Part shown: positions 1-64,000 of the stretch, piece after piece
Layout of the letters: the number at the start of each line of letters is the position of its first letter
Numbering within the stretch: the first letter of the stretch is position 1
From: Heliocybe sulcata
Lineage: Eukaryota > Basidiomycota > Agaricomycetes > Gloeophyllales > Gloeophyllaceae
DNA: 64,000 nt
Reading direction: 5' to 3'
Assembly (NCBI GenBank): GCA_004369045.1
Contig: ML213546.1
Coordinates: 1 to 64,000, forward strand
Position numbers and translations under genes: made by a program
The notes under the pieces: model-generated
The model's database searches: none
Seen by the model: only the letters and a program-made list of their open reading frames with translations
Told to the model about the DNA's origin: nothing

Positions 1-430
1 TGAAGGAGAGGGGTTGTAAACATAAAGGAGTGTAACTAGGCTTTCAGCCACAAAGAGCGAATAAGGAAATAAAGAACGAATAAGGAAACCCACGTGCGGT
101 CCTCCGGTCTACGACTCCGAACCGTCACAACACCATCGAACTTCCGCTCATGGTCACGCTCGGCTGTAGCTCAACCGTATGCTTTCGACAGCGCTGCCTC
201 GGCCAGTGGATAGTTCGGCGCCGTTAGCGATGCAGACGGTCTTGCCAACAGAAGTCGCGGAATGCGAGATCGTGATACGATGGCGACAAGCTTGTCCTGC
301 TAGAGGGTATCCACGTACCACCGACGGCAGCAAATCTCCCTCTACGAGACGTTGCTTTCGCTTCCATACTGTCACTTAGGCTGCTCAGCTGGGTTCACAG
401 TAATATCTCATCGAGTCAATTGCGACTGTA
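1..430. other. No gene recognised at left edge
   Basis: No open frame here carries a family motif that I recognise. The stretch lies upstream of the decayed aminotransferase and may hold its former promoter and N-terminus, but this cannot be shown from the sequence. Confidence 0.4.
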
Positions 431-439
431 CTGGGACGG

Positions 440-1890
440 CATCTCCACTGTCCACTAGCTTGCCAGCTTGCCACGAACACTACGTCTACCAAAGCGCCTG
501 CGATTGGCCAGACCCTTTTAAACTGGGCCAGACGATATGTTCCAAGCGCAAATGAACCACTGCTAGATATCTCCGAGTCTCAGGGCGTTCCTGGGACGCC
601 TCCTCCGCCCACTCTCCGTGATGCTCTCGCAGCCGCAGCATCCGCACCAGATGTTTTCTTGTATGGGCCGGACGAAGGAGAGTATGAACTACGAAAGGCG
701 GCAGTAGATGCGATGAAGTGGGTGTATGGCGGAGGGGACGGGAGGCTCCGATCAAGAGCGCTGATATGCAGCCAGAGGATGTCTCTATCACGTCGGCGTG
801 CAAATTTGCATTCGTGTCGGTTTCCCCGCGCAGCAAGGAGGTGGGTTTATCTTGCCGGTGCGTTGGTATGTCCAACGGAGTTCTGTACCAAGTCGCGCCT
901 AATGCTGCCCATGCAGGTATATCAACAACCAGCGCATAGCTCGCCATCTGTCAATTTGATGTCTGCGGTTTAACATGTAGATGGATAGGATGACCTTGCA
1001 CCTTCTCGGTATCAAGACCGTCGGTCTCCAAAAAAACCATGAGTATTATCTTTAGCCTCACCAGGAACGACGCGCAAAGCTCATCAGCCTTCGCACACGT
1101 GCGATCGTATCGGTTGCCACTGATATTCCGGTAAGCCAGGGTTATCTTTGTATATCCTGCTTAACGCTCATCGAGCTACAGATGGGCGCTACGTATCCTC
1201 CAGCGCTAATGTATGCATTCGCGCGGTCGCACATTCTCATAACATCGGGCTTGTCATCGACGAGACATATCCGAGCCGTGACCTCACATCGACCAGACCA
1301 CCGCACTACTTCTTCCATAACTTCCCATCCCGCCAAGTCTCGTCAAACAAACAGCCGTTTTGGTTTTGGCGTTCCCGCGTTATCTCCCTCTACTCCTTCT
1401 CGAGACCCTCCTGCTTCTCCGGGGACAACTGTCTCGCCTAGCATCCCTCAACTCTCTCCTTCGCATCCTCGACTGCCTCCAAATCGTCACGCCCCGCGGC
1501 GGCCAACGTGCTTTTCTCATCAAGCCCGACGAGGGTAGCACCGCTATCTCTCTCCTGTATCCACTACGTCAATTCATCGCGGCCAACCGCGCGGCACGAG
1601 CTCTTCTATACTCACCTACCTTCACGATGGTGTGTTGCCAGCCACGGAAACTATCATGTTTTCGTGCGACATCCGTTCAAGGCCGCCAAGGAGGTGTGCC
1701 AGCGGTTGGAGGAGGAAATTGGTGTAATCTGCTTGCCGGTGGTGTTCTTCCTGGATAAAGATGGCGGAGAGGCGAGAGAGGAGAATAGACGTCTGTGGCT
1801 CTTGGTTGCAAATGTGGAGGATGAGGGGATTACGACGGGCTCCGAGAAGTTGAAGCAGGCTGAAGGGTTTTTTTCGATGGGAACTCGACA
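440..1890 (+). pseudogene. Decayed class I/II PLP-dependent aminotransferase (kynurenine aminotransferase-like)
   Basis: Pieces in different frames line up in order with fold-type I aminotransferases. From 491 a frame reads ARRYVPSANEPLLDIS, followed by QGVPGTPPPPTLRDALAAAA and YGPDEGEYELRKAAVDAMKW. A shifted frame then gives QPEDVSITSACKFAFVSV (about 765-830), then LHLLGIKTVGL (about 990), GATYPPALMYAFARSH and HNIGLVIDETY (about 1185-1270), LYSFSRPSCFSG (about 1390), LLRILDCLQI, and ASHGNYHVFVRHPFKAA with EEIGVICLPV (1640-1740). At least four frame changes and several stops separate these pieces. The position of the PLP-binding lysine (normally SFSK) reads SFSR. Normally such enzymes transfer amino groups from aromatic amino acids or kynurenine. 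The many breaks plus the lost lysine make this a pseudogene rather than a gene with unmodelled introns, though some gaps may be true introns. Confidence 0.75.
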
Positions 1891-2094
1891 GATTTGCTCG
1901 GCGAGGTCTCTTGTCGCGCCCGATTATACGGAGTAACTGCTACTTTGTTGACTTCTTGATGTGAGCTGCTGCTCTGATAAGTCTTCAACGGAGTCCCGGG
2001 ACAATAGCAGGTGGTACTGGCTATACATCTAAGTAGTACTAGCTCATGAGCACAGAAACACATTCTGTGGATGTCTCGCGAAATATTTGTCATG

Positions 2095-2220
2095 GCGTGA
2101 CGTCGGCACATGTGTTTTGGCGTCACGCGTCCGTGACATATTGACCGCACAAGTTCAAGTTGGTTCGAATCACAAATTCTGAGGTGACCTGCGCTGGTAG
2201 GTTGATGTCCACTATAATGC
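2095..2220 (+). promoter_or_regulatory. Conserved promoter of array copy A with CRE-like inverted repeat
   Basis: GCGTGACG (2095-2102) and CGTCACGC (2121-2128) form an inverted repeat around GGCACATG. A second GTGAC half site follows, and a TATA-like ACTATAATG sits at 2211, about 50 bp before the ATG. The same arrangement stands upstream of copies B-F. TGACGTC is the core of ATF/CREB-type bZIP sites; the actual binding factor is inference. Confidence 0.55.
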
Positions 2221-2260
2221 CACACTATCGAGTTCATTGTCTGAGAGCAGTGTTTATTAG

Positions 2261-5066
2261 ATGATATCGTCCGCGAACGGCATAATCTGCGCCTCGAAGC
2301 TGACACTTCGTCATAGCAGACACCTCGTCAATGTTTCAGTCTGCCAGAACAGGGCGTTGCTATACCACCCATCTACATGCGGTACTGCTGTGCAGAAGCG
2401 GAGGGCGTCCACGGCGAAAGCTCTTGTCTGGCAGGGCAAACATCGTATTCCCAAACACGACATTCCTGCCACCGCCAGGATCCGAGGACACTCAGCCCTG
2501 TCATTGCGTACCCTGAAGCCAGCACGACTAGATGCCGAAGAGTTTGTAAATCTTACTGGGCGAGTATCGAAAACTGTGCATTTTTCAGCTGCGCCTGAAG
2601 AACCCAGGCTTCAAATCTTCTATTTCCGCTCAAGTGTGCATATACAATTTCCTCCTGATTCGCAGGGATTCTTCTACTGGCACTTCAAACCTGATGCGCC
2701 ACCTGTATCAGGGCAGCTTCGATTTCGTACCACGACATCCTCTGACCCGGCTACCTTTCTAAGTGGGCACGACTTGCAGCTTCCAAATGGCCGGACTTGG
2801 AACATTTCGCTCTTACATATTGCCCGCCGGTCAAAGTACTCTGCGCTTCGTACGCATCTCCTTGCAGAGAGGCTCGTAACGGCAAAGGTGCTGGATACCG
2901 CCACGAAAATCTCTCCATCATATCAAGACAAGCATTCTCTTCCCAGGTCATACATTCCTGCTACGACCGCTGCAGGGCTCCGCAATGCCCCAGCCCTGCT
3001 ATTGCGCACCCTGAACCAGGCACGACTCAACGCTGAAGACTTTGCTGATATTGCTGGTCGACTATCGAGATTTGTGCGCTTCCCATTGGCGCCTGCAGAA
3101 CGTAGGTTTGAAATGCGCTATTTCCAACCAGGTTCTCAGAGGATACCATTCCCTCCGGATACCCATGGATTTCTATACTGGTATCTCGAGCCTGGTGCGC
3201 CGCCTGCATCAGGACAGGTCCGCTTTCGCACCACGACATCCTCTGACCCAGCTACCTTTCCAAGTGGGCGGGACTTGCAGCTGCCAGACAGCCGGACTTG
3301 GAACATTTCGCCCTTACGAAGTACCCGCCGATCACAGCACCGTGGGCTTCGTGCCCATCTTCTGGCCGAGAGATTGGTAACAGCAAAGATGCTGGATACT
3401 ATGACGAATATCTCTCCATCATATCAAGACAAGCATTCTCTTCCCAAGTCCAACACTCCTTCTACGACCGCTGTAGGGCTCCGCAATACCACAGCCCTGC
3501 TATTGTGCACCCTGAACCAGACACGACTCAACGCTGAAGACTTTGCCGATCTTAATGGGCGACTATGGAGATATGTGCGCTTCCCATTGGCGCCTGCAGA
3601 ACGTGGGTTTCAAATGCGCTATCTCGAATCAGGTTCTGAGAGGATACCATTCCCTCCGGATTCCCATGGATTCCTATATTGGTCTCTCGTACCTGGTGCG
3701 CCGCCTGCATCAGGACAGGTCCGCTTTCGCATCACAGCATCCTCTGACCCGGCTACCTTTCCAAGTGGGCGGGACTTGGAGCTGCCAAACGGCCGGACAT
3801 GGAATATATCCCTCTTCCGCATTGTCCGCCGGTCACGGTATTCTGGACTTCGTGCACATCTTCTCTCCGAGGGGTTGGTAACAGCAAAGGTGCTGGATAC
3901 TGCCCTGAACGCTTCTGCGTCCTACCAAGGCAAACATGTCATTCCCCAGTCCGACATTCCTGCTACCACCGCTGCAGGGCTCCGCAGAAACTCAGTCGTA
4001 CTATTACGCACTCTGAATCAGACCCGACTAGATGCCGAGGATTTTGTTAATCTTAGTGGGCGAGTGAGGAAAACGGTGCGCTTTCCATTTGCACGTGAAG
4101 AGCCTAGCTTTCAAATGCGCTATTTCTGGTCAGGTCATCGCGATATACCTTTCCCTTCAGATTCTCAAGGATTTTTCTACTGGCATCTCCACCATGATGG
4201 GCCCCCTGTAACAGGGCAAGTCCGCTTTCGCACCACGGCATCCTCTGACCCAGCAAGCTTTCCAACTGGCCGTGATTTGCATCTGCCAGACGGCCGGACG
4301 TGGCATATATCGCTCTTCGATATTGCTCGCCGGACAAAGTATTCTGCGCTTCGTGCACATCTTCTCTCCGAGAAGTTGATAACCGCAGAGGTACTCAATA
4401 CTGCCACGAACATTTCTACCACGGACGGGGCAAGGATAGTCCGTCCGGATGCCCGTAGCCTCTTCATTTGGAAGTTCGGGCAGAGGTTTGTTATTGATCT
4501 TCCAAGTGTCAATATGTCTGTTTGGATTATAGGAGGCTCAGCGGGAGGACGAGTCCTCTTGCCGTCTCTGTTCCCGATCTGCGTTCGCGAATCGGAAAAC
4601 ACCGGGATCTGCTATGTCCTGAGCGAAAGTCCTAACTTGCGCATCTCTCGTCAGACCCGCAAGCATGACTTTTTGAAGGCTGTCAATTACACGTCGTTCA
4701 CAGGTGTGCTGCTACAACTGTTCTTGTCCTGAGATCCTTTACGAGCAAATCCTATAATGTTTAGGGCAAGCTGTGGTTCAGTTCGAACGTTCGACATTAC
4801 CAGAGCACAAGGGTACCCGGACCGTCGTCCTCCGTATCGTCAGAGTCATGCCAAAATTAGACGGCTGTGACGATGCTTACTGGACGCCGGAATCCCAAGA
4901 GGAAGGCTTGGATATGATAGGGATACAAGAGCACTGTTCGTCAGTGGATGTCGACCAGCCTCAGCCTGGGAGTGGATTATTTCCCTCGTCGGCAAAAGCG
5001 CTAAGCATTCTATTCGATAACGAAGCTCTCCAAGAGCGTCGAGCCCACCCGAGCGTTGAGTCATGA
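2261..5066 (+). CDS. Array copy A: modular repeat protein, 4 modules (about 914 aa)
   Basis: Function unknown. Exon 1 is 2261-4703, intron 4704-4764 (61 nt, GTGTGC...TTTAG), exon 2 4765-5066. Frame and phase (1) agree across the junction. Residues 1 to about 75 are basic and poor in acidic residues. Four modules of about 167 residues follow, each with a GF(F/L)YW motif (near residues 137, 304, 471, 638), then P(V/A)(S/T)GQ(V/L)RFR, SSDPATF..GRDL and LRAHLL. The C-terminal domain begins LFIWKFGQRFVIDLPS and contains VRESENTGICYVLSES. Exon 2 adds LPEHKGTRTVVLRI and an acidic tail. Uncharacterised basidiomycete proteins that I recall share the GFLYxH..GELRFR and LPEH..TRTVVLR motifs, usually with a single module; I know no named family. 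Unspliced reading stops at 4732. The start at 2261 (ISSANG) matches the MASVNG start of the other copies. Confidence 0.8.
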
Positions 5067-5289
5067 GCTGGCACGCTCGATCATCTCCGCTCAAGTGCTC
5101 ACATCATGCTGTCGTCGCAGCGAGTAACGGCGGTGACAAGACCCGGTTCAGGTGAACCGTAAATGTACTCTAAATTACTTTTGGGATACCTACAGCTTCG
5201 TCGGTGGAGCCTGCGGGTTTGTAAACTACGCAAGTTGTTATTTTTCCCTGTGATATATTGATCAATCCACACCAGTCTCAAGAAGCATC
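5067..5289 (+). other. Conserved 3' flank of copy A
   Basis: About 220 bp after the stop codon are conserved downstream of most array copies (for example 8837-9060, 13684-13910, 30871-31090). They include GAGCTGGCACGCTCGATCAT and GGTTTGTAAACTACGCAAG. The stretch is probably the 3' UTR and end of the transcription unit. No open reading frame is shared between copies. Confidence 0.45.
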
Positions 5290-6840
5290 TCCCAACAGGC
5301 AGGTGAGCCTAACAATGAATTCTTCGCATTTCCTCATAATGAACCCCTACCGTCAGATGCTAATGCAGTACATTAGTGTAACACCGATACCTTCCTCGCA
5401 ATTTCGCTGGCCCGATGTGTTGACTCCAAGGACAGTACGGTCAAGGCGCTCGTCGCCTTGCCCGACTAATGACGCAAATGAATCTTCATCGTCCGACCAT
5501 GTGACTCCATTGACTATGGTAACTCTTGGCGATGATACACTGGGCGAAGTGCGGGTACTTGAGGTCGTACTCGGGGATGCCATGACGGAACTCGCAAAGC
5601 ATTTGCTCGGCAGCCAGAAATTAGCACAATGAATGCCGATGTCGCAGCTTAAGTAGAGTCGTGACTGTCTGCCACAACTTCTGGTGCGAAAAGACACTGA
5701 GCTTGGTCATTGAAAACGAATGTTACCTAAGGCATACCCTCTGCGACGAGCAGTCATAACGCGGCCGCTGCCAGTGGACGTGCGACACGTACGTGAGAAG
5801 ATCTTTCATACTCTGGAGAGCAGATAGTCGAGAGCGCCGGCGAATCCTCCCCTGTCAAGAGGACAAAGGTTAAGAAGATTATCCACATGGTGTCAGCAAC
5901 GTGTATAGACGTGACACGGTGTTGCGAACTCGCAAGGCCAAGCCGAGCGTGAGATTGCACAAGGAGCGTAAGAGGGAGCGGAGACGTCGAAGAGGCCTCG
6001 CGGAATCAGGCCTTGCCTTTTATGTGTAATCTGCGTACGATTGGCACTACGGGAGGAAATCGACGGATTTCCTGGCATCGACGAAGCTGTACGCGTGCGT
6101 GCAATGGATCTCGACTGGCAGGGTTAAAGCAGAGACAGTGCCTCAAGGTTCCGCATTCTGTGCGGGAAGTGTGTGCACCCATGCATTACTGCAGAATGCA
6201 GATAAGACAAGGGCGAAGGTCTGGACCTCAGCCTCAGCAGACGCGGAGACATGGGTAGGTCGATTTCTCCTGGACGTATGCGGGTCACTATGGGATGACG
6301 TATCGTTGGTATAGAGTAAATAGACAAGATAACAAAAGCGTTGGAATCATACATATCGAATGCTGTGGAGGACGAACGAAAGTAGAGCGAAGCCCACCCC
6401 AAGATAAAGGACGCACTGGACCGTTACTTGCTTCTCCTCTCCTCTTCTGTGCGTGTATTGCAGCGTGTTTATAGGTCGCTATGGCTTCCTTCTCGAGGCA
6501 CGCACGGAGTATGTACCTTCGTTGTCGGCAGTTGCGCGTGGGCACATCGAGCCAGTCGTTTAGTGATCGCCAGAGTGAAAGGGCATGTCGACCAGAGAAG
6601 CCGAAGCAAGAGGAATGTATATGATGGGAGGCGATGTCGACAACGAGCGTGAAGCATTCAAGAGGCGTGAAGTCGGATCCCGTCCGCCGTCGCTGGAGGG
6701 CCATGTGAGGCCGTTCTGCCAAGTCTTCGTAGTCCCGAAGCAACAACGAGCCACAGGCGTACCAATACTGACGGCATTTAGTTGAGGTAAGTAAGGTAAT
6801 GATATTCGATTCTGACGATACGAGCAACGAGCTCTTTCTC
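5290..6840 (+). repeat. Intergenic duplicated block Y, copy 1 (decayed, possibly a former gene)
   Basis: This block recurs at 9060-10695, 13910-15520 and 32480-33612. It holds short conserved coding-like stretches in broken frames: LGDDTLGEVRVLEVVLGDAM (about 5530), PVDVRHVREKIFHTLES (about 5770) and ARVWTSASADAETWVGRFLL-like text (about 6210). No copy has an intact frame through all of them, so it reads as a dead gene or non-coding filler duplicated with the array unit. 5404-5691 is identical, as far as I can read, to 9199-9486. The family of the former gene is not recognised. Confidence 0.5.
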
Positions 6841-6843
6841 ATG

Positions 6844-6964
6844 GCGTGACGTCGGCACATGTCGCTTGGCGTCACGCGTCTGTGACAAATTGACCGCACA
6901 AGTTGGTTCAAATCTCGAATTTCGAGGTGACCTGCGCTGGTAGGTTTAATGTCCACTATAATGC
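6844..6964 (+). promoter_or_regulatory. Conserved promoter of array copy B
   Basis: A perfect 8-bp inverted repeat, GCGTGACG at 6844-6851 and CGTCACGC at 6870-6877, is followed by GTGAC and a TATA-like CTATAATG at 6956. It is collinear with the element upstream of copy A. Confidence 0.55.
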
Positions 6965-7004
6965 CACACTCACGAGTTTCATTTCCTGAGAGCAGTTCTC
7001 ATGG

Positions 7005-8836
7005 ATGTTGGCGTCCGTGAACGGCATAATCTGCGCCTCGAAACTGACACTTCGTCGTCGGCGAGACGTTCGCAACAGCAGACACTTCGTCAATATTGTT
7101 TCAGTCTGCCAGAACAGGGTATTGCTATACCCCCCATCTACATACACCACTGCTGTGCCGAAGCGGAGGGCGTCCACGGCAAAAGCGCTTGTCTCCCAAG
7201 GAAAACACCGTATTCCTAACTTGAGGCCCGACATTCCTGCTACCGCCAGGATTCGCGGACGCCCAGCTCTGGTATTGCGTACCCTCAACCCATCGCAACT
7301 CGATGCCGAAGACTTTATCGACCTTACTGGGCGAGTATCGAAAAATGTTCACTTTTCAGCTGCGCCTGAAGAACCCAGGCTTGAAATCCTCTATTTCTTC
7401 TCGAGTGGTCGTGGGTATATACCATTTCCTCCGGATTCCCATGGATTCCTCTACTGGCATCTCGAACCTGATGCGCCACCTGTATCAGGGCAGCTTCGCT
7501 TTCGTACCACGACATCCTCTGGCCCGGCTACCTTTCCAAGCGGGCGTGACTTGCAGCTGCCAGACGGCGGGACTTGGAATATACCACTGTTCCGCATTGC
7601 TCGTAGCAGCAAGTACTCTGGGCTTCGTGCGCATCTTCTCTCCGAGGAGTTCGCTACAGCAAGGGTGCTGGATACCATCGTGAACGATTCAGCCTCCTCT
7701 CAAGACAATCACTTCATTCCCAAGTACGATATTCCTTCTACCGCTGCCGCCGGGCGTGGCAGACCCTTAGGCCTACTATTGCGTACCTTGAATCATACCC
7801 GTCTAGACGTCGATCACTTCGTTGATCTCACTGGGCAAGGGACGAAGTCTGTGCGCTTTCCAATGGCGCCTGAAGAACCTGCGTTTGTCATACGCTATTC
7901 CCAGTCAGGTGGTCGTACTGCACCATTCCCCGCAGATGCTCATGGATTCCTTTACTGGCATCTTGAGCCTGATGCGCCGCCTGTATCAGGACAGGTCCGC
8001 TTTCGCACCACGGCATCCTCTGATCCGGCTACCTTTCCAACTGGCCGCGATTTGCATCTGCCAGACGGCCGGACGTGGCATATATCGCTCTTCGACATTG
8101 TGCGCCGGTCACAGTACTCTGGGCTTCGTGCATATATTCTCTCTGACAACTTGGTATCTGCAAAGGTGATGAATACTGCCATAAATATTTCCGTCCGTAA
8201 TGGGGCAGCGACAAGCCATCCAGTGACCGGTAGCCTCCTCATTTGGAAGTTCGGACAAAGATTTCTTGTGGAGTTTCCAAGCGTCTGTGTGTCCTTTTGG
8301 CTTGTGGGAACCTCAGCGGCAAAACGAGTTCGCTTGCCTCCCCTGTTCTCAGTTTTGGTCCGGGAATCGGAAAGCACCGGGATCTGCTATGTCCTGAGCG
8401 AAAGTCCTGACTTGCGCATCTCTCGCGAAATCGACAAGCATGACTTCTTGAAGGGAGTCGATTACACGTCGTTCTCAGGTGCGTTGTTACAATTGTTCTT
8501 CTCCTGAGATGCTTACGAGCAGCTGTATAATCTTCAGGGCGTGCTCTGGTTCAGTTCGAACGCTCGACACTACCAGAGCACAAGGGCACCCGAACCGTCG
8601 TTCTCCGTATCCTCAAAGTCATGCTAAAATCAGATGGCTGTGACGATGCGTACTGGACGCCGGAATCCCAAGAGGAGGCCTTGGACATGACAGGGATACA
8701 CCAGCACGCTTGGTCATTGAACGTCGACCAGGCTCGTCAGAGCGGAAAACCTTACTCGTGGGCGAAAGCGCTAAGCATTCTATTTGATAATGAAGCTCTC
8801 CAAGAGCGTCGAGCCCACCCGAGAGTTAAGTCATGA
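7005..8836 (+). CDS. Array copy B: modular repeat protein, 2 modules (about 590 aa)
   Basis: Shortest type of array gene along with E and G. Exon 1 is 7005-8478, intron 8479-8537 (59 nt, GTGCGT...CTTCAG), exon 2 8538-8836; phase 1 is kept. The N-terminus MLASVNGIICASKLTLRRR is followed by an arginine- and serine-rich stretch. The two modules each have GFLYWHLEPDAPP. The C-terminal domain begins SLLIWKFGQRFLVEFPS. Exon 2 supplies a FERSTLPEHKGTRTVVLRI-type segment and the tail DDAYWTPESQEE...FDNEALQERRAH. The first ATG after the conserved promoter was chosen as the start. Without splicing the protein would end SGALLQLFFS at 8507. Both exons are undamaged. Role unknown; membership of the family is certain, the splice model well supported. 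Confidence 0.8.
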
Positions 8837-10695
8837 GCTGGCACGCTTGATCATCTCCGCCGAAGTGCTTATATCATGCTGTCGTCGCAGCGACTAACGG
8901 CGGTAACAAGACGTCCAGGTGGACCGTAGACGTGTGCCAAATTACTTATGGGATGCGACTCTACAGCTTCGTGGGTGGAGCCTGCGGGTTTGTAAACTAC
9001 GCAAGTTGTTATTTTTGCCTGTGATGTATTGATCCACACCGGCTTTAAAAAGCATTTGCCAACAGGCAGATGAGCCTAATCATTAATTCCTCGTGTTTCC
9101 GCAGAATGAACGACTTTGCAGACTACCGTCGGATACATGTCTTACGGAGGACAATCCAGTGCAGTATTAATGTTAACATTGGTATCTTTCTTGCAAGTTC
9201 GCTGGCCCGATGTGTTGACTCCAAGGACAGTACGGTCAAGGCGCTCGTCGCCTTGCCCGACTAATGACGCAAATGAATCTTCATCGTCCGACCATGTGAC
9301 TCCATTGACTATGGTAACTCTTGGCGATGATACACTGGGCGAAGTGCGGGTACTTGAGGTCGTACTCGGGGATGCCATGACGGAACTCGCAAAGCATTTG
9401 CTCGGCAGCCAGAAATTAGCACAATGAATGCCGATGTCGCAGCTTAAGTAGAGTCGTGACTGTCTGCCACAACTTCTGGTGCGAAACGACGCTCAGCTCG
9501 GTCATTGAAAACGAATGTTACCCAAGGCATACCCTCCACAACGAGCAGTCATAACGCTGCCGCCGCCAGTGGACGTGGGAAATGTATGTGAGAAGATCTT
9601 TCAGACAGTCGAGAGCGCCGGTGAGTTCTGCCCTGGCAGGAGGACAAAGGTGAAGGAAGATTATCCATGTGGTGTCAGCAATGTCTGTCAGATCAGACGG
9701 CGTGTTGCGGACTCGCAAGGCCAAGCCGACCGTGAAATTGCATGAGGAGAGTAAGAGGGAGCGGAGACATCGAAGAGGGTTCGCGGAATCAAGCCTTGCC
9801 TTTCACATGTAATCTGCGTATGATTGGCAGTACGGGAGGACATCGACGGATTTCCTGGGATCGACGAAGCTGCACGCGTCCGTGCAATCGATCTCGACTG
9901 CCAGAGTTGAAGCAGAGACAGTGCCTCACGGTTCTGCATTCTGTGCGGGAGGTGTGTGAACCCATGCATTACTGCAGAATGCAGAGTAGACAAGGGTGAA
10001 GGTCTGAACCTTAGCCTTAGCGGACGTGGGAGAGGTGGGTAGGTCAATTTCTCCTGGAAGTATGCGGGTCACTATGAAATGACGGAGCATTAGTATAGAG
10101 TGAGGAGACAAGATAACAAAGGCGTTGGAATCATATATATGGGATGTTGTGGATGAACGAAAGTAGAGCGGAGTCCACGTGAGATAAAGGACGTACTGGC
10201 TCGTTACTTGTTTCTCCTCTCCTCTTCTCTGCGCGTATTGCAGTGTTTTCTATAGACCGCTATGGCTTCCTTCTCAAGGCACACACGGAGTATGTACCTT
10301 CGTTGTCGGCAGTTGCGTCAGCGAGACCATGGACACATCGAGCCAGTCGCTTGGTGATTGCCAGAGTGAGAGCGCATGTCGACAGAGAAGCGCATGTCGA
10401 CAGAGAAGCGCATGTCAACAGAGAAGCCGAATCAAGAGGAATGTATAGGATGGATAGGGACGTCGACAACGAGCGTGAAGCATTCAAGAGGCGTGAAGTC
10501 AGATCCCGTCCGCCGTCGCTGGAGGGCCATGTGAGGCCGTTCTGACAAGGGTTCATAGTCCCGAAGCAACAACGAGCCACCGGCGTACCAACACTGACCA
10601 CAATTTGAGTTGAGGACAAGTTAGGAGCACAACGATATTCGATTCTGACGATACGAGGTTGACGGTCGACGACAGCGAGCTCGAGCTCTTTCTCA
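8837..10695 (+). repeat. 3' flank of copy B and block Y, copy 2
   Basis: The first ~220 bp match the conserved 3' flank of array genes and the rest is block Y. It includes the 288-bp segment 9199-9486 identical to 5404-5691, and a piece reading PPPVDVGNVCEKIFQTVES (about 9560). A short local triplication of an 18-bp unit lies at 10375-10425 (three successive CGCATGTCGACAGAGAAG-like copies). No intact gene. Confidence 0.5.
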
Positions 10696-10697
10696 TC

Positions 10698-10812
10698 CCG
10701 TGACGTCGGCACATGTCGCTTGGGGTCACGCATCCGTGACAAATTGACCGCAGTTGGTTCGAATCTCGAATTTTAGACTCACTTGCGCTGGTAGGTTCAT
10801 GCCCACTATAAT
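10698..10812 (+). promoter_or_regulatory. Promoter of array copy C, inverted repeat partly eroded
   Basis: CCGTGACGTCGGCACATG at about 10699 and GGGGTCACGC at about 10722 match the element of copies A and B, but the outer bases of the arms no longer pair. A TATA-like ACTATAATG lies near 10805. Confidence 0.45.
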
Positions 10813-10855
10813 GCCACACTCACGAGTTTCATTTTCTGAGAGCAGTTCTCATCAG

Positions 10856-13683
10856 ATGTTGGCGTCCGTGAACGGTATAATCTGCGCTTCAAAGCTGACA
10901 CTTCGTCGTTGGCGAGACGTTCGCAACAGCAGTCACCTCGGTTATGTTTCAGCTTGTCAGAACAGGTTATCGCCCTATCTTCCATCTATATACAATATGC
11001 AGAAGCGGCGGGCGTTTTTACCGAAAGCGCTTGTTCGCCGAGGCAAACGTCGTATTCCAAAGTCCGATATTCCTGCTCCCGCGCCCACCCGGCTCCGCAG
11101 GCCCCTAGCGCTACCAGTGCGTACCCTGAATCATACACGACTAAATGTGCAAGACTTTGTTGATCTTTCCGGGCGAGTATCGAAAAATGTGCAGTTTTCA
11201 TTGGTGCCTGCAAAAGCTAGGCTTCAAATGCACTATGCCTACTCAGCCCATGGGAATCCACCATTCCCTCGGGATACTCGGGGATTCTTCTACTGGCATC
11301 TCGATCATGATGCACCGCCTGTAACAGGGCAGGTCCGCTTTCGCACCACAGCATCCTCCGATCCAGCTACCTTTCCAACTGGGCGCGACTTGCAGCTGCC
11401 AAACGGCCGGACTTGGAATATATCCCTCTCCCGCATTGCTCGCGGGTCAGTGTTCTCTGGCCTTCGTGCACATCTTCTGTCTGAAGAGTTGGTTACGGCA
11501 GAGGTGCTGAATACTGCTCTGAGTACTTCCGCCTCCTATCGAGACAAACATCATATTGTAAAGTCCGACGTTCTTGCTCCAGCTAACGACGGGCTCCGTA
11601 GACGCTCAGCCCTGCTATTGCGCACCCTGAACAAAACACGACTAGATGCCGAAGACTTTGTTAATCTTACTGGGCATCAGACGAAAGCTGTGCGTTCTCC
11701 ATTGGCACCTGAAGGACTTGCGCTTGTCATGCAATATATCCGCCCGGATGGTCGTAGTAAGCGTATACCATTCCCGCCGGGCTCTCATGGATTCCTTTAC
11801 TGGCATCTTGAACCTGATGCGCCACCTGTATCAGGCGAGGTCCGATTTCGCACCACGATATCCTCTGACCCGGCTACTTTCCCGAGTGGGCGCGACCTGC
11901 AGCTGCCAGACGGCCGGACATGGAGTATGTCGGTCCTCGGCATCGCCCGCCGGTCACAGTACTCTGGACTTCGTGCGCATCTTCTCTCCGAAGAATTGGT
12001 CACAGCAAGGATGCTGGATACTGCCGCGAACAATTTAACCCCTTACAAAGACCATCATCGTATTCCCAAGTCCGACATCCCTGCTACCTCGAAAACCGGG
12101 GCTCGCAGACGCTCAGCCCTGCTATTGCGTACCCTGAACCAGACACGACTAAATGCGGAAGATTTTGTTGATCTTACTGGGCGAGTATCGAAGGATGTGC
12201 ATTTTCCATTGGTGCCTGCAAAAGCTAGGCTTATAATACACTATGCCTACTCAGCCCATGGGAATCCACCGTTCCCTCCGGATTGTCATGGATTCCTGTA
12301 CTGGAATATCGATCCTGATGGGCCGCCTGTAACAGGGCAAGTCCGCTTTCGTACCACAACATCCTCTGACCCGGCTACCTTTTCAAGTGGGTGCGACTTG
12401 CATCTGCCAGATGGCCGGACATGGAATATATCGCTCTTCCGCATTGCCCGCGTGTCACAGTATTCTGGGCTTCGTGCACATCTTCTCTCCGAGGGGTTGG
12501 TAACAGCAAAGGTGCTGGATACTGCCCTGAACGCTTCTGCGTCCTACCAAGGCAAACATGGCATTCCCCAGTCCGACATTCCTGCTACCACCGCTGCAGG
12601 GCTCCGCAGAAACTCAGTCGTACTATTACGCACTCTGAATCAGACCCGACTAGATGCCGAGGATTTTGTTAATCTTAGTGGGCGAGTGAGGAAACCGGTG
12701 CGCTTTCCATTTGCACGTGAAGAGCCTAGCTTTCAAATGCGCTATTTCTGGTCAGGTCATCGCGATATACCATTCCCTTCAGATTCTCAAGGATTTTTCT
12801 ACTGGCATCTCCACCGTGATGGGCCCCCTATAACAGGACAGGTCCGCTTTCGCATCACGACATCTTCAGACCCGGCTACCTTTCCAAGTGGACGGGACTT
12901 ACAGCTGCCAAATGGCCGGACTTGGCATATATCGCTCTTCGACATTGCGCGCCGGTCACAGTACTCTGGGCTTCGTGCACATCTTCTCTCCGAGAAGGTC
13001 GTAACGAAGAATGTGCTGGATACGGCCATGAACGTTTCTGCACGGAACGGGACAGCGATAGCCCATCCAGTGACCGGTAGCCTCCTCATTTGGAAGTTCG
13101 GACAGAGATTTCTTGTGGAGTTTCCAAGCATCTGTGTGTCCCTTTGGCTTTTGGGAACCTCGGTGGCAGAACGGGTTCGCTTGCCTGCCCTGTTCTCAGT
13201 CTTGGTCCGGGAATCGGAAAGCACCGCGATCTGCTATGTCCTAAGTCAAAGTTCTGACTTGCGCGACTCTCCCGAGACCGGCAAGGATGACTTTTTAAAG
13301 ATAGTGGATTGCACACCATTTTCAGGTACGTTTCTACAACTGTTCTTCTCTTGGGATGCTTACGAGCAGCCGTATAATCTTCAGGGCGTGCTCTGGTTCA
13401 GTTCGAACGCTCAACACTACCCGAGCACAAGGGCACCCGAACCGTCGTGTTCCGTATCATCAAAGTCATGCCAACATCAGACGGCTGTGACGATGCGTAC
13501 TGGACGCCGGAATCCCAAGAGGATGGCTTCGACATGACAGGGATACACCAGCACGCTTGGTCAGTAAACGTCGACCAGCCTCCTCGGAGGGGATTACTTA
13601 GCTCGTCGGCGAAAGCATTAAGCATTCTATTTGATAACGAGGCTCTCCAAGAGCGTCGAGCCCACCCGAGAGTTAAGTCCTGA
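10856..13683 (+). CDS. Array copy C: modular repeat protein, 4 modules (about 922 aa)
   Basis: Exon 1 is 10856-13325, intron 13326-13384 (59 nt, GTACGT...CTTCAG, the best donor in the family), exon 2 13385-13683. In this copy the in-frame TGA that normally lies inside the intron is TGG, so unspliced reading continues to 13537 but in a frame unrelated to exon 2 of the other copies. This supports the intron. The four modules carry TRGFFYWHLDHD, SHGFLYWHLEPD, CHGFLYWNIDPD and SQGFFYWHLHRD. The last module (12491-12842) is nearly identical to the fourth of copy A. The C-terminal domain begins SLLIWKFGQRFLVEFPS. I start at 10856 (MLASVNG), not at upstream in-frame starts that lie within the conserved promoter. 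Function unknown. Confidence 0.8.
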
Positions 13684-15520
13684 GTTGGCACGCTCGATCA
13701 TCTCCACCCAAGGGCTCATATCATGCTGTCGTCGCAGCGACTAACGGCGGTAACAAAACCCGGTTCACGTGGACCGTAAATGTGCCCCAAATTACTTCTT
13801 GAAATACCTACAGCTTCGTCGGGGGAGTCTGCGGGTTTGTAAACTACGCAAGTTGTTATTTTTGCCTATGATATATTGATCCGCACCAGTCTGAAGAAGC
13901 ATTTGCCAACAGGCAGGTGAGCCTAATAATGAATTCTTCGCATTTCCTCAGAATGAACCCCTACCGTCAGATGCATGTCTTACGGAAAACGATCCAATGC
14001 AGTACATTAGTGTAGCGCCGGTGCCTTCCTCGCAATTTTGTTTCCGACTCCGAGGACAGCGCGGTCAAGGCGCTCGTCGCCTTACCCTACTAATAATGCA
14101 GACGAATCTTCGACGTCCGACCATGTACCTCCATTAACTATAGCAACTGTTAGCGATAATACACTGGGCGAAGTGCGGGTACTTGAGCTCATACTCTCGG
14201 GGATACTATGGCGGAACTCGCAAATCATCTGCTCGGGCAGTCAGAAATTAGCACAATGAATGCCGATGTTTAAGTAGAGTCGTGACTGTCTGCCACAACT
14301 TCTGGTGCGAAAAGCACTCAGCATGGTCCCCGAAAACGAGTTACCCAAGGCATACCCTCCACGACGAGCAGTCATAACGCGGCCGCTGCCAGTGGACGTG
14401 GAGAACGTACGCGAGAAGATCTCTCAGACTCTGGTAGCAGACAGTCGAGAGCGCCGGTGAGTTCTCCCTGGCAAGAGGACAACGGTTAAGAAAACCTCCG
14501 TGTGGTGTCAGCAACGTGTATAGATGTGACACGGTGTTGCGGACTCCCAAGGCCAAGCCGAGCGTGAGATTGCACAAGGAGAGTAAGAGGGAGCGGAGAC
14601 ATCGAAGAGGAGTCGCAGTATCATGACTTGCCTTTCACATGGATCTGCGTACGATTGGCACTACGGAGGAGATCAACGGATTTCCTGCCATCGACGAAAC
14701 TGCACGCGTGCGTGCGATCAATCTCGACTGGCAGGGTTGAAGCAGAGACAGTTCCTCAAGGTTCTAAATTCTGTGCGGGATATTTGTGCGCCCAAGCATT
14801 ACAGCAGCATGCAGAGGAAACAAGGGTGAAGGTCGGAACCTCAGCCTAGCAGACGCGGAGAGGTGGGTAAGTCGATTTCTCCTGGACGCATGCGGGTCAC
14901 TATGGGATGACGTAGCATTGGTATAGAGTGAAGAGACAAGATAACAAAAGCGTTGGAATTTTACATATGGGACGATGTGGAGGACGAACGAAAGTAGAGC
15001 GAAGTCCACCCAAGATAAAGGACGCACTGTCTCGTTACTTGTTTCTCCTCTCCTCTCCTCTGCGCTATTGTAGCGTTGTCTATAGGTCGCTATGGCTTCC
15101 TTCTCCAGGCACACACGGAGTATTTACCTTCGTTGTCGGCAGTTGCGTTAGTGAGACTATGGGCACATCGAGCCAGTTATTGAATGTTAAATGATTGCCT
15201 GAGTGAGAGCGCATGTCGACAGAGAACCCCAGACGAGAGCAATGTGTATAACGCATAGAGATGCCCACAGAGAGCTGGAAACTTTCTCGAGGCGCAAAGT
15301 CAGAGCGCGTCCGCCGTCACTGGAGCACTGGAGGGCCAAAGCATGGCAATTAATGTGAGGCCGTTTCGAGACGTCTTATGCGAGTCCCGAAGCAACAACG
15401 AGCCACCGGCGTACCAGTACTGACCACACTTTGGGTTGAGGATAAGTAGAGAGCGTAGAACGATAGCCGATTTCAACGATACGAGGTTGACGGTCGACGA
15501 CAGCGAGCTCAAGCTCGTTC
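13684..15520 (+). repeat. 3' flank of copy C and block Y, copy 3
   Basis: About 220 bp match the conserved array 3' flank, then block Y follows. The block is more diverged than copies 1 and 2: the segment matching 5404-5691 has several indels near 14040-14310. Coding-like traces such as SDNTLGEVRVLELIL (about 14155) remain but no frame spans the block. Confidence 0.5.
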
Positions 15521-15525
15521 TCATC

Positions 15526-15640
15526 GCGTGACATCGGCACATGTCGCTTGCCGTCACGCGTCCGTGACAAATCGATTGCGTAAGTTGGTTCGAATCTCGA
15601 ATTTTGGAGTCCCTGGTAGGTGAATGTCCACTATAATATT
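15526..15640 (+). promoter_or_regulatory. Promoter of array copy D
   Basis: GCGTGAC (15526) and GTCACGC (15553) keep a 7-bp inverted repeat; the CRE core is changed to TGACATC. A TATA-like CTATAATATT lies at 15631. Confidence 0.45.
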
Positions 15641-15686
15641 GCCACAGTCACGGGTTTCATTTTCTGAGAGCAGCTTTCATGAGACG

Positions 15687-18600
15687 ATGGCGTCCGTGAA
15701 CGGCATAATCTGCGCTTCAAAGCTGACGCTTCGTCACTGGCGAGACGTTCACAGCAGACACTTCGTCAGTATTGTTTCAGTCTGCCGGAATAGGGTATCG
15801 CCATGTCTCACATCTGCATACAATACTGCTGCGCGGAAGCGAAGGGCGTCCACGGCGAAAGCACTTGTCTCGCAAGGCAAACATCGTATTCCCAAACACG
15901 ACATTCTTGCCACTGCCAGGATCCGAGGAAGCTCAGCCCTGCCATTGCGTACCCTGAAACCGGCACGACTAGATGCCGAGGACTTTGTCGACCTTACTGG
16001 GCGAGTATCGCAAAATGTGTATTTTTCAGCTGCGCCTGAAGAACCCAAGCTTCAAATCTTCTATATCTACTCAAATGTGCATACACCGTTTCCTCCGGAT
16101 TGTCAGGGATTTTTTTACTGGCATCCCGACACTCATGCCCCCCCTGTATCCGGGCAGGTCCGCTTCCGCACCACGACATCCTCGGACCCGGCTACCTTTC
16201 CAAGCGGGCGCGACCTGCAGCTGCCAGACGGCCGAACCTGGAATATATCGCTCCTCTGCATTGCCCGCCAGACAATGTATTCCGGGCTTCGTATACATCT
16301 TCTCTCCGAGAAGCTGGTAACAGCAAAGGTGCTGGATACTGCCCTGAACATGTCTGCCTCCTGTCAAGGCAAATATCATATCAGCAAGTCTAACATTCCT
16401 GTTACCGCCGTCACCAGGCCTCGCAAAGGTGTAGCCCTGCTATTGCGTACTCTTAACCAGACAAGACTAGATGCCCAAGACTATGTTGATCTTACTGGGC
16501 AACAGAAGAAAGCTGTGCGCTTTCCACTGGCATTTGAAGCATCCATGCTTCAAGTGTACTATGGTCGCCCAGATGCTCGTCGGAATCTGTCATTCCCTAC
16601 GGATTCCAAGGGATTCTTCTACTGGCATCTCGAACCTGATGGGCCGCCTGGTTCAGGACAGGTCCGTTTTCGCACCACAGCATCCTCTGACCCAGGTACC
16701 TTTTCAAGTGGGCACGACTTGCAGCAGCCGGACGGCAGTACCTGGAATATACCACTCTTCCGCATTGCTCGCCAGATGAAGTACTCTGGGCTTCGTGCAC
16801 ATCTTCTCTCCGAGAAGCTGGTAACAGAGATGGTGCTAGATGCTAATCTGAACATGTCTGCCTCCTATCGGGACAAACATTCTTTTCCCAAGTCCGGCGT
16901 TCCTGCTACCACCGCTACAGGGCTGCGCAAAGGCACAGCCCTGCTATTGCGCACACTGAACCAGACACGACTCAACGCTGAAGACTTTGCTGATCTTACT
17001 GGTCGATCATCGAGATATGTGCGCTTCCCATTGGCGCCTACAGAACGCGGGGTTGACATGCGCTATTTCCAATCAGGTTGTAAGAGGATACCATTCCCAC
17101 CGGATTCTCATGGATTCCTATACTGGTATCTTGAACCTGGTGCACCGCCTGCATCAGGGCAGGTCCGCTTTCGCACCACCAGATCCACCGACCCGGATAC
17201 CTTTCGAAGTGGGCGCGATTTGCCTCTGCCAGATGGCCGGACTTGGAACATTTCGCCCTTACGAAGTACCCGCCGGTCACAGCACCGTGGGCTTCGTGCG
17301 CATCTTCTGGCCGAAAGATTGGTAACAGCAAAGATGCTGGATACTGTGACGAATATCTCTCCATCATATCAAGACAAGCATCCTCTTCCCAAGTCCAACA
17401 CTCCTTCTACGACCGCTGTAGGGCTCCGCAATACCCCAGCCCTGCTATTGCGCACCCTGAACCGAACACGACTTAACGCTCAAGCCTTTGCTGATCTTAC
17501 TGGGCGAATATCGAGATATGTGCGCTTCCCATTGGCGCCTGCAGAACGTGGGTTTGAAATGCGCTACTTTCAATCAGGTTGTAAAAGGATACCATTCCCT
17601 CCGGATTCTCATGGATTCCTCTACTGGCATGTCGAACTTGATGCGCTGCCTGTATCCGGACAGGTACGCTTTCGTACTACGAGATCCTCTGACCCGGCCA
17701 CATTTCCAAGTGGGCGCGACTTGCAGCTGCCAGACGGCCTGACTTGGAGTATATCGCTCCTCCGCATTGCCCGCCAGACACAGTATTCTGGACTTCGTGC
17801 ACATCTTCTGTACGAGGAGTTGGTAACAGAAAAGGTGCTGGCTACCGTCGCCAACACTTCACCCTCCCTTCATGACAATCAGCGTATTCCCAAGTCCGAC
17901 ATTCATGCTATTTCGACCGCCAAGGTTACCAGACACTCAGCCCTTCGATTGTGCACCCTGAACCAGGCACGACTAGATGCCGATGACTTTGTCGATCTTA
18001 CTGGGCAACGGATAAAGGACGTGCGCTTTCCATTGGCATCTGAAGCACCTAGGCTTCAAATATACTATTTCCGCTCAGCTTCTCGTAATTATATACCATT
18101 TCCTCGGGATTCTCAGGGATTCTTCTACTGGCATCTCGACCGTGATGCGCCGCCTGTATCAGGGCAGGTACGCTTTCGCACCACGACATCCTCAGACCCG
18201 GCTACCTTTCCAAGCGGACGGGACTTACAGCTGCCAAATAGCCGGACTTGGCATATATCGCTCTTCGACATTGCGCGCCGGTCACAGTACTCTGGGCTTC
18301 GTGCATATCTTCTCTCGGAGAAGCTTATAACGAAGAATGTGCTGAATACTGCCCTGAACATCTCTGTCCGGCAGGGGGCAGGGATCGTGCATCCAGCCAC
18401 CGGGAGCATTCTCATCTGGAAGTTCGGACAGAGATTTCTGGTGGACCTCCCGAGCTTCTACGTGTCGGTTTGGATTGTAGGAAGCTCAGCGGGAGAACGG
18501 CTTCTCTTGCCGTCTCTGTTCCCGATCTGGGTCCGCGAATCGGAAAGCACCGGGATGTGCTATGTCCTAAGCGGAGGGCAGCGCTCTGACTGGCGCATCT

Positions 18601-19018
18601 CTCCCGAGACGGGCGATGTCGATGACTTGTTGAAGGGAGTCGATTACACGCCGCTCACAGGTGTGTTGCTGCAGGTGATTTACCCCTGAGATACTTACGA
18701 GGCGCCCTATAATCTTCAGGGCAAGCTCTGGTTCAGTTCGAACGCTCGACACTACCAGAGCACCACGGCACCCGAACCGTCGTTCTCCGTATCCTGAAAG
18801 TCATGAAAAAATCAGAGAGCTCTGACGACGAGTCCTGGATGCCGGAACAGGAAGAGGATGGCTTGGATATGACAGGAATACACCAGCACGCTTGGTCATT
18901 GAACGTCGACCAGCCTCCTAGGAGGGCATCACTTGGCTCGTCCTGGAGAGCGTTACGCATTCTGTTCGATAACGAAGCCCTCCATCAGCGCTCAGGATCG
19001 AGCCCACTCGAGAGCTAA
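15687..19018 (+). CDS. Array copy D: modular repeat protein, 5 modules (about 1090 aa)
   Basis: Longest array member seen whole. Exon 1 is 15687-18660, intron 18661-18719 (59 nt, GTGTGT...CTTCAG), exon 2 18720-19018, phase 1. The start MASVNGIICASK at 15687 follows the promoter. Module motifs are GFFYWHPDTH, GFFYWHLEPD, GFLYWYLEPG, GFLYWHVELD and GFFYWHLDRD. The boundary between modules 3 and 4 (17246-17565) is almost identical to 3301-3620 in copy A. The C-terminal domain begins SILIWKFGQRFLVDLPS. Exon 2 ends with a slightly different tail (DESWMPEQEEDGLDM). Exons are free of damage. The number of modules is the main difference between family members, which suggests unequal crossing-over between modules (inference). 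Function unknown. Confidence 0.8.
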
Positions 19019-19339
19019 GTGATGAGCTGGCACACTCGATCATCTCCACTTTGGTGCTCATAACATACTTTCTTAACGGCGACTAACGACGGCAACAAGA
19101 CCCGGTTCAGGTGCCCGTCAAAGTGCGCCTTATTGATTTTGTAATGACTACAGCTTCGGCAGTGAAGCCTATGCCTTTGTAACATACGCCGTCTGACCAA
19201 CCTGCAGGAGGAAATTCAAGCTACCCGCCTCGCGCGCATTCGTTGCCAGAACGTTCCTACTGTGACCCTTCTTGCCTCTGCCGCCCACAGCGATGCATGG
19301 CTTAAGCGGCCCGCACCAATAAGCGACGTGCCTCCTCTC
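19019..19339. other. 3' flank of copy D
   Basis: The first ~180 bp match the array 3' flank in weaker form (GACTAACGACGGCAACAAGACCC; TTTGTAACATACGC). The match fades near 19195, before block X. No gene seen. Confidence 0.35.
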
Positions 19340-20260
19340 CATTATTCCGATGCACCTTCAGCGAAACCTCTCCCCTTCTCCGTGTAAAGGCACGGTACAC
19401 TTTCAGGCGCGGCGTGGCCGGATGCCCTAGCTCGCCATGGAAGCTCTCGTGAAGTAGCGGACAGCGTGTGAGGAGCCGGAGCTTTGACGAGGTCGAGGTC
19501 GAGAGCTTGGGCGAGCTGCTGTGAAGCGAAGGCATGTCGAGCATAAAATGGCACGAAGTGCCTGTACTCGAACAGCGGCTCAAACAGACGGAGACGAGCT
19601 GCAGATCGTGCGGTCCCGATGAGCATATGTCTACCCTCGGTCGAAAGTAGGGGAGCTGAAGATGTCTGGTGGCGAGGATGTGCTAGCGGACAAGGGGATT
19701 GCGAGGGAGGATACAGCTGAGACCGGGAACGGTTCGGAGACCGAGTTAGATGGGGGTACTCCTGGGCAGAGAACACAGGGAGAAGAGGGGCTTACGCTGA
19801 GGTTCTACGCGGAGTTCTAGGCAGAGGTGTAGAAGCCTCCGCCTGCGGTTAATCTGAGTGGTGTACCCGCGATGTGGGTGCCGGTGGACTCATGTCTGGT
19901 TTGGCGGCATAGGGAACGTGCCCAAGAGCGGTTTTGGGGGTCTCCATGCTACGTGCCCAGTATTGCCGATTGGGTGCAGCATGCTTCTTGTGCATGTTTC
20001 TGTTCCATTCATTCGAGCGAGCTGCGACCCATTTATGTCTATGACAGTCAACGGTGCTGCGAAAGTTGCCCGGACACTTCGGTCCCACTACGCTGAGGCT
20101 GGTATGAGTATGATTGATAAGCCATAGCATAACAAGAAAGCCTGAAAAACTTGCCTTCGACAGACTGTATTCCGGATTTCGGAAGCGTCGAGCTACACCG
20201 ACCAGCACCGGTGTGGTTATTCCATCGCAGAGTGAAGCTGCGTTGTCAGTTGTGTGTCTT
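19340..20260 (-). repeat. Duplicated block X, copy 1 (decayed gene of unknown type, minus strand)
   Basis: Matches 27000-27600 and 31160-32035. Minus-strand coding-like pieces recur in all three: a RRFRNPEYSLSKA-type segment (about 20200), ARSNEWNRNMHKKHAAP (about 20010), and FEYRHFVPF (about 19560; FEYTHLVPF in copy 3). Frames are broken in every copy and I do not recognise the parent gene. It always lies on the side away from the following array gene, next to an NTA1-like fragment in two of three cases. Confidence 0.4.
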
Positions 20261-20689
20261 GACCAAGGCATACATCAGCGCTCTTCCTAACCTCTGTTAC
20301 CCAGAATAGAAGATGCGTTGAGAGCAATATCTGTCTGGAACAATTGCACTGTGGAGCTTGACCATCCTGCGGTGAATACTCCCGGCGGCACATTGGCATC
20401 CTGTCCTTGGCCAATGACCATAAATGACAGAAGCACGAGTGTCGTGGACTTAACTCGGATGTAAGAGTACGAAGTACTTACTGACTCTGATCGTCATGCG
20501 CTACATTCGTCGCATCACGAGAGTTTTAGGCAGACTAAGGAAACGATATCCATGTACCTTTTACTCCTCGACAAAGCAAAGTTGCAGTATCAAAGGACGC
20601 CTGTGGGATGAAGAGTGAGATAGCGGAGTCATCCATCGGCTCCGACAGGAACATCGGATACGAAGGGCCTGTGGGCTTACCATGTCCCC

Positions 20690-20915
20690 CATCACACGAA
20701 CTATACGCCGTGTCCACCCGCTACTGGCCATCTTGCCGATCGTCCTTCTGAGCCCACAATGGCCTGAGCCATGCGACCCGGCACCTTTGCATCCGCCATG
20801 AAAGAAAGCCACCGTACCATGGTCCGACTTGGATGTGCAATCGGAAACCTCGTGACAGCATTGGTCAAACTCGAGACGCCGCCGCCGACGGTGAGCGTGT
20901 CGAAAGGCTAGGATG
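20690..20915 (-). pseudogene. NTA1-like amidase fragment, copy 1
   Basis: The minus strand carries broken pieces of the intact gene at 23675-24938: EVSDCTSKSDHGTVAFFHG corresponds to EVADHAVMTDSDTVVLLNAW, and PLWAQKDDRQDGQ then a stop corresponds to PLWARKEGQGDGKEV. Only the region of exon 5 is recognisable, with frameshifts and stops. No upstream exons can be found nearby. It is a dead partial duplicate lying about 300 bp before the promoter of array copy E. Confidence 0.6.
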
Positions 20916-21200
20916 ATGGTGAGTTGCGAGCACTGATCTTCCAGCAGGATTTTAGGCGTCTTGTATAGCATGCTAACATAGACTATACCACGCAACTAGA
21001 AGACACGTCCTATAGGACCAACATCCGTCAGCTCACACGGGCGGGCACGGTGGTCGAGAAGCATGGAATGTCCACATACCAAAGTCATAATCTGCGTAAA
21101 GACCATGTTCTACCTCATTAATGATTACAGGCCTTACTAGTTACTACTTCTAGTTTGTGTTCTTCACGCGATGGCTCGGAACAGTGGCACGACCATTTCT
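20916..21200. other. Spacer before copy E promoter
   Basis: Contains ATCCGTCAGCTCAC and CTGCGTAAAGAC, which recur in the same order at about 28185-28250 before copy F. The amidase fragment and this spacer were therefore duplicated together. No gene seen. Confidence 0.4.
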
Positions 21201-21202
21201 CA

Positions 21203-21328
21203 GCGCGTGACGTCAGCACATGTCACGTGTCCGCGACAAACTCACCCCGCAAGTTGGTTCGCACTTCGACCTTTGATTTCAAATATTCACCTGCAACGTC
21301 GCGGGTAGGTTATCTTCCACTATAACAT
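21203..21328 (+). promoter_or_regulatory. Promoter of array copy E with perfect CRE
   Basis: A palindromic TGACGTCA lies at 21208-21215, followed by CACATGTCACGTG, which holds an E-box-like CACGTG. The right arm of the array inverted repeat is lost. A TATA-like ACTATAAC lies near 21319. Confidence 0.5.
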
Positions 21329-21369
21329 TGAATTCCCGAGTCTCATTTTATGGGAGCAGCTTTGATGAC

Positions 21370-23189
21370 ATGATGGCATCCGTGAACGGCATAATCTGCG
21401 CCTCGAATCTGACGCTTCGTCATTGGCGAGATGTTCGCAATAGCAGGCACCTCGGTTATGTTCCAGGCTGTCAGAACAGGTTATCGCCATATCTTTCATC
21501 TACAAAGAATATGCAGAAGTGGTGGGCGTTCGCGCCAAAAGAGCTCGTTCGCCGAGGCAAACATCGTATTCCAATGTCCGATATTCCTGCTCCCGCCCCC
21601 ACCGTGCTCCGCAAACGCTCGGCCCTGCACTTGCGTACCCTGGACCCGACACGACTACACAGCGAGGACATTGCTGATATTGCGGGGCGAGTATCGAGAA
21701 CTGTGCACTTTCCAGTGGCACCTGAAGAACCTACGCTTGAAATGCACTATTTCTACTCAGGTAGTAGGAATATACCGTTCCCTCCGGATTCTCAGGGATT
21801 TTTCTATTGGCATATTGACCCTGATGCGCCGCCTGCATCAGGGCAGCTCCGCTTTCGTACCGCGTCCTCTGATTCCGCTACCTTTTCAAGTGGGTGCGAC
21901 TTGCAGCTGCCAGACGGCCGAATTTGGAATATACCGCTCTTCCGCATTGCTCGCGCGACAAAATACTCTGGGCTTCGTGCACATCTTCTCTGCGAGGAGC
22001 TGGTAACAGCAAGACTGCTGGATACTGCCATGAAGAATTCTGCGCCCTCTCAACGTGAACATCGTATTCCCGAGTCTGACATTCCCGCTACCGCCGCTGC
22101 CGGGCCGCGCAGACGCTCACCCCTGCTATTGCGTACCCTGGACCGTACCCGACTAGATGTCTACGACTTTGTTGATATTACTGGTAAAATGACGAGAAAT
22201 GCGCGCTTTCCAGTGGCCCCTGAAGAACCTAGGCTTCAACTGCGCTATTTCAAGTCAGGTGGTCGTAACAATATACCCTTTCCTCCGAATACGCGAGGAT
22301 TCTTCTACTGGCATCTCGAACCTGATGCGCCGCCTCTAGCAGGGCAGCTCCGCTTTCGCACCACGACATCCTCCGACCCGGATACCTTTCCAACTGGGCG
22401 CGACTTGCAGCTGCCAGACGGCCGGATTTGGTGTATATCCCTCTTCGACATTGCTCGCATATCGCAGTACTCCGGACTCCGTGTCCATCTTGTCTCCGAG
22501 GAGTTGGTAACCGCAGAGGTGCTGGATACTGGCCTCCACGTTTCTGCCTCGTCCGGTGCAAGGATATGCCACCCGTCTACCGAGAGCCTTCTCATTTGGA
22601 AGTTCGGACAGAGATTTCTTGTGGATCTTCCAAGCGCCTGTATGGCATGTTGGATTATAGGAAGTTCAGCGGCAGGACGGCTTCGCTTGCCACCCCTGTC
22701 CTCGGTCTGTGTCCGCGAATCGGAAAGCACCGGGATGTGTTATGTCATGAGCGAAAGCCCTGGCTCACGCATCTCTCCCCAGACTGGCACGCATGACTTC
22801 TTGAAGGGTGTCGATCGCAGACCTTTCACAGGTGTGTTGCTGCAACGGTTCTTCTCCTGAGATATTTAGAAGGAGCTGTATAACGTTCAGGGCAAGCTCT
22901 AGTTCAACTCGAACGCTCGACACTACCAGAGCACAAGGGCACCAGGACGGTTGTCCTCCGTATCCTCAAAGTCATGACAAAATCAGACGGTTGTTACGAC
23001 GCGTCCTGGACGCCGGAATCGCAGGAGAATGGCTTGGACATGACAGGGATACACCAGCACGCTTGGTCAGTGAACGTCGATCGGCCTCCTCGGAAGGGAT
23101 CACTTGGCTCGTTGGCGAAAGCGCTAAGCATTCTATTTGATAACGAAGCTCTCCAAGGGCGTCAAGACCGCCAAAGAGCCAAGCTATGA
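21370..23189 (+). CDS. Array copy E: modular repeat protein, 2 modules (about 586 aa)
   Basis: Exon 1 is 21370-22831, intron 22832-22890 (59 nt, GTGTGT...GTTCAG), exon 2 22891-23189; phases agree. The N-terminus is MMASVNGIICASNLTLRHW with further Arg, Ser and Tyr and almost no acidic residues for about 70 positions. Two modules carry SQGFFYWHIDPDAPP and TRGFFYWHLEPDAPP. The C-terminal domain reads SLLIWKFGQRFLVDLPSA and VRESESTGMCYVMSES. Exon 2 contains VQLERSTLPEHKGTRTVVLR and a tail ending QERQDRQRAKL-like. It is separated from copy D by 2 kb of decayed duplicated sequence and from copy F by 5 kb that includes the intact NTA1-like gene. Function unknown. Confidence 0.8.
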
Positions 23190-23674
23190 GCTGGCGAATT
23201 CGATCGCCTCCGTTCGAGTGCTCGTATCGTGGTTTCTTCGCGACGACTAACGAAGGTGACGATACCCAGTTCATGTACTCCATAAACGTGGGCCACAGTG
23301 TTAGGCCTATAATATGACTGCATCTTCGGCGGTCGAGCCCACGGCTTTGTAAACTACGCAAGTCGTTATTCTTTCCTGTGATAGATTGATCTACTCCAGC
23401 TCAAGAAGAGTCTACCCAGAGCGCTGCCGTTCGTGAAACAACGGGACGTCTTCCGAGTACCGTGCACTGTAGTTTCTGTTAGACGACATCTGAACCTTAC
23501 CTCTGATGTGCGTCTTCTGATACCTTTGTATGTTATCAACCTGCTCTAATACTGCCTATAGTCAAGCGCCATCGCACTGATGACGACATCAGCCGTCGAT
23601 ATGGATTTTCGGCTGGCGTTTCCGAGGATGGTATAGATATTGCATGAAATCTAAGCAAGCTATGAGGATCGCGG
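23190..23674. other. 3' flank of copy E and 3' flank of the NTA1-like gene
   Basis: 23190-23400 is a diverged version of the array 3' flank (TTTGTAAACTACGCAAGTCG at about 23346). The rest carries no recognisable gene; the convergent NTA1-like gene ends at 23675. Confidence 0.4.
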
Positions 23675-24938
23675 CTATGGACTCCACACTTGCACGTCCT
23701 CGTCTTTACGGCCCATGACGTGTAATAATTTCGGTCGTCCTACGGATCTGTTCATGCTGAACATCGCTGATGACCCGGCGAACGTGACACCTACATTGAT
23801 CAATCAGCACCAGCATCAACAATGGAGCATTCAACGGCTAGTGCACTTACCGTTCTCCTCGCCGCATCGATTACACACCACAACCAGCACTTCCTTTCCA
23901 TCTCCCTGGCCCTCCTTTCTCGCCCACAGTGGCCTGAGCCGCGCTGCCCAGTACTGAACGACCTGCCAGTCCTCGCTCGTGCCATCATTGTCGTCTGCCG
24001 AACTCGATGCCAACCAGGCATTCAAGAGAACGACCGTATCAGAGTCAGTCATGACTGCGTGATCCGCAACCTCGTAAGGACCTTCCTCAAGACTCCAGGT
24101 GGCAGGTTGGATAGGATTAAGGTCCATGCAGATGCCGAGAGTGAGCGTGCCGAGAGGAGGCGGGAGGTAGAAGGTCGCTAATCCTGTCCCTGAAAGAGGT
24201 TTTAGCGGTGTCAAGCCACATAAGCGACACATGAATCGATGTACCTGGTTTGGCCCATGTCATATCTGTTTTGAATAGGTTTGTCTTGCGATAACCACCT
24301 ACCCACTTCCCGTCCGGACCGTACAATACAGCACTGTTCGCGCCCACTCTATCTATCCGCGTATCTTTCATTTCTTCTAGCTCCTCTTCATCGTCCCCAA
24401 GCTCAGGGACGGACTCTACTTGTATCGTGACGCCTCTCTCGACCTCATCCGGACGAAGACGTTCCGGGTATCCAGCAAGGACGTGACAATGAAGATGCGA
24501 AGCGAGCTCCGAGCAGAAGATAGAGGTTGGCCCGGTCTTGGGTTCCTCGAGATACGGCAATATCGAAGTGGCGTCCGGGAAGACGTATCCTAGTAGCCAC
24601 AACGAAGTGATCGTAAGAAATTGTTTCGCCGTCACGGGGGAGTTCTCTCACCGGTGAATATCATTTCCGGGAAGCATACTAGGTCCACTGAGCGAGGTTT
24701 TAGTCTACTCCATGATAATGTCACGACTTCAGCGCTCAGCCATAAAGACATGGCGCGTTCGGACGCACTTGGCGCAGAGTCGTCGTGCTTTCTGGATGTT
24801 ATGTTCAACATCTCCGAACTAGCTGTTCCATCAATAAATTTGTCGCGGAGAGCGCTCATAGCGACGGGTATGCGAGCAGCGAACCTTTGGAGAGAACTGA
24901 ACAGCAGCTACTCGCAATGGAGGATGTTGCGACGACAT
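23675..24938 (-). CDS. NTA1: Protein N-terminal amidase (Nta1-like, carbon-nitrogen hydrolase), 6 exons, about 318 aa
   Basis: Exons 24938-24885, 24818-24769, 24704-24652, 24589-24245, 24189-23851 and 23790-23675; introns of 66, 64, 62, 55 and 60 nt all have GT-AG ends and keep frame. The protein begins MSSQHPPLRVAAVQFSPK and has the nitrilase-superfamily Glu-Lys-Cys triad: Glu in VDLVCFPEMIFTG, Lys in VGGYRKTNLF, Cys in TLTLGICMDLNP. Other family signatures are GANSAVLYGPDGKW and NGVTFAGSSAMFSM near the C-terminus. In yeast, Nta1 deamidates N-terminal Asn and Gln, converting them to destabilising residues in the Arg/N-degron pathway. The gene looks intact and full length, unlike the two broken copies at 20.7-20.9 and 27.7-28.0 kb. 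It is probably the parental copy around which the array expanded (inference). Confidence 0.88.
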
Positions 24939-26250
24939 CGCAGCAGACTTTACGAGTCGTCGAAAGGTCCCCAATCTGGCTCCCGAGCGAGTGCAACGTG
25001 AGGATAGCGTTGTGATGCTGTTCGTTCCAGTATTTTGACAAGAGAAGAGACAGAAGTCAGTTACAATAAGCGAAGTGTATAGTTCATGTTGCGACGCTGC
25101 CAGTCTCCATCGCGAATTCGAGGTTCGCAGAGACTCTCTCATGCAAGGGGCGGACAGAAAGAAAGTTTAAGACCCTATGTATAAAGTTCCGTTAAGGGTC
25201 GTCGAGGCCCCTCCCCCCCTCCCCTGGGACTTTATTACCGTATTTGGTAGTCGTTCCATCAAAACATATCCCTAAATGGCAGACCTATACCCTGAAGTAT
25301 GTCGTAGAGAGCTGGCTTGATGAAAACAACATATGATAACAATGTTGCGCCGCTTGCTAGAGGCATATTGAGGTGATATCACGATTTGGATACATATTCT
25401 GGTGAAATTAAAGGCTTCGTCGAGCACGAAGCTTAAGACGGCTGTCGGCGAAGTCGCCACACCCATATGGCTCCCTTCAAATGTGCGCAGGCTTACTAGA
25501 GCTCAAAATAGAAAGCTTGATTATAAGAGAGGAGCTCTAATGTATTGCAGCTCGTCAACTAATCCGGCACAGTACTGTAGGATGCCAGTCCGGACCGTAG
25601 AATTCACCTCTTGCGGGGTAAAACACCTGGTTTACCTGAGCCTTCGAGTCTTCGAGGTCAATAAAGTATACATGTTCAGATATGCTACAAGGCCATGCGA
25701 CATACCCCATTGCCCTCTCATTCGAAATATTATCGGCAAATCACAGCCACCCGCTGTGTCGGTGCCGGCCTAATTGAACGAATCCTCACTTCGTCACTGT
25801 CGTACGGCATTTCCTAGTGTATGGCCACTTCAAATCACCCCCATCTTCACCGGGAGACGTTACGAAGGCTTTCAAGTAATCAAAAATAAATCTCACTTAA
25901 GGTCCTCGGAGGCCCCCCCCCCTCCCCCACATGGGGTCTCGGCATCTTCCGGTGTCCGCCCCTTGCTCTCATGACCAGCAAGCTGTGCACTTGCGGGGAA
26001 GCGGCGGGTCCGGCACACCGGCCTGGGTTGCCGCCGTGACCGAGGGACTCTGCCACAGTCTCAGATCTCAAGGCAAACGATCATATAGATTCGAAATCTT
26101 TGGACATTATATCTGCAGCGTCTTTTCCCGACGCACTTGACGATCAGATATCACCTCCGCCGATTTTGCATATTCAGAGGTCGACGACAACGCAACCAAT
26201 GGGATAAGAGTCTATAAGGCAATACGTTAGTACGCGTTAAGTTGTGACAG
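24939..26250. other. No gene recognised; C-rich tracts
   Basis: This holds the NTA1-like promoter side (near 24940-25100) and two similar C-rich stretches at 25190-25230 and 25895-25940, each preceded by TTAAGG(G/T)CGTCGAGG or TTAAGGTCCTCGGAGG. They may mark the ends of an unrecognised element, but no matching terminal repeats or target duplications were found. Confidence 0.3.
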
Positions 26251-26559
26251 CTAATGGAGGGGTTTAGGCACACAGTAGGCATTCTTCTCGCAGCATACGG
26301 TCGTAGCAGAGCTAGTGGACACAGCCAGGGAAAACTCTCAACGTCCATAGGATAGAATGGAACCTTACCAAGTATCGCCGCTGCCAATGGATCCAATGCC
26401 AATGGGCGAGCAGGTCAGGCCGACGAGGACATCAGCCGGGTCCTGAAGCACGAGACCCACACTGCCTAGGAGGGTGGAGGCCGTAGGGTCGCTAGCCTTC
26501 TCGACGCTGTTGCAGCAGTAAAGGTCCCCGGTAGTCTGGTAATGTAGCTTTATATGCAC
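26251..26559 (-). pseudogene. Class I hydrophobin relic
   Basis: Minus strand. 26559-26369 reads DLYCCNSVEKASDP, LLGSVGLVLQDPADVLVGL and TCSPIGIGSIGSGDT. A 57-nt GT-AG intron (26368-26312) joins in frame to CSATTVCCEKNAYC...LH, ending at 26251. This matches the hydrophobin pattern CC..C..C..CC..C, with the conserved CCNSV, TCSPI and CC-E-N blocks and the usual intron position before the C-terminal cysteines. Hydrophobins are secreted amphipathic coat proteins of aerial hyphae. No signal peptide or first cysteine precedes the CC pair: the expected C-x-TG(D/S)LQCC reads YQTTGDLYCC. The segment between CC-E-N and the last cysteine is shortened. I judge it a relic; a divergent functional gene with an unrecognised first exon is less likely. 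Confidence 0.6.
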
Positions 26560-26999
26560 GGCACGGCAAGAGAGACATTAGATACCCGCTCTCCTGTACC
26601 GCCAAGCCCGCATACCACTACGTCCATGCATTGGAACGGCGTGTGTAGTGCCTGAATCGGGGACTGAGCGAACTGAATACTTACGGTAAAGATGATGTCA
26701 ACGCGCCTTGTAAGGACGAGGCGTACCTGCGAGGGACGCAATAGACGGTCACGAAGGGCACTAGAACGAGCAAGCTTGACCAAGGGCATCAGAGGAGAGA
26801 CATCGTGCTTGATGACTCGCAAGAACAGCCCGAGTGTGCTCGTTGAAAGTTATGCATTTGTAGTCAATCTCGGCAGCCAAGGCTTAACGCCATGAGAACA
26901 TTGTACGCCTTGAGCTGTCAGCTCATAACCGCGTTCATTCCAGGGAGAACTGGATGCACGGGGATAGTGCTGTGAAGGTGGACGAGCAGCCGCTGGAAA
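26560..26999. other. No intact gene; possible upstream remains of hydrophobin relic
   Basis: The minus strand immediately above the relic contains a candidate 50-nt intron (GTATCT...ACCAG), but the sequence before it does not resemble a hydrophobin leader. Nothing else is recognisable. Confidence 0.3.
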
Positions 27000-27600
27000 C
27001 TGTCAAGGTGAAGACGAGCATGACTAATAGGAGGAGGGGGCTGGAGATGTTTGCGAGCGGTGGTACGTGCGAGCGGGTAAGTGAAGGGGAGGAAGGTGGA
27101 TGCGGATGGGATTGGGGAAGGATTGAAGATTGAGTCGGATGGGAATCGTCTGGCAGAGGACGCAGGAAGAGCAGGGACTTATGCAGGGATTGTTCGCGGA
27201 GCTCCAGACGGAGGTGTATAGACCTCTGCCTGTGGTTAATGTGAGTGATGCTCCCACGACGTGAGTGCCAGTGTATTCATGCCTGGCTTGGCCGCGCAGG
27301 GAAAAGCGCCGAAGAACGACTTCACATATATCGATTTGTACGTGCCTAATCTGCTGCCGATAGGGGCAGGGCATGTTCCTTGTGCGTATTTCCGTCTTCT
27401 TTCGAGCGAGGGACATCTACGACAGTCAAGGGCACTACGAATATCGCCCGGACATTCGGGTTCAAGTATGTTGTCCTGACTATAAATGGTTACCCTTGAC
27501 ATATGCAAGAAGCCTGATCTGAACTTACCTTCGACAGAGTGGGTTCGAGTTCTGGAAGCGCCGGGCTACACCGATTATCACCGGTGTGGTCGTTCCAGCA
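27000..27600 (-). repeat. Duplicated block X, copy 2
   Basis: Shares minus-strand pieces with 19340-20260 and 31160-32035, for example the region at 27260-27500 and TCTGGAAGCGCCGGGCTACACCGATTATCACCGGTGTGG-type sequence near 27555. It is shorter than the other copies and its frames are broken. Parent gene unknown. Confidence 0.4.
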
Positions 27601-27734
27601 GAGAAAAAACCTGCGTTATTGGAAGTACCTCTTGATAAAGATGGTCATTACAGCTGTTCCTAATCTCTCTTGCCGAGGCGCACTAGGAAACGGAAGCATG
27701 ACGCCGAAGAGGAGCGATAGGCGAAACGACGCGA

Positions 27735-28036
27735 GGTCCCTCATCGCACCGAATATACGCAGCAACTCCCATTTTCTTGACTTCTTCGCAATCCCCCTCA
27801 CCAACTCACAAGGGCCTGAGGCGTGCCACTCAGCATGGCATGACTGCCAGTCTTGTATGCTTCTTCCGACTGCCGACTTCGATGCCATACAGACATTCAT
27901 GAAAGCCAGCCGTATCAGTATCGTACTGCGCGTGTTCCGCGCGATCTGGAGCTTCGTAAGAGTCTCGTTCAAACTCCGAATCGCAGGTCAGATGGAGCGG
28001 AGATCCCACGCAGATACCGAGGGTAAGCGTATTGAA
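27735..28036 (-). pseudogene. NTA1-like amidase fragment, copy 2
   Basis: Minus strand: NTLTLGICVGSP corresponds to GTLTLGICMDLNP of the intact gene, YEAPDRAEHAQYDTDTAG to YEVADHAVMTDSDTVVL, and ARLRPL then a stop to ARLRPLWARKEG. The catalytic Cys codon survives, but stops and the loss of all other exons show it is dead. It is a partial duplicate placed about 330 bp upstream of the promoter of array copy F, mirroring fragment 1 before copy E. Confidence 0.65.
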
Positions 28037-28370
28037 CGTTGAATATTAATGGCGGTAATTTGGGAGCCCCAGTCTTCTAATGAATGTTCAAGTTCGTTAT
28101 AAAGCATACTAGCACTGAGAATACCACGTACCTAAAGTACATGTCCCAGTGGACGCAACGCAAGCGATCGTAGGATCGACGATATCCGTCAGCTCACGCG
28201 AGTGGAAATCAAGTCCACGTACCGTGGTCCTGATTTACGCAAAGACTATCATGTTGGACCTCATTTGCACGGTTACATAGAAGTATTCAGGTAGAAATGC
28301 ACACCGGCGTCGCTGTGCTTGCTGGCCGCTACGACAGCGAGCTCCCGACCATTGCTCGCCATTTGTCATC

Positions 28371-28500
28371 GCGTGACATCGGCACATGTCGCTTGACGTC
28401 ACGCGATCGTGACGAACTGACCGCGCAAGTTGGTTCAAATTATGAAGTTTGAGGTGAGCAGCGCTGGTAGGTTAGTGTTCACTATAATGCCACACTCCCG
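28371..28500 (+). promoter_or_regulatory. Promoter of array copy F
   Basis: GCGTGACATCGGCACATGTC at 28371 is followed by a perfect CRE, TGACGTCA (28394-28401), in the right arm, whereas copy E has it in the left. A TATA-like ACTATAATGC lies at 28491. Confidence 0.5.
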
Positions 28501-28531
28501 AGTTTAATTCTCTGAGAGCAGTCTTCATAAC

Positions 28532-30870
28532 ATGATGGCGTCCGTGAACGGCATAATCTGCGCTTCGAAGCTCGCGCTTCGTCATTGGCGAGACGTTCGC
28601 AACAGCAGGCACCTCGTAGATGTTTCAGGCTCAGTCTTCCAAAACTGGACATTGCCCTATATTCTATTTACAAACAAAGTGCAGAAGCGGTGGGCATTCG
28701 TGCCGAGAGCGCTCGTCCACCGAGGCAAACATCGTGTTCCAAAGTCCGATATTCCTGCTCCCGCCCCCACCCGGGTCCGCAGGCCCCCAGCTCTGCCAGT
28801 GCGTACCCTGGATCGGACACGACTGGATGTCAAAGACTTCGTTGACTTTTCAGGGCGAATTTGGAGACATGTGCGCTTTCCATTGGCGCCTGCAGAACGT
28901 AGGCTTCTAATGCACTATGTCTACTCAGATGGTTGGAAAATACCGTTCCCTCCGAATTCGCATGGATTCCTCTACTGGCATCTTGAACCCGATGCACCGC
29001 CTGTATCAGCCCAGGTTCGCTTTCGTACGACGATATCCTCTGACCCGGATACCTTTCCCAGTGGGCGCGACTTGCAGCTGCCAAATGGCAGGACTTGGAA
29101 CATATCGCTCTTCCGCATTGCTCGCCGGTCACAGTACTCTGGACTTCGTGCACATCTTCTGTCCGAGGAGTTAGTAACGGAAAGGCTTCTGGGTATTGCC
29201 GCGAACGCTTCTGCCCCCTCTCGACGCAAACGTCGTAATGCCAATTACGGCATTCCCGCTACCGCAGCCACCGAGCTCTGCGGACCCTCAGCCATGCTAT
29301 TGCGTACCCTGAACCCGACACGACTGGCCGCAGAAGACTTCGTCGATCTCACCGGGCGATTAATGAAAACTGTGCATTTTCCAGTCGGGTCTGAAGCACC
29401 TAGCTATAGGCTGCAAATGCAATATATCCGCTCAGGTGGTCATGGCTATATACCATATCCTCCGGAGTCTCGGGGATTTTTCTACTGGCACCTCGACCAG
29501 GATGCACCGCCTGTAACAGGGCAGGTCCGCTTTCGCATCACGACATCCTCTGACCCGGCTACCTTTCCAAGTGGCCGGGATTTGCGACTGCCAGATGGGG
29601 ACATCTGGAATATATCGCTCCTCCGCATTGCTCGCTACACGAGGTACTCTGGGCTTCGTGCACATCTTTTCTCTGAGGAGTTGGTTGCAGCAAATGTGCT
29701 GGATACTGCCCCGAACATTTCTGCTTCCTATCAAGCTCACCCACTGATTCCCGAGTCCGACATCCCTGCTACCACCGCTACCGAGCTGCGAAGACGCTCA
29801 GCCCTGTCATTGCGCACCCTGGACCAGACACGCCTAAATGTTGAAGACTTCATCGACCTTTCTGGGCGGTCACAGAGCACTATTCGATTTCCGGTGGTAC
29901 CTGAACAACCTAGCTTTCGAATGCGGTACTTCTACACAGGTGGTCGTGATATACCATTCCCTCCTGATTGTCACGGATTCTTTTACTGGCATCTTGAGTC
30001 CGATGCGCCCCCTGTTTCTGGGCAGATTCGCTTTCGCGCCACCACGTCCTCTGACCCGGCTACCTTTCCAACCGGGCATGACTTGCAGCTGCCAAACTGC
30101 CGGGTGTGGCACATATCGCTCTTTGAGATCGCTCGCGCGTTAAAGTACTCTGGTCTTCGTGCACAGCTTCTCTCCGAAAGGTTAGTAACAGCAATGGTGC
30201 TGGATACTGCCTTGAAATTTTCAGCCTCTTACAGGGCAAGACTACTCCGTCCAACCACCGGTAGCCTCCTCATTTGGAAGTTCGGACAGAGATTTCTTGT
30301 GGATCTCCCGAGCTTTGAGGTGCCACTTTGGGTTATAGGAAACTCAGCGCCAGAGCGGCTTCTCTTGCCGCCCCTGTCCTCGGTCTGGGTCCACGAATCG
30401 GACAGCAGCGGGTTCTGCTATGTCCTGAGCGAAAGTTCTGACTTGCGGGCCTCTGCCCAGGCCGGCAACCGTGACTTGGTGAAGGGAGTCGATTACGCGC
30501 CATTCACAGGTGTGTCGCTACAACTGTTCCTCTCCTGAGCTACTCACGAGCAGCACTATAATCTTCAGGGCGAGCTCTGGTTCAGTTCGAACGCTCGACA
30601 CTACCCGAGCACAAGGGCACCCGAACCGTCGTCCTCCGTATCGTCAAAGTTATCCCAAAATCAGACGGCTGTGACGACGCGTCCTGGACGCCGGAATCGC
30701 AGGAAGATGGCCTGGACATCACCGGGATACACCAGCACGCTTGGTCATTGAACGTCGACCAGCCTCTGCCTGGGAGTCAATCACTTGGCCCGTCTGCGAA
30801 AGCACTACGCCTTCTATTCGACAACGAGGCTCACCAACAGCATCGAGCCCATCCGAGAGCTCAAATATGA
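28532..30870 (+). CDS. Array copy F: modular repeat protein, 3 modules (about 759 aa)
   Basis: Exon 1 is 28532-30509, intron 30510-30568 (59 nt, GTGTGT...CTTCAG), exon 2 30569-30870, phase 1. The start MMASVNG at 28532 sits 40 bp after the TATA-like box. Three modules carry SHGFLYWHLEPD, SRGFFYWHLDQD and CHGFFYWHLESD. The C-terminal domain is SLLIWKFGQRFLVDLPS with VHESDSSGFCYVLSES. Exon 2 reads LPEHKGTRTVVLRIVKVIP, then DASWTPESQEDGLDITGI, and ends HRAHPRAQI. It contains no internal Met near its beginning, so simple ORF calling misses it here. Both exons are undamaged. It lies between the second NTA1 fragment and block X copy 3. Function unknown. Confidence 0.8.
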
Positions 30871-31159
30871 GGTGGTACGTTCCATGATCTCCGCTCTGGT
30901 GCGCATGCCATGCTTTCTAAGCGGCAACCAACCACAGAAACTAGACTCGCCTGAGGTGGACCGTAAAAGTGCGCCACATTATTTTTGGAATATGACTGTA
31001 CAGCTTCGGCGGTGGAGCCTACGGCTTTGGAAACGACGCAAGTTGATACTTGTTGCATGTGACATATTAATCCACACCAGTATTAAGAAACATCTGCCAA
31101 TGGGCAGATGAGTCTACCGGTACATTTCACTCCATTTCACTGGCGCAATGTATCAACTA
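30871..31159 (+). other. Conserved 3' flank of copy F
   Basis: Matches the array 3' flank (ACAGCTTCGGCGGTGGAGCC; GGAAACGACGCAAGTTG; a CATCTGCCAATGGGCAGATGAG end that parallels CATTTGCCAACAGGCAGATGAG at 9052). No gene. Confidence 0.45.
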
Positions 31160-32035
31160 CAAGAACAACACGGGTGAGTGACCCTTGGAGGCTCCCGTGG
31201 GGTACTGGAAGGCGTGTCAGGAGCTGGAGATTTGACGAGGTCGAGCTGCTGCGAAGGGAGGATATCCCGAGCAGTGGTGCCTGGTGCAAAGGGCACGAGG
31301 TGTGTATACTCGAACGGCACCTCAAACAGATCGAGACGATCTACCCGCTCGAGGAGATCGGGCTATTCCGAGGATAACTTGTCTATCGCCGGTTGAACGT
31401 CGTGGAGCTACAGACGGCCAGGGTGAATTCAATAGGAGGAGAGAATTGGAGATGCTTGGCGGCGAGGATGTGCAAGCGGATAACAGGATCGGGATGCAAT
31501 ATATGGCTGGGACCGGGAACGGGTTCGGAGATCGAGTTAGATGGGCACGCTGATGAGCAGAGAACATAGGGAGAAGAGTGGCGTATGCAGAGTTACGCGG
31601 GATTCCAGACAGAGGTGCATAAGCCTCCGCCTGTGGTTGATCTGAGTGATGTACCCGCGACATGAGTGCCTGTGGACTCACGTCACACGGTCTGGTTTGG
31701 CGGCACGGAGAAATATGGCCAACGGGGGGCCTCGATTTGTACGCGCCTTAGTATGTTGCCCATGGGGGCGTAGCATGTTCCTTGCGCATGTCTCTGTTCC
31801 CTTCATTCGAGCGAGCTGCGACTGATGCACGTCTACGACAGTCAAGGATGCGGCAAACATCGCACGGACACTTCGGTGCCATGACCGTGAAGCTGTCGTG
31901 AGTATGATTGATAGCCCTGATATATGCAATAAGCTTGAAAAACGTGCCTTAGACGGACTGCATTCCGAGTTCCGGAAGCGTCGGGCTGCACCACGTATCA
32001 CCGGTGTGGCCGTTGCAGCGGAGAGTGAAGCTGTG
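31160..32035 (-). repeat. Duplicated block X, copy 3
   Basis: Most complete copy of block X alongside copy 1. Minus-strand pieces include RRFRNSECSPSKA (about 31970), ARMKGTETCARNM (about 31800) and FEYTHLVPFAPGTTARDILP (about 31290). The last looks like genuine former coding sequence. No amidase fragment follows. Family unknown. Confidence 0.4.
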
Positions 32036-32479
32036 TTGTTCGAGATATGTCCTAATTAAGAATATGCATCAGCACTCTTCCTAACATCTACTACCCAAAC
32101 GTACAGGCAACTGGGCGGTGGTGCCGAAGAGGAGCAACAGGCGAAATCCCGCAAGCACGTCCTCAAGCGATGGACGCGGTTGATCCAAGGCTTGAGGCCT
32201 TGAGATAGGCTGCAGCGGCAGTACAGCGATGTTGGCCAAGCCGCCTCAATTGGTAAGCGAGAGGATGAAGGGAACGAGACCGAGAACGGTGAGCAAGAAG
32301 GAGAAGGGGTTCGTCTAGTATTTTTCTTTGTGGTTACGACACTTATATCCTCGTTCTCTCAGTGCAGGAAGCCGTCGTTGAGCCCGGAGGGTATCTCACC
32401 GCTGTCGATAATATCGTTAGGCCTTTTGTATTGCCCAGATATCAGCATGTTGCATTCCAATCTGCAGGTCCACCAAGGC
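32036..32479. other. Unassigned spacer
   Basis: Sequence between block X copy 3 and block Y copy 4. No recognisable gene or repeat beyond short purine-rich text at 32260-32310. Confidence 0.3.
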
Positions 32480-33612
32480 GCTCATCGCCTGGCACATGAA
32501 GATACAGAAGAACCGTCGGCGTCCGACCGTCCGACGCCATTGACTATGGAAACTATTACCAAAGAGCATGACTGAACTTTCAGAAGCTTCTGTGAGGCAG
32601 ACAGATACTAGCACCATGCATGTCGACATCGCAGCTTAAGTAGGGTCGTCACTGTCTGCCACAACTTCTGCTGCGCAAAGACACTCAGCTTGGTCCCCGA
32701 AAAACTACCCGCTGCGACGAGCAGTCATAACGCGGCTGCTGCCAGTGGACGTGCGAAACGTACGTAAGAAGATCTTTCAGACTCTGGAGATCAGACAGTC
32801 GAGAGCGCCGGCGAGTCCCCCCCCCTCCCCTGTCAAGAGCAGAAAGGATAAGAAGATTATTCATGTGGTATCAGCAACGTGTATAGATGCGACACGGTGT
32901 TGCGGACTCGCAAGGCCAAGCTGAGCATGGAATTGCACGAGGAGAGCGAGAGGGAGCGGGCATATCGAAGAGGCATCGCAGAATCAGCTCTTGCCTTTCA
33001 CATGTCATCTGCGTACGATGGGCACTACGGGAGGAGATCAACGAATTTCCTGCCATCGACGAAGCTGCACATGTGCGTGTAATCGATCTCGACTGGCAGG
33101 GTTGAAGCAGAGACAGTGCCTCAAGGTCCTGCATTCTGTACGGGATGTTTGTGCGCACATGCATGACAGCAGAATGCAGAGGAGACAAAGGTAAATGTCG
33201 GAAGCTTAGCCTCAGCAGACGCAGGAGAGGTGGGTAGGCCGGTTTTGTTTGACTCCCTGGACGTATGCGGGTCACTATGGGATGGCGAAGCATTGATGTA
33301 GAGCGGAGACAAAATAATGAGACCGTTGGAATCATGCATATGGGATGCTGCGGAGGGGCGACGATGAAAGCAGAACGAAGTCCACCCAAGTAAAAGGACG
33401 TACTAGCCGTTATTGGTTTTTCCTCTTCTCTTCTCTGCGGGTGTTGCAGCGTTGTCTATAGGCTGATATGGCTTCCTTCTCGACGCATACACGGAGTATG
33501 TACCTCCTTTGTCGGCAGTTGCGTCAGCGAGATCATCGAGCCAGTCGTTGAATGATAGGCAGAGAGGAATGCATTTGATGGATAGCGATGTCGACAGTGA
33601 GCGTGAACGTTC
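32480..33612 (+). repeat. Block Y, copy 4 (orphan, truncated)
   Basis: Diverged block Y with the stretches also found at 5640-6650: CGACATCGCAGCTTAAGTAG (32625), PVDVRNVRKKIFQTLE (about 32750), VLRTRKAKLSMELHEESERE (about 32898) and the MASFSR(H/R)-like start near 33468. In other copies an array promoter follows. Here the match stops near 33612, just before a transposon, so the usual promoter is missing. Confidence 0.5.
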
Positions 33613-33655
33613 ACCGGCGATCTATCACGATCAGTGAAGGAAATGAAGAAACATT

Positions 33656-34475
33656 CACTTCCAGTAACCGAATATATGACTGCCCTGTAAATGTGGCCCA
33701 ATATCGGGAAGTCACGGTTGAAATATCCGTGCAATTGGATACATGATTATCTATTTGATATATCACATATCGTTAAAATGAGAACATATATCTACAATTT
33801 GTGTGATTCTATGACTTGCAAGGCATATTTGTTATTCACGTGCAAAGGTTAAGGTGAATGGTGATCTCATATTTGGCCGAAGCTACGGTAGAAAGTAAGA
33901 ATTTTGAATATTAGCTTCTCACGTAGTTCTGTCTGTATTACATACATAGTAAAACATATCCATATACAGTGGAAGTTTGTTGGGCATTTCAAATTTTCTG
34001 CTTCAAAATGATGATGGCTAATATTTCTTCCAGCACCAGTGGGACAAATGTCAAAACGAAACCGGGGACCAACATTTGTCATGGCGATATATTCCATATA
34101 TGGGTTCCCATTCGGGTCTGTTGGGGTATCCTGAAGTAAATTTGAAATTCCACACATCAAGCATATCTCGGAAGATATACCAGATATGGGCGATAATCCC
34201 AGTGCAATGAAATATTCGAAATTGTTGTCGATCAAAAACCTCAATAAAAATAAGAATTATACTTATAACTACACATCGGACAATATTTATAATTTACTTC
34301 AACATATTCCAACATAGTGTAGCTTCGTATGTATTTCATGTATATAAATTCCTATACACAATATAACATATATAAAAAATAACCTGCCATTTCCGGTGAA
34401 TATTATATATCAAAGCCCACATCTCAATTTAGGTCGGCATTTACAGCGATCACGTATATTCGGTTCCCTCCGGTG
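33656..34475. mobile_element. Non-autonomous CACTA-like DNA element, copy 1
   Basis: AT-rich, 820 bp, flanked by ATT on both sides (33653-33655 and 34476-34478), a 3-bp target duplication. The ends CACTTCCAGTAACCGAATATA and, on the reverse strand, CACCGGAGGGAACCGAATATA form imperfect terminal inverted repeats with an 11-bp perfect core. A near-identical copy stands at 58136-58954 with GCG on both sides. CAC-starting ends and 3-bp duplications are typical of the CACTA (CMC/EnSpm) superfamily. There is no transposase; a 125-codon minus-strand ORF at 33867-34244 is not conserved as protein in the second copy. It lies between orphan block Y and array copy G. Confidence 0.7.
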
Positions 34476-34495
34476 ATTCGATGGGTAATCTGTTA

Positions 34496-34531
34496 GTGAC
34501 GTCGATGTCACACGCTGTAACGTTATATATA
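34496..34531 (+). promoter_or_regulatory. Candidate replacement promoter of copy G
   Basis: TGACGTCGATGTCA (34497-34510) is a CRE-like near-palindrome, and TATATATA begins at about 34524, about 45 bp before the ATG. Overall the stretch is not alignable with the promoters of copies A-F, so it appears to be a different sequence that happens to contain similar elements. Confidence 0.35.
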
Positions 34532-34568
34532 GCATCAAAGTCTCAGATCTTAGATCTTACGTCTCATT

Positions 34569-36340
34569 ATGAATGGCATAATCAGCGCCTCGAAGCTGCC
34601 GCTTCGTCACTGGCGAGACGTCTGGATCAGCAAGCATGCTGTCTATGTTCCAGGCCGGCAGGAGAAATCATCATCCTACCTTCCATCTACATGCAATAGC
34701 CCTGTACAAAAGCGGTGGGCATCCCCGCGGAAAGCTCTCGATAAAAGTCGTATCCCCCAGGTCGACATGCCTGCTACCACCGCTGCCGCCAGGCGCCGCG
34801 GAGGCCCCGCGCTGCTATTGCGTACTCTGAATCAAAACCAACTAGACAGCGAAGACTTCCTTGATCTTACCGGTCAAATATCGAGATCCGTGCGCTTTCC
34901 AGTTGCACCTGAAGAACCTGGGCTTGACATACGGTATTTCCGGTCAGGTGGTCGTCATATACCATTCCCTTCTGATTCTCAGGGATTCTTCTACTGGCAT
35001 CTCGACCCCGATACACTCCCTGCACCAGGGCAGGTCCGCTTTCGCACCACCACATCGTCTGACCCGGCTACCTTTCCATGTGGGCGCGATTTGCAGCTGC
35101 CAAACGGCCCGACTTGGAATATACCGTTGTTTCGCATTGCTCGAGGGTCGAAGTACTCGAGGCTCCGTGCGCATCTTCTCGCTGAGACGTTAGTCACGGC
35201 GGAGATGCTGGATATTGTGCTGAACAGTTCTGCCTCCTCTCAAGACAAATCTCGTATTCCCAAGTCCGACATTTCTGCTCCCGCGGCCACCGGGCTCCGC
35301 AAATGCTCACTCTTGACATTGCGTACTCTGAATCAGACGCGAATAGATGCCGAAGACATTGCCGATATTGCTGGGCGAGCATCGGTATCAGTGCATTTTC
35401 CATTGGTGCCTGCAGAATGTAGGCTTCGGATGCACTATTCCCGTTCAGGTGGTGGTAGATATATACCATTCCCTCCAGATTCTCACGGATTCCTCTACTG
35501 GCATCTCGACCCTGACGCGCCGCCCGTATCAGGGCAGGTCCGGTTTCGCAACTCAGCACCCTCCGACCCAGCTACCTTTCCAAGTGGGCGCGACTTGCAG
35601 CTGCCAGACGGCCGAATCTGGAATATATCACTCTTCGACATTGCTCGCGTGTCAAAGTACTCTGGTCTTCGTGCACATCTTCTCTCCGAGAATGTTGTAA
35701 CGAAGGATATGCTGGATACTGCCTTGAATATTTCTGTTCGGCTCGCGGGAAGGAGAATCCATCCAGGCACCGGTAGCCTTCTCATTTGGAAGTTCGGACA
35801 AAGATTTCTTGTGGACCTTCCAAGCTCCCGTGCGTCGCTCTGGGTTATAGGAAGTTCAGCGGGAGAATGGCTTCTCTTGCCGCCCCTGTCCTTGATTCTG
35901 GTCCGCGAATCGGAAAGCGACGAGATGTGTTATGTCCTGAGCGATACTTCTGACTTGCGTATCTCTCGCCAAACTGGCAAGCGTGACGTCTTGAAGGGAG
36001 TCGATTACACGCCGCTCACAGGTGTGTCGCCACAAATGTTCTTCTCCTGGGATGCTTAAGAGCAGCTCTATAATCTTCAGGGCGAGCTCTGGTCCAGTTC
36101 GGACGATCGACACTACCGGAGCACAAGGGCAACCGGACCGTCGTTCTCCATATCCTCAAAGTCATGACCAAATCAGACGGCTCTGACGACGCTTTCTGGC
36201 TGCCAGAACCACAGGAAGATGACTTGGATATGGCAGGGATACATCACCACGTTTGGTCAGTGAACGTCGACGAGCCTCCCCGGAGGGGCTCATCGTCGAG
36301 AGCGCTAAGAATTCTATTCGACAACGAAGCTCTCCAATAG
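34569..36340 (+). CDS. Array copy G: modular repeat protein, 2 modules (about 570 aa)
   Basis: Exon 1 is 34569-36021, intron 36022-36080 (59 nt, GTGTGT...CTTCAG), exon 2 36081-36340. Homology to the other copies begins exactly at the first codons, MNGIISASK; the MASV residues and the whole conserved promoter are absent, and a transposon lies 94 bp upstream. The two modules carry SQGFFYWHLDPD and SHGFLYWHLDPD. The C-terminal domain begins SLLIWKFGQRFLVDLPS. The intronic stop is TGG, as in copy C. Exon 2 ends early at TAG (36338-36340) after FDNEALQ, about ten residues short of the others. The frame is otherwise open. Whether it is transcribed is uncertain because its promoter was replaced. Confidence 0.7.
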
Positions 36341-37578
36341 CCTCGATCCCAGCCGATAGCTCCGTCATGAGCTGGTACGTTCGGCCTTTCTTCCCGACGA
36401 CCAACGGGCGGAAACTAGACCCGGTTTAGGTGGACCGTAAACGTGCGCCACGATATTCGTAGAGTATGACACGATTGCTGTCTCTGTCTTCCTCAGGTGC
36501 CCTTATAAGTGGGACGCATAAGTAAGGCTGCCTATCCTCCAATGGAATGAGAAAGGGTGTCTGGCCCGTTCTTATCTTATCTTCGATTGGATACGACACA
36601 ACTTCGATCACTTGGGTAGTATGGCTGGGACCTGGGATAGCCTCAGATCGGTAGGTTCGCAAGCCTGATGTTCGACAATAGGCCGTACATGTGCCTCACA
36701 ATTTCTCATTCTATTGACTCGCCCTGCTTCTGCGCTTAGATACATCTCTGTTCCTTTTCGGACCTCGCTCTCTAGCGCGACCGCTCTCCTTCGTGGGACT
36801 TGCATAGCGACGAAGGCGAGTCCTGCCGCTTTTTCCTTCCTGCATGGACAATGTACTTGTAGGTATGGACAATCTGGGGCTTCTAGTGTGCCCTCGTTCG
36901 CGCAGGTGAGCCTGATCATAAATTGTTCAGAGACTTCACGTAATAATTGCCTCCACAGACGTCCGTTAAATACAGGTTCTACTGAGAACAAGTCCCATGT
37001 TGGCACGCGTGTCTTTCTCGTCGTTTCGCAAGCGCGGTGGGCTGAGTGAAAGGGCAGCACGGGAGAGTGACCGTTGCCGACGTCATGCCAGCGGTACAGA
37101 CGAGGTGTACTATGCTCCACGTGTGGAAGCTGACCGTACCAAACGTTCGGGAGTACGTTATTACGCGCCTGAATCAGGAGGGTAGAGGAAGGTATGTTCT
37201 AGCAAGTCACCGGTCCACATTCGCATTAATCATATTTCTGAGAGATATAGTAGATTTCAAGCTGACATCAGAATCGCACGTCCAGTCATTCACGCAATCG
37301 AATTAGGCACATCTGTCGCTGTCATCCAGCTTTCGATCTGCTCCCGACCGTGCATTTGGTTACGCCTCGAATGGACCACTCATTCGAAGCTGGATTGATT
37401 ACAAACACCCGTAGGTACATTTTCCACATCTCCCAACCCTCCCATTCTGTGCTAGCTGACTTGTGACGTTTAGATTGAGGTGTTGTGGATTCGGAAAGCT
37501 TGCCGAATCGGCTATACGCTTTAGTCATAACGAGTCAGCAGCTGGTACTCTGGACGATCAAGTTGACAGGTGCTTACA
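36341..37578. other. No confident gene
   Basis: The first ~110 bp are a diverged array 3' flank. Minus-strand open frames at 36426-36662 and 36608-37120 lack recognisable motifs and are no longer than expected by chance in 64 kb; a lineage-specific gene cannot be excluded. Confidence 0.3.
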
Positions 37579-37821
37579 TTACAGTGTTTGAATTGGGCAG
37601 TTGCACTGCTGACGGGCGCGAAGCGGTGCCGTAGACGAGCAGTCGCATGTCGCCGTGGTCGTAGGAACAGGCTCTAAGGGGCATTCGCAAATGAATTTCG
37701 ACGGGCGAAGGGCAGGCGGTTCAGAGCAGATCTTCTTGCAAATGTCGCCATCTTGAGGGGCAGCCATAGCAAAGCCTGCGAAGGCGACGAGCATGGAGAC
37801 GAAGAACATAGTGGTGCGCAT
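37579..37821 (-). CDS. Small secreted cysteine-rich protein (80 aa)
   Basis: MRTTMFFVSMLVAFAGFAMA forms a clear signal peptide, followed directly by APQDGDICKKICSEPP. The mature part of about 60 residues has eight cysteines, in pairs spaced C-x3-C or C-x1-C (ICKKIC, ICEC, CDC, CNC), and no known domain. A TATATAAG box lies about 65 bp upstream on the minus strand (near 37885). Small secreted Cys-rich proteins of this size are common in basidiomycete secretomes and include effector candidates; no function is assigned. It is single-exon as read, with the stop soon after CNCPIQTL. Confidence 0.75.
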   Translation of the reverse strand: MRTTMFFVSMLVAFAGFAMAAPQDGDICKKICSEPPALRPSKFICECPLEPVPTTTATCDCSSTAPLRARQQCNCPIQTL

Positions 37822-39430
37822 TGCTGGTGCTCGTGCTTGAAGTCTTTGACTGTTAGCAGAACATACTGCTCATTCGGACTGCTTATATACATTGTGATAC
37901 CCCAGGTACGTGACACCCGATTCCTGGAAACAATATGTGTGACTCAGGTATTCAGCTATTGGCCACGGAGGCCATGCTTTCTAGGTACCAGCGGCTACTA
38001 TTCGCGTTCGCAATGTGAACGTTGGCTAGCACGCCCAAGTTCGGCACATAGGGCGCATCAAACGTTCCAGAGTCAGCCACCCCCTTAAAGCTGACATACA
38101 GTACAGCAAATGGAGCTGCGCCGGATGAACGGTGCGTATTTCTGTTAGGTACAGTGGCCACTTGACTGCGGCCATTCGTGATGAAAGGTGGTTTGAAGCG
38201 CCCATGACAGGTATTGCCGCTGACACTTGTAAGCGCACACACTTCTGTTCGGTTTGCAGTTGCTAATGAGTCTTCGTTTCTGCCTGCAGATTCTAGCTCG
38301 AACCCAGTGCGCAACCCTATAAGCCCCTGATATTGAGGGCCAAGCACGGAAACAAAAGTCCTGGATCGTTCATTTGGATGCAGTTCCCCGGCTCCGGTGA
38401 ACGGTCATTGATCGGCATTCCATACGGAGTCGGCCTAATGCCATGGCCCTGATGGCCTGCAGTAGTGGCTCAGACGGAGCGTCAGGTCCCCATGCTATGC
38501 ACGTTCGCACGAAGCACGGACTAAGTGTAGCGTGACTTTTCATGGAACGCGGGGTTCAATGTGCGTGAAACTCTGAGTTGATGAGTTGTCTTCATTCTGA
38601 TGACAGTCACTTGTCGGTTATAATGTTAGTCTGACACTCAACTTCACCGATGTGTTAGGTCTATTTATAAGTCAGCCGTGAAACGCTCTCACCTGATCAG
38701 GTCCTGAGAATCGGGAATGAGAATCGGGGACCAGCAACGCTGTATTCAAATCGGCCGTTCGCCGATGCGATCGGACGCAAGAGACAATGTCCGGAATGTG
38801 GATGTGGGCGCCCAAACTATCTCCCTCACGCTTTCAGACTTCCGCCTTCACTTCGGACAGAGTTCGGCAAGGAGAACCTGTTCCGTCGTCTTCACGTTCA
38901 TCGGACTGCGCCTGTGCTGCGAACAGAATGCTTTGGTAACCACTCGTGCCTACGTAAATGCATTGGATCTGCTGATGAGCTTGACGTAGGTGCATCATTG
39001 CTCAGGGCGCAAAGCACAGTCCGGCATTCAATTGAGATAGAGTTGAACTAGGCTTTGCCCGTCATCATTCCGCTCGTCCGGAGTATCAAGGGGTTAAGTC
39101 AAATGCTGCAGGCGGAATGCTGGAAGTCCCGGCACAGCCATAATTACTTGACGGCTTTCGTTAGACGTAAAAGTAGGAGGCTTGCATACGGGCCGGGTCA
39201 CTATGTCAGTCTTACTCCGCGCACGTTCTAGTACCAGAACATTCCTTCCCCGGCGTGGCTGGGTCGCCGCAAACACCCTCTTTCACAGCCAGGCTGATAC
39301 AAGAGGGTCAGACGCAGGTAGACAGATCAAGAATAGAAGCTTCTGGCGCTCAGAGACGTATATATTGTCTGACAAGACGACGAGCAAGTCTCCTTATTCG
39401 ACCACCACCTCCACCCACTCCAGAGCAACA
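37822..39430. other. No gene recognised
   Basis: Open frames up to 131 codons exist on the minus strand (37952-38347) but show no motif or splice-consistent extension. Upstream elements of the two flanking genes lie at the ends. Confidence 0.35.
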
Positions 39431-40086
39431 ATGTCTATTGTACCTCCCAGCCTCACCCAGTGGACCGAAGAGCACCTGTCGGCGATCTTCGAAGCTACGA
39501 CGTCGCAAGACTTTGAACAAGCGTTCGACTCGTTCATTGCACCGGACGCCGTCATCACGGTCAACGGAGTCACTACATCCGTCGCCCAATACAAGCAGCA
39601 ATTGCAAGGTGAAGGATTCTTGGAGGCCTCCGCTACTGTGAAGTACGACGGTGCGGTAGAGGCCCCAAGTGATGCGAAGGCACCTACTCAGGTATGGGTG
39701 TTATGACCATTTGGTGCTTGATTTAACTCAAAGACATTCGTTGAAATGCAGGCAGGGTCTGTCGGCGTATTCTATGAAGCCACTTTCTATAGCAAACTCC
39801 GCGTCTTCGGAGGTGCAGAGGCTAGCACGGCCACCTCCTCTGTGAACGTTGTGTAAGCTGTCCTCGCTATTGGCCTGTGAAGTCTACTGACAGGCTTACC
39901 CAATACAGAATCAATCAATACCGTGACATCCAACCTACACCTCTCCCGAGCACCGGTTCCGGCCAGACTCCATTTATTGGAGGACCTGGTCCGGTCAGAC
40001 TTCCCGACTACCGGAAGGTATCGGCGCTCAACCAGATCATTGTGGCCAAACCTGTGCCCATTGTACCGCCGACTGCTAGTCAGTAG
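39431..40086 (+). CDS. NTF2/SnoaL-like small protein, 3 exons (about 179 aa)
   Basis: Exons 39431-39691, 39752-39852 and 39909-40086; introns of 60 and 56 nt with GTATGG...TGCAG and GTAAGC...TACAG ends; phases 0 and 2 match. The protein begins MSIVPPSLTQWTEEHLSAIF and reads FDSFIAPDAVITVNG, then QYKQQLQGEGFLEA, GVFYEATFYSKLRV and TSSVNVVINQYRD. The order helix-helix, acidic 'AVITVNG' strand, then a long antiparallel sheet resembles the NTF2-like/SnoaL fold found in many short basidiomycete proteins. No catalytic residues can be assigned. The C-terminal ~45 residues (Pro/Gly-rich, RKVSALNQIIV) lie outside the usual fold. Gene model strong, fold assignment moderate. Confidence 0.75.
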
Positions 40087-41313
40087 TCTCCCGAAACGAA
40101 GTTATCTGTAGTGTCGAATTTCGTATCCGTGCCATTTCCCGGACAGTGGACATTCGGTACCTGGTGATTCTCCGTGTTTTGTATGTATGAATACTTGTAG
40201 TATTATTATGTGGAAGTGCCCTCTTAGTCACGTTGATTTGAGCGGCGGGACACGGATACGCTTGACAGGGTGCCACAATGGAGAGGGCGGTCCTATGATC
40301 TGAATACTCAAGCGCTGTGAACAAGAATCGGACCTGCCAATCGCCAAATGCACCCACCTCCTTTCCTCGCATGAGACCGGTCCAGAGGGCTTCGGAATGT
40401 CGGCTCAAAATTCTGCGTAGATCCTACGTGCCTGGGTGACCTGAAGCACGACAGGTTGCCCGATTTCATGAATCTCACAGGCAAACGTTCGCTATTGAAT
40501 CTCTGAAAGGCACATTGCCTCGTTCGACAAGTTCTATAACGCCGATGTATTGTTGACTGGTAGGGTCGTACGGCGATTCGCTCTTCATGAGACGCTATGC
40601 AAGGGCGCTGAAGCACGTCCACTCCCAGACGTATATCTATTCTCAGACTCTCCGTTAGTATTAGTGGAACTGCGGCTTGACTGCGATGGTCACGACTCCC
40701 TACACAGGATCCGTGGGCGCTGCGAAAGCCTGATTCATCGGAAGATTGTTCAACAACACGAGCTAACTCGGGACGAATGTGCGCCGCCATACCTTGCATG
40801 GTGTCCGGTCCCACACCCATTCCACATCCGTAGCAGGTTCAGCTCACTCGATTCAGTCACCTGTGTGCTCACAGGGGCAGCAGGGTTCGCGTAACAGAGC
40901 CCCGGATTGGATATTGAACGTGTCACTTGTTCAGTCGGTTCCTACGAACAATATCTCTTCTCCGAGAGGGCGACTGCGCCAGGGCACGATTGAAATGATG
41001 GGACCAAGGACGGCGGCATCGTGTGGGCCTTACTTTGCGCCGATGTTAGGTACCAGTGCCTCGCATTGCCTAGCGCGAGTAATTCCCCTCCATGCGTGAC
41101 ACTACCTCCAGTGTGGGAAGCCTAGAGCCACCAAGTGTTTCAGCACGTTCTCCAGAGGTAAATCCGAAAAGATGTGCTCACAAGCACTGTGACGCAGGAA
41201 AAGAGAGGAAGATGTCACGAAACCGCCCTCAGTCTATATAAGAGGACCCCTTCATCCAATGAATGCCAACGAAACAGCAAACACATACCTGCACCATCAT
41301 ATTCATCCTCACC
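40087..41313. other. No gene recognised; promoter of the next gene at the end
   Basis: Open frames on both strands overlap without motifs. Near 41233 a TCTATATAAG box stands about 80 bp before the secreted protein start at 41314. Confidence 0.35.
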
Positions 41314-41481
41314 ATGTTCATTACTCGCGTTACTGGAGCTTTGCTCGTCGCTATCGTCGCTGCCGCATCCGTCACGGCGAACGCCTTGCCTGAACCTGCC
41401 CTACCCTGCTGCCCATGCCCTCCCATCAAGTATGGCATTGGACCGGCATGCACGGATTGTGGACCATGCAACTCGAGCTGA
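41314..41481 (+). CDS. Small secreted CCPCP protein, copy 1 (55 aa)
   Basis: MFITRVTGALLVAIVAAASV is a strong signal peptide; the mature part LPEPALPCCPCPPIKYGIG...CTDCGPCNSS is only about 35 residues with eight cysteines including a CCPCP block. An upstream in-frame ATG at 41263 would bury the leader, so the ATG at 41314, downstream of a TATA box at 41233, is preferred. A paralogue with the same leader-CCPCP layout lies at 42702. No known family; possibly a cell-wall or effector-like peptide. Confidence 0.65.
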   Translation: MFITRVTGALLVAIVAAASVTANALPEPALPCCPCPPIKYGIGPACTDCGPCNSS

Positions 41482-42701
41482 AACAGATGATGTAAGTCAC
41501 GGTCAGTCGATTGATGGGGTCAGACTTATTGAATCATAGAACAGGATCTCATTGTCCGACGTGCCTGAAGATTGACACTGGACGATACCGATTTTAACCA
41601 CGAACTTGCAAAGTGTTGCGGAGTTGAATGAGGAATGGTGGGGCGATGAGGCGGGGTCGTTGAGTTGTCAGAATAATGCGTATCCATGTAAAATCTGGGA
41701 TTAGCAAATCGACTATGACACATACGGGCTCGAGTGTTCAGGCATTAAATCGTGAAAATGATGAGAGTAACGGTGCTTTAAGCTCGCGATTCGGGTGCAA
41801 CTTCCGCAGGATCAGAAGCGGAGGGTTGAGCCGGCCAGTCTACAAGAGACGCCTGCGTACTGGATATCCGTTGACCTAATGGCGCACTCGTACTGATCCA
41901 AGTCTCGCTCGCGTCTATACGTACAAGTGGTCAGCAATACCTCAAACCTCAAAATCTAGATAGCACCCGAGTATGAAAGGCCATACGTACATTCTATGGG
42001 ATGCCGTCAGGAACGCTAGCGTAGCGCTAGTAGACAAGTTTGGTATGGACATATGCATCACAAACCAGGGTTCAGTAAGATCAGAAGAAGTTCGTTTTGC
42101 GTCTGCCGCGCGGTAACAGGGTTCGAAAGAATTATGTCGTACGGACTATCCTCTGACTTTCCTTGCTCCGTGCGGGTAGGTACATGATGACTGAGGTCAT
42201 CAACCTTGTTGGATCCGTGCGAGCATTGTCGTCACCGACAGGCATCCTGGCGTTGGATATGAGCGGAGGTCGAGTGTTCCTGTGGCGCCCACCGCAGCTT
42301 ATCACTGAGAACGCACCGGCATGTGTCATTCGTGAACAATATATCAGTCTGCATTTCTTGTGGCGCCGCGATTTACGGTCAGTCTGACAGGCTGTGCCTT
42401 CACTGACGGGTGACGCAACACATCTTGGCCGGTAGCAGTGCAACAAATACAGTGGACTTGGGTGCAATTCGCGCCGAGTGCCTGCTGCGGTTCTTTGCCC
42501 GAACAACTGTTAGCTGAATCGTTTCCAATATCCGTAAAAATGGTAGGCCAGGAACGTACAGTTGTATTCTTCTTGCAAGGTCTTCAGAGGCAAAGATCGC
42601 GCCCATTATTTGACAGCGTGCCTACTCCCTGCGGTAGCTCACAGGGATTTCACTATATATCTGGTGGGAGGTAAGCTTCGCTTGATCCTACCTCACAAAG
42701 C
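41482..42701. other. No gene recognised between the two secreted-peptide genes
   Basis: No conserved frame. A TATA-like CTATATATC lies near 42651, about 50 bp before the second gene. Confidence 0.35.
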
Positions 42702-42887
42702 ATGCTCGCAACCTGTGTCACAAATTTCCTTCTCCTCGCAATGGCTAGTCTTGCGCTAGCCTCTCCAGCGCCTGCGACATCCCCATGTTGCCCTTGTCCC
42801 ATATATTCATACGGAGGGACAAACACGATCGAGGCTAGGGCTACGAACTCGGTCAGACAGTGTACCATTTGCATGTGCCCGTTGTGA
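42702..42887 (+). CDS. Small secreted CCPCP protein, copy 2 (61 aa)
   Basis: MLATCVTNFLLLAMASLALA is a signal peptide, followed by SPAPATSPCCPCPIYSYGG and a C-terminal CTICMCPL. It shares with 41314-41481 the short acidic-free mature region, the CCPCP motif after a Pro/Ala stretch and a cysteine cluster at the end, but little else, so the duplication is old or the mature part evolves fast. Single exon. Confidence 0.65.
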   Translation: MLATCVTNFLLLAMASLALASPAPATSPCCPCPIYSYGGTNTIEARATNSVRQCTICMCPL

Positions 42888-44561
42888 AGAGGTATATGTT
42901 GTATACATACTGTCTTAACTTGCCTGCTAACGACGATGCCTGTATGCAGGTCGGCAGGAGAGATCAGTATAAGAGGACCTGATTCGCGTAGAAGGCATGA
43001 ACATGACTCGTACTCAACCTGACGCAGCTTGACCCATTCCTTCCCACTCTGATTCAGATATCCTGAGGAGGCTACTTTACCCGTATTTTGGCCGTGTATA
43101 TTGCGACGTTGTGTTTTAGCCGCGACCTATAGTCTATAGCTACTTCCACAGGATGGTTAAGATGTGATTCTCATGTTCTACGACGACGGAAAGAGATGTG
43201 ATGCAAGAATCCCTCATCCAGTGGCAATAAGAGGGTGCCTGTTGCTGTTCGTATCTATCCGAAGCAGCACCGGCCGAGGCCGCCCGCAGGCGGGCCAACC
43301 TCCGGTCCTGGCCCCGAGTCGGACTTGGTTCAGCTCGAAGGCTGAAGCGTTGAAGCCTGACTACACCCTATTCTTTTTCGCTTTCCTCAACTCTACAACT
43401 AATTCTCGAAGCTTGTAGTGAAAAATACTCGCCTGGTGTCTAGGACAACATTGTGATGGACTTCGTGAAAGGAGACTGGTCGGCGGCAACGAGTTGTCTA
43501 TGATTCTGTTCAGCACTGCGGCATTCGACAAGGATCAAGAACCAATACTCCTAAGCGAACTTGGTAAGACTACCTCCCATGCTTTGACGGTTTGCGTAGG
43601 GGATTGTCAGTGCAGCATCATTCACACGGACGCATGAACATACGGTCATCCCAGCGTGGACGTTATTATGGCTTTGGAACCGGACGAGGGAGTGTGAGTG
43701 GCCACCAATGTCGCTTTCGCCTCTTTGCATCTCATTCATTCGGCATCTTCTTACGTGTCCACTGCAGGTTCACATCGCCCGTATGGTTATCCCGAAGTGT
43801 AGGTCATACTAGCCAGCAACGTAGACATCGAGTCATATGTGACATCAGTCTGTGTGGTTGTGAGACGGTGCCGTCAATGGTATCTTCCGCCGAGGTCAGT
43901 CATCGCGAGGAATAGCTTTCGGGGAGAGTCGGAACTGTGCGTAATGCAGATGCACGGGGGTGAGCTGCACACCTCTCGTCTGCCTATCCATGTATAACTC
44001 CCGACCAACGACGGTAGATGGCGTCAATTGAGTATGTGCGTTTCTATCGTACATATAGTTGGACAGAGCGTAACAATTCTTCATATCAGCGCTGGTGGAT
44101 ATGACGGTATAAATTATCGATCGCGCACACGTATCAGTTGGCGCTTTGCTCCCCACCGGACCGAGTTGTGTGGCGGCAATAGTCACGAAGCTCGTGTTTA
44201 TGGAAAGAGGCTATTTGTGTATAACTGCTCACTCTGTTCGTCCGGATGCTCTTCTCCTTCCACATTTTCGGCCTCACTCTGGTTTAACTGTAGTCCGTCT
44301 TAGACTAATAATGACCGACGACGATTCCTCTGCAGTGATCCGTTCGGACTTTGGGAGACGGACGTCATGCGCCGAGGGCACGCCGTGCTAGAGCGGTCTT
44401 TGGGGCCTGGCCCCACCTGACGTATACGCAGATGGCAGGTACGGCCCCAATAGCCCTCACCCATAACTGATGTCAGAACGATAGTCTATTGCTAGAGTTC
44501 TTGTTCCTGCTTCCAACCCGACAATACACGCAGTTAGGTCTTCAGGCCTCAGAGCCCTCAA
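42888..44561. other. No gene recognised
   Basis: Near 42970 AGTATAAGAGGACC resembles the TATA region of the 41314 gene, but the ATG that follows (43000) opens only about ten codons. Otherwise no motif-bearing frame. Confidence 0.3.
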
Positions 44562-45079
44562 ATGTCCAAGGTAGAGACGGGCGAGGTCGAGAGGGTGGAG
44601 CGGGAGCGCAAGACAGGTTTGACCGCGTACAAGAACAAAGATTACAAACCTGCGATACGGCATTTGGAGAAGGTGCTCAAGATTTGGCCAGACGACATAC
44701 CAATCTTGGTTGCTCTCGGTGGTGAGTGCGTATTTGCATGTAACAATGAGCTGGAGAAGGTTAACCCAGGGCTGAGGCAGGAGCTTACTTGCATACGAAA
44801 GACTATCAGAAATGCCTAGCCGCCTGCGAGCAGGTTGCTAAGCTAAGTAACGAGGTGAGGGAATGCAGTGCCAGTACTTCTGTCTAATTGCTAAGTGATG
44901 TACGTATCCAGGGTCCAGATGGTGATGCGTATACCGCAGAAGCCTTAAGCACTATGAGCAGCGCCTTCGTCAAGCTTGGTGAGAGCAAAACCGCTGTCAA
45001 ATACTATCACAAGTCGCTGGGAAAGTATCACGGTCAGATATACAGCAAGTTAGACAAGTCTAAGATCGCGTCACGATGA
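44562..45079 (+). CDS. Short TPR protein, 3 exons (about 133 aa)
   Basis: Exons 44562-44721, 44781-44854 and 44912-45079; introns of 59 and 57 nt, phases 1 and 0. The protein reads MSKVETGEVERVERERKTGL, then AYKNKDYKPAIRHLEKVLKI, WPDDIPILVALGGAYLHTKD, YQKCLAACEQVAKLSNEGPD, AYTAEALSTMSSAFVKLGES and KTAVKYYHKSLGKYHGQ. This gives about three tetratricopeptide repeats, with W/Y-x-A-x3-LEK and LGxAYL signatures. TPRs bind peptide tails or partner proteins, as in Hsp70/Hsp90 co-chaperones. Only the repeats are present, so the gene may be a short scaffold or the N-terminal remnant of a longer TPR protein such as an Sti1-like one; no continuation is visible after the stop. Confidence 0.75.
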
Positions 45080-46057
45080 TCATATCGACTGGTAGCCGTG
45101 AAGATACGAGACGCAGGTCTGTCCACCTCACTACACCCGTTGAAGGCCTGCCTGACTTGGTGTCCCTTCGTCCGCCATGGAACAACTACAGGCTTAGTTT
45201 GACTGTTGCGTGCTTACGGGGAATAGAGCCTTTGCGTTGCGTAGGCCCGTTCTTGTGGTTCGAGTGTGTCAAGATCTAGCACTGGCGGGCGTATCGGCAC
45301 TGGTCCTCTGTCAGCTGAACGTGCCGTCTGGATTCTGGGCAGTTGGGCCTCGAAAGGGAGAGAGATCTCGAATTCTCCCGGACTTGTCTTGTTCCGGCCT
45401 TCGACTTCGCCATCCACCGCAATCTCTACCCGTATATTATCTCGGAAGACTGGTTCTCATGAAATCTTCTCTCTGTTCCTCCGTATGACGGTCATTCCTT
45501 ATTTACTTCACCTTCAGACTGGATCTCACACAGCTTGTTTCCCAGTATTTACGATTGTTCCCTGTGTTCATCGATGGCGCTAGGCTTCTCGGGTCCTTTT
45601 ACTGCTAAAGAAAGAGCAATCGCAGTCTTCTCGTCTCACGCAGCCTTCCAGATTTGCTCTAGTCCTCCGAACTCAACTGAGATCGCGACATGACCCTCGA
45701 ATCCAATACCAAAGAGTGTACGTCAATTTTACTCGATTCCATCGTCGCAACTCCCATCGGCTAGACAAGGTGCGAAAGATACCTCGTCCGGCGCAAGGCT
45801 GCACTTTCATAGCCCGTCTTCATGGATATCTTCCTGGATACGAGATTGTTGGTATAAGGCATGTTTCATGGCATTATCTGTGAAGAAGCTGCTGCGGTGA
45901 TACAGTTTTCATATAGAACCACATGTTCTGCCTCGTGAAGGATTGCACAGCATAGCCGGTACGTCCCGTATAATAGAGTTCCAGCTTGCTGTGCTCATAC
46001 TCGCTCTTTCTTCCGTACCCCCAGAACGACACCTTGACGGCCCACTTTCTGGCTCAC
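45080..46057. other. No gene recognised
   Basis: Some open frames (45266-45583) but no motif. GTATAATAG at about 45968 may serve the RBR ligase gene downstream. Confidence 0.3.
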
Positions 46058-47674
46058 ATGGCGTGGATGTCCGCTAACTCAGGCCTGTCGAGCGTCGTCG
46101 TCATGGACCCAGTCTTCACAGACGAGGGAGTCGATGAGGATGACGATTTGCTCAACCTCGTCATCTCCCTTCAGCTTGAAGACCTGGAGGCCCTGGAGAG
46201 TGAGTCCAAGGGCAAAGGTTCAGAGGCCGCAGAAGACGACGTACCGTCTGCGTACGGTCTATACAAGCGGGAACTGATGGATTTGCAACGATCCCTGTTG
46301 GATCAAAAGATCGCTCGCAGCATCCAATCTGCTACAACTGCAGACGCGGGTATTTTGGAGAGCTTCATGCGAGAAGAAGCCGCCGCTCGTCGTGACCGCC
46401 AGATAGCTATCGCGTTGTCAGAGGGTCGAGAGGCGCCCCCAGAGGACGCGCAACCGAGAGCTGGGCCATCGACGCCAAGATCGCCCTTACGATTTCCATC
46501 TCATACTGCGGCTATAGCAGCAAGGGATAGTTTCAAGACTTCTGCGAATGTCGCTTCCACGTCAAGGTACGTCGAATTCAGGAACGTATCGGTCAAGTAG
46601 TAACGTCTCGTACTGATGGGTCTCTAGAGCCAGCCGTGCCGCCAAGGTCGAATGTACCATTTGTATGACTACGGTGTTCGCAGGCGAGGCGGTTACGGTC
46701 CCGTGTGGGCAGTAAGTGTCTAACCAACCGTCGCCAGACCTACACCGTCATTACTGACGTTAATGTCAATGCATAGCCACTACGACTTTGATTGTCTTGT
46801 TGAACTCTTCAAACAAGCAATCAAGGATGAGAGTCTCATGCCGGCTCGATGCTGCAAAAAGCATATCCCGCTTGACCTCGCGGAACCGCACTTGACCGAA
46901 GAACAAGTCACGGAATATCGTGCCAAGGAGGTGGAGCACAGCACGCCCAACCGGCTATACTGCCCGCAGGCGGCGTGCTCCGCTTTCCTTGGCGCAGCGG
47001 ACAAGTCCAGGGGTATTGTTACGTGCTTCAAGTGCAGGGTACGGGTATGCTCGGAGTGCAAGAATCTTGAGCATCCCTACGGAACGTGTCGTCCGAACTC
47101 TGGTGATGAGACCTTGCTGGAGATCGCGAGGCAGGAAGGGTATCAAAGATGCCCTACGTGTCGGCGATTCACGGAGCTCGCACACGGCTGTTATCATATG
47201 TACGTCCCGTCCGGTATACTTATTCCGCATGCCTGTTGACTGATATGCCACTTCAATCTCAGGACGTGCATATGCCGTGCGCAATTCTGCTATGTGTGTG
47301 GTGCATCCTGGAAGACGTGTGGTTGTCCGCAATGGGACGAAGGGCGGCTCCTCGATCGGGCCCAACAACAAGTCCGCGCAGAGTTTGGTCGACCGGCACA
47401 AGCTATCCAAGCTCCTCTGTTCCGGCAGAGGGTGGCAGCAGCTGTGCAAGACCTGAGGTATAACCATGACTGCCAGCATGGGATTTGGATGTATCGCACC
47501 GGCGGTGGCCACTGCGAGGAGTGCGGCCACTACTTGAATAAATTTCTCCTGGTGCGTTCAGTTGCGCGTCCCGCTCCTGCATGTGCGATTGTTCAACAAT
47601 CTGATCAATTTCTCCAGCGCTGCAGGCAATGCCATATGGTCGCTTGCGTTCGCTGCCGAAGGAATCGATTGTAA
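46058..47674 (+). CDS. RBR-type E3 ubiquitin ligase, 5 exons (about 453 aa)
   Basis: Exons 46058-46566, 46628-46711, 46777-47199, 47263-47551 and 47618-47674; introns of 61, 65, 63 and 66 nt, all phases agree. The acidic N-terminus (EGVDEDDDLLNLVISLQLED) is followed by a coil with RRDRQIAIALSEG. RING1 starts at about residue 179 (ECTIC...VPCGHHYDFDC). IBR follows with LYCPQAACSAFLG and VTCFKCRVRVCSEC. RING2 reads RCPTCRRFTELAHGCYHMTC, then CRAQFCYVCG. RBR enzymes pass ubiquitin from E2 through a thioester on a RING2 cysteine, here expected in HGCYHM. A short Cys-rich end, LRCRQCHMVACVRCRRNRL, comes from exon 5. Start 46058 is the first ATG of the frame; ATG 46103 (MDPVFTDEG) is an equally likely start. 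Confidence 0.88.
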
Positions 47675-48541
47675 AATGCGAGCAGTCGGTGTGGTCTTCC
47701 CAAAAGCCTGCTTCACGGAAACGAATGGTGTGCTACTCACGAACTTACCATTGTCGTTTCACACTTTCGACGACAATATGAATGTAAGAAGTTCTTGTTA
47801 ACTTTCCGCAGGATACTCTTCATGACTATGGCGGTCGTGTTAAGATGTCGCGGCATGTCGCGGCTCTCGTAATCATTTATATATGATATATCACTCTCGC
47901 GGACGTTGTTGAGGCCCGATGCGGAGCACCACACGCATCGGACTACTTGGACTTGTGGACATGTCGGTATGCCAGTCACACCAACTATGTTCCGAGAGTT
48001 GCATTGGCGCTCCGGCGTTTGGACTGTAAGTGGCTCGAAATATCTGTCACCGCGAAGTTCACTGGTCGGCATTGATCTCTAGGTGAACTAGGTAATGAGC
48101 AGCCGTGGCCCGTGCTCGCATGGATGACAGGCATAGCATCACGGACATTCCGTACCTCCGGGTTAACGCAGCGCTCAAGAACGCTCTGTGACACGGCCCG
48201 TCAAAGATTCGCCGCTCTATTGCTGGCATCATTCTGACCTGAGGCTGCCTCTGAACTCCGCTTTCTATTCGGCCCATTGATATCTGGTCACGTTGGATGC
48301 TCTATGTCCTATGTCAACCTCACCCTTCTTCCTAGCTAAGTGCATGTGTCGCTTGGCGTCGGTGCGATGTTGAAGCCGACGACGGCGGTCCACGACGCCT
48401 ACCGCTGCTAGGATGACATTCCGAGTTATCCTGGATTCTTTCTATCTCTAGGCGCTCCATAGGACTATAAATCAGCCCATTGCATTGCGGTATCGGTAGT
48501 CAGACTTGAGGTACACTCTTTGAATCCGACGCCTTGATCAA
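47675..48541. other. No gene recognised
   Basis: No motif-bearing frame. GTGTCGCTTGGCGTCGG at 48346 is a chance resemblance to the array promoter motif without the inverted repeat. Confidence 0.35.
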
Positions 48542-51000
48542 ATGAGTGTCGTCCCTCTTGTTTCACAGCTGAAGTCTCTTTTCCAAGCGGTGACGGGCGA
48601 CCTATCTGGAGCGAGGACGACACAGGAACAGTTCTTGGATGCCTGGGCACATCATACCCGCCAGACTATAGGAGACCTTATTGATGGTGTCCCTATTGCG
48701 GGGCATATGAAAGGTGAGTGGCTATTGTGTTCTTGACCTCATGTAGGCTCAAACTGCGGCGCAGGGATAGTGCATCTTGCTATGGGCAACACCGAGGCCG
48801 CTGTCCACTCTGAGGAGGCTGCTACGCGTACTACCGTTGTCTTAGCAGCCGCAGCCTTAACCGCCTCGACGGGTGGCGCAAGCGCACCAATAGTAGCCGG
48901 TGTCATGGCAGGTGTTGCTGCAGACGCTATCACCACTGGTTCGTACTTGGTCGATCATAATCGACAACTGACCCTTAGCTTGTCGCAGAGATCGAAACCC
49001 TCCGTCATGGCGAGCTTTCTCCTCAGGGTGTACTTGGTGTCATAAGAGAGGGAGTGCAGGGACAGCAGTCTCCTCAAGGCGCCATGTTCGATATCCTTTC
49101 CATTACAGTCGGGGACGCTCTTATGGGTCGAGCTGCCAGAAATGGTGCATTCCGCAGTGACAGAACCACGACGAAAGTAAGAATATCGCACACTTTCTCC
49201 ATTCATGTTTCACACGATTATTGTGTAGGTGTACCGTGTGGAAGGACAATCTCTTTGGAAGACGCACAGAGGGTGGAAGCCCGGAACCAATCAACGTCTT
49301 TTCCCTGTGGAGGAAGGAGTTGCTGCCTCCGATAGAAACTCTTATACATATAATCCTCCAAACCTGAGAAGGGAGGCAGCACAGCTCTACCTCAACATGG
49401 GATCCACCGACCGAGCATATTCCTTTTATGCTCAACGCCTGCTGGAACACCGTGAAGCGGTAGCCAAGTGGGAGGCGGATGTAGCAGCTGGTATTGCTCC
49501 TGCCGTGATAAACACAGTGCACTCACTAAAGATCAGGTCTTTCCGGATCTTCACGAGCAGGTTGGATGGTATCAGGGGCTGGGCAGTTCCCCAAGAAAAT
49601 TCCAGGTCGAACCGATGGAACCAGGGACTAACAGAGGTGGATGCGACAGAGGCATCTGATCAATATGGCCTCACCCGCAAGTGGTACACACCTATCATCG
49701 CAGAAGCTATTCCAGGATCGTACGAGGAGTTCACGCCCACGTGGATAGACGACCAGCCTGACGCGATCGTACGACTCATCCAGGATCACCCTCTCGCAGC
49801 TGGTTGCGTTCGACGCATTTACCTGTTCGCGCCACACCTCGAGAGCGCAATGCGGCCTTACTGGCTGCAGAGGCACGTCAAGACAACTCAGGACGTAGTA
49901 AACCTCCAACGGTCATTCCTTCCTATACTTGTCCTGGACGACAAAGTCATCGGCTCCCTGGAACACCGGGACGACCCTGCGGTGGTTCGTCAAGCCAGGC
50001 ATGTGAAGTACGAGCGACCGGGCCAGAACAGTCCCAACCATGGCGAGTATTACGAATATCTCGTCGAATTCACTCCGGGCGAGCTGCGGTGGTACCCCGA
50101 GGCACTCATCGCCTTGGACTTGAAACAACGGTACTGGCAGCTAGCTACGCAGGGCGCAAAAGAGGTCGCCAGGATCCTTGGATCCGTAGGAGAGGACTTG
50201 GTGAACGTAGAGTACACCGATGGATCCATGGAAACAATCCAGCAGACGCAGATATTCTGGCACCAGGAGCCGCAGGAAGACACGATACTCATGCCTGAGG
50301 AGCTGGACGCAATGCTGTACCAAGCCGCATACGGCCGAGGATCCATGCCTCTGTACTTGGATACCAGCTCTCTACAGCCAGGCCAGAAGTACCTCGGACC
50401 TCCAGTCGCATATGATGCGGACAATAATCCCGTCTACCTCGGAGTAGTCGAACTGGACGGAGGTATGATACCATGTAAAGTGAACCCTGCGCTCTCCCCG
50501 TGGCCTGTGCGCGCGCCAGGTCCCAACTGGCAAGAGCGGCGACCGCAGGGTCGCTTTATCCTGCTGCCGTTCGACCCCTCGACGATGGAATGGCTGCCGT
50601 CCACCCACGGGCGCGTGCCTCCCGGGAAGAAGGCAGTCGAAGCTGGATACAGCGCCGATAGAAGGACGATGTATTATCACGGACTTGTGAATATTGACCT
50701 CGGAGACGGGCGTCGTATCCAAGTGCCTGGCGTGGCTACTTCGTTGCTGCCCAGTTACGGAGGTTGGCAGGGTCCGACGTAAGTCGCGCGAGCTTGCATA
50801 TTAGCGTGTTCACTAGGTTAATAATGCGCATCTAGCGGCGGATGTATGTACGTCTACGGCTGTGGAGTTCGTTCCACCGTTGACGACTACTCAATTCTGT
50901 AAGTCTGCCTTCGCCTCAGAAAGCTTATACTCACGCTGCTTCCGACATTTCCCTCCGCTATGCTAGGTGCTGGAAAGAACGGGCGATCATCAATATGTAG
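48542..51000 (+). CDS. DM9-repeat protein with N-terminal hydrophobic glycine/alanine segment, 6 exons (about 726 aa)
   Basis: Exons 48542-48713, 48765-48938, 48989-49176, 49229-50778, 50836-50898 and 50967-51000; introns of 51, 50, 52, 57 and 68 nt; all phases agree. Residues about 81-111 (VVLAAAALTASTGGASAPIV and on) are Gly/Ala-rich and could insert in a membrane. The middle part (residues 180-560) is hydrophilic and unassigned. From about 571 two DM9 (DUF3421)-type repeats appear: AYDADNNPVYLGVVELDGG with IPCKV, then WLPSTHGRVPPGKKAV with GYSADRRTMYYHGLV. The last two small exons add GGCMYVYGCGVRSTVDDYSI and a Trp/Lys end. DM9 proteins in invertebrates include mannose-binding lectins; sugar binding here is inference. 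The unspliced frame would stop at 50782 and lose the final 33 residues. Confidence 0.8.
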
Positions 51001-51626
51001 TTCACTTCATGAAGGATACGATATCGTTCTTCTTCCGTCTGGTCTGCGTACTTTGCCCGTTTCCTATGTTCGTTTAAGAAGTATCACGCTTTGGAGTGGC
51101 TAGGTGACAGCGGAAATCACATACCCTGATAGCTCCATGGCGTAAACGAAAGAACACAGATACGAACACGTTGCCCCCCTCTATCGGGCTCATTCTCACT
51201 GCAGGCATCAGATGAAGACCATGTTCAGTATCAGCTCAGCATTTGGAAAGATGGCTGGGAGCACTCACGTATAGTTGTCAGTCCGACATCGTAATGAGAC
51301 CAAAATTGAACTAGTTAATCGTCTGCATTCACGGAAGGCTTACCATGCGTTGAAAGGTGTGACTACTATGTCGACTGAGCAATCCGAAGAAGGACTTGAA
51401 CATAAGCTAGATATCCGTCGAGGGTCTTGGGAAATAAAGAGTAGGCATCTCGCTGAATGATATCGTTCATTGTGGGTTAGATTCGCGTATACGTGCCGAT
51501 CTCATTCCCGCTCCTGTTATCCGAAAGCCCGATCAAGCCGCATCTCCGAAAGTCCGGATTACCATCCAGTTTTGCACCACCCTAGCATAGCATACACACA
51601 AAAGCAAAACATACGACAGAACACGC
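51001..51626. other. Intergenic; no gene recognised
   Basis: Lies between the convergent ends of the DM9 gene and eIF3e. It probably holds both 3' UTRs. No motif-bearing frame. Confidence 0.4.
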
Positions 51627-53241
51627 TCACCGCGCCCCCTCGACAGGCGGCGCCGTCTTTGCCATAGCCACACCAAGCGCCTGCGTCCTGAACGCGAGCC
51701 CACGTGTCTTCTCGATGACGGATTGGTAGATCGGGAGGGGGTGACGGTTGATCTCGATGACATTCTGAATGACATGGTTGTTAGCAAGTGGACGAGAGGA
51801 AGACGCGGGAGCGGAGACGACGAAGAAGTGACGGGAAAGCAGGAAGGACGGAGTGGGGAGGAAAGAAGGAGAGGGAAACAACCGCACCTTTTCGAGGTCG
51901 ATACGCGCATCGGCGCCCATGCGTGTCTCGCGGATAAGATTGACGATCCATTTCTCGCCTTCATCACGCGAGAGGTTAAGCCGCTCCGACAAATCACTGT
52001 TTCCGCACAACATCAGCAGGCCCTCTGGGGAAAGAATAAAGAACATACCCAATATCAATCCGATGATGAATCCGACAATATGCCTCACTAATCAGATACC
52101 TCGCGTTCTCCAAAAACTCCTCCCGGAATTCGTTCAAAAAGAAGTCGTCCCCGATCACTTTCTCCGCCTCCTTCAGCTCCCTCTGCGCCGCCTCAAAATC
52201 GAACTCGACATACAGCTCCTTCAAGAACTTGGTCACCGGGTCCTGATACTGATACTCTTCCATCTGGATGACCTTCACGACGTCCTTGATCGCGTACTTT
52301 ACTCGGCCCGTGGCGGAGCTTTTGCGTGAGAGGATGGCGGCGGTGGAGAGGTAGCGCAGGACCCAGGGGCAAGATGTTTGGATGGTATTCAGGTAGTTCG
52401 GAGAGAGGAAGATCTCGAGGAGCATAGTGCGTCCCTGGGGATGATTGAAGTACACGAATAGCGACCAATGCAGCAGCCACGTCCGCGAGTGGAGCTGCGA
52501 GAGCGCGGCCGGCTCACCAGCGGCGGTAGTGAACGACGATGACGGGCGCGAGTCGATGTTTTCTCGAAGGGTGTTGAGCTCTTCTAGCGCGACGTCCCAC
52601 TTGCCGGTAAGGATGTCGCAGGCGAGCTTACCCCAGCTCGCAGACGTGTTCAAGTCGTTGTCGGTCGAGAGTACGCGGAAGTGGTAGAGGTAGTCCGCGG
52701 CGCCGCTGTAGTTTCCGTACGTGTACTGGAACTGGCCAAAGTTGTAGAGCGCTCTGATTTGTTCGAGGGTGAGCTAGTGCGTCAGGGTAAGTAGATGACA
52801 GGGAGAGGGGGATGCGGGCGTACGTTGTAGTGCTCTTTCAGGTACTGAAGGTTTTGTATCTTATCCTGTCGCAAAGATTGCGCGACCTCGGGGTTCTCGA
52901 TCACGTCCAAGACTGCTTGAGCCTCCTGCTGCAACTGCTCGTTCGTAGACACAGCATTTTCTCTCTTCTGCGAGAACTCTGCAGGTGATACTCATCAGCA
53001 CAAGTCTCAAGACACACGACCGTATCCACATACCTGCTGGAACCTCTGCATCTGGGTTCAACTGCTGGAGCAAGCTGACCGCATAGTCCACCATGTTCGT
53101 CCCTTTTGCGAGCTCATATTGGGCGGCCGTGACATCTTCAGCGGGGAATATTGATGTATCAACCAGGTGCGCAAGTAATGGGAATGCCAGATGGCGGTCG
53201 AGGTAGGGAATTATCGTGTTCGTGAGGTCGTACTCCGCCAT
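51627..53241 (-). CDS. INT6: Eukaryotic translation initiation factor 3 subunit E (INT6), 5 exons, about 444 aa
   Basis: Exons 53241-53034, 52978-52824, 52773-52049, 51996-51888 and 51764-51627; introns of 55, 50, 52 and 123 nt, phases consistent. It begins [20 protein letters not shown], contains [40 protein letters not shown] and [13 protein letters not shown], then the PCI domain ([56 protein letters not shown]) and ends [12 protein letters not shown]...EGAR. eIF3e is a PCI scaffold subunit of eIF3, which recruits mRNA to the 40S ribosome. Length equals the family norm. The last intron is open in frame, so a 41-residue insertion is possible if it were retained. Confidence 0.93.
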
Positions 53242-54129
53242 CTTTGCCAGTGAGCCCGTTCGCTTAGACCGAAATTTGGGATGAAAGAGGCGTTCGGCTA
53301 TTCCCGAAGGTGCAAAGACGCAAAAGGGAATTAGACCCCGTGAACTGCAGCTAGCAATTCACCTCGCTGTCCGTCGGCCTACCAGTGCTCTAGTGTTTTG
53401 CTACGGTACATGAGACGTACAACGTCGGTATGCTCCTCCCCTTTCACAATCTCAAGTGTGTGACCACGGCGCAAGAAACGTAGGTTCGGACGGAGTAGAA
53501 CTCAATCCTTTAAGGGGATGAGAGGATGCGGATATCTAAATGCAATAAATCTACAAGAGAAAAGCTTCTCTAGTTACCACCTTTCATGGTTCTGTTCTTT
53601 GTAGAGGGCTAGCCGTGAATCTAGGGAGACATTGCACGGAAACACAGGCTTAATTGTGGAGCTCGGTGTTCATAAAGATGACGCATTAAAAGACATGGAA
53701 AGAGGCTTTACTCTCTGAGAGATGTGCAGCCACTCTGGGAGTACTGGATGTCATCATATGGGTATCCTGGGTAGAGCTACGACTCAGCTACGACGTTATA
53801 CGAGATTCCCCAACGAAATTGGTAAAGTTGTGACTAAAAAATGGGTAATCGCTGCAGCTCCACTGATAAATAGCAGACTGAGTCGATTCCACCAATGCAG
53901 TGCGCATAAGATTGCGGCAAACTCGTCGTACACATGCAGAAAGTCTATTGGTCCTCGATTTGCCGAGACGAGCACCTCCGGGGTCCTTCTCTTTCCCAGG
54001 CTGCAGCGCTCATCCTCGCCGCTCGGAGAATTGGCTCACCACGGCCACGTGTGGATGCCGCCAGTCACCGTCCCCGCTGGCACGTCCTTCACTCGCGCTC
54101 GCGACTCAGGCCCTTCTTTCCATACCGCC
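53242..54129. other. Divergent promoter region of eIF3e and MPDU1-like gene
   Basis: The two genes are transcribed away from each other. An open frame from 53722 continues in frame into the MPDU1-like start at 54130, but its text has no homology to the family, so I treat it as 5' leader. Confidence 0.4.
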
Positions 54130-55142
54130 ATGACCTCTATAACGCGCAGCTTGCCTTGGTTTATACGCGACTTGGGTGTATCCATCGTCGGCAAGGTGAG
54201 TCGAATGCAAGGGAGAAGTTCCGAGCGATTGACGCGGATTACCGGCTAGAAATGCTATATTTCGCTCGTCGAAAACTTGAACATTGATGATACGGAATGT
54301 ATTAAATATTCCATCTCGAAAGGCCTGGGTATAGGCATCGTAGTCGGCGGGTCAATCATGAAAGTGCCGCAACTCCTCCTCAGTGAGTCCTCAGAACTGT
54401 TCTGTTGAAGCTACACGAGCCCTAACGCCACAAAGTCCTGCGTGCACACTCCGCTCGCGGGCTCTCCCTCCCCTCCTACATCCTTGAGACGCTTGCCTAC
54501 GCCATTACCCTCGCCTACTCGTTCCGCAACGCCTTCCCTTTCTCCACGTACGGCGAGAACCTCTTCCTCACCCTCCAGAATGCCATCATCACCCTCCTCA
54601 TCCTCTACTACCGCCCTTCCCTCTCCTCCTCCCGCCAATCGAATAAAACCTCCCAACTACTCACCGCCTCCTTCATCACCTTCGCTTCGGGCCTTGCGCT
54701 CTACCTCGTCCCGAGCGATGCCCTTTCACTGCTCCAACTCTCGACCCTCCCTCTTTCATTGTTCTCCAAGCTCCCTCAGATAACGCAAAACCATCGGGCC
54801 CAATCTACAGGCCAACTCTCCGCCTTCGCCGTGTTCTCCCAAATCGCAGGCTGCCTCGCACGCCTGTTCACCACCGCCACCGAGGTCGGCGACATCCTCG
54901 TCACCGCTGGCTTTGCTCTGGCCCTGCTGCTGAACTGTGTACTTGGAGCGCAGCTGTGGATGTACTGGGGCAAGGACGCAAGGGAGACAAATGGTCAGAT
55001 CCCTGTGAGCCAGAAGGAGAAATCGACGTGGCCGAAGGAGAGGGAGGCAAGCGTGGAAGTTTCGGTACCGCCCCAGACGCCTCCTGCGAGGTACGCGTCG
55101 CCGGCACCATCTGGACGCAAGTGGGCGAGGAAGATCGATTGA
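54130..55142 (+). CDS. MPDU1-like PQ-loop protein (mannose-P-dolichol utilisation), 3 exons, about 301 aa
   Basis: Exons 54130-54195, 54250-54382 and 54436-55142; introns of 54 and 53 nt, phases 0 and 1. It reads MTSITRSLPWFIRDLGVSIV, then KCYISLVENLNIDDTECIKY, LSKGLGIGI-like SISKGLGIGIVVGGSIMKVP-Q, SARGLSLPSYILETLAYAI, YGENLFLTLQNAIITLLIL, and in the second half QIAGCLARLFTTATEVGD. The paired KVPQ and EVGD-adjacent helices are PQ-loop signatures, giving seven predicted membrane helices. Animal MPDU1 acts in the ER and is needed to use mannose- and glucose-phosphate-dolichol in glycosylation. The C-terminal ~60 residues are polar and lineage-specific. It looks intact. Confidence 0.88.
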
Positions 55143-55852
55143 TTGTTGAGTACTTACTCTATGTTCTCGAACTATTGTAATCTATTTCGCAATCCATTGC
55201 ATATTTATCCCCTCCGCAGTATATTCGTGAACAAGCTCAAATCCATTTCTGGAGTTTATCACGCACTGATATCAGCGTGTTGGATAACTCAGAGCTTGCA
55301 TCAAATGGGGCTCCAGAAGCGACAAAATGGAACCTATCGCGCCACCGTCAGGCTCGCCATCTTCGGGGAGCGAGTCCTTCGATGTACTGGTCATACAACT
55401 CCGAGATACGAGCAGATGCCTCACCGCGCAAAGGATTTGCCCCGCCACCGGCCAGCGGCGACATACTCCGCGTCATTGTTTCGGCACCTAGGGAATACAA
55501 CCTCGCGAATGGTGTCGTTGTTTCAGAGACTGCAACTAATCCGCACTCAATGAGCACAAAACAGTCGAGCCTTCGGCACATGTCGAAGAACACACTCCTT
55601 CGAATGACTTCTGTCGCACGGACAGCGAACCTCGGTGGTCGGATGAGCCTTGGACAGCCAGAATAGCCAAAATTTGCCAGCCTTCTGCGCGCGAAAGAGG
55701 GAGAGAGACTACTCTGTTGTGTGCACGCACTTACTGTTTTTGTATACTGCTATTTATCGAGCAACCCCTTCGTCTTCGAAATTACTCAAATTCATGGTAT
55801 GTAAGATGACTTCGTCGGAGTTCGAGGTCGTATAAATTATTGATACTGCCAT
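55143..55852. other. Intergenic; no gene recognised
   Basis: Lies between convergent genes. Overlapping open frames on both strands (55277-55666, 55348-55593) have no motif. Confidence 0.35.
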
Positions 55853-57198
55853 TTAGCCAGACCCTGCCTTGTACACGGTGCCGTAGGCGATGATCTGGAA
55901 CCTACAAGAACGTCATGAGCCTTCCGATCCTTGACACATCAGATAACTTGTCTTACTGATCGTATAACGCCAGAACGCCAGCGCTCGCGACGCCACGCAA
56001 TATATTCGCACCGGCACCCGCTAGATTGAATCAGCTTCGAAACCGCACAAGATAGAATGAGGTATGGTTGGAACGTACAGAACAGAGCCTTCGCGCCTTC
56101 CTTCGCCATTATCTGACGGCCCGCGTCCAGGGTATTCTTGTAATGAGTCTTTGCCCAGCCCGTCAGCCAGAGTGGGTGCTGGATGGCTGTAGGAGACGCA
56201 CCTTGGTCCCGGAGGTCATCATCATCCTCCTGCGGATTGTGTCCAGGGGGTATGAAGCCAGAGAAGCACCGGTCGTGCAGCACCACCCGACTGCAAACGA
56301 GGCCAGGAAGTTACCTTTCAGAGGACCGACGAGGACGACGTCTCTAATTGTATCGTAACTACCGAAGCTATTGGGCATCATCCGTCAGTCGGTATCATCA
56401 CGAGTAGACCGGAACACGGAGACTTACTAGAGGCCTCTATATACGACAATCCCCATCAAGTTGGGTATGAAGCCCCGATACAGACCAACGACGCCGTCTG
56501 CCTGGAGCGTCTTCTTGTAGACGTCCAGCAGCCCACTGAATTCGCGGCCGCCTTTACCAGCAGCGGACTTCGCATCTGCTGAGAGTCGGGTACGGGCGCT
56601 ATCAGCACCCAGCCTCGCAAGTGAGTAGTGCATAAGTAAAATGGACATTCAAGCTTACTAGTCCAAGGAGTACACGAAAACCGAGGAGGCGGCGCCGGCA
56701 GCAGCACCGCTGGCGACGTTGCCTGCCACCCACAGGCTGAAGCCCTCAGAGCGTTTGAATCCGAACATGGCCTTGAACGAATCTTTGAAGGCGAAATTGA
56801 GGGCTTGGGTAGGGAAGTACCGAAGGACGTTCGTCCCGTTGCCGCGCCAAACTTTGATTCCAAACATGGATTGGTTTGTATGAAGTAGGAGCAGAAGGGC
56901 AGGTACTCACGAGACAGAGCGCCTTCGGAAGTGTAAGTCCGTTTGAAGCAATCTATGATACCAGCGTACGGCCGGTCAAGCCTGCCATTCGCAAGCATGG
57001 CTCCTTGGTTCTGCATCAGGAGCTTGACGCGCTCTATGGGCGCTGCGACGGTCTTGGAGATAGCGGCGGCTGTGCCGCCCATCAGGAAGTCCCCTAAACG
57101 CTGAGCGTCAGCCGGTTGTGATGATGATGAAGTGGTATACGAGGCGTACCGATGAAGGAGGACTGTTTGGTATCAGCGTGCTTAGGAGAATCAGACAT
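55853..57198 (-). CDS. AAC: Mitochondrial ADP/ATP carrier, 8 exons, about 314 aa
   Basis: Exons 57198-57150, 57093-56911, 56851-56659, 56598-56428, 56367-56202, 56148-56079, 56020-55957 and 55901-55853; introns of 53-60 nt, all phases agree. The protein begins [20 protein letters not shown] and has three carrier repeats with P-x-(D/E)-x-x-(K/R) signatures: [17 protein letters not shown] (degenerate second signature, as usual in AACs) and [17 protein letters not shown] is the hallmark of ADP/ATP exchangers. [20 protein letters not shown] and [20 protein letters not shown] are the matrix-side helices, and it ends [18 protein letters not shown]. It exchanges matrix ATP for cytosolic ADP across the inner membrane. 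Length and all residues look functional; one GANILRGV segment is preceded by Ser instead of the usual Lys. Confidence 0.93.
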
Positions 57199-58135
57199 AT
57201 CTAATGCCGGTACCAGAAACCGAAGAGAAAAGAAGAAGAAATAACTGAGTGGGGATTGTAAGAGTCTAGTGAGGAGTGATCACTTTCGTTGATGATACCT
57301 GGCCTCAGGAGACCATGTGGAATATAAATACCATTGGCCCGTCTGAGTCGTTCTGACGGTTTCACCCGCAGGTGCGAATGCATCGGATATAACAATTGCT
57401 ATGCGCAGGATTGCGGGGAGGCGTAGGACGGGTATTGCAAGTGCAACCAATGGTCATGCGAGATGTATGCCGATTGTCCCCGACAGTGCAGTGCATTAGC
57501 GATAGTCTTAAATTAGCTGGTCAGGTTAATGCCACTGCGTGGGTAGAATAGCGTATGACCTGTAGCTGCTGCGTGGTAAGTAAACTTGTCCACCGACTGA
57601 GTCTGTATGCCGAAATCATGCGAGAGTGCGATACGTACGTGTTGGTCCTGGGTGGCATTTTTGCTCGCGCTGGCGCTGGTAGTACTGGTCGCACGGTTGC
57701 AGTACGCGCCGTCCCTAGGCTCCTGTTCTGTCGACGTCGAGTCCATTACAGGATCTCTAAAGCGTTCATGAATGATCGTGTACATATGCGACTATGAGAG
57801 GTCTACGTGGCGCTGTAGACACGTTAGCTGAGCGCCAAAGCACTGCCTTTGCGCGTCCGAGGCTTACCGTCCCGTTATCATCCGATGCTCCATGTGCAAG
57901 CCTGACTCACCGTCAGAATTGGAGGCGTACCAGGACCAAGAACCTTATGACCTCTTGACATATCTGGCGTTGAGAATGCCCGCCTGTCGTTTAGTACTAG
58001 TGTGGCTCCTTGCAAGTGGTCGAGGAATGAAATCGATTCTGATTGGCTCGGCATGCGGCACCGAATGGCTGGACACGCGAGTTGCACAGCCATCGCTGAC
58101 TCAGCTGCGAATCGCTGAGGCCAGGATCACACGCG
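57199..58135. other. Promoter side of the ADP/ATP carrier; no other gene recognised
   Basis: No motif-bearing frame. A minus-strand 90-codon frame at 57513-57785 is unassigned. Confidence 0.35.
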
Positions 58136-58954
58136 CACTTCCAGTAACGGAATATATGACTGCCCTGTAAATGTCACCCGATATCGGGAAGTCACGGTTG
58201 AAATATCTGTGCAATTGGATACATAATTATCTATTTGATATATCACATACAGTTAAAATGAGAACATATATCTACAATTTGTTTGATTTTATGACTTGCA
58301 AGGCATATTTGTTATTGACGTGCAAAGGTTAAGGTGAATGGTGATCTCATATTTGGCCGAAGCTACGGCAAAAAGTAAAACTTTTAAATATTAGCTTCTC
58401 ACGTAGTTCTGGCTGTATTACGCATTTAGTAAAGCATATCCATATACAGCAGAAGTTCATGGAACATTTCAAATTCTCCGCTTGGAAATATGATGGCTAA
58501 TATTTCTTCCAGCACCAGTGGCACAAATGTCAAAATGAAACCGGGGACCAACATTTGTCATGGCGATATATTCCATATATGGGTTCTCATTCGGGTCTGT
58601 TGGGGTATCCTGAAGTAAATTTGAAATTCCACGCATCAAGCATATCTCATAAGATATACCAGATATGGGCGATAATCCCTGTGCAATGCAATATTCGAAA
58701 TTGTTGTCGATCAAAAACCTCAATGAAAATAAGAATTATACTTATAACTACACATCGGACAATATTTATAATTCACTTCAACATATTCTAACACAATGTA
58801 GCTTCATATGTATTTCCTATATATGAATTCCTATACACAACATAACATATATAAAAAATAATCTGCCATTCCCGGTGAATATTATATATCAAAGCCCACA
58901 TCTCAATTTAGGTCGGCATTTACAGCGATCACGTATATTCGGTTCCCTCCGGTG
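58136..58954. mobile_element. Non-autonomous CACTA-like DNA element, copy 2
   Basis: 819 bp, same ends and same orientation as 33656-34475, flanked by GCG (58133-58135 and 58955-58957) as 3-bp target duplication. Scattered substitutions and a few one-base indels separate the copies, so both are fairly young. The minus-strand frame open for 125 codons in copy 1 is interrupted here, which argues against coding function. Confidence 0.72.
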
Positions 58955-59733
58955 GCGACACTGTACCATCGTAATTCAAGCCAACTATCGCGGTATGCAT
59001 TCTGTCTTGCATCCTTTACGCCAGGCATAGCGCACCTTGGTGTCCTTGCAACAGTCCACTAGTACTGTCGTGCATGGATTTCCCGACGGCAGTGCAGACG
59101 TTCAGGCTGCCGAAACTGGTCGCTGTATCATGAAGGCCACAGGACTTCAGTCTGCCAACGAGAGTAAGATAGATAGGGTATACAGTGCGTCTATTCCTGA
59201 ATCATATTGCTCTAGACGCATCGACTTTGGTCATCAGCATGGTCCAGTCAAAGCCAGGTGATTCTGGTCCCACAACACCGTGAGCAAGCCCGGGGTAGTG
59301 TGGACCAGCTGGACGTACGTCGGACAGCACAGGACTAAACCTTTCAGCATAGGAGCTACTGGCTTCAGAAAATAAGAGGAGCTACTGACCAGACATCAAC
59401 CCGACAAGTAAGAACCGCCTCCGTTCATCTATTAATATTATGCATCAGAGGCGTAGTGAAAAAACACCATATTGAGAGCTAATGTCGCCACCAGTGCGAG
59501 TGCACCTGGATATAGGTAAAGTTGTATCCAGCCAATGACATATGGACAGATATCAAAAGACGCACATGTCAGCGGTCGGTTTACAACGTAAACTGGAGGA
59601 AAATGCAGTGCACGAGGTCCACTACCCACTATCGAACTGTAGTGACTTGGAATTGAGTGAAAGTAGCACTACTATGATGCCATGGCTTTTGGCAGACACT
59701 TCTCAATCTGGACTGGATCAATGTATCACAGCC
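58955..59733. other. No gene recognised between two transposons
   Basis: Short frames only (59037-59261, 59542-59766). The last 8 bases, TCACAGCC at 59726-59733, are the left target duplication of the palindromic element. Confidence 0.4.
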
Positions 59734-61900
59734 CACCTAGACGTCCCACACTTTAAGGCTTATTAGCCTGGGTCACACGCCCGCCGGTGCAGGCTAGTTA
59801 GCGTTAAACCTGCTGATTTGGCCTACCGGCGGATTTACCGGGGCCTGGGGGGGACTCTGTAGCTACCAACTACCTCTGTATATAGAGAGCCATTGTATAG
59901 ACTGCTGTAGGCCTCTGAAGGCTGCCTCGGGCTAGCCTTCCGTCCCGCCACCGTCGGCATTCCCGCCCGGAAAGGCAGCCACGTGCGCGATGCAGTCCCG
60001 CCCTTCAGCGCTCAGCTACGGCGTCGAGCTGTACCTATAATATCATCACGCTCGTTAGTTTCAAGTGGCACGGTATTCTAATAGTTGTCTATGGTCAACT
60101 CCGGTGCTTCCGCAGCGTTGCTGCTTTGCCGGCAGTGCCGGCATAACCCGGTATGGGCTGTGGGAAAAAATATGGATATGGAAAATGGTGGTAGAATGGC
60201 TCCTAGAAAATCGCAACAATGTCCAATAAATGAGAGGATATTTAGAGAGACTTGTGGTATATGCTTGTATACATTTGAATCCCAACATCTTTCCAGGCCT
60301 TCTACACCTTCCAGAATAAGTTTATCTTCATCCTCAGCTGCAGGAATAGTGAATCGAAATTTGTGTCCCTCAGAAACATCCTGAACCACTGACACTCTGT
60401 ATTAACCATATTTTAATGCATTTCTACAGGTTTACTTAGTACCCCTGAGAATTATATCCACTGCATCCCCAGATACCACCTCTGCATGGTACCCCTCCTG
60501 CTACTTATGCACGCACAAGGGGGTATTATTTAAACGATATAACACTGGATACAGCATTACCAGCTATATATAAGCTCTTGTTGGCCATCCAAACACTCCT
60601 GGGATATCCCCATGCATCAATATGATACATGCCACTCATAGTGCCTATCACAGGTACACCTCCTGCCATAGGGATGGACCCACTGGGTTTGGTGGCATAC
60701 AAATATGGTACAATATTCCCATTTTATGTATAATCAATAATCATAACTTGTCCCAGATGTTATTTTTCTTTATTGGTGCCAGCATGTACCGGTAGTGTGT
60801 TCCAGAGTACTGCATTTAAGCTCCATCCCATAAGGGCACCCGATCGCCATAGCAGTACAACCAACGGCTGGGATTCCACCGGACAAGTTATGAGCATTAA
60901 CTATAGTTAAAATGGGAATATTGTACCATATTTGTATGCCACCAAACCCAGTGGGTCCATCCCTATGGCAGGAGGTGTACCTGTGATAGGCACTATGAGT
61001 GGCATGTATCATATTGATGCATGGGGATATCCCAGGAGTGTTTGGATGGCCAACAAAGGCTTATATATAGCTGGTAATGTTGTATCCAGTGTTATATCGT
61101 TTAAATAATACCCCCTTGTGCGTGCATAAGTAGCAGGAGGGGTACCATGCAGAGGTGGTATCTGGGGATGCAGTGGATATAATTCTCAGGGGTACTAAGT
61201 AAACCTGTAGAAATGCATTAAAATATGGTTAATACAGAGTGTCAGTGGTTCAGGATGTTTCTGAGGGACACAAATTTCGATTCACTATTCCTGCAGCTGA
61301 GGATGAAGATAAACTTATTCTGGAAGGTGTAGAAGGCCTGGAAAGATGTTGGGATTCAAATGTATACAAGCATATACCACAAGTCTCTCTAAATATCCTC
61401 TCATTTATTGGACATTGTTGCGATTTTCTAGGAGCCATTCTACCACCATTTTCCATATCCATATTTTTTCCCACAGCCCATACCGGGTTATGCCGGCACT
61501 GCCGGCAAAGCAGCAACGCTGCGGAAGCACCGGAGTTGACCATAGACAACTATTAGAATACCGTGCCACTTGAAACTAACGAGCGTGATGATATTATAGG
61601 TACAGCTCGACGCCGTAGCTGAGCGCTGAAGGGCGGGACTGCATCGCGCACGTGGCTGCCTTTCCGGGCGGGAATGCCGACGGTGGCGGGACGGAAGGCT
61701 AGCCCGAGGCAGCCTTCAGAGGCCTACAGCAGTCTATACAATGGCTCTCTATATACAGAGGTAGTTGGTAGCTACAGAGTCCCCCCCAGGCCCCGGTAAA
61801 TCCGCCGGTAGGCCAAATCAGCAGGTTTAACGCTAACTAGCCTGCACCGGCGGGCGTGTGACCCAGGCTAATAAGCCTTAAAGTGTGGGACGTCTAGGTG
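59734..61900. mobile_element. Palindromic (foldback) DNA transposon, 2,167 bp, 993-bp inverted arms
   Basis: The left arm 59734-60726 and right arm 60908-61900 are reverse complements of equal length, 993 bp, with only about three mismatches seen (near 60565 and 60585). They enclose a 181-bp loop (60727-60907), inside which CATAACTTGTCC and GGACAAGTTATG pair again. The ends read CACCTAGACGTCCCACAC. TCACAGCC stands on both sides (59726-59733 and 61901-61908), an 8-bp target duplication of the kind made by hAT, P, or KDZ/Zisupton-type transposases; the family cannot be decided because no transposase is present. The same 105-codon open frame occurs once in each arm, pointing inwards from the loop outwards, without a recognisable domain. 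The element sits in the 3' flank of array copy H. Confidence 0.85.
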
Positions 61901-61908
61901 TCACAGCC

Positions 61909-62087
61909 AAGTGCTGATTTACGGAGTTTACAAAGCAGTGGGTTCGCAGCCGAGGTCGTATTCATATTATAGGGATAGTGTGGGGCACGTTTACCGTGCA
62001 CCTGCACTGGGCCTTATTACCTTCGTTTAGTCACTGCAATTACAGTATGACCTGAGCGCCATAAAAGAGATTGTCGGTTGTGCTAGC
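61909..62087 (-). other. 3' flank of copy H, cut by the palindromic element
   Basis: On the minus strand it carries the array 3' flank up to GGTTTGT-like text, CTGCTTTGTAAACTCCGTA (about 61925), which parallels GGTTTGTAAACTACGCAAG in the other copies. The match stops at the transposon. Confidence 0.5.
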
Positions 62088-64000
62088 TCATGCGCATGAC
62101 TTGGGTCTTCGGCGGCCTTGACGCTCTTGGAGAGCTTCATTATCGAATAGAATTCTCAGTGCTTTCGCTGACAGGCCGGGTGATTTATGCCCACGCTGAG
62201 GCTGATCGACGTTCACTGACCAAGCGTGCTGGTGCATCCCTGTCATATCCAAGCCATCCTCCTGCGGTTCCGGCGTCCACGAGGCGTGATCAGAGCCGTC
62301 CGATCTTTTCATGACTTTAAGGATCCGGAGGACGACGGTTCGCGTACCCTTGTGCCCTGGTAGGGTCGAGCGCTCGAACTGAACCAGTGCTCGCCCTGAA
62401 CATTATAAGGCTGCTCGTGAGTATTTCAGGAGAAGAGCCATCGTAGCGACGCACCTGCGAACGGCGTGTACTCGACTCCATTCAAAAAGTCATGCCTACC
62501 GGTCTGCCCAGAGACGGACGACTTAGAACGTTCGCTCAGTACATAGCAGATCCCGGCGCTCTCTGATTCTCGGACATGAACCGAGAACAGAGGCGGTAAG
62601 AGAAGGCGTTCTGCCGTTGAGCTTCCTAAAATCCAAATTGCGGTCTTGATGCCTGGAAAATCCACAAGAAATCTCTGTCCAAACTTCCAAATGAGCAAGC
62701 TACCGGTGGCCGGATGGCCTACCTTTTCCCCTCTCGCAGCAGTAATGCTCGAGGCACTATCCAGCAGCTTCACTGTTACCAACTTCTCAGAGAGAAGATG
62801 TGCACGAAGGCCAGAGTACGTTGCCCGGCGGGCAATATCAAAGAGCGATATATGCCAGATCCGGCCGTCTGGCAACTGCAAGTCGCGCCCAATTGGGAAG
62901 GTGGCCGGGTCAGAGGATGCGGTGGTGCGAAAGCGGACTTGCCCGGATACAGGAGGCGCATCAGGGTCTAGATGCCAGTAGAAGAATCCATGAGACTCTG
63001 GAGGAAAGGGTACACCTTGTCCGTAATAGCGCATTTGAAAGCTGGACTCTTCATGTGCCGCTGGAAAGTGGACAGTTTTCGTTAATCGTCCAGTAAGATC
63101 GACAAAGTCTTTGACATCTAGTCGTGTCCGGTTTAGGGTGCACAATCGCAGGGCAGAGCCATGGCGGAGCCCAGTGGCGGCGGTAGAAGGAATGTCGGAT
63201 TTGGGAATACGATGTGCGTCTTGAGAGGAGGGAGAACCATTCAGGGCGGTCTTCAGCACCTGTGCCGTTACCAGCTTCTCGGAGAGAAGATGCGCACGAA
63301 GCCCAGAGTATTCTGACGCGTGAGCAATGCGGAAGAACGGTATATGCCAGATCCGACCATCTGGCAGCTGCAAGTCGCGCCCACTCCGAAAGGTAGCCGG
63401 ATCAGAGGATTTGGTGATACGAAAGCGAACCTGCCCTTCCGCAGGCTGCGCATCAGACTCGATATGCCAGTATAAAAATCCATGAGAATCCGGAGGGAAT
63501 GGTATACGACGACCATCTGACTCGAAATAGCGCATGCGAAAGCGGGGTAATTCAGGTGCCAATGGAAAGCGAAGAGTCCTGTCTCCTCGCCCAGTAAGAT
63601 CAACGAAGTCTTCAAGTTGAAGTCGCTCCTGGTTCAGGGTATGCAATCGCAGGGCTGGGCCTTTGCGTAGCCCATTAGCGATGGTAGGAGTAATATTGTA
63701 CTTGGCGATACGATGCTTGTCTTGAGAGGAGGCAGAACGTTTCATGGCATTGTTCAGCATCTTTGCCGTTATCAGCTTCTCGGACATAAGGTGTGCACGA
63801 AGCCCAGAGTACCCTTGCCGGCGAGCGATATCGAAGAGCGATATGTGCCAGATCCGGCCGTCTGGAAGCTGCAAGTCGTGCCCGCTTGGAAAGGTAGCCG
63901 GGTCAGAGGATTTCGTGATGCGAAAGCGGACCTGTCCAGTTACGGGTGGTGCATCAGGCTGGAGATGCCAGTAGAGGAAACCATGAGACTCTGGAGGGAA
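62088..64000 (-). CDS. Array copy H: modular repeat protein, 5' part outside the window (at least 3 modules, 617 aa visible)
   Basis: Minus strand. Exon 1 runs from beyond 64000 to 62455, intron 62454-62396 (59 nt, GTGCGT...GTTCAG), exon 2 62395-62088. The frame is open to the window edge, where it reads FPPESHGFLYWHLQPDAPP, so this is an internal module, not the start; initiation at 63874 is an artefact of the module sequence. Two full further modules carry SHGFLYWHIESD and SHGFFYWHLDPD. The C-terminal domain begins SLLIWKFGQRFLVDFPG. Exon 2 has FERSTLPGHKGTRTVVLRI and a tail DHASWTPEPQEDGLDMTGM, ending RRRPKSCA. It lies in opposite orientation to copies A-G and about 26 kb from copy G, across the housekeeping island. 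Undamaged in the visible part. Function unknown. Confidence 0.78.

What the first reader, a model, noticed from the sequence alone, without database searches (positions are those of the whole stretch)
2261..36340. Expanded array of module-shuffling proteins of unknown function
Seven same-strand paralogues plus an inverted eighth (62.1-64.0 kb) encode proteins with 2, 2, 2, 3, 4, 4, 5 and at least 3 copies of a ~167-residue module between a fixed N-terminus and a fixed C-terminal domain. All frames are open while the DNA between them decays. Variable repeat number, clustering and homogenisation resemble rapidly diversifying recognition or conflict genes (inference). The core motifs GFLYW, GQVRFR, SSDPATF and LPEHKGTRTVVLR recall an unnamed domain I have seen in other Agaricomycete proteins, usually once per protein.
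Basis: partly seen in the sequence, partly recalled or inferred. Interest (0 to 1): 0.8.

Follow-up and report, generated by a model that had tools for sequence, protein, structure and literature searches.

The report
Fast-evolving modular fungal protein array
A fungus carries an unnamed gene family, probably sent to its mitochondria, whose members differ mainly in how many copies of one building block they hold and in a short variable patch on each block, as might be expected of recognition proteins in an evolutionary arms race.

Summary
Seven same-strand genes plus one inverted gene carry 4, 2, 4, 5, 2, 3, 2 and 3 copies of a ~167-residue module, all open. Added here: (1) every window gene has one 59-61-nt 3' intron, so the fixed C-terminal domain spans two exons; LPEHKGTRTVVLR lies in exon 2. 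(2) The fixed N-terminus looks like a mitochondrial presequence (basic, acid-poor, KRWAS-like motif). (3) The genome has at least 58 terminal exons of this family; 28 of 48 gene groups have one module, 20 have two to six. (4) Extra modules form one clade (52 of 95, support 1.0); the ancestral-type module stays last in 11 of 18 genes. (5) Copies have exchanged segments. (6) Each module has a ~30-residue variable segment (pN/pS 0.94 versus 0.41 in the rest), partly alternating like a surface strand. No Pfam, NCBIfam, PDB-sequence or fold match stood up. Best reading: imported modular binding proteins under birth-and-death evolution, working like (but unrelated to) plant restorer-of-fertility PPR proteins. 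Localisation is inferred; target and conflict role are untested; positive selection is not proven; strains and other species could not be compared.

The parts
2261..5066 (+). Gene W1, 4 modules; exon 1 2261-4703, intron 4704-4764, exon 2 4765-5066 (914 aa)
7005..8836 (+). Gene W2, 2 modules; intron 8479-8537 (590 aa)
10856..13683 (+). Gene W3, 4 modules; intron 13326-13384 (922 aa)
15687..19018 (+). Gene W4, 5 modules; intron 18661-18719 (1090 aa)
21370..23189 (+). Gene W5, 2 modules; intron 22832-22890 (586 aa)
28532..30870 (+). Gene W6, 3 modules; intron 30510-30568 (759 aa)
34569..36340 (+). Gene W7, 2 modules; intron 36022-36080 (570 aa)
62088..64000 (-). Gene W8 (start lies beyond the window), 3 modules; intron 62396-62454, exon 2 62088-62395
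2261..2461 (+). Presequence-like N-terminus of W1; the like stretch starts each of the eight genes
3854..4213 (+). Stretch shared at 355/360 identity with 12476-12835 of W3, crossing a module boundary (read as a conversion tract)
12476..12835 (+). Partner of the W1 stretch
2097..2111 (+). Promoter-region element GTGACRTCRGCACAT; the other five in the window start at 6846, 10700, 15528, 21207 and 28373, each 159-170 nt upstream of the N-terminal profile match

Best explanation
This is a family of nuclear-encoded proteins, most likely imported into mitochondria, built as presequence - n copies of one ~167-residue module - fixed two-exon C-terminal domain. Shown: the architecture, the copy number in the genome, clustering, module amplification and exchange of segments. 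Inferred with fair support: mitochondrial import, from the N-terminus. Inferred with weaker support: each module has a conserved core that holds a variable surface segment; changing the number and mixture of modules changes what the protein binds, while the C-terminal domain is a constant effector or assembly part. The most likely role is recognition of changing mitochondrial targets (transcripts or products of selfish mitochondrial elements, mitoviruses or plasmids, or incompatible mitochondrial haplotypes). The modules are basic on average (net charge +3.3, 78 of 95 positive), which fits but does not show nucleic-acid binding. I put mitochondrial localisation at about 0.75, variable-face recognition at about 0.45, and a mito-nuclear conflict role at about 0.25.
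For: N-terminus: 44 rows (43 genes, one counted twice) have on average 1.9 acidic and 10.5 K/R residues in the first 60, against 5.8 acidic per 60 in 285 module stretches; a basic cleavage-like motif (KRWAS and variants) is hit in 43 of 44 by a pattern written after seeing the sequences, 2 of the 43 first at another place; QKRRAS recurs in a distant C19 paralogue. The genome's Hsp60 of mitochondrial type starts with a similar basic, acid-free stretch and two Hsp70 starts of cytosolic type do not. Variable segment: pN/pS 0.94 (bootstrap 0.79-1.15) against 0.41 (0.37-0.45), 33 tree cherries, Fisher p 1.6e-18; partial alternation along one strand with Tyr 42 in 95 of 95; its length varies (35-46 residues in 88 modules) where the core spacing is 44 in 83 of 86. 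Amplification: 52 extra modules form one clade, support 1.0. Exchange.
Against: No localisation experiment or dedicated predictor was available. Helix amphipathicity is only modestly above shuffles (median percentile 0.90, 24 of 44 at 0.9 or more). pN/pS in the variable segment is not significantly above 1, and the inter-module linker (codons 141-150) is equally loose at 1.06, so relaxed constraint would fit; dN/dS exceeds 1 in 0 of 300 window pairs and 1 of 4465 family pairs. No fold or family links the module to any binding protein. The two-module model failed (pLDDT 55.5).
Confidence: 0.45

Rival explanations
1. A mitochondrial housekeeping or stress family that expanded under relaxed constraint: module number and the variable segment are loosely constrained features without a recognition role.
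For: pN/pS of the variable segment is about 1, as for unconstrained sequence, and so is that of the linker; two distant members lack 12 alignment columns there; 28 of 48 gene groups have one module only.
Against: The segment keeps an invariant Tyr (95 of 95) and some low-pN sites, so it is not unconstrained; all eight window copies are intact; internal duplication of the module arose at least twice (the C30 101-kb and 151-kb genes lie outside the main multi-module clade).
Confidence: 0.25
2. A cytosolic or nuclear fungal immune or allorecognition repertoire, comparable to repeat-bearing NLRs such as HNWD, with an uncharacterised effector as the C-terminal domain.
For: Variable module number, segment exchange and a variable patch in each module resemble the HNWD family, where two pairs of codons of each WD repeat are under positive selection (PMC2873952, passages).
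Against: No NACHT, WD40, ankyrin, TPR or known effector domain at E 1 or below in the eight window proteins as given to the scan, which were exon-1 frames, nor in exon 2 of W2. Modules are 55-67% identical to a reference module. The basic N-terminus suggests import.
Confidence: 0.2
3. Genes carried by a transposable element, spread by transposition rather than by host duplication.
For: Copies on eight contigs, with dispersed repeats nearby.
Against: Conserved intron, tandem orientation, and no transposase-type domain in the 18 window frames scanned. No stretch of 90% or more identity is shared between the flanks of array genes.
Confidence: 0.05

Closest known systems
Plant restorer-of-fertility-like (RFL) PPR proteins
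   Same: Nuclear genes in clusters of similar copies, tandem modules, fast-evolving sites at fixed places of each module, species-specific paralogues (PMC5138203, passages); mitochondrial import is recalled for that family and inferred here.
   Different: No PPR motif found; module is ~167 residues, not about 35 (the latter recalled); a constant C-terminal domain; no target known.
Fungal HNWD / het-e, het-d NLR genes
   Same: Tandem repeats of unstable number and a few variable sites per repeat (PMC2873952, passages).
   Different: No NACHT or WD40 domain found; repeats far more divergent (near-identity of the HNWD repeats is recalled); basic presequence-like start.
Pfam DUF7515 (PF24359), a sub-threshold match in two of eight proteins
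   Same: Weak alignment to 54-58 residues (E 0.004 and 0.008).
   Different: 16.8 and 17.7 bits against a cut-off of 27; in 25 single modules it is seen once, at E 0.074. CheZ (E 0.0013, one protein) and LGFP (E 0.009 and 0.085, two proteins) are equally below cut-off. All taken as chance.

Membership tests
PPR / restorer-of-fertility-like | PPR motifs | tested here: not met
   No PPR family among Pfam matches of the eight exon-1 frames or of 25 single modules
PPR / restorer-of-fertility-like | mitochondrial targeting peptide | tested here: inconclusive
   Composition and cleavage-like motif fit; no predictor or experiment
PPR / restorer-of-fertility-like | diversifying selection at fixed module positions | tested here: inconclusive
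   Variable segment pN/pS 0.94 (0.79-1.15); 11 sites chosen after the fact 1.18 (0.96-1.40)
Fungal NLR (HNWD type) | NACHT or NB-ARC domain | tested here: not met
   No Pfam match in the eight exon-1 frames
Fungal NLR (HNWD type) | WD40, ankyrin or TPR repeats | tested here: not met
   No Pfam match
Any family with a solved structure | sequence or fold similarity to a PDB chain | tested here: not met
   Single protein best E 0.4; profiles best E 1.8 and 1.7; Foldseek best E 1.5; all taken as chance
   Met inside this genome only: 28 single-module gene groups, and six distant members with one module and the C-terminal domain; other species not testable

The most novel reading that the evidence does not exclude
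Fungi have their own, independently evolved counterpart of plant restorer-of-fertility genes: an unnamed mitochondrially imported module, amplified and shuffled in nuclear gene clusters, that recognises and silences changing selfish mitochondrial elements or incompatible mitochondria.
Probability: 0.2. Interest if true: 0.9.

Novelty: new variant of a known kind. Interest (0 to 1): 0.55.

Why it matters
How nuclear genomes of fungi police mitochondrial parasites is little known. A family with an import signal, countable modules and a defined variable patch would give a concrete set of genes to tag, delete and test. Even without that role, an unnamed domain with at least 58 terminal exons in one genome and no Pfam or NCBIfam entry found is a real annotation gap.

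Tried and rejected
C-terminal domain as a diverged module: suggested by eye, not supported by profile-profile alignment, which matched 13 linker columns only. Adjacency of C44 and C7 through a shared 128-nt end: withdrawn, the stretch is a dispersed repeat with nine other matches. Subtelomeric array: C30 and C4 begin with telomere-like repeats, but neither end of C44 nor the start of C7 does, and the start of C14 reads N, so it is not claimed for the window. Fold identification: single-module model usable (pLDDT 83.7, pTM 0.78, though the five models range from 83.7 to 45.1), no PDB or viral match; two-module model poor. Relatives in viral and prokaryote contigs: none confirmed. Seven literature searches: four aimed at the family and three at analogies; none of the listings described it; listings and abstract beginnings only, except passages read in PMC2873952 and PMC5138203. 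CheZ, LGFP, DUF7515 and the other sub-threshold Pfam matches were taken as chance, as were the sub-threshold NCBIfam matches. A codon-model fit printed a likelihood but no omega and is not used. Hsp controls: seven short stretches were fetched; three gave a readable start of known type and are used, four (L051, L053, L055, L057) are not.
Full report
What is there. The window is the first 64 kb of a 77-kb contig (C44) of a 31.6-Mb genome in 51 contigs. Eight genes carry tandem modules of about 167 residues: W1 4, W2 2, W3 4, W4 5, W5 2, W6 3, W7 2 on the plus strand and W8 3 on the minus strand. In the plus-strand genes the period is 501-510 nt, and 300-nt register copies are 60-91% identical in the 20 repeat families shown of 51. 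Aligned as proteins, the other 24 modules are 55-67% identical to the reference module.

Gene model. Aligning the 3' regions of the eight genes shows a conserved 59-61 nt intron (donor GTGYGT or close, mostly a TTACGAG-like stretch, acceptor YAG) after the codons for DYTPFTG, followed by an exon of about 100 codons with LPEHKGTRTVVLRI. In the genome 48 rows (47 genes, W8 seen twice) gave such a splice model, with introns of 54-63 nt, and 4 rows (3 genes) did not. The exon is open in all eight window genes. Six of the seven same-strand genes share GTGACRTCRGCACAT 159-170 nt upstream of the N-terminal profile match; these are the only six matches in the window; in the family 10 of 43 rows (one gene counted twice) have it. 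A TATA-like box 54-58 nt upstream of the same point is present in the same six genes, and in 12 of the 43 rows somewhere in 420 nt.

Family in the genome. A search with the exon-2 protein gave 61 rows. After merging two split exons I count 58 terminal exons and one fragment, on C44 (8), C30 (21), C7 (13), C6 (8), C19 (4), C4 (2), C14 (1) and C27 (1) (my count from that table, a lower bound by the tool's own note; some are in broken copies). Grouping the 95 full-length modules (contigs C44, C30, C7, C6, C4, C14, C27; C19 and two outlying C6 members not included) gives 48 gene groups: 28 with one module, 20 with two to six. Six distant members on C19 (4) and C6 (2) have the same order, module then C-terminal domain, at 35-41% identity to a window module. 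A C6 cluster repeats the whole module plus C-terminal unit, apparently without a stop between units, so three of the C6 'single' groups may be one gene. Some copies look broken: split or partial modules at C30 145 kb, C30 193 kb, C7 196 kb, C7 3-5 kb and C4 94 kb.

How the arrays grew. In a FastTree tree of the 95 modules, read with a midpoint root, the 52 extra modules form one clade (support 1.0), and all 64 modules of the multi-module lineage, which include the single module of a C14 gene, group together (support 0.84). In 11 of the 18 multi-module genes of this lineage the last module belongs to a basal set that also holds the C14 module; that set did not come out as a clade of its own. 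I read this as one ancestral-type module staying next to the C-terminal domain while derived modules were added on its N-terminal side; in 7 of 18 the last module has been replaced or homogenised. Two C30 genes (101 and 151 kb) have a module duplication outside this lineage. Segments have been exchanged: windowed pair distances among 24 window modules vary more than in any of 300 column permutations, also after centring each window (16.1 against 10.4, s.d. 0.7), although uneven rates along the module can add to this; W1 3854-4213 and W3 12476-12835 match at 355/360 with flanks at 288/360 and 276/360; and W8 is 89% identical over 1746 columns to a two-module gene on C30 at 203-205 kb.

N-terminus. 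Across 44 rows (43 genes) the first 60 residues hold on average 1.9 D/E (maximum 4) and 10.5 K/R (minimum 8); 285 60-residue module stretches hold 5.8 D/E. A motif of the form KRWAS sits at about residue 45-60 in most of them; my pattern, written after seeing the sequences, hits 43 of 44, in 2 of these first at another place, and the one miss reads QQRCVS. Distant members carry QKRRAS, KRTIS or RRCIS at the like place. The maximum hydrophobic moment has a median percentile of 0.90 against shuffles, 24 of 44 at 0.9 or above, which is modest. As a small control, an Hsp60 of mitochondrial type in this genome (my assignment from a Pfam chaperonin match) begins with a basic stretch without acidic residues up to its mature start, while two Hsp70 starts of cytosolic type have none of this; one positive and two negatives is few. 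That such motifs mark cleavage by the mitochondrial processing peptidase is recalled knowledge, not a call.

Selection. Modules of C44 have median dS 0.57, dN 0.27 and dN/dS 0.46, 0 of 300 pairs above 1; over the whole family 1 of 4465 pairs is above 1. By part the pooled pN/pS of window genes is 0.53 for the N-terminus (7 genes), 0.66 for the C-terminal part of exon 1 and 0.45 for exon 2 (8 genes each). Within the module, all-pairs counts in C44 modules pointed to codons 21-50. On 33 tree cherries from the whole family, 21 of them without any C44 module, this stretch has pN/pS 0.94 (0.79-1.15) and the rest of codons 1-140 has 0.41 (0.37-0.45); Fisher p 1.6e-18. Against a special role, the inter-module linker, codons 141-150, is as loose (1.06). 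Counts are not corrected for conversion or multiple hits. Along its second strand, codons 37, 39, 41 and 43 together have pN near the global pS (1.04) and codons 38, 40 and 42 have 0.35, with Tyr 42 invariant in 95 of 95; the alternation is imperfect, since codons 38 and 41 are alike (0.73 and 0.72). Eleven hot sites chosen after the fact give 1.18 (0.96-1.40). The segment also varies in length (35-46 residues from the Gly motif to GFFYW in 88 modules) where the spacing from GFFYW to the next Trp is 44 in 83 of 86. I read this as a variable surface on a fixed core, without proof of positive selection.

Structure and families. The single-module model from 25 window modules has pLDDT 83.7 and pTM 0.78, two strands in the variable segment and a core of two strands, a short helix, a short strand and three helices. 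The spread of the five models (83.7 to 45.1) asks for caution. In the two-module model (16 rows, pLDDT 55.5) only the core recurs, at moderate confidence. Foldseek found nothing at E 0.001 in the PDB (best 1.5) or in viral models (best 0.53). One protein and profiles of 25 and of 11 modules found no convincing PDB sequence (best E 0.4, 1.8 and 1.7). Pfam gave nothing over its cut-offs for the eight window frames (exon 1; the W3 frame also reads on past its splice site), for 25 modules, for six distant members, or for one exon 2 and one C-terminal piece of W2; NCBIfam likewise for two proteins. The viral and prokaryote collections gave no confirmed relative.

What it most likely does. The parts suggest an imported protein whose variable modules bind something and whose constant C-terminal domain does one common job. 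The closest working analogy is the plant restorer-of-fertility-like PPR set: clusters of similar genes, fast sites at fixed module positions that touch the target, species-specific paralogues (PMC5138203, passages only). Fungal HNWD genes are the second analogy (PMC2873952, passages only). Membership in both is not met by domain content. Targets in fungal mitochondria that change quickly include plasmids, homing introns and mitoviruses (recalled); one listed abstract says that control of mitochondrial homing elements is largely unknown (PMC6048814, beginning of abstract in listing). This last step is inference.

Limits. Seven searches of the paper library, four of them aimed at the family, listed no description of it, which is weak evidence of absence because a sequence family is hard to search by words.

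Noticed in passing
window 59734-61900: Foldback-type element: 1020-nt arms, 99% complementary, 127-nt loop. The same inverted arrangement with a 127-129 nt loop recurs on C37, C13, C28, C42, C27 and C23 at 67-94% identity, so the loop length is conserved across a dispersed family.
   Followed up: partly
window 1-128: Contig start is a dispersed ~129-nt repeat with nine further matches at 98-100% identity on C7, C29, C6, C4 and C17, two of them over positions 35-129 only.
   Followed up: partly
window 33656-34475 and 58136-58954: 820-nt direct repeat at 93% identity, perhaps a transposable element, one copy just upstream of W7.
   Followed up: no
window 49229-50779: Open frame with a DM9 repeat (E 5e-12), a domain I recall from animal lectins and did not expect here.
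   Followed up: no
window 46763-47236; 56459-57082; 24120-24635: Pieces of ordinary genes: IBR half-RING, mitochondrial carrier, carbon-nitrogen hydrolase.
   Followed up: no
L034 (C6 450-456 kb): A second mode of growth: the whole module plus C-terminal unit, intron included, is repeated, apparently without a stop between units.
   Followed up: partly
L036 (C30 start), L039 (C4 start): Both contigs begin with telomere-like CCTAAC repeats; family clusters on them lie about 55-213 kb and 90-97 kb from that end.
   Followed up: partly
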